Below, piece after piece: positions 1 to 64,000 of a DNA stretch of 64,000 nucleotides (position 1 is its first letter; each line of letters begins with the position of its first letter). The notes below the pieces were generated by a model. It saw nothing but the letters and a program-made list of their open reading frames with translations. It had not been told where the DNA came from and made no database searches. Made by a program: the position numbers and the translations under genes. The DNA is from Bryoerythrophyllum caledonicum (lineage: Eukaryota > Streptophyta > Bryopsida > Pottiales > Pottiaceae): positions 41,949,158-42,013,157 of the forward strand of contig OZ020514.1 of NCBI GenBank assembly GCA_963971425.1, in the 5' to 3' direction.

Positions 1-664
1 CAACTCAACAAATCACCTGATTAAGGAGATTTTTTCACAATTCTCTCATCTCCAAATATACTTGATGTCTCCTTAGCACTCGGCCGGGTGCAAAGTCAAT
101 ACTCAACAAGTTAGATTATAATTCGATACAAATAGAGAATGTGGAATTTTTCCCTCCCAAATACAACGGAGATGTTATATTTGAACTTCCACCAATAAGG
201 AAGTATCCATCCATCATCTAAAGTTAGGCAGTTGCAAGGTATAGATGAGAAGATGACGACCACACGGCAAAATCACATATTAAATCCAAGTTTCACCTGA
301 CCTTTAGGATGCCAACGTGTTTGGGCCACCTAAAGTGCACCAATAATAATTGTGACTATCTCGAGCCTGTCCATTGAATGCGGCCAACAACTGAATCTGA
401 ATAGGACGGTACAACTACAACTTGCTTCGTTTATGGTCGTGACCCTCTTCTTCATTCAAATGTCTTCTCCGCAATTTGTCATGTTCCAACCACGTGCTTA
501 AAAGGTCGTCCTTCAAAGATCTACTAGGTATTTGGCCAATGTCATAAAACCCGAGCTTGCCTACATCTCGGCTTAAGGAAACAATAGCCAATAGTCATTC
601 TGTAAGGAAGTGAAATTATAGAGACTCATTTGAGAAGCTCCGAACACTTATTTGCAAACAAGCC
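1..664. other. Left flank, no gene seen
   Basis: AT-rich sequence without a convincing reading frame or recognisable repeat. It is the left flank of the TIR-bounded block that begins at 675; its last bases carry the left copy of a 10-bp direct repeat. Confidence 0.4.
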
Positions 665-674
665 AAATGGACTT
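665..674. repeat. Target-site duplication, left copy
   Basis: AAATGGACTT here is repeated exactly at 8701-8710, immediately outside the two inverted terminal repeats. The two preceding bases (CC) also match, so the true duplication could be up to 12 bp. Confidence 0.55.
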
Positions 675-739
675 GGACCAAGCTATTTTGCGTGCCTAAT
701 TTTGCGAGCTGCGAGCTGCGAGCCTAGAATTGCGAGCCT
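675..739 (+). repeat. Terminal inverted repeat, left
   Basis: 65 bp beginning GGACCAAGC. It is the imperfect reverse complement of 8636-8700, with about 12 mismatches, most of them C/T or A/G. Confidence 0.6.
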
Positions 740-1961
740 CGTTGGCAAAAATTGAGTTCTTAATTTGGAAAAGGCATTGAAAAGCAAAAGTTTTAAGGTC
801 TTTTTAGAATGACATTGGTTAAATTCATTAAATTAATGGACCTATTACCGTGGAGGAGGGTGGAAAAATTGTATACAGGAAGGATCTAAAAAATGACAAT
901 ATTGTTGATTTTCTTTTGAAAAAAGGGACTTATGACCGTGGAGTCTAGGGTCCTACACTAAAGGGAAGATAGGATTTCTAAAGTTATGAAGCTTTGGAGC
1001 ATGATTTAGGATATAAAAAGGGAGAGTAAGAGGGAGAGAGAGGAGTCACAGAGGAAAGAGTGGTGGAGAGGAAGGTTTCAGAATTTGGAGTGGTAGTGGT
1101 TATAGGAATCCGGAGACCTTAGGAAGTGGGATTAGTGCAATTTAAGGAGATGTCAAGTAGAGTACATAAGATTTTAAAGAGGGAGCATTTACGACAGTGA
1201 GAGTAACACACCCAAAAATATTGGTTGAATTTAGGGTACTGTTGAACAAAAGATTTAGAGTTAGAATTAGCGGCCTAGAAGGCTTGGGAGATTCTGATAG
1301 CAAGAGGCAAGATTTGGAGATAGATGACTAAATTTGGTGGATGATGACCCAAGACATGGTAAATTTGGGAGATTTAAAATGTGTACGGGCGATAAAGCTA
1401 GTGGGACAAAGAGCAAATGATTTAGAGTATGGAACTATGGGTAAAGGACAAATAGTAAGTGTTTAGAACTAAAGATAAGGGAGAGAAGTGGAGAGATATG
1501 AAGGATAGTTTGTGGACAATTGACGACCCGACAATGTAGTTTTTGGAACCGGAAAAATTAGAAAGAGTCTTGGAATGGGACATTGAATGAGTGAGATTTT
1601 AAACTCGACTTCTATATACTTGCAAGGGAAGTGTAAATCTCCAATCTGAGTCTCCCTATGTTCCATTATAGTCACTAAGTGTAGATTTGCGAGTGATGGA
1701 CAAGAACTAGTACAAACGGTAGAAGTGGTCCTTTTTGTCTCACCGCCTTCTATATAGAATTTAGAGTGACACTATACAAGGTCAAAATACTATAAATGAC
1801 AGCTATGCACCATAGTGTTTAAAAAGAAAAATCTATAAATTTTGCTTAATCATTTCCAGCAGAAACTAGATGTGTGAATGAATACAGATACCTCGAGATG
1901 TAAACCACAGACAACTTTGAAGATGTAACAGAGGTAGAAATAGTAAGCCTATGCACTCCTT
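740..1961. other. Element interior, no gene seen
   Basis: Purine-rich, AT-rich sequence without a credible ORF or tandem repeat. A short GAGAGA-rich stretch lies near 1020-1070. Confidence 0.35.
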
Positions 1962-2360
1962 TTGCCTAATGACTTCTTAGACATCTTTGTAAACGTTGGG
2001 CAATTGCAGTTTAGAAACTTGTTGATCGTCATCAAACACCTAGAAACCTTGGATATGTTTCAAGATTGGAAAGTCACAATACAACCTAAGCTTGGAGGCG
2101 GTATAATTAGAATCATGTGGATTTGTCCAATCACAGAAAGAATAGATGCGCAATTGTCATTGTGCATAGTAAATGAAGCGGACGGAATTCTTTCCAAATC
2201 TTTTTGTTGGGTGTTCTACAGGATTAAAAAAGGCAAGATAGTCGTTGATGTTCACGGATATGCTTTCTCCAAAAAACCTTTGAGTGGACAACGCCTCATA
2301 CTCAATCTGACGGAACTCGACGTGTTTGAGGGCGAATATCTCCATCCTACTCTACTTTGA
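1962..2360 (+). CDS. Hypothetical ORF, 132 aa, inside the TIR element
   Basis: An open frame of 132 codons with mixed, non-repetitive composition (hydrophobic stretches near residues 17-25 and 80-90, acidic C-terminus). I do not recognise a family. It could be an exon remnant of an element-encoded gene; it could also be chance, since no ribosomal context, splice sites or homologous copy in the window support it. Confidence 0.2.
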   Translation: MPNDFLDIFVNVGQLQFRNLLIVIKHLETLDMFQDWKVTIQPKLGGGIIRIMWICPITERIDAQLSLCIVNEADGILSKSFCWVFYRIKKGKIVVDVHGYAFSKKPLSGQRLILNLTELDVFEGEYLHPTLL

Positions 2361-3989
2361 TTTCATTTCAACTGGTCAGAAGTCTGGGATATGTAGCTTA
2401 GATTGAAATTACCGTTGCGGTGTGCCTATAATACAACTATGAATGTTGTTGCAAAACAAGAATCGCATTTTTTTCATTCTCGTTTTCTTGAGATTGTCCA
2501 TTAGCCCCGTATATATTGAGGCAGAAGTACTTCTTCCATGCTGCAGAATCTTGCCTACATACTACTTTCTTATACCGACCTATAGAGCAAAGCATGCTTT
2601 ATTGGATGTCTTTGGAAGCCTTCCAGTGTGCTATAGCTTTTCATCACAGATAGTCTCATGGACAACTTTAAGGTGCTCATTCCGGAAATAAGTCGCAATT
2701 AAAATCGATGGATGTACTTCAGTTGTTTCAGGAGAGCAAGTGTAGTGCGGTGGCCTCTCTACAATTGTAAGGTTAGCAATCATTGGATCAATACAAAAAG
2801 CATTTATCTTTAAGTATGAGGCCCTTATTTTGTCAAGGTGATGCTAGTCTAATTCTAATCTTGGAGAGGAAACCGTTTTTTTCCCAGAGATTAGAATTAG
2901 ACTTCTGGGAAAAACTTCCTTAGCTTATAGGTTAAGATTGCGAGTACGAAACTTATCTGCATCGAGCATATTGGCGAGTGCGGCATGTTTTCCAAAGCAT
3001 TGAATGATGCGATAGGCAATCCAAAAAGTGAGTTAATCCTTCCCATGATCGTTACCTAGTTTTTTCGCCTTTCAAATATTGGTAATAGACAACAATCCGG
3101 ATGCATGCTTAGACCATATCATCTACAGCCGCAACATGCATATCATAATTTTTTGTTTGAATATTGGAAGCACTTGTTCTCCACCAATTCCGTCAAATAT
3201 ATGATGACATCTTAACATGTTTGAATAGCTTCCGATAGATTATTTGATGACTAATTATGATTAATACAACGTTTGGCATGGCAAAGTGATAGAAGAACTT
3301 AGTATACAAAATGTCACTAGTAGCGGCATAAGGTAGTATATTAGATAAGCATGACAACCGCCAAAAGAAAGTACCGATGTCGGCAGTCCTTCGACAGTGA
3401 CCTCTAGCAATGAATAATATAGTACTAACGGTTGGATGCCCAAACCCGCTCTACTCTAAAGTAATATTGATTTTTGCATCTCGCTGCTAAATCATAATGT
3501 CGAGCATTAATTCTTTGAGATTTGGATTTGAATTGTCATGCCTAGTTGAAAGCTCATTGCATCATCTCCAGAACACTTGCTAAAATACCACATTTTAGAG
3601 TACATATCAAAAGTCACAATTGTCATCACGGGACAATAAATAGAGTTTTACACATAGGCAGCTATAGTGGTCTAAAACTAAACACTTTTGACATGGTTAA
3701 ACATCATCCGCGCATCGTCTAAGTCATCTCTAAGTTGCATAATCTTAATTAAATCAACCCTGATCTTAAGTTCTATCTCCGCCATTTTGAAGATAAGCTT
3801 GTCCTGGGAAATGCTTCTTCTAAAGAAATGCCCAATTATTAAAGCTTGTTAGTTTAGTAATGCCATCCATTACTCCAAAACAACGCATATATCTAAAAGC
3901 GGTTATCTCATTTTAAATACTAGGGTAAGACATTTGCTTGAACTTGACCGAGACAAAGGCAAGATCCTTATATGCAAGGGTCTTGTGAA
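2361..3989. other. AT-rich interior, no gene seen
   Basis: No convincing ORF, RNA gene or array. A short segment near 2880-2920 has an imperfect inverted repeat around AGATTAGAATTAGAC. Confidence 0.3.
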
Positions 3990-4892
3990 GAATACTTTTT
4001 GGTCATAAAAATAATGTCTGAGGTAATCTTTGCACGCTCCAATCACTAAAGAGGTGCCGACATGGGCACCCTTTTACAGAACCTCTCCTATATTTAGAAA
4101 GAAACCTCCCAAGGGGTTGCGGACATCGGCTCTCTACAAGAGAATCCATTCCATATATGAAGAAAAAACCTTCTAAAGAGGATGCCGACATTGGCATCAA
4201 ACTAGAAGGTCATTTGTATCTCTAGAAAAAAACACCTTGATATGGAATGCTGCCATCAGCACCCTCTAAAACACCTTTCCTATGTTTTGAAAAAAGAACC
4301 TTTAGGGAAGGTACAGACATTGGCACTCCAATAGAATTTAGAAGGCCCTTCATATTTTTAAAAAGACAACCTCCAATGGGGTTGCCGACATCAGCACTCC
4401 TTTGAAAGATCCTTCTTATGTTTAAAAATTGAACCTCCAAAGTTGACCCCATTATCGACATTCCTCTAAATATCCCCTCCTATATTTAGAAAAGAGACCC
4501 CCGAAGGTAATGCCGACATCGGCACTCGTTTAAAGGAGCCTTTTCATTTTAAAAAATCAAACTTTAGAGGAGTGTCGACAATGGCATTCCTCTAGAGGGT
4601 CCTTTATATCTTTGAAAAGGAAATGTGAGACGTCTAAGGGAGGTGCCGACATCGGCACCCCTAGGACGCCCTTACATTTTTATCAAAAGAACCTCCAAAA
4701 AGAATTTTAGACATTATCATCCCTCAAAAAGACCTTTTCTGTAGTTAAAAAGAAAACCTCTAAAGGTGGTGCCGACATCGGCACTCCACTAGGCACTCTT
4801 TTTTTGTTTACAATGTGAACCTCTAAAGGGAGTGCCGACATCGGCACTTTACAAGAAGGCCTTTCTAATCTTTGAAAATGGAACTTCCAAAA

Positions 4893-5155
4893 AGAAGTGC
4901 CGACATCGGCACCCTCTGAAATTTACATTCACATTCTAGAAAATTTTGAGAGAATTCTAGAATGGTATCACACGTTATCATCCAACACTCTAACAGTAAG
5001 TTATCAACGGATGAAGTCTTGGAATTTACTACTTCATCCATTGATAACTTATTCTTAGATTGTTGGATAATAAAGTGTGATACCATTTTAAAATTCTCTC
5101 AAACAATCTTAGAGCGTGAATGTAAATTTCAGAGGGTGCCGATATTGGCACTCCT
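4893..5155. repeat. Foldback (hairpin) element 1
   Basis: Two arms of about 125 bp are near-exact reverse complements, meeting at a short centre near 5022 (GGATGAAG ... CTTCATCC). Each arm carries TGGTATCACAC and ends in the GTGCCGA-TCGGCAC palindrome. A transcript would fold into one long hairpin. It resembles a foldback/MITE-type element; I see no coding capacity. Confidence 0.7.
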
Positions 5156-5201
5156 TTTTAGTACTTCCATTTTAAAAGATTGGATAGGCCTTTTTGTAAA
5201 G

Positions 5202-5452
5202 TGCCGATGTTAGCACCCCCTAGAACTTATATTCACGCTCTAAAATTTTTTAAGAGAATTCCAAAATGGTATCACACTTTATCATCTAATGCTCCAAAAA
5301 TAAGTTATCTTTGGATGAAGTCTTGGAATTTATCACTTCATCCATAGATAACTTATTCTCAGAGTGTTGGATGATGAAGTGTGATACTATTTTGGAATTC
5401 CTTGAAAATTTTCCAAAGCGTGAATATGAATTTTAGGGGGTTGCCGATGTCG
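5202..5452. repeat. Foldback (hairpin) element 2
   Basis: A second copy of the same hairpin, diverged from the first, centred near 5326 with the same GGATGAAG ... CTTCATCC centre and TGGTATCACAC arms. The two hairpins share one arm sequence, so a duplication of a single foldback unit is likely. Confidence 0.65.
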
Positions 5453-5655
5453 GCATCCCCTTTAGAGGATCTCTTTTTAAACACAGAAAGGGCCCTCTTG
5501 TGGATTGTCGATATCGGCACTCCCTCTGGAGATTTTTTTAATAGATAAGAAGGACCATTTAGATGAGTGTCAATGTGTCCCTCCCTTAAAGATTCTCTCA
5601 AAGAATAAGGGAAGAGTGTCCTTAGGAGTGCCGATGTCGGCACCCTTTTTACAAG

Positions 5656-5939
5656 TATGATGATGATGGAGAATATTGCATGATATTATATTGAATCTTA
5701 TGAAATCTAATCAATCAATTACGCGATTTATTTAAATTCAAATACTTATCAACTCAAATTTGATTCAAATATGCGCTTGCAAATGCCTTACTTGTCTCTA
5801 TTTCCTTTGTCCAAAATCAAAGGTGCAAGTGCTTATGATTGACAAAGTATTGCTTGTAGTTATCTTTTCCACTAATATTGAAGGTCATGATCATTGATCA
5901 ACGGCAATTCACATGGCAGTTCTCTAATTTCAAATGAGC
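5656..5939. other. AT-rich spacer, nothing seen
   Basis: No array copies, ORFs or inverted repeats recognised between the palindrome array and the first leftward coding remnant. Confidence 0.3.
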
Positions 5940-6271
5940 GTTAATGACGGAGATTATCGTAGGCTTCAGCAACCTCACTCCATACTCAATGCATGCATTA
6001 AAGAGTTCATAAAAATAGTCATCAATATCTTCCTGAAAACTCAATTGGTATTTTTTGCAACTCGTCTAGTCCAATCAAAGTATATACCATTAAGAACATA
6101 CAACAACACATTGAACAGTTTTAGACCGTCCATGGAAGCAATTCTTTCCCCCATCTTGTGCTTCACCATTGCTCTATATACCGGCAAATACATTGAGAGA
6201 ACTGATTTTTGTGCCTTCACTGATTCTACAATTATATGAAATGATACACTTATAATATCTCCAAACTCCAA
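5940..6271 (-). pseudogene. Decayed coding fragment, copy A (unknown family)
   Basis: Leftward frame opening near 6271 and broken by several stops. Its middle (residues such as L-Y-V-L-N-G-I-Y-F-D) resembles the fragment at 7314-7688 (L-Y-I-L-G-R-I-Y-F-D), and similarity continues after the first stop (F..K ... L..A ... M-E). So two decayed copies of the same unknown protein lie about 1.4 kb apart in the same direction. Family and function not recognised. Confidence 0.35.
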
Positions 6272-7199
6272 TTACATGAAGACCTTGTAATTTCACTTAA
6301 ATGGAAGCTTTCAAATATTTTCCCTCCCCATGCTAATTTGCTCTAAGATGTCCAAATTTAGCGCGGAGTTTTCTATCATGTCTCCTTCATCTTCAATTCC
6401 ATCGTATGTCTATATTCAAATCTCAAGTGCCAATAATTACAGTAGCTACTAGATATTGAAACCACAACTCTCACAACCTCCTCAATACTCTCATCTCTGG
6501 CATTGGTCCATAGCCAATCTTAAGGCTCTAAAATTCAAAAAGACAAAGATCTATTGAAAGAGACTAAGAAACCTGAGACTAACCGTATGATCTAGTCTCT
6601 CTCAACTCTCCTTTTTTTTTATTAAAGCCGTCCAACTCTATAAGAATAGGACAACTGCGTTTGCAATTCATTTTAGTGTTTATTTCTCAATATTGAGTAG
6701 ATCAACCTAACATTTGCAATTCACAAAGCTCATCAATTGGAATGCCCCTATCACCGGCTATATTGAGGTGCTTTTTTAATTGATCATTAATAATTATTGA
6801 TTTTCTGCATTTGTTTTGTTTGATGGACGCCCTTGAGAGGCTTTGTTTCATTAAGATTTGACGTCTTCTTTAAAATTGAACAATCGCTCCACTTGTTGAT
6901 TCTTTCATGTTTATGTATTTTGTTGATTCTTTTATATTTATGGTCTACCTGGCATCTTCTTCATGATCGAACAATCCGCAAAGTTTCGAAGAAAACTGGA
7001 TTGATTAAGTTAGTTGGAGTTCTTATTACTTCCTCAAACATCATTCTTTGTTTCTTTATTTGACAAAAATTAATATGACTTCATCGGGCTAATGACGGAG
7101 CATATCTCTCCCGATTGAGACTTTGTCATGGCACCGTGGAATGTTGCAATTGCATATGATATCAATTGCCCGTGTTTTTAAACAAAACCCATATCCTCA
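6272..7199. other. AT-rich spacer between the two decayed fragments
   Basis: No supportable gene. A short open frame at 6833-7063 is hydrophobic and low in complexity and is probably chance. Confidence 0.3.
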
Positions 7200-7688
7200 T
7201 AGACTTTGTTTAAAAATGTGGGTATAAAACCACTACCGGTATCCATTCCCTTTGTCGACCTTGACAAGTGGTGCTGAACTTAATGCTTCATGTAGCTCTT
7301 GGAAATCCGCATTCTATTCGAGTTCATGGTCATCATCGTACTTTGGCCCAATACACATTGCAGTTGCACGCGTCAAATGGTCATTCATTCCGGCAATGAC
7401 TGTGGCCTCCAATGCCTGTGCTTCATACTTTATACATGCAACAAATAGCTCATCAAATAACATATCAACCGCTTTCCAAAAATCTGGCCGCGTAATCAAC
7501 AACTCAACGGGTCCATCAAAGTAAATTCGTCCAAGAATATACAAGATCACCATGAACCACTTCAGTTTTTTAATTGTAATGTTCAGCACATCAACCTCCG
7601 AAGAGATTGCTTCCCTCATATTATTCTTGAATATTATTTCAAGTACTTGAGAGTTCATCAAAATGACACAGTTATATGCCTTCACCAA
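7200..7688 (-). pseudogene. Decayed coding fragment, copy B (unknown family)
   Basis: Leftward open frame of 124 codons (7688 to 7314), continuing in the same frame past a TAG for about 25 more codons to near 7235. The composition is protein-like (basic/hydrophobic start, acidic D-D-D-H end) and it is related to copy A. It is probably the only surviving coding part of the element at 675-8700; whether it was ever part of a transposase is not shown. Confidence 0.4.
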
Positions 7689-7700
7689 ATTACCAACCGC

Positions 7701-8635
7701 ATTAAGGTAATGTTATCATCCACTTCCAGTTGCATTCAAAGTCATCGTGTAATAAAAATTGTAGCTTTGAGTTTTCACCATTTCTCAAACAAATGAGCTT
7801 TGTAAATCGTGATGTCTACATTCCGACCTTTTTGCTCCATCTTCGTCACCTCTACTTGATTTCTAGCAAATCAAAATGATTCTATCACTCAAGGACACCC
7901 ATATCAATTAAACAAAACTTCTAAGACTCTGTGAACTACTTGCCTAACTCTAAAAACTTCCAAAATAAATGTCATGAATACCTACTTAGTACTGCCCTCT
8001 CCACCCTTATTAACTCATTACTTCCAATTGCATCAATTTGAAGGCTACAATTTCTAAGTCCAACAATATGACCTTAAACCATAACATAACTTGAACTGTC
8101 AAGCCTCTCAAGAATTGCTCTACAGAGTTCAATACAAGGTAGCTTTGAATAATGATGCCCACCATTCTACTTAAGAGTCCATCCTATTGCCCAAGTTTCT
8201 CTATGACAAACGTGTGGAGAAAAATCTACCGAAGGCTATCTATATTATGTGTGTGAGGAAATCTTTATGTTAAATTACTCTTATAATAGTTTATGTGGAG
8301 TCTGATATAATGATTATAAACCTATGGTATATCCAAATATTTACCAATTTATTTTGAATCAAGGTTCAGACACCCACGGTTATAGGATGCCTAAACCATT
8401 TTAGCAGTCAAGATCACCGCCAAAGCCTAAAGCCCAAAGCCCTAATACGAAATGACTACATTAAAATAAACACCAACGGTTCATCAATTTCCACGGCTAT
8501 AGGGCCCCTTCTCTTGAACTTTTATTTTTAACTTCATTTTTTTTTCTAACTTTTTTTTAAAAATTATATTTTTCCTAACTTTATACTTCATTTTCACTTT
8601 CACTTTTCTCAATAATATAAAAATTTTCTATTTCT
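7701..8635. other. AT-rich interior next to the right TIR
   Basis: No gene seen. Poly-T and poly-A runs are common from 8520 to 8630, immediately inside the right terminal repeat. Confidence 0.3.
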
Positions 8636-8700
8636 AGGCTCGCAATCCTAGGCTCTCGGCTCGCGGCTCGTAAAGTTGGGCACGCAAAATAGCAATCCCC
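8636..8700 (-). repeat. Terminal inverted repeat, right
   Basis: Reverse complement of 675-739 with about 12 mismatches in 65; followed at once by the second AAATGGACTT. Confidence 0.6.
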
Positions 8701-8710
8701 AAATGGACTT
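8701..8710. repeat. Target-site duplication, right copy
   Basis: Exact copy of 665-674. Confidence 0.55.
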
Positions 8711-9120
8711 CATCTGCAACAAACTCCTCAACAGTCCTTGAAACAAGCAAAGAGTTCTTTCGGGAATTACTATTATGCCGAGAAGGATTCTATAGAAGGC
8801 ACTTGCATTTGAGGAGTTGGTTCAGGTCATTAACAAGTTTAAGCAAATGACCTCCTCTAGTGATCAAGGGAGGTAACCACATTCCGATACTTGCAATGTT
8901 CTAGAGTAATAGAGATCATCACCAGATTGAGAGGCTCCAATAATTGGGCCTTTAATTAGAATAATCACTTTCCAAATCAAGGTAATAAATTGGATAGGTC
9001 TTTATCTTCAAGATGTCGGAGGTGGGACCAAGTAGCAACATAAATCTTGTAATACGAATGCAACATGGTCGAGACTTTGAGGACACTTGAATGATGTCCG
9101 ACCACGTGAGGCACGTCAAG

Positions 9121-9650
9121 TTCTAGACTACCATGGCATGCCATGCGTACAATAGTTCCACATACAACTGCGTGATGACAATTACGGTATGCAACATGCA
9201 ATGTGAAGATGTAGTGGCACGATTGGTTTTCTGGAAGAACTGTAATGTAGTGGCAGCTAGGCATGTCCGATCAAATCCAAATTTCAAAGGTTTCATGGAA
9301 TGCAATTGGCATCATGTATGGAAGTGGCAACCTTGGGAATCGTATGAACAACTGTGAGACAACTTGCCTTTTCCATTGGATGCAATTGCTCGAGAAGCAT
9401 ACCAAGGCAGATATCAGGTAGACGATCAAGACAAACATCAGCAAGTTTGCAAACAATACAAGAATTTGACAATGATGAAGGAGGCTCAAAGTAGGTACAT
9501 TTGTGATCCAGGCATGGTGGTTGTTGTTGAAACCAACCACATATGAGAGGCTCCCTAAACTTGACTTGTGGCTTGCATCTTGGCATTTTTGTTACCAGCA
9601 ATAGAGCAGCTTCATGGACCTTGCAAGGCAGTCAATTTTTTGCGTTTAAA
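9121..9650 (+). pseudogene. Transposase-like pseudogene fragment
   Basis: Reading rightward in one frame, with stops and small shifts, the translation contains V-M-T-I-T-V-C-N-M-Q then E-D near 9165-9210, F-K-G-F-M near 9285, D-Q-D-K-H-Q-Q-V-C-K-Q-Y-K near 9425-9460, and L-W-L-A-S-W-H-F near 9565. From memory this order of motifs resembles a transposase family common in early land-plant genomes; I cannot name it with certainty (a MULE-like DDE domain is my best guess). Several in-frame stops show it is dead. The palindrome copies at 9675-9830 follow directly. Confidence 0.4.
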
Positions 9651-9674
9651 TTGTCTTCTTAGTTCCACCTTCTC

Positions 9675-9830
9675 TTAAGTTGCCGACATCAGCTGCCCTA
9701 ATACTCAGCGACAAAGTCTCATATGCGTTTCGCAATACCAAATGGAATGCCGATGTCGGCAACCCTTAAGTGCCCGTGGACAACCTCAATACTACAGAAT
9801 AGCAGGGAACGAATGCCGGCAACTCCTTCT
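9675..9830. repeat. Second cluster of GCCGACATCGGC-type palindromes
   Basis: Three copies of the same motif family as the array at 3990-5655, near 9679, 9749 and 9812, at 60-70 bp spacing, about 1 kb outside the 675-8700 element and directly after a transposase-like remnant. Confidence 0.6.
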
Positions 9831-9972
9831 GAGTTCTGAGTAGTTCATTTTTTGCGGCCATTTTCAAGCGGCACGGGCTGCTCTTGAGGACGTGCCCATC
9901 GCACCATACAATGCTCTAGGATTAAAAATGTCTTCATGCTGCCCTTGCCAACATGCCTAGTGTTGACGACTT

Positions 9973-10857
9973 CTGCATACACAAACCTCATCTAGAAGGT
10001 GAAGAAATTTTTGTTTTCGATGAATTGGAAGGCATATCTCCCATCGAGTTTGGAATTTGACATCCATCACCCTGATAAGATTAACGTCTCATGCCGACCT
10101 GTCAAGTCACGGATAACTGATCATGTAATTGTTGACCTCATAGCCAAAAATCACCTCCTTGAGTCCGAACGTGTGCTTGCAAAAGCCCTAACATTTCATT
10201 TGAAGAAACCACTGTCTTTGTCTCAGGTCCAACATGCCAAATCCGTGTAGGAGACTATCCACAATGAGGGCATCGGTACATTGCAAGGCTTTCCAACACA
10301 ATGCAAAAGCTTTCTTTGCCTAGCAAGCCATGACCAAAAAGTAGTGCAGGCTAAAGATTGTGCAAGAGGAAAGAAGTATTGTTGCCTCAACATACATAGG
10401 CATGATGGATATTCATAAGAACAACATGCTAGAGAAAATGCAATTCTTCTTTTGCAACAACAACATTGAGCGTTGTATCAAAGGCACTTGGCAAAAGTTG
10501 CTGAAGTTGAAACAAGAAATCCCAAACGTCTGGCCAATGAAGATTGGCACAAACCTTAGCAAAAAGAAGATAGTAGCTCTCAAAAACGTCGAGTTCTGTC
10601 CCGCCGAGCGCGTAGAGATGTCTCCAAGACAACTCTTTGCCAAAGGCACTTCAGTGGACGTTGAGGAAATTATCCCACTTCTCACAAACCAACCGATTAT
10701 TACACAAAGAGGTACCAAAAAGACATTAGTAGAAACTTCTAAGCTCCAACTACAAAACACCATAAGAGTTGCGCCTTTGCACCATCTGTGGTTGGTAGAT
10801 CTGCAATATTTTGATGGTAACGCCATCAGCTTTGGGTTGCATTGTGACCTTTGAGTC
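9973..10857 (+). pseudogene. Decayed coding region, unknown family
   Basis: Two rightward open segments in different frames. The first (9999-10250) continues beyond a TAG to about 10375; the second (10360-10854, 164 codons) is the longest clean stretch in this part, with protein-like composition and no stops. A one-base shift between them would join them, so this looks like one gene broken by a frameshift. No domain is recognised. Confidence 0.35.
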
Positions 10858-11299
10858 TAGAAGCATTTCCAAGGTTTCACGGTATCTATTGACAAATGGC
10901 TAGTTCCCGAGCTGCGACTATCAATCCTTCGAGGACATATCAAACAAGTCACTTGGAAAATGCAATGCCTAGACGTACTGTAAGCACCTCTATTACATCT
11001 TCAACATAGTCTGTGGATTAGATCTAGAGTTAGATGTTTCATACACACTCTTAGTTTCAGCTGGAATAAAATCAAAGGAGATTTGCAAATTTTGCTCGGT
11101 GCCTAGTGATCTCCACCAACATTCTCAAACTATATTATTTTTTTCTACTCTTATAATGAAGCGGTGAGACTAGAAGGGCCACCGCCACATTTTATACACA
11201 ATGTTGTCATATTCCATCACGTGCTCCATAATTTGCATAAGTTTGAAGTGGAAAAAGGAATAGATAAAGTTGACATGGAAGAGCTTTCATTGCCCCTCT
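10858..11299. other. AT-rich spacer, no gene seen
   Basis: No convincing ORF, repeat or RNA gene. Confidence 0.3.
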
Positions 11300-11700
11300 C
11301 CTCAATCTCCTTGTCTAGATCCATCCCTCTCCATTGTCTTTCTCTTTCTTCCTTTCACTATCCCTGTCCTCTCTAAACCTCTCCCTTTCTAACTCTCCTC
11401 GTCCTAACTCCTTGTCCCTTACCACACCCTAAACCCTAATCCAACTACTATCTCAAATTGTCCAAACTCCTTGCTAACTCTTTCAAACTCTCCCACTTCC
11501 ACTATCCATCTCTATAACTCTTGTTCCCACTGTCCCTCTACCTAACTCTCCCTTACTCTCCTAGTCACTCTCCCTACTCTCCCTAAACAAACTTCATTTT
11601 CCTACACAAACTCCCTCTTTCCACTCTCCATGTCCTGACACTATCATTTTAATTGTCCTTCTTCCTAATTCTTCCTCCCTGTGTCCCTCTTTCTGCTCTC
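11300..11700. repeat. Pyrimidine-rich (CTC/CCT) low-complexity tract
   Basis: Long runs of C and T (tctccctt, ctccttgtcc, caaactctccc), with one CCCTAAACCCTAA telomere-like stretch near 11427. Short ORFs across it are compositional. A similar tract lies at 58270-59070. Confidence 0.6.
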
Positions 11701-11774
11701 TTTGTAATAATTTCCTATCACGCTTACGACTCCCCAAACATGCTAAGAAACGTCCTAGGAATCAAAGTTTGGGA

Positions 11775-12010
11775 ACATGGTTGTTCTGGCGTTTGTCCGT
11801 CCAATTGTCTGTCCAATAGAGGTTGTTGTCCGTCCGGTAGTGAATATTCTAGAATATTTTGATATATTCCGAAATATTCCTATAGATTTGAATAATATTC
11901 TCTATAATATTCTAAGCATTATTAAAGGTGTTGTCCATCATGTCCGTCTGTCCGACTGTCCGTCCGTCCGTTGTCTTTGGGCCCCTGTCCGTCTATGTAG
12001 ACAACCCTGG
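11775..12010. repeat. Dispersed GTCCGTCC repeat, copy 1
   Basis: Contains TTGTTCTGGCGT...GTCCGTCCAATTG and several GTCCGTCC units. It closely resembles 59405-59500 (TTGTTCCGGCGT...GTCCGTCC), so it is a dispersed repeat family. An AT-rich segment inside (11837-11920) is built of repeated AATATTC units and is palindromic. Confidence 0.55.
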
Positions 12011-12019
12011 TTGGAAAAG

Positions 12020-12330
12020 GCCAATCGCTGCCAATGCTACGCGCGTGGCGTGGATCAAATATTACATGGCCCTTTTGCCAAGCCCTCTACCCACAAAAAC
12101 AATACCATTCTACCTGGAGGCCCCTCCAAAGAAACTTTCTTCTTGTTTGGGCTGGTCGGAGATGTAGGGACACAATCAATCGCAATACACCAGACCTTCG
12201 CTTCCACCAATATAAAATTAGGAAGAGACAAAGTCACTAGAGCCACTAGCACACTCTTGTAGTGGATGATCACATAACTCGCAAACACTTGCAGTAACAC
12301 AATTGAAACACTAAAAGTGTTTCTCATGAG
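12020..12330. other. Overlapping short ORFs on both strands, not called
   Basis: Several overlapping ORFs on both strands (for example 11777-12262 rightward, 12055-12327 leftward) reflect locally raised GC. None has a recognisable domain, so no gene is called. Confidence 0.25.
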
Positions 12331-13300
12331 TCCTACTACTTGAAATTTAGGGGAATGCTTGAAAATTGGTGTTTAAAAATACTATTCAACCTATGAAAAT
12401 AATCATTGAGGGCTGAAAATCAATTCTCAAAACCAATCCAATAATTTTAATGGATTCCTTGGCTAATTTCACCACGTTTCTAATTTCCTTTTACTTGACA
12501 TTGTTGAATGAAAAGATGTCAAGTCAAGGAGATTGGCAAGTTTTACATCATTTAAAAAGCAACAAACCATTCACAGTGTGAAATCCACTCCAACAACTCT
12601 TCTTCCCCTTCCAGTTATTTTGCGGCTCGTACCATGCTAAAATATGGTCTAATTGAAGCGTCGTTTGCTACGTTGTATTTATCTAACTATGCTCTACCGC
12701 ATCATACTAAATATCTATATAATTTTTCTCCCAACCTATGCTCAAACTTGAGATCTAAAAGAATATATGTAGGAGAATCTTTTTCAAGTGAGAATGTATG
12801 AAATCACAGAAGAAATCAAGCGTCTAGCACTCCACAAAAGGAGAATCAATGAGTGCAGATAGAAATTGAGAATGGGACATCTTTATCAATATTGAACCAT
12901 TATTTACAAACAAAGACCTCACTAATCACTCTCTAACTCACTTAGAAAGCTTGACTTGACAAAGATGTGAAGTCAAGAAAGTCCACGTCAATGTATGCAC
13001 ACATACAAAATCCTAACAGATGAAATCCATCCGTTGGATGAATGTGGTGCGCCTACTACACGTCCAACACACATGTAGATTAGCTACAACTTGTCTATGC
13101 AAAGAAAACACAAGATGTTGTAACACTAGCAATGCGTTGTCCCGAGATAGATGTCCCTAAATCAAAGTTTGTAGAAATCTTTGAAAAGTGGTATTCAAAA
13201 ACACCATTTAGTCCATTTAAATCATCATTTACAATTGAATATCAACTCCACATGCTACTTCAATAATTCTAATGGACTTCTTGGCAGATATCACATAAAA
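12330..13300. repeat. Diverged duplicated and dispersed repeat segments
   Basis: 12330-12480 resembles 13150-13290 (both carry 'aat-ctaatgga-ttcttggc'), an old duplication at about 820-bp offset. 12770-13120 (GCACTCCACAAA, GAATCAAYGAGTGCA, TCAAGTCAAG motifs) belongs to the same family as the tandem units at 23215-24100. Confidence 0.5.
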
Positions 13301-13714
13301 TGAGAGAAAATTTTGCTCAAATCCAAGCTAAAATGCCTTCACAATCAAACTTCAAAGTTTTAAGACAATCCCATTCTTATTGGTTTTTTTAAAATAGCTT
13401 TAGAAAGAAAACAATTTCACCTATTCAACATGCGCACACCTTGAAAATGTAAAAATCCAACTTTTAAAACTTCAAAAAATAGTCAATTTCAGAAGTTACA
13501 AAGTCACAATAATTCAAATATAAGTGGCTTGAGATTAAAAAAAATTGGGACCTAACGAATTTGGGTATCATGGAAATAGATTTTTGACATAATTAGTTTT
13601 CTTGGTCAGCAATTGCTGATTGTAGCCCCCATTTGGACATCATCCATCATTCGTAGGTCAGCCACCAACCATTGGTCGTCGTCGAGGTCTGTCCTCTTAG
13701 ACAACAAACCGAAA

Positions 13715-13760
13715 AAACACCATATTTGTTATATTGGAAAAATTCCATGATTTTGAAGGT
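13715..13760 (+). repeat. Solo copy of a TIR-like motif
   Basis: Begins AAACACCATATTTG and matches about 45 bp of the reverse complement of the sequence ending at 51978, and the first 23 bp exactly match 28283-28305. It is therefore a third copy of the terminal sequence of the inner element; no partner end or target duplication was found here. Confidence 0.5.
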
Positions 13761-14039
13761 GTTCATTTAGATCTATCCAACCTAAATTGTTTGTCACATG
13801 TTAATTGTAGGTACATTTTAGGTCGACCCAACTTAAATTGTTTGCCAAACGTATCAATTTCGGAGACTGATAATCTCTTAATGTAACAAATATGCGGTTG
13901 TAAGATTCCTTGCGCCTTGCCTTAAAATGAGCATCTAGATCATCTCTAACAGGGAGAAACAAAATGGTCAATTGTGCTCTTGTATTATATCTATAATTTG
14001 TATTATTTTTGCCTAAAAATGTGATTTGAATATATGTTT

Positions 14040-14475
14040 GAAGACCTCCGTATGATTTGTGTTGTGCTTGTAATCCGACATTTGGAATTCTTGTAGTAGT
14101 GTTTATGATTATCCTGATTTATCTTCTAGAGATCTCCTGTTGACTTGTGAAGTGCATAGAAATACTTCTTCTGAAGATCTTTAGATGACTTATGTAGAGC
14201 TTCTAATTCTATCCTTGCTAATCTTCAGATAATGTGTATAGAGCTTGTAAATTTACATCGAAGATGCTTGTGGTTCTTATCGTTCTTTGCCTTGAGATCT
14301 CCAGATGACTTGAGAAGTGCTTGTAATTCTTCATGTGGAGATATCCAAATGACTTATGCACCTCTTGTAGTTCCACGCTTGGAAGCCTCCAAATGACTAC
14401 TAAAGTTCTTGTGATTCAACATTTGGAGATCTCCAGATGATCTGTGTAGTACTTGCAATTTGACATCTAGAATTC
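14040..14475. repeat. Tandem repeat with GGAGATCTCC-like cores
   Basis: About eight diverged units of 45-90 bp with the pattern 'gagatctccagatgacttgtg-agtgcttgtaattc'. Clear copies start near 14041, 14131, 14180, 14298, 14337, 14382 and 14427. The core is the same GGAGATCTCC palindrome that marks the outer element (52.9-63.9 kb), but the flanking unit is different. Confidence 0.6.
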
Positions 14476-14479
14476 TCCA

Positions 14480-17400
14480 AATTTAGTATTGGCATGACAA
14501 AAAAGAGTTGGTAATTTTGGATTTTTTGAAATCATATATGGAGATTTCCAAAAAAAAATAGATTAAGAAGGGCCATAATAGATTCAACATAAAATCATGA
14601 CTCATGTTAATTACTCTCAACTTTGTATTATAGAGATAAATGGTTTAATGAGGGCCTCAAAGGTCTCTTGCAAAGAAGTTGAAATACTTTGTTGACCACT
14701 AAATTCCAAATTCCATGGATAAAGAGAAACACAAGCTAGGCCTCGTGTATAGATGCGACAAGAAAGTAACTGCCTAGAGAATCACACTAAAGAAGATGGA
14801 GGGAGATTCATTAATATATTTCCTTCAATTCTTAAACAATGATAAAAGACACTCACTAAAAGGTTCAGTTGTCTTACAACTGTAGGGCTTGGATGATGAC
14901 ACTTGCCTTCTTGTCGTGCAGGAGAAGACTAATTTCAACGAGCCAATGTAATATAATCTTTCCATAAAGATCGGCAAGGATATTCTAATACCACTAATTG
15001 AGAGAGTATACATCTGTTTTTGAAGCTCAAAAAAGTGGAAAACGCCTTATGGATTGGGACGTAGTGGAATCGAATGGAAAAAACATGGATTGATTCCCTC
15101 TCAAAGTCTCAACCGGCTTAAGTAAAAATAATAGCACTAAAGAAGACTCACAAATGCATACTTGTGTTGGATGCTCCGAGTGATGTATAACTGCACACAA
15201 AGAAGGAAAAGAAGGCTAAGACAATCAATTGTATTATTATTAAGGATGTATCAAAATGACAGCCTGAGATATTCATAAGTTGAATCTTGCACAAATGGCA
15301 AAAATGATGAAGTTGAACTTGGGCACATTTTATCCTCTAAGAATCTTTAAAGAAGGCCTTTTATTTCAGAATGACAACACAACAGTCCAAATTCATTTCA
15401 ATTGCCTATACATGGCTCGTCCAACAATAATGATGTATAGAGGTATCTAGCGGGATTGATTAAATGCAATTATATACCAAACTAGCATTCATTCAAACTT
15501 CAACTGCTCCAAAAATGCCATTCGACTCTTCTCACTAAATTATGGGGCATGGAGAGGGCAAAAAGAGTTTGAAATGTACAAAGTTAATTTGAAGAATAAA
15601 ATACTCTTGTCAAATTCCATAGATTTCTTAATTATTAATGGATAACACACTGGATAGTCCACTAGCAAGTGATCATCAACAATGAAATACTAAAGTATTA
15701 GAAGGCAAAGTGCTCTCAATTTAATGTAACTTCATCATGGTATTTATTAAAAGACCAAACGTTATTGTCAATGCTCTCACATGTACTCAATCAAGAATTG
15801 AATGGAGCTTAGAAGGAGCAGATCTTCATGCAACAATTGGTGCTTGCCAAATTCAAGTGGTTTGAAATGAGAAAATTGCAGCCGGCTCTACAAGGTCATC
15901 AATAGTCAACCAATTTTCTAGATAAATCCATTTGCGTGATACAATCTTGTGTGACTAATGTTTTTCTATCTAAAGATCTCCAAATAATATATTTCTACAA
16001 TATCTTCAATAGTTAAACAATTGATGATATCCATATGGTCCACTATGCCATATAAAAGGAAAGTACACACTAATATTGAAGGCAATGTTTAAGCATAAAA
16101 AGTAGCCAAAGGAGGACAAGACAATCACATTAAAATATAATTGATCTAAAGAAGCACTTCTATGCCATGCATTCTACTTTCAAAAAGTTTGATAATACAT
16201 TCTACAAGACCTACTTGACAAAGGATCAATAAGAGTCTTTGAAAAACACATCAATCAATACAACAAAAGAATTAGCCTATAAAAATTGTTCATTAATTGC
16301 CAAATACAGAGAAATAGACATACAATTATTGGTTTGATTTCAAACTATTAACAAATCAATAGAATACTTATTCAAATAATGATACAAAAAAATCTAACCT
16401 TATTAAATTCCAAACATGACAAAAGATAGACAACACTTGTAGACAACGCGTCTTTGAACAAACCTCCATCAATGAGATAATTTTAAAAATATTGAAAATT
16501 ATCTATCATCATCACCATCAAACCTTCTTAAAAAAAAATTCCACTAATGCCGATTAATATGTCATAATCATATTGGTATTCAAAAAAAGATTATAAAACA
16601 ACAAACCTTTTTGGAACAACATGAATTGCCATAGACATCCAAATACCAATTATCAAAATCATTAATGTGGCTATTTACTTTTTCAACTTAGTGAGCACCA
16701 TTTTCTTGATTCTAGTAGGACATATTGGTTGATACAACTATTGCCTATTTGTAATCTCTAGTAAGATTCCATATCAAGGTGTTAATTCCATATGATATCA
16801 AGGTGTTAATTCCATATGATACCAAGTCATGATATATAACATTATTCCTCAAACAAGTCTAACGAGACTCAAATAGTTCTAACAAGATCTAAATCTAGAC
16901 AAGCTGCAGGTGAAAAATATTTAAATTAATTAGTATAAACTTATGATTTTGTGACATAAACTCTTTCAAAAGTGCTTACAAAACTCTCCTTTAACATAAA
17001 ATCAATCAATGACTTACTAGTTAATAGCCATTGATTACTACTAATTGATTTCACAAAAGTCTACTTTTAAATGGGGCCATATTTCTATTCCACTAATCTA
17101 TATCATGAGGCATTGGTTAAACATGAGAATAAAAATGACACCTTATTTATGTTGATATCTTTTGACAATTGAAGTTCATTATTATTCCTACTAATAAGGA
17201 CTAATTTTTCTACGTCACCTTTTAATTTGTATTCTTATAATAGTTAATAAAATCACATGCAGAAGGTGACTTGGCTTTTGGAGAGTGTAGGAGAATTCAT
17301 AATTAATTTTTTTGTAAAACTCAAAAGAAAATTGATGAGCTTTAGCGTACATTGAATATGGTTCAATTTTAAATTTTGCCAACATTACAATCTTTCTATA

Positions 17401-17600
17401 CAAGTCATTTTCCCTGAAAAGAAAACATAACATTTTTTTCCTCATACTCTTAGGCATATTTTCAAAGAGCTTGTGTCTATCCTCTCTTTCCTCTTGTAGT
17501 AAGACGATAAGGATAACTCTCTTAAGGAGATTCCTTATGGATGCGATTCTACAAGTGCTGGAGAAAGAGTGCAGGAAAGGATAACCGAGAAAGTAAAAGA
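14480..17600. other. 3.1 kb AT-rich region, no gene seen
   Basis: Only short ORFs, no recognised repeat arrays, RNA genes or protein motifs. A 20-bp local duplication lies near 16780-16820 (tccatatgata). Confidence 0.35.
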
Positions 17601-17835
17601 TGAACCATGTGGAGGTAGACCCTAGGGGAGGACGAGGGTGAACGAGGGTGTAGATGAGAAACAGTTATCTTCCCGCCGCTCTGTGCGAAGGTGCGAGGAC
17701 CCGGAGGCGAGCGAGGATCGCAACGCATCCATCCAAGTTGCGCGGAGGCGGGCCACGGGACTTCATCACTGTTGAACAGAAGTTGGAAGCGAGGAACCAA
17801 GAAAATTCAAGAAGCACTGCGTTTCGTTACGCGAG
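17600..17835 (+). promoter_or_regulatory. GC-rich 5' region of the trihelix gene
   Basis: Markedly more GC-rich than the AT-rich DNA before it, as expected for a leader/promoter-proximal region; overlapping short ORFs on both strands here are compositional. No TATA box is obvious immediately upstream. Confidence 0.35.
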
Positions 17836-20557
17836 ATGATGATGCAGCAGCATTCGCACCAGCACCAAGCCCAGGGCGACGGCGGAGGCCATGACTCTTT
17901 GGAGTCTTTGGGCCAATGCGAGGACCACCATGTGGTGGTTGGGCGTCTGGACATGGCACCTGTGGGTGGGCTGAGGGTACTGGGAGACGAAGGCGAGCAG
18001 CAACGGATTCTTTACGGTGAGAAGCCCATGAGCGACGATGATCAAACCCTGGGCAATGGCCACGCGCAATATCACGGGCACGGCGTGGACATGGGCAACG
18101 GGAAGCACGGGCATGGCGTCGAGGATTTGGATGGGAAGCTTGGCGTGATGAGCGCGGCGATGCTTGGCGTGGAGCAGAAGATGGAGCCGCGGGAGCGGCA
18201 GATTAGCGAGGGAGATGTGGGCACCGCCAACAGCCCACAGATCAGGAAGCTGCGTGGGCGGAGTTCGAGGGATCCGGCCATTGAGTGGAGTGAGGGCGCA
18301 ACGACAGTTCTGCTCCAGGCATTCGGGGAGAAGTACCGAGCGCTTGATCGCGGGAATTTCACGAGCAAGATATGGGCTGACATTGCGGCCAGGGTGAATA
18401 GCCGCGGGTCGCTGACGGTAAGGAAGTCTGATTATTGTGGAGTGCTGGGTGGTTTTTTACTTCGATTACGGTGTTGCTCTTGGTTTTTTACGCTCAGTAA
18501 TTTGGTGTTGATACGGTCTTTTTTAGAGTTAGGGCTGGAAGATATGTTTGGAAAGGAGATGTAAGACCTGAGACGAATCGAGTATCAAAGGTTGGAAACA
18601 GAGGTTGCGAATCTTCGCAGGAGGAATCGTCAGCAACTGTAAAGTTCGAGTGAGATACGTGTAGGGAGGTGGAAGTGAGAAAGCTTGTAGGTAGCTTTCT
18701 TCAATTTGAAAGATTTGTGAAATTTACAGGTTGTCTGATGGTACGAGCAAGAGTTGGTGCGCAGCATCCAAAGTTATCATGTAGTAGGGGACACGGGGAC
18801 GCGCGACGTATTTTGTGTTGGAACGAATCTAAGTAAAGAGTGAGTGGTGAAGCAGGAGGGTTGTTGTTCCTGGTGTCATCTGGCGTTTGGAACTAGTTTA
18901 AATTTTATGTTAAGTATAGGCACACTACATGATTCATAAATGCTTTAAGTTTTTACTCTTGATGAGTATTTTTACCAACCATGTTGACAATAAGTAGTAT
19001 AGACAGTTATACTCGTTAAAAATCTTCATCAAAAGTAAAGCCCTTTCAAATCATGAAGTACCACTGCACTGAAAATAAAATTCAGTGTTCTTGTTTGGGA
19101 GTATAATCCGCTTTCGTTGAAGTTTTTGCTCTAGCTTGATCCAGCCACGGAAACTGTAGTTATTTAATAGGACCGTACCTAGTCTATACTTATTTAGTTA
19201 TCTAATGACCCTTGTTATAAATCGAGCGGTCCTGGAAGTATTTCATTGACTTAAATTTATCAATTAAAACATGATTGTATCGTAACTGCCTTATTTTAAT
19301 GCCGCTTGAAACAGCAGCTCGCGGCTTATTCCGCCGATGGTTTGCATGTGGCACATTTTTCGTGGGTCAATACTGAATTGAGATAGTCGACGAGGAAGGC
19401 CTTCTGTTTGGTCTGAAAGAATGCGAATTGGTTATTGTGTCGATTGAGTGGGGCAAGTAAATAATCATCATATTTTTGAGGTATATTACATATTTAATTA
19501 CAATTGTGGCGATACTGACATTCTTCGAAACTTCGAAATGAGATTTTAGAATTCTCATTTTGCTGCATGTATACTGCATGTAGGCTTAGACAGGAGGGCT
19601 TTTTTACACTAGAGATATTGCCGAAGCGACCAAGAGAAACAGAAAGGAATCTTGTATTTAACAAGACAAAATGGTTTTTTATTTGTTTTTAGGTTTGCGC
19701 GGTCATACCACTTCACCAAAAATCCTTTCTGCTTTTCTTTTGTTTTAGCCATATCCGCGTATGTTCATAATTTCCGGGTGATAATCTTCTGAGAAGCCGT
19801 TTTTTTTTGTAACTTCCTGCCTGTCAAACTTAGGCCTTGAACCTCAGGCCTAGTCAACCAGTTCGTCCTTATTATTTATACTGGCTGTTTGTGGAGAATG
19901 TAGGGAAATCTCGTGGACGGCATACCGAAGACGCAGGAGCAATGCCGGATTAAGGTTGATAACCTCAAGAAACGGTACAAAGTGGAGAGGGAGAAAAAGC
20001 GCGTTTCAGGAACAGGGGTGTCAAAATGGATATTCTACGAAATGATGGATGAATTGATTGGAGCAAATCCGAGGCACATGCGCAGTGGTGGCGGTATTGG
20101 AGGGGAAGACTCGCCATTGGGTTTAGATAACGCCACACCTCTCGGTATTCGATCTTCTGGAGAGGAAGGGGACAGAATATACTACCTGGAAAGTGCAGGT
20201 GGTGAAGGCGATCAAACATCTGAAACGATTCCGAAGATTTCACCGATACATGGACGTAGGAAAAGGAAGAGAGCGTTGCAAGACTTGGAACGGGAGCACG
20301 TAAATGCCCCTGCCATGATGGCACTTTTCGAGGGGTATAATGTGCCACCAAACATCATAGATGCTATGTTACAGGAAGACATGGACGAGTACACTTTGAT
20401 AAACTCTCGAGACGTCACGGTGTTGCTTGACCAGTTGCGGAGCAAGCACAGGCTGCACATTAAGCTGGGACCGGCGGAAAGGATCAAACAAGCCATCGAA
20501 GCTGCTAAAGAAAAAAGAAACAGTACGGCTCTCGTCATTCATCAGCAGCAGCAGTAA
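17836..20557 (+). CDS. Trihelix (GT factor) transcription factor with SAM-like C-terminus
   Basis: Two exons, 17836-18417 and 19904-20557, joined by a phase-0 GT-AG intron, give 411 codons. The ATG is the first of three after an in-frame TGA near 17773. Residues 1-145 are Gln/His/Gly-rich. The trihelix DNA-binding domain spans about 148-240: a first helix with W151, a second with W180 (K-I-W-A-D-I-A), then K-T-Q-E-Q-C-R-I-K-V-D-N-L-K-K-R-Y-K at the start of exon 2, and S-K-W-I-F-Y-E. A basic stretch, G-R-R-K-R-K-R (311-317), is a likely nuclear signal. Residues 334-397 look like a SAM fold ending K-L-G-P-A-E-R-I-K-Q-A-I, a possible oligomerisation module. GC is higher than in the surroundings and no stops or frameshifts occur, so this is probably a working nuclear regulator. 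Family identity is sure; the SAM call is inference. Confidence 0.85.
18418..19903 (+). other. Intron of the trihelix gene
   Basis: Donor GTAAGG after codon 194 and acceptor TGTAG before GGAAATCTC, both phase 0. The intron separates helix 2 from helix 3 of the DNA-binding domain. It is AT-rich and contains no second ORF of note. Confidence 0.8.
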
Positions 20558-22000
20558 TATTGCTTCAGATAACAATGTAAATCTGGACTCCGTTGAAGGC
20601 GGTGGTGTTGGAGAGGAAATAGTGGCGGTGGACGTCCTGATTGGCTCTCAGGTGTATTTTTAGGCATTTTGGATGAATTGGGCCTGTCCCGAGTAGTTTT
20701 TCTCTTCAGAACCGGGAGCTGCATGGCTATATGGAACGAAGCTTCCTGTGGCGTAAGACTGGAGGAGGGGGGAATTTGGTCTTGGTTGGGGAGAGGAGGG
20801 TTTTGGCATTGTCATTGATAGAGCTCGTTTGTTTGGATATTATCATGGGTAAAGCAGTCACAACAGACTTCCATTTCGAACGATGCGTCCAAGGTACATT
20901 TCCTTGTCCTTGTGACTATTTGCTATAACTTTTGGAGGCCTGTCAGGACATGATGAATCAAGGGTTGCTTAACTCTTGATCGTTTTTGTGGATTGTATGT
21001 CGTGTGTTGCTCCGATACTAGCATCTGAAAACCTGAGATGGACAATACTGATAGTCCTGCATTTGAGGGGGTATGTCTAGGTTCTGTGCTTTTGAAATAT
21101 TTGGAGGATAGGGAGTTTTGACTTTGGATGCTATTGTAAATTTGTTAATTCTAAAGTATTTTGGAAAGAATCTATTTTGAAAGCGTAATTTATCATTGCT
21201 TATTTTTAGCTACATGAAAAGGTTCTCCCTCCAGTAAAACTTAGTCTTGTGCTGCAGAGGTGTTATTGACTAAGCAGCCGCAAGTAGATTTACTGGGGGC
21301 CACGGAGTTCTTATGTCCTCATAAACGTCTTGAGCACGTATGCTTTCTTGCGGTCCAGATGTCGTAGGGGCGATCCTGTCTTGAATCTATTTCGGTTTTA
21401 TTAGGATTGGCATGTTTTACTCATCTCAGAGACGTTTACGTTGTTTGATCAGTGGTAGATTTGAGGTGCATAGATAGCATGTACCTTTAGCATCGGGGAG
21501 AAGACATTTCTAGATCTTAGTGCCTCGTTTCAGGTTCATGTTCAGTGAGAGGTTTGTTCACGGACAGATTTCGAAAGTTGCACTCATTCAGGTGCCAAGT
21601 ACTTTTTGTAGACTATGCCATTGTGTACTGTACATTGTTTTCAAGGTTGAGTTCAAATGTACAAATGCATGAAGTGTAATGAATCTTATCGGAGGGCCGT
21701 ACCAAGTTGCTACGCAAATATTACCCGTTTTCGTGGATTGGCTGGAAATAGTATCAACTGATCGTGGACGAACGGAAACCGGGGCGATCAAAATTTTCAA
21801 TTCCCTGAAACGGTGCTGTCACCTAATCGGTCACATGTTATATCAGCCTAGTGGAACCCTATTGCAACCGATGCAATCTTGAGTTAAACAAATGTATGTA
21901 GATGAAAACTTTAAATTTTGGATTAGGAATAGCCTGTAGCATAATGGAAAAAGAAGCGCAATGCTCTATGTAATCTAAGGATTTAGTGGTACCAACGTAC
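20558..22000. other. 3' flank of the trihelix gene
   Basis: Intermediate GC, probably 3' UTR followed by intergenic DNA. Short ORFs (for example 20731-20928) have no recognised domain. No clear AATAAA site can be singled out. Confidence 0.35.
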
Positions 22001-23120
22001 AATTAATCTGGTGCCATTGTATAATCCATATGATACAAATTGTGGAGAAGCATCATGGGTGTATATACTATTTACTATATATCCATTTACTTTAGATACC
22101 CCATATTTACTTCATATACCCCATAGATTCATCCAAATAAATTCTACATTTAGAATTGAATTGTATGTGTAGCACTTATTTTTATATAATTGATGCATAA
22201 TAGTATTTTAAAACTTAATAATATTTATATCACATCCAATTTCTAATGAAAGGGCACATTCAAAGGATTCCTCAAAAAGGCACATATAGAGGATTCTTTC
22301 AAAGGCACATCCAAGGAACAAAGTGTTTTCTCCAAAAGGCTGTCATCCGGAATTGTGCAAAGAACTGGCGGATGAAAGTTGTTTGATGTGAAACTAACGG
22401 ATGTTCCAGATTGGGTTTTGTTACAGATATAACGAGTGGAAGAATCGTCGTAACCGATGAGCCTAGCAAGAGCTGAAGTTAAGAAAGGAAAGTATGTCAT
22501 TTCTTTTTTGCTTCATTTGTCTGTACAATGTGCCTCATTTTGTTGAGACTCATTCTTCTTCTACAAATCATTCAACGGGGTAATATTTCATCCAAAACAT
22601 CATCTTTGTAGGATGTAACTTTGCTTTTGAATAAAAATTTAGTTGCAATTTAGGAAGTATTTATGAACATCTTTATGAACAACTAAGAATTGAATATTGA
22701 TGTCAACAAGAATGTCCAATCAACATAAGCAAGGGCACATCAGGCTTTAGCAAAGCAAAGCAGTGGTAGTTAAGCTACTATTCTTTATTTATGTGCACCA
22801 TTTTCTCTTCTCGTAAATTCTTGGTGTGTGATTGGAAAAGTAGTTTTTAAAATAATAGGAGGGAGATTATATACCTTTCATGTACTATAAATAGACATCA
22901 ATTACTTTGTATACCTATCATTTATTCTATGTATCTGGAGTAGTATACCCTATAGTGTCATCAAAATACTCAAATTTTTGTTTAAAAAATTCATTTTGAT
23001 ATCACCTAATTTAATATTAATTAAACAACTATCAGAATTTAAATGAAAGGGCACATTTAAATGACTCCCATAGAGAACACATTTGATTTAAAAGTTACAA
23101 TGTTCAAAAGACAATGATTC
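22000..23120. repeat. Old direct duplication, about 800-bp offset
   Basis: The segments near 22080-22290 and 22890-23075 share ordered motifs: 'ttactttagtatacc', 'tcatccaaata', and AATGAAAGGGCACATT followed by 'aaaggactcc'. They look like two diverged copies of one repeat. No gene seen. Confidence 0.4.
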
Positions 23121-23214
23121 CTCCAAAAGGTTTTCTTCAAAAGAATGTCACCTTCTAACAATCATATAAAAACTCTCTACTATCGTTTAAAGAAAGATTG
23201 ATAACCACAAGAGA

Positions 23215-24105
23215 TTGAGAGTGCTAACCAACATCAAATAAACAAAAAACATACACCAAAACAAGTATACGTAGTACACCCTCAAGGAATAACTAGTTAA
23301 TCACACGCGTAGTCAAGCGTGTTGCACTCCACAAAGAGAGAATCAACGAGTGCAAGTAGTATAAGAGAATGCGGAGCCTTTACTAATGATAAACAATTAC
23401 TTACAAACAAAGGTAATCACTAACACTTTCTAACTCACTTACAAAGCTTAACTTGACAAAGACGTCAATTTAAGAACGCATGCGGCGCTATACGTACACA
23501 TACAATCCTAAGTGGATGAAAATCATCCACAGATGAATGCGGTACGCGGCTATACGTCGCTAAACCATAGATTAGTAACAAACTAATCCACGCTAAACAT
23601 ACACTAAAACAAGTATACGTAATACACCCTCAAGGAATAGATAGCAAATCACTAAATAGTTAAACGTCTTGTACGCCACGGAAGGAGAATCAACGAGTGC
23701 AGATAGTAATAGAAGAATGTGGAGCCTTCACTAATGAAATTACATCACTTACAAGCAAAGGAACTCACTAACACTCTCTAACTCACTCACAAAGCTTGAC
23801 TTCACAAAGATGTCAAGTCAAGGACGTGTGCGGCGCTATACGCACACGCATACAATCCTAATGGATGAAAACCATCCACGGATGAATGTTGTGCGCCGCC
23901 GTTCGTCTCTAAATACACATAGATTAGTAACAAACTAATCTACGCTAAAACTACGATACGAAGAGGCCCTTGACACCACTTCCCGTGACAGCCGTAGTGT
24001 AAAGAAAGATCGAGAACCACAATAGATCGAGAGTCCTAACCAACATCAAATAATAAAAAACATATATAAAAACAAGTATATGTAGTACACTCTCAAATGC
24101 CCAAT
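23215..24105. repeat. Tandem units of about 350-370 bp
   Basis: Two diverged units and a partial third. Landmarks recur in order: CAAGTATACGTAGTACACC, GAATCAACGAGTGCA, CTCTAACTCACT, GTCAAGTCAAG, CATCCACGGATGAATG and TAGATTAGTAACAAACTAAT. A related single copy is at 12770-13120. Possibly fragments of a retrotransposon end; no coding sequence is visible. Confidence 0.55.
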
Positions 24106-25229
24106 TCAACTATTTCTGGACTATGAGGTGAATTCAGGACTAAAGACTAAAATAAAGATCCGCAGATATGCATGATAAAAGATAGTGAAGCATAAAAGTC
24201 GAGGAGTTTAGAGTACTTTTCAAGCATTAAATGCATCACTGATGAGACGTATGAAGGAAGAAATGGCTTGAGAAACCAAATTTGAGTTTAGACTATACGT
24301 GAGTCCGCAACATGCAGCCGGATATCTCCGGTTGTGAGCACCTAAAAGCGCCACAATGTTAATTGTGGCTAAATTAGTGGAAAACGACATCATTAGTTGT
24401 AATTAGTAGTTAGGTTTGTGGTTAATAGCACCATGTGATATTAATTAGGTTTTCGGGGACTTAGGGGACTCCACATAGCCATAGAGTAGTGTGGAGGATA
24501 AAATTAGAGTGTTAAATAGGAAAGTAGGTTTACGAGAAGCAAAAGAGACATAGAAATCCGTTAGTGAATTGGAATTAATATTTTAATTTAGGTAGTTCAA
24601 GTTAGTAGTTAGTGTTTGATTGGTTAGTGGAAAAGTTAGATTGGGATTTCAAATTGTATGGCACTTATGTTACTATGAAAAGAAAAGAAAAAAAATAAGA
24701 TGATAAGAAAAAAAGAAGAAGAATAGATGTAGTTGTAAACAAAATTAACAATTAAATTAAAGAACCACTTGGTTTTTGATGATCTAAAATTTGGATTGTG
24801 ACTTATGAATAGTCAATCCTAGGTTTAAAATGTGTTTTAAACACATTGGTAATGTTAGATTTGTCAAAATAACTTTAGTTTAGTAGTTTTAGGCATGTCG
24901 AGTCCTAAAATCGGGTTAAGAACTTTGGGTCAATTTGGACCATTAAACTTAGTTAGGGATTGTTGGTTTCACGGGTGGAGATGTGGCAGCCACGCTTGGG
25001 CCGCCTCTGGGCCACCCTTGAGGTGTATAAGAAGAAGCCTTGGGCGGCCACTCTCCCTCTCTCTCTCTTCCTCTTGGGCAAAGCTGTGCCAAACTTCCCT
25101 CCAACCCTCATCTCTATGTATTAGCTGCGGTAAATTGTGTGTAGCAGAATGGATATTTAGGATCAGGACATCAAATTTAAGCAATAGTTAGATCTTGTTG
25201 TTAGCTTAATAAGGACATCTCACAAGCTA
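24106..25229. other. Possible decayed LTR-like region, no gene called
   Basis: AT-rich stretch with a GCCGGATATCTCCGG palindrome near 24318 and a CTCTCTCTCT run near 25050. The ORF at 24895-25191 is probably compositional. The layout (pyrimidine-rich leader, then repeats, then a TGGTATCAGA-like string near 26187) loosely resembles an old LTR, but no LTR pair was found. Confidence 0.25.
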
Positions 25230-25830
25230 GATTTGAAGCAATGTTGAAGAAGTTACCACGGTTTTAGTGAAAGAGGGTCGGCGGCCGCAAGACTTGAAGT
25301 TTAGCAACTTTGGAGAGCCACTTCTGATGGAGGACAACGATGGTGGAGCTGATTTTTGCAAGAGTTGTAGTTGTTGAAGTTGGCTTCTCAAAGACACCAA
25401 GCACGCTCAAATCCAAGCAGGTACAATGAAGCTACAACGGTTTTAGTGTCTAGGGGTGCTGGTACGTGCCAGATTCGGTACACCAACTTCGACGGACCAT
25501 TGCGAGCAGACGACAGCGACCCCGGAGCTCAGATTTAAGAAAACTTTAGACTTTCAAGTCAAAATTCTAGGAACATCAAGCCGGCTTAAATTTAACTAGC
25601 GACAACAAAGTTATAGCAATTTTAGAGTTCAGAGGTGGTGCTGCCGGTTAGATTCGATACACCAACTTCGACGGGCCACTGCGAGTAGGAGACAACGACT
25701 TTGAAGCTGAGATTTAAGAGGATAGTAGACCTTCAAGTCAACATTCTAAGGACTTTAAGCACGCTCACATTTGACCTGCGACAACGAAGTTATAGTGATT
25801 TTAGCATTAAAGGGTCTGCTGCCTTGAACG
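25230..25830. repeat. Diverged tandem repeat, about 178-bp period
   Basis: Four starts of the same unit (GAAG-TA-ACGGTTTTAG type) near 25247, 25431, 25608 and 25785, about 177-184 bp apart. Two units also share CACCAACTTCGACGG and a following 'gcgag-ag-cgac'. Satellite-like. Confidence 0.6.
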
Positions 25831-26004
25831 GAGCACCTCCCTTCTCATATTTTTACTTCTATTTTAATGTTCATGGTGGATTTTCGACTTTATTACTTGT
25901 ACCCTTGAAGTTTTATTTATATTACTACTTTTCACTCCATATCTAACTTACTTTTATCTTATTGTATATAGTTAAAACCTTTGAATTTAACCTCACCTAA
26001 TAAA

Positions 26005-26135
26005 TTCCATTAGGATTAGAGTTCATCCATTAGGGTTAGGGTTCATCCATTAGGATTATGATTCATCCATTAGGATTATGATTCATTTATTAGGGTTAGA
26101 TTTCATCCATTTGGGTTAGGATTCATGTGTTGTGG
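26005..26135. repeat. Short tandem repeat, about 20 bp
   Basis: Six diverged copies of CATCCATTAGGRTTAGGGTT-type units in a row. Confidence 0.6.
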
Positions 26136-26404
26136 TTAGGGTTAGGATTTGGATGAATTAGTTAGAGTGAATTTAGGTTCACATCGGTGTCAAAGTGGGC
26201 ATCAGAAGAACTGAGTCCTGATAACAGAAATTGTTGAGCATACTATACATCACAGTGGTGCCCATACATGAAATCACATGTGTGGTTAGGAAAATTGGGA
26301 CAGAGATGCCGACAACAATTCCTCACAATTGATGGAACATACAACGGGATATCTCCGGAAGAATTCAGAGTAAGAGTTCAGTAGTTAACTGTTTCATTAT
26401 AAAA

Positions 26405-26800
26405 AAATGTCATAGATTAAATATAGAGTAGCCGTTGTTAACAACCGCGTGTAATCTACGGAGAATTGGTACAACTATTCTATTAATAGTGATTTACAGA
26501 TGCCCGCTACCCGTCCTAGGTAGTGTCTCCCAAATGTTAGATAATGGACTATAGTCTTCCTAGGATTCTTGAATGGATCTAGATGTGCAACAAATAATGT
26601 GCTAAAAAGTGTCATACGATAAATATAGGGTGGCTGTTGTTAACAACCGCTTGTAATCTACGGAGAATTGGTACAACTATTCTAATATAAGTGCTTTACA
26701 GATGCCCACTACCCATCTTGTATGGTGTCTCCCGAATGTTAGATAATGGACCATAGCCTTCCTGGGATACTTGAATGGATCTAGATCTGCAATAGCGACA
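26405..26800. repeat. 202-bp direct duplication
   Basis: 26409-26590 and 26611-26792 align at a constant 202-bp offset (GTCATA-GATAAATATAG, AACAACCGC-TGTAATCTACGG, GAATGGATCTAGAT). The right copy overlaps the end of the coding exon at 26674-27106; the left is a decayed duplicate of that exon end. Confidence 0.65.
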
Positions 26801-27106
26801 CATTTAGGCCACAAATAATGCCTTGTTCTAGCATTAAATGAGGCCTTTCTAATAATGTGGAGAAACCTAACATAGCGAGGCCTTCGAGTCTGCTTGCTGG
26901 CATAGAGAAAAAGAATATCTGATAAGATGTCTGGAGGCAATAGCACTTGGGCCGCCTCCATGAGCCTATCTGGACGCATAGGAAACCAAATCCTGACATT
27001 GAAATACCGCAGTAGTACTCGAATAACATCTTCCGTGTCATCAAAGGAAGGCAGCTGCGCGGAGCGGGACTTAGCTGAGTCAAGGACCTCGTCGAAGTAG
27101 AGAGGA
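26674..27106 (-). pseudogene. 3'-terminal exon of the outer element gene (unknown domain)
   Basis: Leftward. An acceptor (TGTCTGCAG, ending 27107) is followed by one frame of about 140 codons without stops, from Y-F-D-E-V-L-D near 27098 to a TAG near 26676. The protein is basic and helical-looking and contains R-I-W-F-P-M-R-P-D and Y-L-W-P-K. No family recognised. It follows the FCP1-like segment on the same strand and is probably the last exon of the same gene. The exon itself is clean, unlike its upstream neighbours. Confidence 0.45.
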
Positions 27107-27479
27107 CTGCAGACAAATATGATTATGGCCTACGAATAGCAAGGCACTACCATTCAATTTGAAATTTAACATGGGAATGACGAGAAAATAAGGTGTGAGG
27201 TTGCCAAGTGAAAGAAAATCGATCGGAGATCTCCGGGTGCCCCTCCCAGTCCGACGTTCCGCAATCGAAAAGGTCAGCAAAATAATCAATAGTGTTCAAG
27301 GATATTGAAGGGTGAAGTTTAGGGGCAAGACACTAACAATAACAAATCAAAGGAAAGACCTTATCAAATTACGTAATTCACAACATTTGTCTTCAAAATT
27401 GAAAGGTCAATATCCCGAAGACATTCTTGAGTTGACATTTACAAAGCATAGTGTTAAATATCTAGTTTATCTCAATGTT

Positions 27480-28163
27480 CTAAGGCGCCGAAATTATGCC
27501 CGCCACCACGGCTAGAGCTGTAGAGGAAGATTTGTCTACTGCTCCGTAGACATGCTTCAGGGGATTTCGTCTAACATAGTCGCGAACATCCTCGTTTGAC
27601 GCTAGCAATTCGGCGGGCCATGGGCAAAATGTGGAGACCAAGAAGTTGTCATTCAAAGGCGCACTCCAAGATGGGGGATGAACTGCACTAAAAGGGTCGT
27701 TAAGGACGTTCTTTCGTGGGGTATCGTCCACAAGCAAGACATCCTTGGGAGATCTAGGCCACGCCTTGGTGTTATAAACTATCAAGTCCTTCAGAAATAT
27801 TGGCTTCTTCGCTTGGGATGGGATCACAAACGATGACTTATAGCAATCAGCCTGCGTCAGGACTGTGACGCCTTTCGAAATGGCAGCACCTTTCTTGCGC
27901 AACTCTTTGATAATTTATACAACTTTCTTTTCCAACACACTACTCCAGAATGAGATAGTAGCCTTCTCTCCGACGAAGTAAAGAAATCTGTACAACTAGG
28001 CCTTACTTTGACGTCCCTCGGTTGTCCCTATTTAACTTCCCCCCTTTGCACAAGAACTCCATTTAAGTCAAACACGACATGATAAATCGGTTGTATTGTT
28101 ACTTGATCCTCGTTTCTAGGCTTCCAGACGATCCTAATAAGCATCTTTGGACCTGAACCCAAA
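27480..28163 (-). pseudogene. FCP1-like (HAD superfamily) phosphatase domain, broken
   Basis: Leftward. A possible acceptor (TTCAG near 28164) precedes M-L-I-R-I-V-W-K at 28144, then V-V-F-D-L-N-G-V-L (28050-28078), the usual position of the HAD nucleophile motif, then R-P-S-C-T-D-F-F, a frameshift near 27975, A-T-I-S-F-W-S-S, a TAA, and finally a clean frame with V-L-L-V-D-D-T-P (the HAD motif IV acidic pair) and H-P-P-S-W. Order and spacing match the FCP1/NIF-like phosphatase fold. The second motif-I acid is Asn instead of Asp, as in the copy at 49.7 kb. At least two stops and one frameshift make it a pseudogene. It is probably the C-terminal part of the gene whose upstream exons lie at 52.2-56.2 kb, on the other side of the inner element. 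Confidence 0.6.
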
Positions 28164-28279
28164 ATACAAGTACCTAGGCTGAGATGAGGAACTTGTATAG
28201 CTTAGAAGAACTACAAATATACATATAGAAGTGTTCCGCACTGACAATCCTGAAATGCTCGATGGAAGATTAAGCACTG

Positions 28280-28312
28280 TATAAACACCATATTTGTTAT
28301 ATTGGGAGATTT
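28280..28312 (+). repeat. Inner element TIR, left
   Basis: TATAAACACCATATTTG followed by TTATATTGGGAGATTT; 30 of 33 bases match the reverse complement of 51946-51978, and 23 bases match 13715-13737 exactly. Confidence 0.6.
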
Positions 28313-28794
28313 AGAGACTCACAAATTAACAGATGTAGATCATAAGAGCTAAAGTGCACATCTAAACTCTACAATATGGAGGGATACGAGTTTCCATTAA
28401 ATTGGGAGGTAATGTTCACTACAAAAATCCCTAGAAAAATAAGTACTACGGATAATATTACATTACGAGTCTAACTATAATATTGAAAAGAAGAACACAT
28501 TAGTTGATACTTCTTTTATACCACATGTGTTTATTGAATATGAATAGCTAAATATTCACACTCGATCCTACTAACCTGGATTAACCCCATGCTCCAAGTT
28601 AGCTAAAAGTGAGTTGAATGACGGACAAATATCTACTTGTAAGAGAATTAGCGAAACACATACTGATGAGCCTTTTTTTAATTTAAAAGAATTTCAGTTT
28701 ACCGTGTAGAATATACATTGGCTAAAAAAATATGTAACGAGTTTCAAATGATGGTGTTTAGAAGTGGAAAAAAAGTTGCACACACAACAGCTCT
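28313..28794. other. Inner element subterminal region, no gene
   Basis: AT-rich, no ORF. It contains one weak half of the AGCT-type palindrome near 28345. Confidence 0.3.
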
Positions 28795-28960
28795 CTTCGA
28801 AGTAAAGTGTCCCCATCACTTAGATGTGCAATATACTCAAAACAACAATTCCACACACTTTAGCTCTACTTGACCTAAAGTGCGCACCATTACTAAGTGC
28901 AGTGAACTAAACAATAAGATTTGCTCACACTTTAGCTCCACTAGAGCTAAAGTGCGAACC
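28795..28960. repeat. AGCTCGAG-type palindrome array, left cluster
   Basis: Three units of about 65-70 bp: CACTTTAGCTC-ACT-GAGCTAAAGTG-type palindromes followed by 'cgcaccatcactaagtgcagtgaact'. Same unit as at 34795-35010. It lies just downstream of the leftward DUF7869-like gene. Confidence 0.7.
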
Positions 28961-29266
28961 AACATTTACTTTCTATCATTTACCATGAAGGCAATTAGTG
29001 GTGTTACTGGTTTCAAGATTTGAAGCAATTTACCACGTTGTTATTTTAAAAAGAAAATAAACATACTGCAAATTATCATCCATACGCAAAAACAATGGAG
29101 AGAATATTTCATAGCAATCATTGGCATCACATATAGTCATACAGAGAGTAATCAAATACAAATATTATCTATAATCTCAGCACCAATGGATCTAACCATA
29201 CTACATGAAGTATAACCCATCAGAATCCAAAATCTAGGAAAAGGAAAGTCCATTGATCTAAGTCTA

Positions 29267-32110
29267 TTACGATTCGGACCTGGCAAGTGCTTTCAAGGAG
29301 GCCTTGATAATCGCTACTTGCCCCTTCAGAATTTTTGGAGTTGAATCTTGCACATGACCTCCATCCCTCTTTGAAGACCTAGGTTTCCATGTTGTCAAGA
29401 TTGAATCGGTACTCTCCCACGTTATGGCTATCCCCTTTTCAATTGTCCAGCGAAGGTTGCAATCTATATCCCAATCTTTATAGAGCTTCAGTACATCTTG
29501 ATCGCACGATACAGGGCGGAAGAATTGGATACGGACAGTGTTTGGCATATCCGGGTTGGAGTTAGGATCTAAAATTGCTTGAGCAATCCAAAATGGGCGC
29601 TCGTCTCCATCACAAGGCCGCAATGCAACAAAATAACCAGAAAAAAGATCACGACCAACTCTAAAAGAAGGAGGTGGACGATCGCGCCTCTGGCCAACAA
29701 AATGCTCATCTTCACGGTACTCCTCGCGAACCTCACCCTCCACTGAGAACTCATCTTCAATGGCATGGGCAATTCGCGTCGTTGGCCAAAATCCGTCTTC
29801 CATTGATATCGACGTATCCATTGGAAGTGTCAAAGCATCTCTAACATCGCGCCAATAGTACGATAGCGGCTCAAAACGCGAACGGGCTTCAACAGACTCC
29901 CTCGATGATTGCTCCCAGTGATCGATGAATCCTGAAAGTCCCTTCACCACCTCATGGAGATGCCGCATCGTAAAAGGCTTCAATGCATCAAGTTCTATGA
30001 AAGTCCATAAAGACCTTCCTTCAGAATCCTCCTTCCACAATTTGATGCCACTACCTTCTCCTCCCTTAGGAAGCCAATCCTCATCATGACAAAGGATTTT
30101 ATACTTCATTACCGGACAACCACTTGAGTCCACATAAAACTTGAACTGATGAGCCTTTGTATGACCGTGCAAAGCTTCATCACCGTCCGCAATCATATCC
30201 CCAATGAACTTCTTAAAGTCAGGAACCTCTTGGATGAGATGCGGGATTGTGGGAACACTCTCATTTCTCATGAACGACCTCATGAGCAAAGGAATGGTTG
30301 GAAAACTCTCCTTCCTCAGTGTCATACTCCAACGTCCAAATAATGCATCTATATCATCATGTGTATGACCAACTAGCATAAAATTGACATAAACCTCATG
30401 AAAGATGTGTTTGGCAACAAGGAGAGACCAAAAGCAGAAAACAAATCTATTTTAGATATCACCAACAACATTTTCCATTTGCACGTTCAATATTGGTGGC
30501 AAAGGTCTCCCAGGAACTGGGATATCTCGTATCTGCCCTAATGGATCCAAACACATCTCTGCACCCCGTAACACCACCGTATACAATGGATGAGAGCAAG
30601 ATTTCGGAAAGAGTTGCCGGGATGATGACTTCGGAGGCGCGTCCAGGTCACGCAATAGTTTTGCGAAGGACCCGACCGTGTAATTGGCATCATGGGAGTA
30701 TAAATCAAGGCCGTAATGGGCGTAACGTTGGTCCACATGTCCATGGGCAAGCATGCCTGTGATTTCAAGAGGCAACTTCATAAGCCCATCTAAGTGTTTT
30801 GTTTTATGTGAAAAAACCAGGGAGGCGGTCTTTGAGTGATCCATCTTATCATGCATGATGGTTAGAACCTCCTGGGGCAATGACTTTGATCGAAATCGGT
30901 TCATGTAGTACAAGTCTCGATGTGCAAAAGCAGAATCGATGTGAGCTTGCATCTTCTTTTGCCATAGCAGTGATGCTTGTGTCCCAGGTTGAGTAAGCTT
31001 CTTCTGATCCTGGTATTTGTCACACGTAGAACAACGGGCAAAGTTGTCTCCACCTTTCTTGGCATAGTACTCAGGGAAGCTCACTCGCCGAATCTTACTC
31101 AAACTTGAGGTTGAGATTGGCGGCAATCCACAATCAGCGAGATAATCATCAAGAAGCGGTATCTGATCCTTCCACTTAAAACTTGCTGGTAAGACCTTTG
31201 CCACAGCCTTCTGGCCAGATGGAAGAACACGAGACTTGTGAGGCATGTGGTCCGCATGTCTATCGAAGATGGCTCCAAGAGCGACAATAGCCACAACCGT
31301 ATGACCTCTAAGCTTACGCAAACCGGTATTGCCATGGTGTTGAGCCGCATGACCAGCCGCAACGTCCTTTGCATTCCGATAGAAAGTACTCAAACTTACA
31401 CCCATGATTTTCATCCAGGCATGGGCACAAATGTCGACACCCTCTAGAGTCACAACCTTCCTACCCGTAGAGTTTCTATGAAACTGTCGATGAATGTCGA
31501 GTTTGATATGATTTCTGAACTGCACGATGGTCTCATTGTACAAGCGCGTCCGGAGGGCTTTTATTTTATCTCTAGGGTAGTGTTGAACACAGTTTTGAAT
31601 GCAACAACTATTGCTCACAACTGCGTTAATGGAATGAGGGGTCATGAGGAATTCAACATTCCTGGACACTGTTGGACGTGTATTCCTTCAGGAATTGTCG
31701 TACGAACGGGAGCTCCCACCTAGAGATCTATTACGCTCAACCAACCAAACATTGTAAACGTCCCTAAGGCAATGATGGAAGAGACTCACACCATTTAAGA
31801 AGACTTGTTGAATTGGCGAGGACTTATACGAGTACCTCCATTCATCAGGAGCTTCCTCCAGAACAAAAGTATTGGACACCTGTACTACAACATTTGAATC
31901 CCCAAGAGGACCAGAGGAACCTAGAACTGCACTGGACCGGACATTGCGAACCAACCCCTCCGCAACGCGAACACCCGAACCATTGTGAAGCGAAACAGTC
32001 ATCCCGACCCAGAGACGGCGAGGAATAACATCAAACTCAGGAAGGTCTGGATTCACGGGAGCATCAACATGAACATCGACGTCCTCCGAAGACGACATCC
32101 TGCATTCCAA
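29267..32110 (-). pseudogene. DUF7869-like transposase-like gene, copy 1
   Basis: A single leftward frame of 948 codons, interrupted only by a TGA at 31690-31688 and a TAA at 30454-30452. N-terminal part unknown; then C-S-T-C-D (zinc-binding-like CxxC, near 31025), I-M-H-D-K-M-D (near 30850), Q-M-E-N (near 30475) and V-G-H-T-H-D-D-I-D (near 30360). These acidic positions fit an RNase H-like DDE fold, and their order matches what I recall of DUF7869 proteins. Copy 2 at 61.4 kb has D where this copy has E (Q-M-E-N), so a catalytic acid is probably lost as well. Two clean stops without frameshifts suggest fairly recent death. Palindrome arrays flank it on both sides. Whether it moves the inner element is inference. 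Confidence 0.65.
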
Positions 32111-32194
32111 TAAGATAAGTATTAGATAATCCTTCCAATAAGTATGGGAGAATAACTTGTAGGAATGGACATCAATGAAGAAGCATATGAAGTG

Positions 32195-32745
32195 GGTATT
32201 TTAGCTTGAATCGAGGTAAGTTCAGGCGTTTGAAAATAACTTGCATTTAACTGAATCAGTATTGTAGAACAAGAAAATTTAGCTCGATTCGAGGTAAACA
32301 CATATGGTATTATATAACAAGAATGTAATTTTGTGGGACCAGATTTAATGCAAAAATGAAATAATCACACCCTTGATATTGATATTTTAGCCCGACTCGT
32401 CCTGAAATGTTGACTATTAGACAGTATGACAAATTAGCTCAACTCGAGGTAAACTGACGTGGTAAATAAGTTTCGACAGTTTAGCTCGACTCGAGCTAAA
32501 TTGTCGTAAAAATATGATATGACGGTTTAGCTCGAGACGAGCTAAACTGTCGTTTACAATACGGTACGACAGTTTACCTCGAGTCGAGCTAAACTGTCTT
32601 ACCGTTTTTCCAACGACAGTTTACGTCGAGTCGAGCTAAACTGTCGTTATTAAGTTAGGCTGACAGTTTAGCTCGACTCCAGCTAAATTGTCGTTAGTGT
32701 TATGGAATGACAACTTAGCTCGATTCGAGCTACAATGTCCTTCCG
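32195..32745. repeat. AGCTCGAGTCGAGCT palindrome array, main cluster
   Basis: About ten copies of a palindrome centred on AGCTCGAGTCGAGCT and extended outward by TTTA...TAAA and ACAGT...ACTGT, at 37-60 bp spacing (near 32279, 32430, 32487, 32524, 32569, 32618, 32660, 32706). The best copies are close to perfect 29-bp palindromes. The array sits directly upstream of the DUF7869-like start at about 32100, between the two divergent genes of the element. Confidence 0.8.
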
Positions 32746-33350
32746 TGATTCTCGGCGTCATTTTCAGGCTTCATACAGACATACTCTTCAGCCAATGGAT
32801 CTAGCTTTCTGTATACTAGAGCCCAAATCTTTGCATTAGTCATCGAGATAGTCGCAGTGACGCTTCAAAATCACAGTAGCTACAGGAAGTAGAGCAATAA
32901 GCATCACTCTCACATCCTAAATGCTAGAGTGCAAGGAGAATGCAAAAAGTATACATTGTGTACTTTAAAGGGTAGACAATCGGTGCGTGGCCGCCTCGCG
33001 CAAGCACCCTGCCCAACCGTGCGCAACCAATAGATGTTGAACTCCTCAACCTCCCACAATTGTACCACCTCCAAGCCTCCCACTCACCAGCCTTGCACAT
33101 CAACCAAACTGAGAATGAAAAAATGAGAAAACTGGCCGAGGTTCGGCGAGGTCACTCACGGTAACACGATCGCTTCCATTCCGGGCTACGACTTTAGAAT
33201 TGGCGGGAAGAAACTTTTCCACAGCCCCATAAAAAGTGCAAATTTTAAATCTCGGCGGGAAACTGAATCTGTTATTTCCCGATCGACTAAAATAAGGTAG
33301 AGTACAAACCTCGAATATACTCGCACATGCGAGTAATATACGTATAACTA
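32746..33350. other. Intergenic region, no gene seen
   Basis: Moderate GC; no ORF over 60 codons that looks real. It could contain the remains of the 5' part of the rightward gene, but nothing recognisable survives. Confidence 0.3.
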
Positions 33351-33445
33351 TGGGATTCAGGGTTAGGATAACGCGCAGGGTTTAGGGTTAGGATTAGGGT
33401 TAGGGTTTGGAATTTAGGGTTTAGGATTTAGGGTCCTTGGTTTAA
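33350..33445. repeat. Interstitial telomere-like repeats (TTTAGGG-type)
   Basis: Degenerate run of TTTAGGG, TTAGGG and TTAGGA units, for example GGGTTTAGGGTTAGG. The plant telomere repeat is TTTAGGG; this is too short and mixed to be a telomere. Confidence 0.65.
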
Positions 33446-34794
33446 ATATTATCCTTGTGATGATATTTCATTTCAATTTACTAATACTTTGAATATTCCG
33501 GATGTTGACAATTCAACTTAGGTATAGGGAAATGTAGAGAAGATATTGAGATGAATAGAAAGAATTTGTATTACAATCCAAATAGGACTTATCCATAAAG
33601 TTGAAAGCAAAGACCTTAACGAACGAGTCACATTAAAGAAAACAAAAAACATATTGTATGTGCACGTGTATTTTGAGCAAAAAAGTATGTATTCAAAAAT
33701 GCTTTGGACATAATTTCTTTGGGGTTTTTAAAATGTGCATAATGTTACTATTTTGTAATCAATTTAGAATGTTTATTCTTTTGCAAGAATCCCAAGTGTC
33801 TCCATGGTCTGGATTTGGAATCGAAATTGGTTACTATCCACTAAGTACTCAAAGACCGAAAATGTGCGCAAACTAATAGTTGGATTAAAATATCTTATTC
33901 TTTAGTTCAAATTGTATTATCATGAGTTTAGGGTGTGACAATCTAACATGACATTAAAGATGGAGAAATTCTTGACCATACACAATTTATTTCATGTTTT
34001 GACGTGAAATTTAAGACTTTGTCATTTGTGAAACATAGAGAGTGGAACAATATTAAAAGATTTAAACAAGAAATGGAATGACCTCCTCATGAGAAAAAAA
34101 GGATAATCAAAATATTAAATACAACTAATACAAAGTGTAGCACTTAGTGCATCAAGCATAATTTAATGATCATAATGTAAGTAATTTTAAATTTTATACA
34201 TGCAAAAAATAATAAATAGTTTATGAGCACGTTCCAGTGGTCGCAAGTTATATTTCAAATTCTCAAAATTTTGTAAAAGGATGATAGAAGTTATGAGGCA
34301 TATTTCTAAATAATTTATTTTCTCATTGAACGTCTTCAATAAAAGTTAGGCTAGCCAGAAGAGGAACTTCTTGATTGCCGGCACGTCGAGCAACTTAAAA
34401 AACCTTTTGCTATGACACACTATGGAATGTGATATTTTAAATACATAGAAGTAATATTAGAACGTTTGATATTGTGGAAAAACATGTTATTTTTCTAGTG
34501 AAAAATAAGATTATATCCTAATTCATACATTTTCACACATTGTCAAATATTATGGATTTATGGTACGAGAAATACTTAGATTTCATATCCATTGAAGACT
34601 AGGAGATCGTCATATTTTTTTGCTTTTTAATATTACTATTGGAGGTTTAGGTCTACATAATTTGAAAATCCTTTTAAAATTCAAAAGATTTTTATTTCAC
34701 CTTGTGAAATACTGAACCATATAGAGAAGTACGGAGTTCAAAATGATTGTTTGAAGGAATTGAAATACACATTGCACATACATCAGCTTGGTTT
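33446..34794. other. AT-rich region, no gene seen
   Basis: Short ORFs only (such as 33658-33876), without recognisable motifs. Confidence 0.3.
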
Positions 34795-35010
34795 GTAGCA
34801 GAGGTGTGCCCCATTACTACGTGCAATGAACTAAAAGGAGTGTGTGCACACACTTTAGCTCGAGTGCCTCATCACTAGGTGCAGTGAACTAAAAAGAAAA
34901 TATGCACAGTTTAGCTCAACTAGAGCTAAATTGTGCACCATCACTAAATGGAGTGGATTAGAAAGCAAAATTGCACTATGTAGCTCCAGTACACAGAAGA
35001 TGGCTTCTAG
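34795..35010. repeat. AGCTCGAG-type palindrome array, second cluster
   Basis: Three units (TTTAGCTC-A-T-GAGCTAAA-type, with 'gcaccatcactaagtgcagtgaact' spacers), homologous to 28795-28960. Confidence 0.65.
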
Positions 35011-35462
35011 TGATTTGACACTAAATAGGAAACCATACACTAATTGTAAAATTTACAATAAGTGTGGTGACAAAACTATATTACACTAAATGTCAACTAC
35101 TACTGTAAATGTCAATCCTAGTAAATAGTGGAACATAAAGTTTTTTTCTTGTGGACAGTTACTGTATGAAACCTCAATAATGATTTGGTTACATCTTGAG
35201 CATTCAAGTCAAGAAGGGTTGAGTGCATGTAGAAAAACAAGAGTTTGCAAGAAAGAGCTTGGGAATAATAGGACGTAGGTATGAAGCAAAAGGAAAATCT
35301 CAAAAATTGGACAAAGTAAAATATACGTATGAAGGAAAAATGAGATTTCAAGTAGAAGATTGGAAAAATAAGAACATTCTTTCGGGAACGAAAGTGAGAA
35401 AAGAAAGGAATATTGGAGAAGGGAAAATTTTAAAAATATAGAAATACAAAAAAAAAACTCAT

Positions 35463-35830
35463 TCGATATCCATCACATATGCATTCAATGTGCATTACAT
35501 ATTATGTAAATATTCATTAAATACTCATTGAATATGCGAATACACATTGAATTTACATTTGAAATTTATTAACTATTCATTAACTATTCATTAACAATAC
35601 ATTAAATAATCCTTAAATATACAAATATACAAATATTAATAAAACTGTCATAAAATATACTTTTGAAACTCTAAAGAATCATTATAAAATATTTAAATAT
35701 TCTTTAACTGTTCATAAAAATTATAGATATACAAATAGACATTAAATATTCTATAAAAACTCATTACGTAGTCAATAGTTATTGGCTTAAGATATGATTA
35801 CACATTAAATATTCATTAAATAGTCCTAAA
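35463..35830. repeat. AT-rich short-period repeat (cattaaatattcatt)
   Basis: Many degenerate copies of CATTAAATATTCATTAA-type words over about 370 bp; no coding potential. Confidence 0.6.
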
Positions 35831-35997
35831 TGATGTAAAAGAAATGCAAGACAAAAGAATGAGAATAGTTGTGAATCTGTATCTATAAAAGAATTTAGGA
35901 TGAAATGAGCGCGTAGATGAAAAACACATCCATGGATGAATGCGTAGATGAAAAAGCTTTTGGATGAAAAGCTAAAAGTTAGGGTTCTGTATTAAAG

Positions 35998-36115
35998 GAT
36001 GGGACGAGGACGGGGACGGGGACAAGGACGGGGACGGGGACGGGGACAAGGACGGGGACAAGGACGGGGACAAAGACGGGGACGGGGACGGGGGACAAGG
36101 GGACAAGGATGGAGG
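35998..36115 (+). repeat. (GGGGAC)n microsatellite
   Basis: About 17 units of GGGGAC with GGACAA interruptions. The G-runs could form G-quadruplexes on the plus strand. It lies about 190 bp upstream of the first recognisable exon of the rightward gene. Confidence 0.8.
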
Positions 36116-36296
36116 GACGATGGATTGGAGGGAAAGGGCTAGGGGACGGGGAGGTGGGGAATCAATACAAAAAAATGTTGTGTCCGGAGGATATGGGTAG
36201 CACTCTAGTAAGACGATAAGAATTTGAGGTTGAAGATGAGACAAGAAGAATGAATGCATGGCAACCGGTTGGCAGAAGATTTTGAGCTAAAACTAG

Positions 36297-37008
36297 CATA
36301 CGGAGAGAGATCTCGAGCAAATTCTTCAGAGTCTTCATCGATGTGCGGTCGCAGTTTGTTCCACCGTAGGGGCCTTGCACTTTCGTGCATACAAGGCGGC
36401 AACGAATTTGCTCGGGACGTGGCCTTCGGATTCGTGGCGCAACCTGGGATGCAACGTGAAGCTCGGCATCATCGACTTCCTTAACATCCCTGGTTTCTAT
36501 GGGAAGGCAACGTCGCCGTTGGAGAGGCCCTTCTTCGACGAGTTCATGACCATGTTCGCATCGAAAGGGCAGGCCGCAGCCTCCCCTCACCGATCTTCCA
36601 GCCTGGCTCTTCAATTGCGGCGACGAGCAGTCACACCTTCAAGTGACAGCGTTTGCTGAGGGCCCGTTGTTGTGCCATGCATACGATGTGCTGCACTCAA
36701 AGTATCTTCCCTCCGAGAAGGAGCGCTTGGGAGGATTTGCGCCGAAGAGCAACAACGCTCTCGACCCTGTCCGCCTCCTCTTTCTCTTCAAGGAAGAGCT
36801 CACGCAGATCCCTGCCGTGAAGAAGACCTATGCAGCTTCGGAGCATGTATTGCACACCAAGCTTCGCAAGTACAACGAGCTGGCGTACTCAATGAACATG
36901 AACGAGCTCAGGATGGAGTTCTTCATCAAGGTCCTGGAACTATTCTGCAAGAAGGGGGAGGCAGTTGTCCAACTGTTTGGCGGGACGAAACTGCTCATTG
37001 CGAGTGTG
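36297..37008 (+). pseudogene. Inner element gene: methylase-like exon
   Basis: Rightward, after a possible acceptor (AACTAG, ending 36296). One frame runs to about 36575, then a one-base shift, then a clean frame to the donor GTAAGT at 37009. The end of the exon (E-L-F-C-K-K-G-E-A-V-V-Q-L-F-G-G-T-K-L-L-I-A) has the layout of the SAM-binding motif I of N4/N6 DNA methylases (usually D-P-F-x-G-S-G-T), but with the key residues changed, so catalysis is doubtful. The outer gene has an exon of the same layout ending at 53377, also in phase 0. The methylase assignment is inference from pattern only. Confidence 0.45.
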
Positions 37009-37293
37009 GTAAGTTTCCCTGCAGTTTAGCTCGAGTCGAGCTAAACTATTGATACCTCTCTCTGTCTGTGCATGGATTGTTTCTGAGAGGTCGTCTCTTA
37101 CGCTATTGTACTCGACACTTTAGCTCGAGTCGAGCTAAAATGTCAGCTTATACTGATATAATTTTCTAGCCGTATTTAATCGCGTCGTATCCTTTCATGT
37201 TTAAATAGCTGAGTTTAAATAGCAGTGTTACTTTGCGTTCACTTTAGCTCGATTCGACCTAAAGTGTAACTCGTTCAATCCATTGGTGTGTAG
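37009..37293 (+). other. Intron carrying three element-specific palindromes
   Basis: GT-AG, phase 0 on both sides. It contains AGCTCGAGTCGAGCT-type palindromes near 37027 and 37120 and a variant (AGCTCGATTCGACCT) near 37246, spaced about 90-125 bp. Confidence 0.65.
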
Positions 37294-37410
37294 ATGTTGG
37301 ATCTGGAGGCATTTTGCATATCCCACGACACCAATGAGCAGGAGCACGACGACGCCATGGAGGTCGCGTCGACGTTGGATCGGGCCAATTTTGTTATTGG
37401 TTCGTATCAC
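37294..37410 (+). pseudogene. Inner element gene: exon, left half, cut by the retrotransposon
   Basis: Phase-0 exon starting M-L-D-L-E-A-F-C and reading to ...G-S-Y-H, where the GTCAA target duplication begins. The reading continues at 48306 with V-N-A-E-I-F-P after removal of the retrotransposon and one duplication. The outer gene has a matching exon (53270-53055) with related sequence around Y-H-x-N. Confidence 0.65.
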
Positions 37411-37415
37411 GTCAA
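37411..37415. repeat. Target-site duplication (left) of the Ty3 element
   Basis: GTCAA, identical to 48306-48310. Confidence 0.9.
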
Positions 37416-38163
37416 TGTCAAAGGGAAGATCTCATCATTACATCAGATTACATCAGATCTAGTATTTTCACACCAGATTGCAACAGATCAGACCATACCC
37501 ACAACTAATCTGGACGTTTTCTCACTCTCATGCTCGAGATTTGAGTAGGGTTTAGTAGATCAAGCTAGATCTACATCAGATCTAGTGTATTCAGGCCAGA
37601 TCTATAATACCCACAACCCAATTTCACCACAAATGCTCTTCAAACATCAAGATCTACTCACACCTTCAAACCCTAATACAAACACACAATAGATAGTGGC
37701 AAAGTCTTGCTTTACTTCCTTACACGTCCATAAACCACTTCCATACTCACTTCAACTCTAGATCCATACACTAACTTCACTTCCTAGCTCTCTAACTCCA
37801 CTTCTACACCCTAGTTGCAACAACTCCAGAAATCAGCCCACACAAGACAAGAGAGAGGAAGAGAGGAGAAGAGAAGAGAGCCTCCCAAAAGCCTAAGAGG
37901 CGGCTCTCTAACCCCTCCAAACCCTAATCTGCCCTAATGGATGAAAGGTGTCTGGATGGATGACATCCATGTCCGGACAGTTTCATCCAAAATCTGGACA
38001 GTTCATCCAAAGTCCCGACTGGACAGTGTCATCCACTGTCAGTCCGGACAGTCTCATCCACTGTCCAGATTCATCTACTAGTTACTTTTTACCAATGAAA
38101 CTACTTAGTAAATCAAAAAATTACTACCTGGAGCTCATAATAAGCCTAAATCCCCGGTTAACA
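37416..38163 (-). repeat. 3' LTR (left copy)
   Basis: 748 bp, TGTCAAAGGG ... GGTTAACA. It contains five or six short direct repeats of GGACAGT-TCATCCA type at about 37970-38080. The same array is in the other LTR. Confidence 0.95.
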
Positions 38164-38178
38164 TTATCCCCCTTTTGA
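38164..38178 (-). promoter_or_regulatory. Polypurine tract
   Basis: Read leftward, AAAAGGGGGATAA abuts the 3' LTR, the expected plus-strand primer. Confidence 0.8.
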
Positions 38179-38293
38179 ACAACATCTGCCCTCAGATGTT
38201 CAAGTGGTGAACTGGGGATAAAACATAAGTCCAGAGATCTAATACCGGGTTAGAAGTCCAGACAAGTCACCTCTAGAGTTCTGCTGGACATCT

Positions 38294-41200
38294 CTAGCCA
38301 CTAGAAGAAGTAGCCACCTTGTCGAGAAGAACATTGTTGCTTGGCGCGTTAATTCCGGGATCGGGTCGGGTCTCCACTTGCATGCCATGTCCGGATTTGG
38401 ACGTAGTCGCCAATTCTTGAATCTGCTCTAGACCTGAAACTACCTCCATACCGGGTATCCGAGGCAAATCCACGCTGGGGGGAAGAATAGGTGCCCCGAC
38501 CGACTCCAGAAAGGCGACTGGAGGAGCCATTGGATAGTACTGCGGGTAGGGTGGAACTCCGGGGTGAGGGAGAAACTGTGGGACATAGCTTCGAGGTCCG
38601 GCACTCATACCGCAATGTCCAGATACACCCTCTGGTGGTCCAGAATAATGTCGGGGAAGTGGATACTGGAATGGACTACCATAACCTCCCGTACGCGCAT
38701 ACTGCTCCCTAGTTGCCATGTGAAATGACGCCGGTCCTTGAACGCCATGTCTAGGCGGCAGTCCGGATGTCCCACCTTGCTGATCGCCAATTAGTCCTAA
38801 ACCCATCTGGACTGGATAGGTGGTGTTCCAGAATGTAGTGGAAGGTGTGTCAAAGTCTGGAGTTGGAAACGGAATAGTCTGCTCTCCAGGGCGGTTCACA
38901 GCCTAGACATTCGGTGCCTGGGATTGCGGAGTCACTTGCCTTCCGATTTTCGTGTCAGAAGCCAAGGCAGACGTATCCTTATTGAGGATCTGTCCTCGTG
39001 AAGCAGCCAGTAAGGGTCTGGTCACTCCTCTACTTGAAGCCGGTTGGTGTCCCTCTGCCAGCTCCACTGCTTCCACCATGTTGCAGCCCAACTTTAATCC
39101 CCAACGTTTCTGCTCAATTTCCCGTCTCCATTCTTCTTCCTCCTGCTGCTGTTGGTTTTTTCTGGAGTTGCCTTCCTCCTTCTGTTGACTTTCTGGTGCG
39201 TGGATGTCCGGCTGGAGGTAGCTAGTATCCAGCTGGTTGTATATTGCCAGTGTTGAAGTAAACACTGGACTTTGCAATTCGCTCGAGTTCTCCAGGGCCA
39301 CTGTTCTGCATTCTCCTCCCTCTATAAACTCTAGACATCCAAGTCCTGCAGGGTTCATCTGCATCCCTTGAAGATTCGAGCGCTCCCCTGGACTTCCGGG
39401 CTGTACCAGTCTGTTTTTGTCTATGGGTGTTGACATATTCTCTGGACCACCATGTTCAGAGAACTTCAACTCTTCTGGACCACCATGTCCAGACAACTCC
39501 AGATTGACTTCATGGGTCATTTGCGTTGTCTGGTTTTCTCTTGCTAGAGTTGTTGTAGCATCTGAACTTCCCAAAAAAGTTGAAATAACCTGCACTTGGT
39601 CTTCGGGACCGCTATCCCCCTTTTGCTGCACAATCCGTCCCTGGATTGAGTCACCGGGAATCACTGGGAGTGACTGGTCTTTCTCATAGAACCGATAAGG
39701 CTTGAGTTTGTTAATGTTGACCAGTATCGGGTTGGGGTCGAAATTGTCTACCTTCACCAAAAGAGCTGTATTGTTCTGTAACCTGTATTGGATACGATAA
39801 GGTCCAAACCACCGACTCTTGAATTTGCCAGCGTGCTCCTTATGGCCCTTTGGATACCATAAAACGTAATCTCCAACCTGGAAGTCCTTCTGCTTGTAAT
39901 GTTGCTGACTCCAGAGCGCTCGGTCCCACTGGCGTTTGCCAACCTGCTCCTGGGCCATTGTTCTGTATGTGTCCACCTGTTCCAGATCTGCAATTCGAGC
40001 TGTCAGGACACGTGTAGACGTATAGTCCAGAGAACCTTCCGATGTCCGGGTCGGGATCAGATACCCCGTTGGCATCAATGGATGTAATCCATATACCAAC
40101 TAGAATGGTGTATGTCCAGTTGATACTTTGTATGCTGTTCGGTAGGAAAACAGCACAGTATGGAGATGTTCATCCCAGTCCGTGCGCTTCTCATTCACCA
40201 ACTTGGTGAGGAGATGACCAATCACCTTGTTGGTCGATTCCGCTTGACCATTCCCTTGTGGATAGTATGTTGTAGAAGTTCGGTGCTGGAGGAGAAAATG
40301 GTCCACCAGATACTCGATTGCTTCATTGATAAAGTGAGAACCTTGGTCGCTGACAAGTGTCAAAGGACACCCGTACCTGGTCAAGATCTGTTCATACAGA
40401 AATCTTGCAGTGACTGCAGCAGAGTTCGTTCGTAAGGCTCGAGCCTCAACCCACTTGGTAGCGTAATCGGTTGCCACCAGAATGTACCGACACCCTAATC
40501 TGGACGCCATGGGTTTGATGGGTCCAATAAAGTCCAGTCCCCACTTCATGAAGGGCTCCGCGGGCATGTTGGTAACAAGTTGAGCAAGTCCCGTGGCGGT
40601 CATCCCTCCCACCCGTTGACATTTGTCACAGGCCCGACAATACTCCGATACGTCTCTGTGTATGGCTGGCCACCAGTATCCAACATCCAGAATCTTTCGT
40701 GTGGTAATGTCTTGTGAAAAATGGTCGCCTCCAACTCCCATGTGTAATTCCCGCATCACTAGTTCGGCTTGACCGGGGTCCAGCACTCGACGGATAACTA
40801 GATCCTGCCCCCTCTTGTGCGGCACTCCAGATATGAGCGTGAATGGGAGGGATTTGAGGATGAGCTTCCTTTGTTCGTCCTTGGTCAATTCAGGTCGCAA
40901 ATGTCCAGTGCGGAGGTAGGCTGTCACATCCTGTAACCACTCTGGGTTTACATAGAACAGACCTGCATCTCCAGTTTGATCTTCCACTCCAGTTGGGGGG
41001 TCACCATTGGATAATCTGGACAACGCATCCGCGATCTCATGGGTCTTGCCTGGTTTATAAACCACAGTAAAATTGTACTCCTGGAAAAGTAAGAGCCATC
41101 GGGCGATTCGTCCAGACACCTGTGGTTTATTGACCAGGTACACTAAAGCCATGTGGTCAACATAAAAAACAATTTTATTGCCCAATAAGTAATGTCGGTA

Positions 41201-44200
41201 CTTACTCAGAGCATACACCATCGTCTGAGCTTCCCATTCAGTTGTGGTGTAGTTCTTCTCAGCTGAATTCAACAGTCGAGAAGCATAGGAGATTGGCTGG
41301 TCACATTTCCCAGTGGGATTCTGGGCTAGCATAACGCCCACAACAATGTTGGAGGCATCTGTATGTATATGGAACTCCAGATCCCAGTGTGGTACAATGA
41401 GAATCGGGGCATTCTGGTACCTCTCCTTGATGTCCAACCAAGCCTTCTCGCATTGATCAGTCCAAATGAACTCCTCAGTTTGGCGCATGAGTTTGGTAAT
41501 GGGTTCCATGACGTGTGCGTAGGACCGGATATAGCAACGGTTGAACTGGGCAAAGCCATTAAACACCTGAACGTCTCTAGGTTTTGTCGGTCTGGTCATG
41601 TTGGCAATGACTTCGATCTTCTTCGGATCTGGAAATTTGCCTTCTCTGGACACGACGTGGCCTAATATAATTCCAGAGTACACCAGGAGTGCACATTTCT
41701 CCGGGTTCAGACTAATGCCGTACTCCCGACACTTGATAAAGCACAGCCGAAGCTTCTCCAAGTGAGTGAATATATCACTGTAGACGCTGAAGTCGTCCAG
41801 GAACAGCTTCATGAAGTCATCAATATACTCCCGAAATGCTTTGTTGACTGCCCTCTGGTATGTGGGCGGAGCGTTCTTGAGTCCAAATGGCATGACTATC
41901 CAGACGAAAGCTCCCCAGTCTGTAACAAAGGCTGTCTTGTACCTGTCCTCCGGAGCAATTTGGATCTGATGATATCCAGAGTATCCGTCCAGGAACGAGT
42001 ACATCTCATGACCCGCCACAGTATCCAGAACTTCTTCTGTAAAAGGTAATGGATACGGGTCTTTTTTGGTTGCTGCGTTCAGCTTACGGAAGTCTATGCA
42101 TATGCGTAACTTCCCATTCTTCTTGGGCACTATGACTATGGGTGATAGCCATGTAGCATCCTCCACTGGTGCGATGAATCCAGCCTGGAGCAACTTGTCC
42201 AGATCACGCTTGACGATGCTGGCGTAGTTTGGATTCTACCTGTATCGGGCTTGATGGGCTGGAGGTATGTCTTTCTCCAACTCAATCCGATGCTGGGCGA
42301 TTGAAGGAGGGATCCCCTTCAAATCCTTGTATGTCCAGGCAAAGACATCCTTATACTCCCTAAGGAGTGTCACTGCTTGTGTAGCCAATTCCGGGTCTAG
42401 ATCAGCATTTATCCGCAAATACTGTGGTTCCTCTTCTGTCCCGACATTGACCTTCCGCAGTTGTTCTGACTCAGGGAGTGTCCAGGCCGCCACCTGCATG
42501 TCCTGGACCTTGACCCGCACGGGAGTTTCGTCTACATCGATGTCACCTTCCGTGAATGTATAGAAGTGCTCCGGGTACGTGGCATGTGGACTCTTTCGGT
42601 CCTCTGCAGAAGTCTGTGCGCCTGGCGCTGGCTCTTGTACCAGCAGAGTATCTGGTACGGGGTCCGAATCTGGACCTACACCGAAACTCGGTAAGGTTAC
42701 GGTTCCAACAACCAAGACATCTGGTTCTGTATCCAACCATCGGGTCTCCTCTTCTTCTGTCAGCCCAACTTCAAAGCTATAGGCGACTACAACCTCTGGC
42801 AGCTTAGGTCTGGGGCCTGTGCCCTGGTTGACTGGAATGGTCTTGACAGTGCCGCCTCCACGAATGGTCACAAGGTTGTTGCCCCAATCATGCTGGACTT
42901 TGGCATCTATCAGCCATGGTCTTCCCAACAACATGCTGTAAGCTTCGTTAACCTCCTTGTTCTTGATGACCGTAAGACTAATCAGGTATGGAATACCATG
43001 AATGTGAATCTTGACATTCCGTATAAGGCCCACCGGTTCCACTACCGTTTGATCTGCCATACGTAATCTATACGGTGCAGATTGTGGGTCTCTGAGACCC
43101 AAACGCTTCCGCTCCTCTTCTGTGATGAGATTAACTCCAGAGCCTCCATCCAGCAGAACATTCTCCAGAGTTCCAGTACCAATTTGTACGCGTAGTACTG
43201 GTAAATTCCGGTCTACATCGACCGCAGCACTAGAGACTGGACTTGGTACCTTGGAGGTATCGGGGTCCATGGTCGGATTGGTACTCTTCTCTGGAGTTGC
43301 CCGTGGTTCTGGAGAGGGGAACAAGTGAGTCCTCATAAAGTCACTGAGGTTGGGGGCCATGTGCAGTAGTTGTCCGAGAGTCACCGTCACTGGACTTTGT
43401 AATATCTTCCTTCCAACTCCAGGAATGATGTCTGTTGAACCTCCGGACGTAGGTAACTCGCTTGGTGTGGTCTCCTTGGTCCGTACTGGACTTTCCAAGA
43501 CATCAGAGTCTGGAAATTCCAACCAGTCTTCCGAAGAGGAAGGTATAACATCCTTGTCTGGATCTGGAGTAGGTTGAGTGGAAGTTGATCCTTGATCGAC
43601 CTGCTCCTGCTCGTGCATCTCCTTGATGGTATCCATCATCGCGTTTCTCAACCTTTCTTCTTCTTTCCAATCTGCCTGAGTCCACGCGCTCCGAGGTTCA
43701 GGTGCTTGGTCTTCCTTGTCTGGTGCTGCTAATCCTGCCTTGAGACGTTGAGCTCTAGTCAAGCTGGCTACTACAACGGGATCTTCTTCCTCCAGTATCT
43801 GGATATCCACGTTGCTGACGTGGTGGGCTGGATGAGCCTTGTTCTTGGCCGTCGTGGCTAGAAACTCTTCCCACTCCTTCTTGCACGGGCAGTTGTATCT
43901 CCGGTGCCCCGGTTGACCGCATAAGTGGCAAACCTCCGGCGGGTTATAATTAGAGTTTCCACCTCCAGAGCGCGAATACACTGGTCTGGAGTAGCTTCCA
44001 GAAGAATTCTGTTGTGTGCCTTGGTTCGATTGAGGCTGAATCCGGACTTCATTGACATTCACTGATGCCCCTTCCGTAGTTCTGCGTGGCAGTCCTTGTG
44101 GATTATCTGGATTGAACCAGCAATCGGGTTCCAGATGTCCTGCACGTTTGCAACGGTTGCAGAACTTCTTCGGCGCTTCCGGAGTGGCTGCCTTACTTGT

Positions 44201-46318
44201 GGTACCTCCTCCCTTGCCACTGGAGTCGTTTCTTCGGATCTCGATGCCTGTTGTTTTACCATTCAGGTCCGAACAGTTCTCCTCACATCGAAGTGCTGCA
44301 TCCAGCAACTCTGTCAAAGTCCGGGCCGGAGCAATGCTCGTGGTAAACTTGATGTACTCCAAGAGTCCAGCTCTGAAGTTAGTAATTCGGAAGCCCTCTC
44401 CTGGATCCAACTGCAGACATTTCATCAATGTCATGAACCGGTCATAGTAATCCTGGACTTTTTCTCCCACCTGTTGTGCGAAGGACTTCAGTTCTCTGTA
44501 GACGGCTTCATCGGTAGTCTGGCTCCGGTAGCGTTTTCGGAATGCCGCCTTGATGTCAGCCCATGAGCAGTACAGATGATTCTCCAGATATGTTTCATAC
44601 CAGGCTCCAACTTTGTCTCCCAAGGTGGTCCCAAACAAGTTGATGATCACTTGCTCGTCGGTTTCTCCATTATGCCACAATGTCCTCTTGAACTGGAGTA
44701 TGTGAGCGTCTGGATTACTCCCCTCTTTGTTCTTGGTGTACGTCAGGGGTTTCTTGTTCGGTACTACCGCCAGGGGTGCTGCGGTTCGCCAAACTGGAGC
44801 TGGTGCTGGGGGTCCAGCTGAGTAATCTGTTGGAGGATACGTCCGAATGGGTCCTCTGTACGTGGTCTCGCCAGGCGGCAACGGTCTGTCGTATACCACT
44901 GGTGGATAACTGGAGCTTGGTTTCGGAGCCAAACCCGGGGGTGGGCCCATACGTACAAACTCTGGAGCTCTGGATCTAGGTCCTAGTGTAACGACCTAAG
45001 GTGGGTAGACCGTAGGATACGTACCCACATACGGCTGCTCCTTGTAGTGCACCGGTTCCGGTGCCCTCGATAATGTTCCAGTTGGATGGACAGGACCTCC
45101 TGGACCTGCGCCCCTGTCGTCGGGTCTGGGTGTTGGCGTAGCTCCCATTGTCCTGGAAGGCCGCCGGTCCATGTATCCCCATTCCTCCGGGCCTAGTTAT
45201 CGGGATGAGTCTCCCAGCCGCTCTGTAGGGCCGGTCTCTGGGAAATGTCTCCATCTTCCCAACGGGTCTGGTTGTGGTGCTGCCGTTGATGGCTCCGCTG
45301 CACTCTGCCACGCTTCCCACCACTGGAAAGTCTGTTGTCGGGCCTCGTCCTTCCGCCTTTGAATGTCTGCAGTCCTCTGGTCCTCCAAGCGTCGTTGCTC
45401 TTCCTGCCATGTCTTCTCGGCATCTTGTCGTTGGGTCTGCTCTTGCAGTAACCTCATGGCTTCCGGGAGTTCAGGTCCACCTCTTGTCTGGTAGCCCCAC
45501 TCTCTTCGGTGCGGTTGTACTGGGCCTCCTTGTGTCCTTTGGCATCTTGCCTCCTTCTCTACCCTCTGTTGAGCCTTAAACTCGTCCAACATTCGCCTTT
45601 GTTCAAAGATGAACTCTGCATCATGGTCGAAATCTTCTTCTTCTCTGAAGGGGATTGTTGGTGTCCTTCGTGTACGTGAAAATCCTTGATTGCTCCTATG
45701 CTCGTCTAGTCCTAGACGTCCCATGTCCAGTCCTGGACGTCCCACGTCTGATCCTGGACATCCTGTGTCTAGACCATATCTCCTTGGGTATTCGTGTCCC
45801 AACCTCTGGCTCATTTCATCCAAACTAGTACGTAGATTGTCTGGAGTTTGAGCTTCATACCTTGGAGTTGGCGGTCTTTCCCATGCCCGGAGGTCCATCC
45901 TCTCCTCTGGGTCTGGATCATTGACCAACATGCTGACATTCGTCTGAACCGGCTCCCATCGGTGGTGGAGTGTGCCTTCAGGGACTCCAAACTCCCTCCG
46001 GTTCATCTCTTGTGCTCCCTGTGCTTCTCTGTTGTCCTGTCCTGTCCGGATCTGGAGTTCTCCTGGATCTCCAGATCCGTCTGGTCTTCTCGGGGGCAAA
46101 TCGTATGCCTCCTGTGATGAATTCTCGCCAATCGCCTCCATGTCTACTGGATGTCTCCGGTTCGCCGTACTCTCCTCTGAGCTTGGGTTCCGGTACCTTG
46201 TAGTGTCCTCTGCCTCTGCTTTCTGCTCTTGAATTCTTGGTAGAATTCGCCTCCTCTCTTGCTGTGCTTGGAATCTTGCTGCGAGCTCCATGTCCAGACC
46301 TTCATAGTCTCCCTCCAT
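38294..46318 (-). pseudogene. Retrotransposon gag-pol polyprotein, interrupted by five stops
   Basis: One leftward frame of 2,675 codons, broken by a TAA (45199-45197) and four TAGs (44998, 42238, 40102, 38905). First 373 codons: a Glu/Arg/Gln-rich N-terminal extension. Then gag with two CCHC knuckles (near 44160 and 43925), protease with L-L-D-G-G-S-G (near 43140), reverse transcriptase with F-L-D-D (near 41805), RNase H (H-T-D-A-S near 41360, A-D-A-L-S-R near 41020), integrase with an HHCC finger (40760-40620) and a DDE core (D-F-I-G near 40530, D-Q-G-S near 40350, then G-Q-A-E-S near 40240), and a GPY-like motif (near 39810). The tail to 38294 is Pro/Gly-rich. All catalytic motifs look intact; only the stops disable it. 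Confidence 0.9.
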
Positions 46319-46859
46319 CCTGTAGCACGTGTTGCCACTGTATGTTGCGATTTCTCTGTTGTATCACTCCAGTAGTGTACTTCTCCAATACTCCAGTGTG
46401 TGGTCCTCCAGTCAGTTACCTCCTTCAGTACTGCTCTTGTCACCCACGCCTGTTCTGGTCTTTGCCACTGTCCTGTTTCTACACCCAGATCACCCCACTC
46501 ATTCCAGCAGTCAGTAGTATATGCTCGTCATTCAGGTTAGGTCCTTCTCGGTTCTGGATCATTCGTTTTGCCGTCAAATATTCTCTGCCAACATTCTCAC
46601 TAAGATAACCATGGTCCAGCCACTGCTTCCTCTTTGGTTCATTTCCCACTGGATGTCTGGATCTGATTTCCAGCTACACCCTTTCTTCTTTCCTTAGTAA
46701 CACTGGACTATCCCCCATTTTTGACGTAGGATCAGTCCTCGGATCCAGAGCTGGACATGTGTTGGCCTCCCAATGTCCTCTCTAGCGTAGCGTCTCCTAG
46801 ACCACTGTGCCAAGGGCCAAATATTACAGTAAGGATCACAAGTGTTGGAAAACACTGGC

Positions 46860-47370
46860 CATCGCTAGACTGGACTTTACTGCAGGATACCCTCAGGGTA
46901 TCTGCCGGACTTCACTTGAGTAGGGTCTCTCCAGGATCTCGGTTGGGCTTTACCGCTACATGGTCGTTAGGAGTTCTGCAGGACGTCACCGCAGCGGGGC
47001 ATCTCCGGGTTCCACCGGACATCACTGCTGCAGGGTATCGTCCAGGTCTCTACTAGACTGCTGCTGCAGGGTATCTTCAGGAGCTCGGCGGGACATCACT
47101 CCAGCCGGGTATCTCCGGGTCTTCCACCAAACGTCACTACTGCATGGTTATGCCAAGGTGGCTGCTGGTCTTCTGCTGCAGAGTATCATCTGAATCTTGG
47201 CTGAACTTCTCGTCAACAGGGTCTTAGTAGGATTGCTGCTGGACTTCACTGCTGTAGGATACCTGCAGGAGCTCTGCGGGACTTCCACTCCACAGGGTAT
47301 CGCTCGGGTCTCTGCTGGACGTCACTCCAACAGGGTTTGGTATAGGTAGCAGCTGGACGTCTTTGGTCTG
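46860..47370. repeat. Tandem repeat in the retrotransposon 5' leader
   Basis: About ten or eleven diverged copies of a 40-45 bp unit of the form CTGGACTTCACTGCTGCAGG-GTATC, between the primer-binding site and the polyprotein start. Confidence 0.65.
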
Positions 47371-47544
47371 GGGCTGTCTGCAGCTGTCTCTGACTCTCTG
47401 GCTGTCTGTGCGTGTCTGCAGCTGCCTATTCCTTCTGTAGCTGGTTGCACGGGTTGCTGCCGCTTCATCAGCCACTTCCTACGACCCTCCAGAAACTGCT
47501 GTCTTGCGCTGCGGGTCAACAAGAGCCACTTGATTCGAACTTAT

Positions 47545-47556
47545 GCATGGTCGCCA
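47545..47556 (-). promoter_or_regulatory. Primer-binding site, possibly for tRNA-Arg
   Basis: Read leftward, TGGCGACCATGC starts one base after the 5' LTR. TGG is the complement of the tRNA CCA end. The rest does not fit initiator tRNA-Met (TGGTATCAGAGC) and resembles the 3' end of a plant tRNA-Arg (...TGGTCG-CCA). The next bases include GTTCGAA at the position expected for a T-loop. tRNA identity is inference. Confidence 0.6.
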
Positions 47557-47557
47557 A

Positions 47558-48305
47558 TGTTAAAGGGAAGATCTCATCATTACATCAGATTACATCAGAT
47601 CTAGTATTTTCACACCAGATTGCAACAAATCAGACCATACCCACAACTAATCTGGACGTTTTCTCACTCTCATGCTCGAGATTTGAGTAGGGTTTAGTAG
47701 ATCAAGCTAGATCTACATCAGATCTAGTGTATTCAGGCCAGATCTATAATACCCACAACCCAATTTCACCACAAATGCTCTTCAAACATCAAGATCTACT
47801 CACACCTTCAAATCCTAATACAAATACACAATAGATAGTGGCAAAGTCTTGCTTTACTTCCTTACACGTCCATAAACCACTTCCATACTCACTTCAACTC
47901 TAGATCCATACACTAACTTCACTTCCTAGCTCTCTAACTCCACTTCTACACCCTAGTTGCAACAACTCCAGAAATCAGCCCACACAAGACAAGAGAGAGG
48001 AAGAGAGGAGAAGAGAAGAGAGCCTCCCAAAAGCCTAAGAGGCGGCTCTCTAACCCCTCCAAACCCTAATCTGCCCTAATGGATGAAAGGTGTCTGGATG
48101 GATGACATCCATGTCCGGACAGTTTCATCCAAAATCTGGACAGTTCATCCAAAGTCCCGACTGGACAGTGTCATCCACTGTCAGTCCGGACAGTCTCATC
48201 CACTGTCCAGATTCATCCACTAGTTACTTTTTACCAATGAAACTACTTAGTAAATCAAAAAATTACTACCTGGAGCTCATAATAAGCCTAAATTCCCGGT
48301 TGACA
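47558..48305 (-). repeat. 5' LTR (right copy)
   Basis: 748 bp; seven differences from the left copy, all transitions. No clear TATA box was found. Confidence 0.95.
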
Positions 48306-48310
48306 GTCAA
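48306..48310. repeat. Target-site duplication (right) of the Ty3 element
   Basis: GTCAA, identical to 37411-37415. Confidence 0.9.
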
Positions 48311-49145
48311 CGCGGAGATCTTCCCCGAGCTTGGCACGACAGTTGCCAAGGGGAAGGGAAAGGCAATTATTGACCTCGGCGACGAGGAGGAAGATGAGGA
48401 CTCGAGCGCTCTGGTTGCTTGCCCGAGCTCGAGTACAGCCACTCCGGATGATGAGTCTCATGACGACTTCGTTGACGCCACTCCGTCGGAGTTTCAGAGT
48501 GTCTCTCAATCTGAAGCGGGAGATACAATCGGTTCCTCGCGGTAGCGACTCGACTTCCCGGAGTTGGATTTGCTGGATATTTCCGACAGACCTCATTCAG
48601 CTCCCACCTTGGGCGGGTCATCCGCTCATCCCGCGGCCAAGAAGAGGAAGGTCGCCAACGCGAGCGGGCGCTCTCCGTTGGCTATGGCGAGCAGCGCACA
48701 GGATGACAGCATGTTGGTCTCCCTCGAGAAGAAGCTCGAGGAAGAGGCCACCCGGATGAGGTTGATGGAGCAGCCGCTGGTGGAGCGTGACCAGGAGCTT
48801 AGGGATCTGCAGCAGAGGCGTGACGAAGAGATGAAGAGGGACCAAGACCAGAGGCATGCCGACATGATGCTCATGATGCAGAGATTCATGTCGGCTAATT
48901 TGCCTGCTGTCACCACGATCCCACCCGCAGTTCATGCTGCATTGCCCCAGCCTCCTTCCTCAGCAGAAGGCAGGTCTGAGAGTCTGCCCGGCAATTTGCT
49001 ATTGCCGTCTCCGGTGGGTTCTCTCCTGTCTCCATTGGGGGTCAATCGCTTCCTGTTCCTTAATCCCCGTCGGCCCGCCCCTCTTTCCATCCAAAGTCGC
49101 CCGCTCGGGACGTATCTATCGTTGATGTCCCCAGCTCATCGTGAG
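48306..49145 (+). pseudogene. Inner element gene: linker exon, right half
   Basis: Continues the exon cut at 37410. The frame carries an acidic stretch (D-E-E-E-D-E-D), Ser/Thr-rich linker, a TAG at 48543-48545, then A-A-K-K-R-K-V (nuclear localisation signal, near 48645) and a charged Glu/Arg/Gln-rich region (48710-48880) that should form a coiled coil. Near 49020 the likely reading moves to another frame, so at least one indel is present. The exon probably ends near a GT at 49141-49147. It plausibly links the methylase-like and phosphatase-like parts in the nucleus. Confidence 0.5.
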
Positions 49146-49352
49146 GTTAGTGTAACGTAGTTGCGAGTGTATAGAGGCAGAACATTTTGTAAATGTCCAA
49201 TTTTGTACTCCAGTAATTTTTGTTAATATTACAGTGCTCAGCGAGTACTTCAGCTCGACTCGAGCTGAACTGCTTGACATCTGACGACTTTGACTTGTAT
49301 CATTGTCCTTTGTGCGCATCAGCTGATTAGTTGAAGTTGTTGAATTATTTCA
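49146..49352 (+). other. Probable intron with one AGCTCGAG-type palindrome
   Basis: Ends TTTCAG at 49352 and contains CAGCTCGACTCGAGCTG near 49251. Confidence 0.45.
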
Positions 49353-49640
49353 GATCTAAGTTTTGGTGATGACGCAATCGCTCGCCCAGTCATTGATGAG
49401 GTCGTCCAAACTGCAATCCCATTTGTAGAAGAGGTCGTCCAAGCTTCGGTCGTGCTCGTAGACGAGATCAAACATGATTCTGCTGTCCCGGAGCCACCTC
49501 TCTTTGTCTCTGAACTGTGCCCCCAAATGGTTGTGGGGCTCTTGGAACCCCTTGACACCATGCAGGGTTCGTTGGAATCGATGGGGGTCCGAGACAAAGT
49601 GCAACAAGACGATGAAGTTCTTGAGGTACTCTTCTAACAT
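49353..49640 (+). pseudogene. Inner element gene: acidic Val/Glu-rich exon
   Basis: About 92 codons, starting D-L-S-F-G-D-D, with repeated V-x-E-V-V-Q and V-D-E motifs, ending in a TAA that lies just after a possible donor (GAG-GTACTC at 49625). No known domain; probably a linker between the coiled-coil and phosphatase parts. Confidence 0.35.
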
Positions 49641-49726
49641 TTTTCACACTCCACTCTCCCCCCCAATGACGTCTCCCAAAACCGTTTGCCCCTTTCGTTC
49701 GACATTTTGTTGACCCGTCGTTGTGA

Positions 49727-50568
49727 ATGAATCTTTAGTAATACTGTTCGTTCTCCTGGCGTTTCCGAACGAGGTCTATGAGGCATCAATAAGTGGTGCC
49801 ACTAATCTAGAAGAGACGCCTAGAGTCCTATCAGATTTTGAGGGCAGGTGGTTGAATGTTGTGCTGGACCTCAATGGGATTCTATGCACGTGTGAGCCTA
49901 CATGGCAAGCAAGGGGGTCCAGGAACTCTGACTCATCCATTCACTCGGCTTTGCAGCCGGTCGAAGTAGGCTCTAAACTAGTCCGAGTGCGTCCTGGCTG
50001 TGCCGAATTCCTCACGAAGTTGTCTAAGATTGCCACCATCACGATCTCGAGTTCGATGATGGAATCCACAACTCGTCAGATATGTAAATATCTTTTTCAG
50101 CATAGTTCTTCGTACCCTCTTAGGACCTTTGGTCAGGAGAGTTGCGATAGGGTTCTCGAGCGTAGAGTCGGTAGCAGAACAATCTACATGAAGGAATTTG
50201 GCACTGAGAAGGATATCTTCTTGAAGATGTTATCGAACCATCTCTTCAATAGGTTGGGTCGTGAGTATACTCCAGCGAATACGCTTGTCATTGACGACAG
50301 CCCGATTAAGCATATGCTCAATTTGCCGGAGAACGTCCTTCTTCTTCCATCATGGTCGCACAAACATGATGGCGCGAGAGATGATTCTGTACTGCTGGAG
50401 GAATTGCTGCCATATCTCTCTGACCTTCATCAGTTTCCGGGTTGCCTAGCGCAGTACCGGGCCGAACATCCCTCGGGCCGGGAGATGTTCTATAATGATC
50501 AGAAGACGTGTGGTCAGTCTGCGAATATCTGGAACGCAATCCAAGCCTATCAGAATCTCCGCTCTTAG
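49727..50568 (+). CDS. FCP1-like (HAD superfamily) phosphatase domain exon
   Basis: About 280 codons without stops. Motif I position V-V-L-D-L-N-G-I-L (49858-49885), then R-V-R-P-G-C-A-E-F-L, T-I-S-S-S (motif II position), a conserved K near M-K-E-F-G (50190), and L-V-I-D-D-S-P (motif IV, 50285-50305), followed by N-V-L-L-L-P-S-W. This is the order of FCP1/NIF-type phosphatases, which act on phosphoserine in the RNA polymerase II tail and other proteins. Motif I has D-x-N in place of D-x-D, so the general acid is missing; many plant relatives share this, and the domain may bind rather than cleave. It is the cleanest coding part of the inner gene. An upstream acceptor may be at 49738 (TCTTTAG); the exact start is unsure. 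Confidence 0.65.
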
Positions 50569-50840
50569 TGCCATTGAAAACGCTTAGATCCTTATTACAC
50601 TTTAGGTCGTATAGAGCTAAACTGTATCGGTTGAGTGCAACGCCATTTTGTAAATTTTGTCGGGCCATTTTTTGTGTATCTATTTTTTTGAATAATGAAA
50701 CCGAGATGTTTTGCCGCTTTGTTTTGTTTTCCGTAATGGACACCTACTACTATTGGGATATCGTGCTGTTTTGAATAATTGGAATTTTCGTCAATTGTTC
50801 TGAGGTATGTGAGCATCACTTTGGTTGAACTTTCTACAGG
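50569..50840 (+). other. Probable intron or 3' region
   Basis: AT-rich, with a half palindrome near 50610 (GAGCTAAACTGTA) and ending CTTTCTACAG, a good acceptor. Confidence 0.35.
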
Positions 50841-51196
50841 ATTGTGATTGTCGGGCGTCAGTGGATTCCTTGCTGGGCATTGAGGAGTTCGCCCTTTTCC
50901 TTTGGAGTAAAGGGCTATTGTTGCACTCTGCTGCAACCGCACACTTAACCATGGATTATTCGACCATGGCAGTGGACAACGGAGTTGTTGAAAGCCCTAT
51001 TGCGCGGGAGCCAATTCATGAAAGGAACAACTCACCTTCGCCGCAGTGGCCTTGCTCAGTTCTAGGGTCTCCGCGTCTAAATCCGGATAGTTGTACTCTG
51101 GTAAAGCGTATACTCTATGACGGTTTATGGGATGCTACTTCCCAACGCTCGCTCATGGTGCATGTTATGCTAGCCTCCAAGTTATTGCACTATTGA
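50841..51196 (+). pseudogene. Inner element gene: possible downstream exon
   Basis: Begins after the acceptor at 50840 with D-C-D-C-R-A-S and stays open for about 118 codons to a TGA. Protein-like, no known domain. It could be the last exon of the FCP1-like gene or an unrelated ORF. Confidence 0.3.
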
Positions 51197-51304
51197 GTCG
51201 TTCTTGCCTAGACAATCTTGGTTTTTTGTTAAGCTACATTACACTCATGTAGTTTTTTTTTCGGTTGATCTTGTTGGATGTTAAATAAACTCTGTGAATT
51301 TTCC

Positions 51305-51340
51305 CTTTAGCATTTTAGCTCCATTCGAGCTAAAGTGCAC
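51305..51340. repeat. AGCTCGAG-type palindrome, rightmost copy
   Basis: TTTTAGCTCCATTCGAGCTAAAG; the last copy of this palindrome family in the window, about 640 bp inside the right TIR. Confidence 0.6.
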
Positions 51341-51478
51341 TAGGATGGATCTTAATGATACAATTTTCATGTGTGCCGTGTAGGAGTATTTGACCTAAAG
51401 TGTATTTGTTTGGATTGTATGTGGCGCCTATTGTGCTGGACCCATTTGGTAAATGTCTCCGTCCCCGTATTCTCTCAG

Positions 51479-51684
51479 GAAATGCTGCTAGAAACAAATG
51501 CTCTCCTTCCGCTTCCACCCGCCGACACTTGCTACCCAAATCAAACCCTGACGTGGTGCGTAGGCGGGGTTTGCAGCGTCTTCTAGAGAGTCCGTTAATG
51601 CAAGAGAATGGTGCATCATGGACTAGGCAACGTCAGAGGGCTTTTTTGAAGACGCGTATAGAGGCTTATGGAGGAACTCCCTAG
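51479..51684 (+). pseudogene. Inner element gene: possible terminal exon
   Basis: Preceded by an acceptor (TTCTCTCAG). A basic 68-codon frame with R-R-H-L-L-P-K and R-Q-R-Q-R-A-F-L-K, ending in TAG. No known domain; composition suggests coding, but the support is thin. Confidence 0.3.
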
Positions 51685-51945
51685 ACCATTTGATTAGTGA
51701 TAGGAGGATTGTGATTTGCCTCTGGGTAAATGGGTGTTTTGTGTAACTTTTTTTCATAAAGTTTTGAATAAGGCCTGAATTAATGGTATATGCTTTCTTT
51801 ACTATTACTTTTTTTGGACATTTGGCTAATTTAGTCCATCTATGGAATGAAATATAGTATTCTTGGTGCATTATCTTTATGCTCTCCACCTACAAATGTC
51901 TATATATATAGATACTTCAAAGATCATATATCTTCAAAGTCATGG

Positions 51946-51978
51946 AAATTTCTCAATATAACGAATATGGTGTTTATA
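51946..51978 (-). repeat. Inner element TIR, right
   Basis: Reverse complement of 28280-28312 with three mismatches; extended similarity (about 45 bp) to 13715-13760. Confidence 0.6.
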
Positions 51979-52224
51979 GATGCTAGCACATAAGTATAAA
52001 TGTACACATGAGGCACTCGGGACAGTAGGTGGAGTAACCTTAGAGGTGTGAGCTACACGAGTGACTTCTGCAGTCTGTGCGGGGTTTCTGTCATCGACAT
52101 CCTTCGACTATGTTGATCCTGCCGAAACCTGAATACCAATAATGAAGTAGTCAGAATACGGTTTGCGTAGTGTGAACTCTCCTGAGAACAATCAAGAAGG
52201 CATGATCGACAAGTAATTGATTAC
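51979..52224 (-). other. Intron of the outer gene, right part
   Basis: Follows the donor AAG-GTAATC at 52225/52224 of the outer gene. The inner element interrupts this intron; its other part would be 28164-28279. Confidence 0.45.
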
Positions 52225-52842
52225 CTTATCTTTTTGGGCCCTTGTCCGAACTCGAACCGGAAGAGGAGGTTCTTTTGACACATGATTCCTTGCGATTGCC
52301 TTCTTCTTCTCTTTTTCAGGCAGTTGTCCTTGGCGATGCGAAGGGCTGCGCGAAGGGCTCATAACATGTAATTCACACATTGTTTGTTGCACCCATACCT
52401 CATCCATCATGTAATCGGTGTCAGGCATCATCACGTCCTCGGCACTCTTGAGCATAACCTCCTCTTTGGGACGTGTGGTCACAGGGACATCCTGCGGGAG
52501 ATCTCGGGCTCTACTGTGGGTGTCGTCAAAGTGCAGGGGATCGGACATTGCCATGTCATCGTGGAGATCTCGCGGTAAGGAACGCTTTCCATCCAAATGC
52601 AAACTGAATTCTTCTAGAGAAGTGTGCAATCGAGCATCCGGAGTAGAGTCGCTTGTCGAATTAGGCGAGGCACGACTGATAGGATGAGGAGGTTCATCAT
52701 CGTTTAACTCCATGGGGTCGCTTGGGGTGCCCGAACCCAAGACCCGCGCGCCTGCGGCCAAGGACTCGAGTCTAAGGTTGGGAACCGCTGATGGATTCCA
52801 TGCATACATCACATCAACATTATGCATCAAGTCATCAATCAT
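52225..52842 (-). pseudogene. Outer element gene: acidic/basic linker exon
   Basis: Leftward phase-0 exon of 206 codons without stops, from acceptor GACGCAG to donor GTAATC. Starts M-I-D-D-L-M-H-N. Rich in Asp/Ser/Pro, ends with a basic stretch (P-E-K-E-K-K-K-A-I-A-R and R-V-R-T-R-A-Q-K-D-K), a likely nuclear signal. It corresponds in position to the linker of the inner gene (48306-49145), before the FCP1-like domain. Confidence 0.55.
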
Positions 52843-53054
52843 CTGCGTCACATTGATGAAGTCAGTGTGTAAAAAATGAAGAAGGAAACGGCATCATACA
52901 CCCAGAGATCTCCGGTTCAACGTGGTTCATGTGTGCCGGGCAAACTAAGTTCGAACATTGCAATGAATATGATGAGTCCTGAAGTATCGAGGGCGTCCGG
53001 AGCGTATGAATAGCCAGAGATCTCCGTCTCATGAAGTTGCCGTAGGCGTCATAC
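52843..53054 (-). other. Outer gene intron with two GGAGATCTC-type palindromes
   Basis: Donor GTATGA (53054), acceptor ...GCAG (52843), phase 0. It contains CCAGAGATCTCCGG near 52902 and CCAGAGATCTCCG near 53014. Confidence 0.6.
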
Positions 53055-53270
53055 CTCCTCAATGAAGTTCATCCTCGACATTGCCCGTGTTTGAACCCTA
53101 GCGCCTGGGGTCGACTCAGTGATGTCAGTCTCCTCTGCATCCTCGGCAACGCCATCCTTAGCGTCGAGTAAGATATTCAAGTGGTACTTAAATATCTCTT
53201 ATGCGCAAGATTCGGCCTTTACTTTGGCATCTACGCTGTTTACAATCTCCAGGACCCGCGCGTCATGAGT
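53055..53270 (-). pseudogene. Outer element gene: exon matching the retrotransposon-cut inner exon
   Basis: 72 codons, phase 0 at both splice sites. Starts T-H-D-A-R-V-L-E-I-V and has one TAA at 53190-53210 where the frame continues E-I-F-K-Y-H-L-N. The sequence resembles the inner exon starting at 37294 (D-D-A-M-E-V-A, then S-Y-H-V-N), so the two genes are homologous and share splice sites. Confidence 0.55.
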
Positions 53271-53376
53271 CTGCAAAGAAGAAACTTCAGTAATGGCGTC
53301 ATCTGAAACATATAATTGTATATGGACAGGAAAATCTCTATGACGAAGGATTGCTTGGGAATGATGTCTTGCTTAC

Positions 53377-54733
53377 CAAGCCAAGATATGTTAATCTAAT
53401 AACATTTACGATCACCATACCCTCTCTGATGAACCCCGTGAAGAGCAAATCAAGGACCGAGATCCTCAGCTGCGGAACACCGGGCCTTTGCCAGCGCTTG
53501 ATGGATTCGGCATGATCAGCGGCTGAAATGAAGGCCAACATTTTCTTGGGATGACCTTTGAAGAGCCTTTTGAATGACTAAGCAGATGCCCGCTCGCATC
53601 ATATTCATGTAGGAATACACAATATACAATCTCCCCGACACCGATATCTGGGGTCGGAAACCCATCAGCTGGGTGGAGGAAGTAGTAGACCACATGCGCT
53701 ACCCACAATTTCACCTCGCCCCTGAACTCCCTCTGCCGAAGTATGAGTTGCCTCTTCAATTCCACAAATCTTGCTTCGTCGGTGATAAGAACCGACGGTG
53801 ATCTGACACTCGTCCGCCCGTCTTTTGTATCCACTTCGAGATGGTTGAAAATTTTCTTGAACTTGAAGAGATCGAGGACCTGAGGTCCTAAGCACGACAA
53901 CTCTCGTCTTTCACGCGATAGAGGAAATAAAAGTAAAAGTGAGGGTCTCCGGCGTTACGCCACTCCTAAATGATAGGTATAATAAGTACATGGGCGACCT
54001 TGCCACCATTGTCTGGCAGAATCCTGTAGGTGTATTTGGAGTCGAATAGGGACGTGTCATCGTTGGGGGTGGCTTTGGCAGCTACATCTAGAATGTGATG
54101 ATTCCAAATAGACACAAGGACATCTGGGGTGGCGTCGGTCTCCTTGCTAATCGCCTTCAATCGGCCCTCAAGCCAAGCTTTATCCTTGGCTAAGTGATTT
54201 GCTACGTCCACCTTGGACTCAAGCTGGGCCCGTCCAATATTCTTCTCTTCCGCAAATTCGTCCCATTGCTCCCTCTTGTATGGGACGAAGTCAACAGACT
54301 TTGAGGGAAGGGAGTGATTCTTGTATTTCAACATGAGTTCATTCTTCATTGTCCGGATTCTCTACTCCCTATTGGCAGCATTTTTGAGAGTCTCGGCCTA
54401 CCCTTTCATAGGAACTTGGTTCGCCGCTTTGGAGGTCTTCACTCAGACCTTCTTTGCGAGCACTAAGTCCGCCTGGTAGTTCAGGTCTTCAACGCGCATT
54501 TTGTATAGTGGCTTGAAGTCGTTCTGCACCAAAGGTTTCCGCTTCAGCTTAGCGGGGTCGCTCGTCTTCCCGTTCAAGTCTGATGGGAGTCCAACGACGA
54601 ACATCTTATCGATTCTGATCCACTTCTGGACCACCGCGTCATCCATCTCGAATTGAAGAGGGACCTTTGTGTCTTCGGGGTCCATTTTACCGAGGTGTGT
54701 GAAAATTGTTCGCACTACTTGCCGTTGAAACGC
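53377..54733 (-). pseudogene. Outer element gene: large central exon
   Basis: After a clean acceptor (ATTGCAG, 54734) a leftward frame runs A-F-Q-R-Q-V-V-R-T-I-F with premature stops at 54445 (TGA), 54400, 54364, 53968 and 53890 (TAG), then shifts frame near 53890 and again near 53540, and ends at donor GTAAGC (53376). The last part, L-L-F-T-G-F-I-R-E-G-M-V-I-V-N-V, lines up with the methylase-like end of the inner exon at 37008, at the same splice phase. No intact catalytic motif is visible. Confidence 0.5.
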
Positions 54734-54842
54734 CTGCAATTAGAAATAACTCAGTGCTGGAGATCTCTTGTTGAATGATTTGGTTACTGTGAAGAAAGAG
54801 CACATCAATGGAATTTTGTAAAAGTTGAGAATGCAATCTTAC
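54734..54842 (-). other. Outer gene intron with a GGAGATCTC palindrome
   Basis: GT-AG, phase 0 on both sides (109 bp). It contains CTGGAGATCTCTTG near 54757. Confidence 0.6.
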
Positions 54843-56210
54843 TGAAAATGCCTGAGGTTGTGGACGACCATATAGTTCGGGGGTTGGTTTTCCGAACTCA
54901 AACCACTTCACTGTGCACGTTTGCACCTGCTCAGTGAAACTCTCCTCCTTCCGCAAACCCATCAGATCTTGGTTGAGAGCGCGCGAGAGTTGTAGCACCG
55001 TCATGTCTTTGGGGCCCGGTTTGGTCCAAACCGGGATGATTGAGAAGTGAGATCTCTTCGAGCGACCACGTAGATGGCAATTCGTGTGACAAAATTTTGT
55101 GCGCCTCCATAGTATACTGACCACCAATAATGTAGAAGTGCGTCGAGTCCCTTAGGCGGTCCTCCTTCGTCGGCTTGGTCTCAAAGAACTCCACCTTACT
55201 TCCTTTAGGTTTTTTCTTCAGCAGCAGGACTCGAATGTGATTCTCAGGTGCCGTTGCCTTCGAGGACGCGCAAATTGCGTTGATGATTCCTTCAAGCCGT
55301 TCTTTCTAGATGCCCCTGTATACTAATCCTCCAAGGGGGGCCCTGTGTAGGTTGTTGAAATGAACAAGCTTGAGGATATCCTTCTTTGTGACAGGATCTT
55401 CTATTGTCAACGGCTTATTCTTGTGTATGTAAACATTTTGAACGCGTGGTCAAGAACCTTGCCAATAGCTTCTACTTCAGTCCGCTTCATTTTGGTGAAG
55501 TCAGCCTGTGTGAAGTTCAGACACTTTTTGATTGTGAGGCGTGGCTCATCGGCCTTTGCTTTCTTTCCCTTCTCCGCCCGTAACAAGGAACCTGGGGTCG
55601 AAGTCTTTAAGGTGGTCTTGCGTTTTTTTGTTGGGGTCGATGCTAGTGTCAGAGACAGTATGGAAGTAGGGTCCGGAACGGGCTTTCGGGAACTTTCTTG
55701 TGCTTTTGCCATCCACTTCCACTACTCCATAATGTACTCTGGCATCCAAGTATCACCCGTAGGAGGGGGGAATAGAAAGTTCTCATTCTGGCAGGTCTCC
55801 ACCAACACTTCCAAAATCTTAGATGTGTCCAGGATCAAGCCGTATATGAGAGCATCGGTGGAAGAGTCCGTGTTGTCGTGGATGACAAGGAGACAGACCT
55901 CATCATCAAGACCTTACATCTCCAGAACCTGGAGACCAATGATGGGGTGTCCTCGTATACTAAGCCGAAGCTGAGGGACAAATTCTCAAGCTCCTTGAGA
56001 GGTTTTAATTAGCTTGATGCCCCACTCGGTCATGGTCCAACGACATCTGTATCCGTAGTCGACATTGTGTATCTCTCTGTAGACGAACTCAGGGAGCCAA
56101 AACTCCACAAACGCCCCAAGTTTCCCGGGACGACATTTTGTCGGAAGTGTGGTTGACCATGAATCTCTACAAGATGATTTTGAAACAACACACCAGTACT
56201 TAGCAATCAC
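54843..56210 (-). pseudogene. Outer element gene: N-terminal part with ParB-like motif
   Basis: Leftward. One frame runs from about 56210 to 55440 with stops TGA (55988), TAA (55916) and TAG (55724). It then shifts, and the next frame contains F-N-N-L-H-R-A-P-L-G-G, a TAG at 55308, and F-Y-I-I-G-G-Q-Y-T-M-E-A-H-K-I-L (near 55130). That motif fits the G-G/D-G-x-H/Q-x-x-x-A core of ParB/sulfiredoxin-like domains, which are often joined to DNA methylases in bacteria and phages. A further shift near 55050 leads to a clean frame ending at the donor at 54842. ParB similarity is inference from one motif. Confidence 0.45.
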
Positions 56211-56224
56211 TAAAAGTATCCGGT

Positions 56225-56875
56225 CATCTATGTAGTGTCCGGAGATCTCTGGCTATATTCCGAGAGATGGAATACATGGAACGAGCTTCCACTTCCATGA
56301 GACAGTGCCAACAGCAGGAGATCTTGGCCCTTTTTGTGAATCTTCAGAAACTTGTGCAGCTAATGTTCTCTAATTGATTGAAGTATCTTACTTGCGCTAT
56401 AGCCGGAGATCTCTGGTTTGGCAGCCAAGTTTTGACGTCGTCACTAGGCAGTATCGCAACTTACTCGAAACGTCTAGAGATCACCAGTTGTGAGTCGGAA
56501 TCAGAACAACAAGGAAGGGTCTTTTTGTTCCAGGCGATTGCGAAAGTATCCGGAGATCTCCGGTTGATTAGTGGAGCTCGAGAAAGTCCTCTTGAAAAGT
56601 ACCTCTTCTGATCAGACGGATCCATTTCTGACATCAACCGGAGATCTCCGGATAATGACCCCAAAATTGAGGTTCACGACTTTTCACATCTTCATCAGGG
56701 CCTATCTCCACTGCTTCGTAACGTCCGGAGATCTCCGGCTATGTGCCAAAATAACCATATCTTGAATGGGGACTTCATGATCCATGAGACCGCGAAATCA
56801 TTTGGAGATCTCCGGCTGATCACTGGAACTCCGGATCCAATTCGGGTAGCAACCGGAGATCTCCGGTTGCGGCGG
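56225..56875. repeat. CCGGAGATCTCCGG palindrome array
   Basis: Eight copies at 50-160 bp spacing (near 56238, 56401, 56472, 56549, 56635, 56723, 56803 and 56853), flanked by shared words such as 'ggctatgtgccaaaa' and 'catgatccatgagac'. The best copies are perfect AACCGGAGATCTCCGGTT. It lies upstream of the leftward outer gene, between it and the rightward DUF7869-like copy 2. Confidence 0.8.
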
Positions 56876-58270
56876 GAGTGGCATTATATTGCAACAATCG
56901 CATAAGACCATCAAGCGTATATTCACAACCATTCACAGAAAACTCCGATATATGACCCAAGAAAAAGCCGGAATGGAATGACTCATCATGGATTACTCAA
57001 CTGATGTAGTCAGTAGAAGTCAATCATCGAAGGCCTCAACATCAAGTTCTCTATTACAAAATTCGGAAAGAATCATCATACCATCGAGCAAAAATTCATT
57101 TCCGTCTTCAGTATACTTGGACAAATGATTTAATGAAACGCCAAAATGTGACAATTCTACATGGATTACTCTTTTCGCATTCAAATTAGACTCGACTTGA
57201 AGGACTTAGTATGGAGAAATTCATTCAAACGTTCAGGGAAAACCAAAATCAAACGCCTGTACATGGATAGATATATAATAATGTTTACGGGACAACTGAA
57301 AACCAATCAACTATACACAAACACACTTTTGAGTTCTAGTACGCTATTTATGAGGTTTCTCATATTCATGCAAGTGTTTGACATTGTCATACACCCGGTC
57401 GGTTACAAAAGAACCAATTCTAAACTCACAAATCAAGAAACCCCACACGGCTGCACTAAATGAGCATAAACAGTTCAAAATTGACGACGTACCGGTTATC
57501 CTGCCACAAAGTCCTACTGGATGTTCCTGCCGAAGTAGCCATTTTCCCACCGCCTCCAGCAACTGTTGTGGAACAACGCCCAAGCGGCTCTGCAGTACAT
57601 CAAAATACCACAACTTTGCACTACAATTTCTACAATTACTCAGACACCCTAGAATTTGAGGTCCAATTCTAGTTGACAAGAATTTCTCGATAGGAACATA
57701 ACATAACACAACACAACATTAAATGCTCTTATACAGCCCTTCTGAACTGAATATAGACAACACCAAAACCCTATATCCTCATACCCTACAAATCCGATCA
57801 ATCGACTAACAACATCATTACTATTTGAGTCTATCGAACCCGAATAGAGCCCACCAAACCCTACACCTTCTCCCGTGATGTTTCCATTAAGCACTCCGGA
57901 GCAAATGCGAAGTCCGATGATAGTAAACTCTACAATTTTTCTTATCATTGACGTTACTTACCTCCTCACTTGCCGAATCGCCGCACCCCTCCATCGTGTC
58001 CGTTTGTGCCGATGCCACCCTCAACCGCAGCGTCGTTCCCTCTCCTCTGGTGAACCAACCGCGCTCTTCCAAATTCTTCCTAATTCAAACGCTCGCTTTC
58101 AGTGGTGCACTCCGACATTCAAACGCTCTCTAGCAAACACCCCGACCGCTCCACTCACGACTACCGCTACCGCTTCTTTGAAATGTCTCTTAACTCACCA
58201 CAACAATCTCTCGACGGTATGCTCAATGCCGACACTTAAATCAACCCTCACCGCTCACAGCGATAGCCTC
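56876..58270. other. Intergenic region, no gene supported
   Basis: Overlapping short ORFs on both strands (57161-58357) without recognisable domains. Confidence 0.3.
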
Positions 58271-59075
58271 TCACTTGAAGATTCCCTCTCACTTGTTTTT
58301 TTTTATTTTTGTTTTACTCTCCCCTCCTTCTCCATCTCCATCTCTTTTTTATTTTGATTTTAATTTTTTTTAGATTGCCCCTGATTTCAATAATTACACA
58401 TTTTAAAAATAATTAACTACTCTAAAAAAAAATCCCACTCTCCCTCTCTTCTTTACTCTTCCTTACTCTCCCTCTTCCTTACTCTCCCTCTCTTCCTTAC
58501 TCTCCCTCTCCATCTCTTTTTTAATTTTGATATAATTTTTTTCAGATTGCCCCTGATTATATATTCTAGAAATATAAATTACTCTAAAATAAATCCCTTA
58601 CTCTCCCTCTCTCTTACTCTCCCTCCCTTACTCTCCCTCCCTTTCTCTCCCTCTCACTTGTTTTTATTTTATTTTTGTTTTAGTCTCCCCTCCTTCTCCA
58701 TCTCCATCTCTTTTTTAATTTTGATTTAAAAAATTTAGATTGCCCCTAATTTCAATAATTACACATTCTAAAAATAATCAACTTCTCTAAAAACAAATCC
58801 CGCACTCTCCTTCCCTTACTCTCCTCTCTTCCCTACTCTCCCTCCCTTACTATCCTCTCTTCCATACTCTCTCTTTCTTATTCTCCCTCCCTTGCTCTCC
58901 CTCTTATTTGTTTATATTTTATTTTTATTTTACTCTACCCTCCTCCTCTCAGTATATCTCATATTCAATTTTGATTTTAAAAATTCTAGATTGGTCCTGA
59001 TTTTAATAATAGTGGACTCTAAAAATAATCTACTCTTAAAATAAATCCCATACCCTCCTTCTCTTCTTTATTCTC
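58270..59075. repeat. CT-rich low-complexity, four imperfect units
   Basis: A block of 'ctccctctcttccttactctccctc' plus 'ttttaattttgatttaaaattt-agattgcccctgat' recurs near 58310, 58500, 58690 and 58930, about 190-240 bp apart. Confidence 0.65.
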
Positions 59076-59264
59076 CTTCTAACTAAATTGTAATGTATGA
59101 AGTTTTAAATAGTTATTGTTCAATTCTCGCTAAATTTCCTTACTCTTTATTGTACCAAGTTTATTGTTACAATTATAGTTATTGATAAATTTAAGGTTAT
59201 AGTTCATAGTTATCAAATAATTTTAATTTATAGATATATTAGTGATATAAGCCCTCGACCTTCA

Positions 59265-59405
59265 TCCATGAACCCTAAACCTTCAACTGTGAACCGTGAA
59301 CCCTAAACCGTGAATTAGAAACCCTAAACCGTAAGCCCTAAACCCTAAACCTAAAACCTGAACCGTGAACCGTGAACCGTGAACCCTAATATGTGAACCG
59401 GGAAT
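59265..59405. repeat. Degenerate telomere-like repeats (CCCTAAA/GAACCGTGAACC)
   Basis: Mixture of CCCTAAACC and GTGAACCGTGAACC units over about 140 bp. Confidence 0.6.
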
Positions 59406-59500
59406 CAGAGTTGTTCCGGCGTCAGTCCGTCCAGTAGTATTTGTCCGTCCCGCTGTCCGTCCAATGGAGATTATTGTCCGTTCGATAAGAGTCAACGCTG
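59405..59500. repeat. Dispersed GTCCGTCC repeat, copy 2
   Basis: Resembles 11775-11850 in order and sequence (TTGTTCCGGCGT, GTCCGTCC, CCAATGGAGATTATTGTCCG). Confidence 0.55.
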
Positions 59501-59539
59501 GTTTGACCATGACTAGAGGAAAATCAATTCACCTACTGC

Positions 59540-60000
59540 CACGAAGGCAAATATGTGGCTAACACGTCGACTACAAGATCGCGCGCGTACGAACAAGGGC
59601 TTGGCGCATACCTAGAAGGGTCGCGTGTGTATCTACCAGGGCCGCGAGCGTACGCCTTAAAATATATATATATATATATATATATTTATAAAAATATATA
59701 TATATATATATTTATAAAAATATATATATATATATTTTTATTTTATTTTTTTTGTTTTGTTGTATGCGCCTAGCCTTTGTTAGCATGCGCCCGACCTTTT
59801 GGATTGGGCGCATACGAACAAGGACTGGGCCTATACCATCAAGGACTGGGCGCATACCATCAAGGGTTGGGCACATACAAACAAAGGCTGCGCGCGCACA
59901 CTAAAATTTTTTTATTTTTTTTGGACGCGCCCAACATTTGTTAGCATGCACCCAACCTTTTGGATCGGGCGCATACGAACAAGGGCTAGGCGCGTCCGCC

Positions 60001-60043
<43 letters not shown>

Positions 60044-60670
60044 TGGCATGCGCGTCTATCTTTTGTTCGTACGCGCCCAATCCCTGATGGTACGCGCCCA
60101 GCCCTTGATGGTACGCGCCCAACCCTTGTTCGTATGCGACCAACCCTTGTACATACGCGCCCGATTCAAGAGGCCAGGCGCATGCTTACAAGGGCAAGAC
60201 GCATATAAATTTTTATTTTTTTAATTTTTTTTGCGTACGCCCGCGGCCCATTGAGGTACGCGCCCGACCCCTCTAAGGACGCGCCCATCCCCTTTAGGCA
60301 CGCGCCCGACCCTTTTAGAGACGCGCCCAACCTCTTTAAGTATGCGCCCAATCCTTTTTAGTACGCGCCCGACCCCTTTAGGTACATGCTGGACCCTTTA
60401 GATACACGCCTAATCTCTTTTTGGTACGCTCTTGATCCTTTCAAGTACGCGCGCGACCCAAAGGTTACGCGCCTGATGCTTTTTAGTATGCGCCTGACCC
60501 TTTTCAGTATGCGCCCAACTCCTTTAAATACTCGCCCGACCCCTTTGAGTACGCGCCCGACCTTCATTCAGCGAACACGCGCGCGCGACCTAATGGGTAT
60601 GCGCTCGAGATTATGGAGCAAGCAATTGAAGGATGATCGCACATTAAAGGGTCGAGCCCACAACTTATAG
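59540..60670. repeat. Inverted GC-rich minisatellite with (TA)n cores
   Basis: About 20-26 bp units built on GGGCGCATACGAACAAGG before 60000 and on the complementary TACGCGCCCGACCC-TTTAG after 60055, so the two halves are inverted. (TA)n tracts at 59660-59730 and 60003-60042 sit between them. About 20 units lie in 60055-60570. Translated ORFs (for example 59799-60224) only mirror the repeat. Confidence 0.8.
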
Positions 60671-61389
60671 GGTCGCGCGTGTGCGCTCTTGAGGGCCGCA
60701 CACTCTTTTAAATTTTGAAATTTAAATTTTTATAATATTTAAGCATAAGCGCCTCTACCGCACGCGCGATCGTCCACCGTACGCACGCAACCCTCGAACT
60801 TGCGAACTTGACTCTCATGTGTGCGATCCTTTTTGAATCGCTTGCCCCATAACCCCCCCTTCTTTCCCTCCTCCCTTTTCATTGACTTGCCTTCATTCCT
60901 TGTGTACCCGCCCGCTCTTCTTTTGTGGTGACCCACTTCTCTTGTATAGTCGCATGCCTCCTTGCACACTTATCAATCTCATTTGCATACACATCCATGC
61001 TCAACACGAATACAACTCATCCTCTACTATTTTGTGTTTTTTAAATTCCTTAATCTCGTTGAATTCTTGCTAGTGGCATAATGAAGATGTGTACAATGTA
61101 TAAGCCTCATTCCTCCTTGTGCCCACCTTTCCTAAGCTCTTGTCCACCCCTTGTTTATATAATGTTGATTTCTTTTCACCAATATCATCTATTGTCATTT
61201 CAAACTAAAGTCGTAGTTTCTAAACCGGAGATCTCCGGCTGGGTCTTCGCAGACATGCATGGACCACTAATTGATCACCTCTGTATTTCGCCCCTTCTGT
61301 TGGATCATTCTTCCGAAATACTCCTCTCACTAGGTTATTGTTTGATTTTGCAGACAAACGACTCCTATGGACTCCTGCTTGTAAGTTAG
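60671..61389. other. Region upstream of DUF7869-like copy 2
   Basis: No certain gene. One perfect CCGGAGATCTCCGG lies at 61225-61240. A poly-pyrimidine tract near 60850 and the ORF 61081-61389 (no known domain) are noted but not called. Confidence 0.35.
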
Positions 61390-61393
61390 TCCA

Positions 61394-63210
61394 CAGTTAG
61401 CTGGGTCAGAAAGGAATTCTTCGGAAATGTTGCTATCAAGCCATCTGGAAGCACCTTCAAAAAATGCAATACTTGCGATGAGTTCAATCAATTCTTAATG
61501 ACAACTTTAAAGGGAACGCCCGCGTACGAGATATTCTATAGCAACAGGCAGGCTCACTTGAATCAACAACAATCATGCCGGAAGCTTTACACGACATGGA
61601 GAGAGGAGTCGAAGGCGAAGCCGGTGACCTTTCTTTGTGTCATTCACGACAAGATGGACACTGCAAAGACGACTCTTCCACGCATGTGGAGGACGACTAA
61701 GGCAACATCTGGTCTCGGACAGCTTCCCATGAAAATCAGCAAAATGGTGGCACACGCTCATGTCGACAGAGCGTATACACACTATTCTCCTGCTTTATGG
61801 CCCGGAGATTCGAACGCCACCATCTCCTCTCTAGCAAAACTTTTTAGGTGGCTTGAGGGAGCACTATAACATGAGATGGGCGCGCTCTGCGAGCACCCAC
61901 CTCCAAACTCAATGTTCGCAGCGCTCATGAGGGGAAAGAGCAGGTGCCTCGACGCTTTAGAGCCCGTGGAGCCGAGTGCTTTTAAGGGACCGAAACCGTT
62001 GCCACCGAAATTGTTTCTGCAGCTCGACAACTCAGCAAAGGACAACAAGAACCAATACTTGATGGCATTCTTATCACTGCTAATTGCTCGAGGTGTTTTC
62101 AAGGAGATTCAAATAGGCTTCTTGGTGGTCGGACATATGCATGAAGATATTGATGCTTACTTTAGTTATCTATCAAAAGAACTCAAGAAAAACAGTACAT
62201 ATATTCTAGCGGATCTCATGAAGGCATTCATGAAGTCACAAAAACTTGCCTTCATGCCCGGAGTTATCTAAGAGGTGGCCGACTTTAAATCGTATGTCGA
62301 TGGCTACCTATGCAGCGGGGCGGCACGTCTGGTGGAAATAAGTGATATGCATCTTTTCAAGTTCTACGTTGACAATGACGGTGTTCCGGTCATGAAGTTC
62401 AAGAAATCTGCCGTTGATGCAAAGTGGCTACCGATGAACAGAGAGCCGATGAAACTCTGGAAGGTAGATGAATGCGGACGTCCCAAGCTCCCAACAGGAT
62501 CTCCCAAGCCTCCAACAGGATCTCCCAGGCCCATTCTTTTTAAGCTCATGTGGGATAATGAGTAGAAAAATCCGGTCGAAAACCAAAATGTTGCCAGAGA
62601 CAAGGCCAAAAAAGCGACGGAGAACAAATACTTCGTAAAGACGGGGCTCCGGAAGTACGTGGACTTCTCGGCGTCCGGAATGTCTAAGTGCGCAGGGTAT
62701 GCAGACTCCATCCGCCCATACCTGTTGTATTGAAAAGACGTCATCGACGAGCTTGACAAGCCTCTTTCTTAGGCGCCCTTCAAACTCGAAGAGGGATTTT
62801 GGCCTGCCCATAACTAGAGAGTCCCTCACGAGGGAGGTGGGAATCCCCTACCATTGGATGTCACTCCCAAAGATGAGGTTCTAGAGCCTTACTGCCAATG
62901 AAGCCCCAAAGTCCACTTTTTATCCCTAGCGTGACATTCGTCAGGGGTCCTGGATTTTGGTAAGACCTAGTGATCCGGACATCTATCCTATTTGGCAGGG
63001 TAGAGCACTTTCCGACGTCGTCAAGGATGAGGGTAGTACCAACCACGAAAAAAAATTTGTTAAGTATTGGGAGCGTTAATCAAGCAGGAGAATCTAAAGA
63101 GGAAGTATCACGGCTGCTTGGAAGCCACATGAGTTACCGACCAAGAGAAGCCTATATGGTATCATGTGAGTTCTACGTTGTTTGCGACTTGGTCAAGCAA
63201 AGTTAACCAA
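61394..63210 (+). pseudogene. DUF7869-like transposase-like gene, copy 2
   Basis: Rightward frame with C-N-T-C-D (CxxC, near 61471), V-I-H-D-K-M-D (near 61645), L-Q-L-D-N (near 62020), V-V-G-H-M-H-E-D-I-D (near 62130) and F-K-F-Y-V-D (near 62360). All have counterparts in copy 1 in the same order. It is broken by TAA (61870, 62269), TAG (62563), TGA (near 62730) and further TAG/TGA to 62950. A frameshift near 62960 leads to I-Y-P-I-W-Q-G-R-A-L-S-D, which matches copy 1 near its end. At 62269 the TAA stands where copy 1 has Gln. This copy keeps Asp in L-D-N but is more decayed overall. Divergent from the outer gene, as copy 1 is from the inner gene. Confidence 0.6.
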
Positions 63211-63439
63211 CTTACGAGGTCCATTCCGTGAAAAATGAAGGAAGCAGCGATTGTGAACTTGGAGAAAGCGAATGCCGCTAATCCTTGAGGGCAGACCATT
63301 CTATTTAGTTTTTCACGCTCATCTTGTAATAACACAAAGAAGAGATGAACTGTAGAGAGTCTTCCAATCTGTGAGTTAGGGATACGGTGATCAGTCTCAA
63401 TATCTAAAATTATGCTATCTAGAAGAAAAATCTCGAAGA

Positions 63440-63960
63440 GTCTCCACGTCCACGCGGAAGTGCACCGGAGATCTCCGACTGTGAAGACGATTAAAATTCG
63501 GCCTCGAGTTCAACATCCCTCCTTTCAACTCCTACAAGTCATCTTGAAGATAACCGGATCCGTGCTCTTCCATTCACTGAAATTTGGATACATAGAGTAG
63601 TGACAGTATCACAATTGTCTGGTTTATGCCACCGGAATATTATAAGGCCCGCACGTCCCGCCAAAAGCTTACCCAAGATCTCCGTCTGTTTATTCGATAG
63701 AAGGACTGCTTCTCCTCGACTTCCATAGCTGACAACGGTTGTCATAAGGCCAGATGTTATCTTAAAAAAGCGTGGACGGAAGGACTTTCATGTACTGCCA
63801 TATACATCTGGTGAAGATACGGCCGAAGATCTCCAGATAGAAGATTCGCATCCTCCATTCTCTAGAATAAGGTCCATGAAGAGGATCATGAGAGTACCTA
63901 GGTGTCTTAAAGAGCAAATTATCAAGTCCGGAGATCTTCACTGACTACGAAATTGCAATT
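63440..63960. repeat. Scattered GGAGATCTCC-type palindromes downstream of copy 2
   Basis: Copies near 63465 (ACCGGAGATCTCCGAC), 63675, 63822 and 63928, at 100-210 bp spacing. No gene is supported from 63211 to the end of the window. Confidence 0.6.
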
Positions 63961-64000
63961 CATCTATGGATGGTACTTGATCAAAAATATTTGAGACCTC

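Follow-up and report, generated by a model that had tools for sequence, protein, structure and literature searches.

Nested two-gene DNA transposons, each with its own palindrome, at a moss locus

What kind of mobile DNA places the same divergent gene pair twice at one locus, one pair enclosed by the other and each accompanied by its own palindrome array? The question is raised by a window of 64,000 nucleotides (the whole stretch of DNA analysed; contig OZ020514.1, positions 41,949,158 to 42,013,157) from the moss Bryoerythrophyllum caledonicum. The window is a very large transposon inserted into an older relative, both carrying the same type of back-to-back pair, composed of a DUF7869 gene and a partner with an NGQH motif and an FCP1-like domain (hereafter gene 2). 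The original prediction of nested large DNA transposons with a common divergent gene pair is thereby confirmed for the inner and the outer element.

Nested architecture and genome-wide copies

The inner element extends, terminal inverted repeat (TIR) to TIR, over positions 28284-51974, and its inverted termini begin with AACACCATATT. Comparison of the terminal repeats placed the left TIR (AACACCATATTTGTTATATTGGGAGATTT) at 28284-28312 on the plus strand and the right one (AACACCATATTCGTTATATTGAGAAATTT, in minus-strand reading) at 51946-51974, flanked by the 4-bp target site duplication (TSD) TATA at 28280-28283 and 51975-51978. By taking as reference the complete copy D1 (to which the inner element is 82-89% identical over long matches), we found an internal deletion of ~7 kb that includes the 5' exons of gene 2. 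The same gene is interrupted by a Ty3/Gypsy LTR retrotransposon of 10.9 kb (37416-48305, minus strand; LTRs identical at 741 of 748 positions), bordered by its own TSD (GTCAA, at 37411-37415 and 48306-48310). Thus, a single continuous inner gene of 15 kb is ruled out, as that span contains the Gypsy element; of the rightward gene formerly drawn at 36.3-51.7 kb, gene 2 stands and the stretch 37416-48305 passes to the retrotransposon.

The outer, older transposon starts at 24107 and runs through the end of the window (64000) to about 65497, with AACTATTTCTGGACT as candidate termini. Because the flanking 4 bp differ and supply no matching TSDs, these ends (~24.1-65.5 kb) are provisional; the outer unit, previously delimited at 26.7-63.2 kb, is present and wider than supposed. 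The inner element sits between exon matches of the outer gene 2, as had been proposed: the FCP1-like exon at 27489-28081 upholds this on one side, and on the other (52.2-56.2 kb) the support is thin and consists of one 30-residue match. A third relative starts at 65763, adjoining the outer element; tblastx gave no match between the two at E 0.001, so that their kinship rests on shared relatives.

In the 437 Mb genome, 3611 first-look DUF7869 candidates were found, from which 150 were scored. All eight copies with clear ends (the inner element, B1-B4, C1, D1 and a 238-bp copy inside D1) are flanked by perfect 4-bp TSDs; the termini begin with AAC and the TIRs are about 30 bp long. Among ten composites, both ends were visible in five (the exceptions being A1-A4 and C2). 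D1 (19,777 bp, both genes, TIRs and TSD) is the intact copy with defined ends that the original prediction had called for.

The anticipated linkage of DUF7869 and FCP1-like genes was recovered genome-wide: a scored FCP1 match lay at most 50 kb from 55 of the 105 scored DUF7869 matches (lists comprising the scored 105 of 3599 DUF7869 and the scored 137 of 1886 FCP1 candidates). Random placement yielded a mean of 3.6 and a maximum of 9 such cases in 200 trials, in a control that used estimated sizes for some contigs and excluded the small ones (where 3 of the 55 pairs lie). Divergent orientation was registered in 52 of the linked pairs (3 were arranged otherwise), and in 9 of these 52 the distance exceeded 26 kb.

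A probable DDD transposase and its seemingly old partner

The inner DUF7869 gene (29270-32098, minus strand; PF25273, 9.3e-26 on its core piece) contains in-frame TGA and TAA stops, and its second conserved D reads E. Its outer counterpart (61369-63016, plus strand; PF25273, 5.4e-32 on one piece) is degenerate, and the two are 37-44% identical in their main segments. In an alignment (A1) that took 33 of the 120 listed matches, D280, D283 and D447 were present in 34/34 proteins and D405 in 33/34. The structure model is of moderate quality (66.8), with stretches 282-310, 317-326 and 438-482 (the last including the third catalytic Asp) below 50; it predicts the order beta-beta-beta-alpha-beta-alpha-beta-alpha, with the conserved Asp residues at the expected places, and showed weak structural similarity to the cores of retroviral integrases and to Mos1, none of the Foldseek matches reaching E 0.001. 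Judging from residue conservation and this model, the protein is very probably a DDD transposase, its conserved D-D-D lying within what is predicted to be an RNase H core. Outside this genome, DUF7869 occurs in Physcomitrium as well as in bivalves and a sea urchin. Recoded stop codons were considered and rejected: the stops in the inner DUF7869 frame are TGA, TAA and TAA, and the long minus-strand frame with TAG stops is the Gypsy polyprotein. Among the open-licence PMC papers searched, none mentioned DUF7869 and none dealt with a Ceratodon transposase; exact element ends now link this unnamed Pfam family to transposition.

Inner gene 2 (plus strand) retains the 3' part of a possibly methylase-like exon (36366-37011, 84-87% identical to gene 2 of D1), linker exons (48306-49595, 66-70% identical) and the open frame of the last exon (49714-50565), in which an FCP1/NIF phosphatase-like domain scores above cut-off (PF03031, 2e-16); we predicted the exon borders of gene 2 in D1 ourselves. 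Outer gene 2 (minus strand) was traced through an FCP1-like exon (27489-28081), which matches NIF below cut-off (E 0.0045) and a Physcomitrium gene 2 protein at E 5e-10 (search of 4.2 kb), and through an exon with the NGQH-like motif FYIIGGQYTMEAHKIL (55081-55182; a 30-residue match, E 0.002 in a search of 9.3 kb). A direct match between the inner and the outer gene 2 spans only a short FCP1 stretch.

The NGQH motif occurs in 21/21 gene 2 homologues (alignment A3 took 12 of 21 listed matches). For motif I of the FCP1/NIF domain, 9/21 match DxNG and 0/21 match DxDx(T/V); in the inner copy and in D1 the motif is DLNG, so that DxD lacks its second Asp (DLN for DxD). The NIF profile matched four of six gene 2 homologues, three of them over cut-off, and was the only one to exceed it in the profile searches, which gave no methyltransferase match and no ParB match over cut-off. 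A DUF6551 match, which we take to be ParB-like, was weak (E 0.06) and came from one of six proteins, and the WGPPD of D1 gene 2 is a mere resemblance to the methyltransferase (D/N)PPY motif. A PHROGs search (a collection that has no cut-off) gave nothing telling, a PDB sequence search gave no relative (one chance match at E 0.82), and the predicted structure was unusable (pLDDT 38.9). Of the proposed ParB/methylase/FCP1-like naming, the FCP1/NIF part has a profile match above cut-off, and ParB and methylase are named from motifs, with no profile over cut-off.

FCP1-bearing relatives of gene 2 are present in Ceratodon and Physcomitrium, and one Ceratodon pair carries neighbouring tags (KC19_3G000200 for gene 2, KC19_3G000300 for DUF7869). 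A distant DUF7869 lineage also has a gene 2 partner, with a DGQH motif, and gene 2 therefore looks like an old partner, which the earlier term 'cargo' probably misdescribes. In gene 2 of this lineage no FCP1 domain was seen, and neither was one in P0140 and P0141. Since the elements are numerous in the genome and are filed as hypothetical or uncharacterized proteins in Ceratodon and Physcomitrium, they can mislead gene annotation. A search of the open-licence PMC literature for transposon, FCP1 and ParB in moss found no paper. Two foreign sources were also considered: neither gene had a relative in viral contigs (a weak result, as the patterns used were moss-specific), and the single bacterial match is a probable moss contaminant.

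Element-private palindromes and their possible readers

The palindrome arrays predicted between the divergent genes were found in both elements: at 32426-32746, upstream of the inner transposase gene, and at 56239-56866, between the two outer genes. The inner palindrome (TTTAGCTC-N5-GAGCTAAA) has seven full copies and the outer one (CGGAGATCTCCG) likewise seven, each against at most one in shuffles (the counts cover even-length palindromes, and gapped ones with N removed). Three different palindromes thus occur at one locus, one per element: TTTAGCTCGASTCGAGCTAAA (inner), CCGGAGATCTCCGG (outer) and TTATCCTCGNNNCGAGGATAA (third). The third element holds 18 copies of its own (up to 4 mismatches), a palindrome absent from the remaining 75.8 kb of this locus, and 17 of 18 matches to the outer palindrome (up to 2 mismatches) fall in outer DNA. 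The palindromes are located between genes, in introns and towards element ends; in D1, 0/47 half-sites lie in coding DNA (7,479 of 19,777 bp taken as coding). Exceptions come from the outer element, with a half-site at 61802 in the transposase gene and a two-mismatch match at 52495 within an open frame whose status is uncertain. No strong array was seen in B2, C1 or the examined part of A1; given its absence from the B lineage, palindromes are not tied to every gene 2.

That each element has its own repeated palindrome, mainly in non-coding DNA, suggests an element-encoded protein recognising its own element. We reason, with a slight preference over the other readings taken together, that the moss elements are cut-and-paste DNA transposons with two genes, of which gene 2 is an accessory factor acting on its own element. 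The gene 2 product (or, less likely, the transposase) would bind the private palindrome, and binding would maintain its transcription or protect it from silencing, as VANC does for VANDAL transposons. The FCP1-like domain, serving for binding or as an altered phosphatase, might then act on transcription (e.g., on the tail of RNA polymerase II). With three palindromes side by side, the locus lends itself to a direct test of this model.

It is rather unlikely, and still the strongest of the alternatives, that these are unexceptional members of the Sola superfamily in which the palindromes are bound by the transposase, with gene 2 a passenger or in an unrelated role. Subterminal repeats are bound by the transposase in CACTA and hAT elements, and some of the inner palindromes do lie close to the ends (28859-28944 and 51314-51327); the DDD triad, the 4-bp TSD and the report of Sola from Physcomitrella (PMC10741241) point the same way. 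Against it, many palindromes are far from the ends, between genes and in introns, and gene 2 is retained in both lineages looked at. Less probable again is that the palindromes are cruciform or hairpin elements (for example signals for replication or RNA processing), or remnants of small repeats multiplied within each element, rather than protein addresses: they are strong inverted repeats, partly arrayed with periods of about 46-53 bp, but many are single and dispersed, their sequence differs in each of the three elements, and they avoid the coding part of D1. That a host gene pair was multiplied by segmental duplication or recombination, for which four FCP1 exons that share an orientation at C1 (43.97-44.05 Mb, spacing 24.5-27.4 kb) could speak, is refuted for the copies resolved by their precise TIR ends and TSDs, runs against the nested insertion and has next to no likelihood.

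Comparison with known transposon systems

Two known families offer partial likenesses. CACTA elements have two genes, repeated short motifs, CACTA termini and a 3-bp TSD, from which the moss elements depart by their AAC termini and 4-bp TSD. With FCP1/SCP (NIF) phosphatases, whose catalytic motif is DxDx(T/V), gene 2 shares the PF03031 match above cut-off, and DxNG replaces that motif.

The Sola superfamily has a DDD transposase, a 4-bp TSD and TIRs, includes some elements larger than 15 kb and is known from Physcomitrella (PMC10741241) and reported from bivalves (PMC10294476). The moss elements have in common with it the DDD triad, the 4-bp TSD, TIRs (about 30 bp, inside the Sola range of 11-1124 bp) and the occurrence of DUF7869 in bivalves. 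Because these traits and the taxon spread match the description, the transposase may belong to this known superfamily, and the undescribed class originally suggested is conjectural. The FCP1-like second gene and the element-private palindromes go unmentioned in the passages on Sola that were consulted.

In VANC-type anti-silencing, the partner protein binds its motif and DNA methylation is removed. For VANC and VANDAL, short motifs, often in tandem repeats of non-coding regions, differ between related elements (PMC5735166). By description, the moss elements would be analogous in a transposon-encoded partner protein and in element-specific motifs repeated in non-coding DNA. They differ from VANC in that gene 2 is built of NGQH and FCP1-like parts. 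The VANDAL transposase and TSD length also differ from those of the moss elements. We tentatively entertain, as a bolder and less probable reading than an accessory factor as such, a major and poorly described class of plant transposons in which a partner gene reads its element's private palindrome and resets chromatin or transcription. The partner would be NGQH/ParB-like, possibly methylase-like and often fused to an FCP1-like domain, with motif and protein co-evolving; such a class would be independent of VANC and composed of other domains. If gene 2 does read the private palindromes, this would be another self-addressed transposon activation system, with domains other than those of VANC.

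Nested elements and an adjoining relative

The younger (inner) of the two nested elements (window position C1:41949158-42013157; genome of 437 Mb in 894 contigs) is delimited by inverted termini at 28284-28312 and 51946-51974, with TATA flanking both ends. Its DUF7869 (PF25273) gene, the putative transposase gene, occupies 32098-29270, reads leftward and is broken by in-frame TGA and TAA; in its protein the second conserved Asp is a Glu. The divergent partner (gene 2) ends rightward in an FCP1/NIF exon at 49714-50565 (PF03031, 2e-16); it is split by a 10,890-bp Ty3/Gypsy insertion (37416-48305, target site duplication (TSD) GTCAA, LTRs agreeing at 741 of 748 positions), and compared with D1, a complete copy of the same family, about 7 kb are missing from its 5' side. 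Considering the in-frame stops, the Gypsy interruption and the 5' loss, the inner copy is, judging by its sequence, very probably nonfunctional.

In the outer element the DUF7869 gene points rightward (61369-63016), and the main segments of its product share 37-44% identity with the inner protein. The outer gene 2 was recognized by two collinear leftward matches with the inner element between them: an FCP1-like exon (28081-27489, E 5e-10) and an NGQH-like exon (55182-55081, one 30-residue match, E 0.002). The candidate terminal pair AACTATTTCTGGACT (24107 and 65497) sets its ends provisionally, since the flanking 4 bp differ and no matching TSD was found there. Two open frames at 17776-20557 look like fragments of a trihelix-type transcription factor gene of the host.

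Next to the outer element lies a third relative that has a palindrome of its own. It starts with its left terminus AACACCATATTC at 65763 (the numbering continues past the window) and extends beyond 83000; its gene-2 matches run leftward from 72.5 to 67.5 kb, and a rightward DUF7869 match begins at 82.6 kb. No tblastx match between the third and outer elements was found at E 0.001. The third element's left terminus apparently splits a host repeat, of which an uninterrupted relative lies at ~24.0-24.1 kb.

Gene linkage and mobile copies across the genome

The original prediction, that the two genes form a divergent pair within one large transposon, calls for their linkage elsewhere in the genome, and such linkage was found. 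Among the best 105 DUF7869 matches (of 3599 candidates) and the best 137 FCP1 matches (of 1886), at least 55 of the former have one of the latter within 50 kb, whereas 200 random placements averaged 3.6 linked pairs and never gave more than 9; as both lists hold best scores only, 55 should be a lower bound. The orientation is divergent in 52 of the 55 pairs, 32 of these 52 being spaced 15.0-17.4 kb. At first look, a PF25273 profile search of the genome gave 3611 candidates (150 scored, all above cut-off).

C1, which makes up ~15% of the genome, carries 48 of the 137 scored FCP1 matches, and 12 of 17 Ceratodon gene-2 matches are tagged to the U or V chromosome. C1 is possibly a sex chromosome; the query was itself a C1 copy, which could also account for the excess of matches there. 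Four FCP1 exons at C1 43974261-44051578 (single orientation, spacing 24.5-27.4 kb) are possibly a tandem array of whole elements.

D1 measures 19,777 bp between its terminal inverted repeats (TIRs), has the TSD CAAA and both genes, and encloses a 238-bp copy whose termini are of the same type (TSD TTAT). Of ten composite loci taken around well-kept copies, five also show both ends; all five are 13-kb B/C elements that end in AACAC..GTGTT and have the TSDs AAAC, TGTA, TGAA, TATA and TAGG. In one of these, B2, the DUF7869 frame is open over 1077 aa and diverges from a second open frame of 1371 aa; the other four match both frames full-length (94-100%). Perfect 4-bp TSDs were found in all eight clear-ended copies (inner, five B/C, D1 and the 238-bp copy).

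Seven of the ten composites contain a run of exactly 200 N (an assembly gap or a withheld stretch), placed in the six B/C copies at roughly one shared position, between the two genes where both could be read. Upstream of the A-lineage DUF7869 gene (A1-A4) lies a head-to-tail array of ~1.9-2.0-kb units (~97-99.7% identical), ~10.9 kb long within the stretches examined for A1 and A4, in contrast to the window elements.

The window-type proteins have named relatives in two mosses, Ceratodon purpureus and Physcomitrium patens, and the genome is accordingly taken as that of a moss. A 4.3-kb contig in a cyanobacterium metagenome bin, whose DUF7869 protein shares 75% identity with the moss-type P0003, is probably moss contamination. 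One oyster DUF7869 protein also has PF02338, an OTU protease domain.

Gene 2 and the palindromes

The motif NGQHxVxA is conserved in all 21 moss gene-2 homologues. BLAST of the B-lineage gene 2 against the window gave nothing better than E 5, and hhalign aligned it with the window-type profile over the NGQH region alone (DGQHIVAACK; E 4e-4, probability 35%); this alignment weakly suggests that gene 2 is an old partner of DUF7869. The ParB-like and methylase-like labels it had received are readings of motifs, and profile searches returned neither profile at cut-off. Motif I of its FCP1 domain reads DxNG, whereas active FCP1/SCP-type phosphatases have DxDx(T/V).

The inner-family palindrome TTTAGCTCGASTCGAGCTAAA has 24 half-sites in an 84-kb stretch, all within the inner element; D1 contains 16 full copies (at most one in 10 Markov shuffles) and 47 half-sites, all outside the 7,479 bp taken as coding. 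Matches to the outer palindrome CCGGAGATCTCCGG range from 24318 to 65368 (17 of the 18 fall in outer DNA and the remaining one in the Gypsy element), with one half-site (61802) within the outer transposase gene. The third-element palindrome TTATCCTCGNNNCGAGGATAA occurs in 18 copies (<=4 mismatches), all inside that element, and in none of the remaining 75.8 kb examined. Palindromes are placed between the divergent genes, in gene-2 introns and towards element ends; no strong array was seen in the B lineage.

Mechanism and known systems

TIRs and TSDs mark these elements as mobile; they have a linked, divergent gene pair and element-private palindromes that are mostly non-coding. The open-licence papers searched describe no two-gene architecture with FCP1. 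The DUF7869 protein is very probably a cut-and-paste transposase. A review credits Sola transposons with 4-bp TSDs and a DDD transposase, notes that they can be longer than 15 kb and records them from Physcomitrella (PMC10741241); these traits fit the present elements, which may be members of that superfamily.

The gene-2 product, in turn, would recognise the palindromes and keep the element active; alternatively, the transposase may bind them instead. For recognition by the gene-2 product, the best precedent is VANC, the anti-silencing proteins of VANDAL transposons, whose targets are described in one account as often tandem repeats, non-coding and different among related transposons (PMC5735166), just as the palindromes here are mainly non-coding and private to each element.
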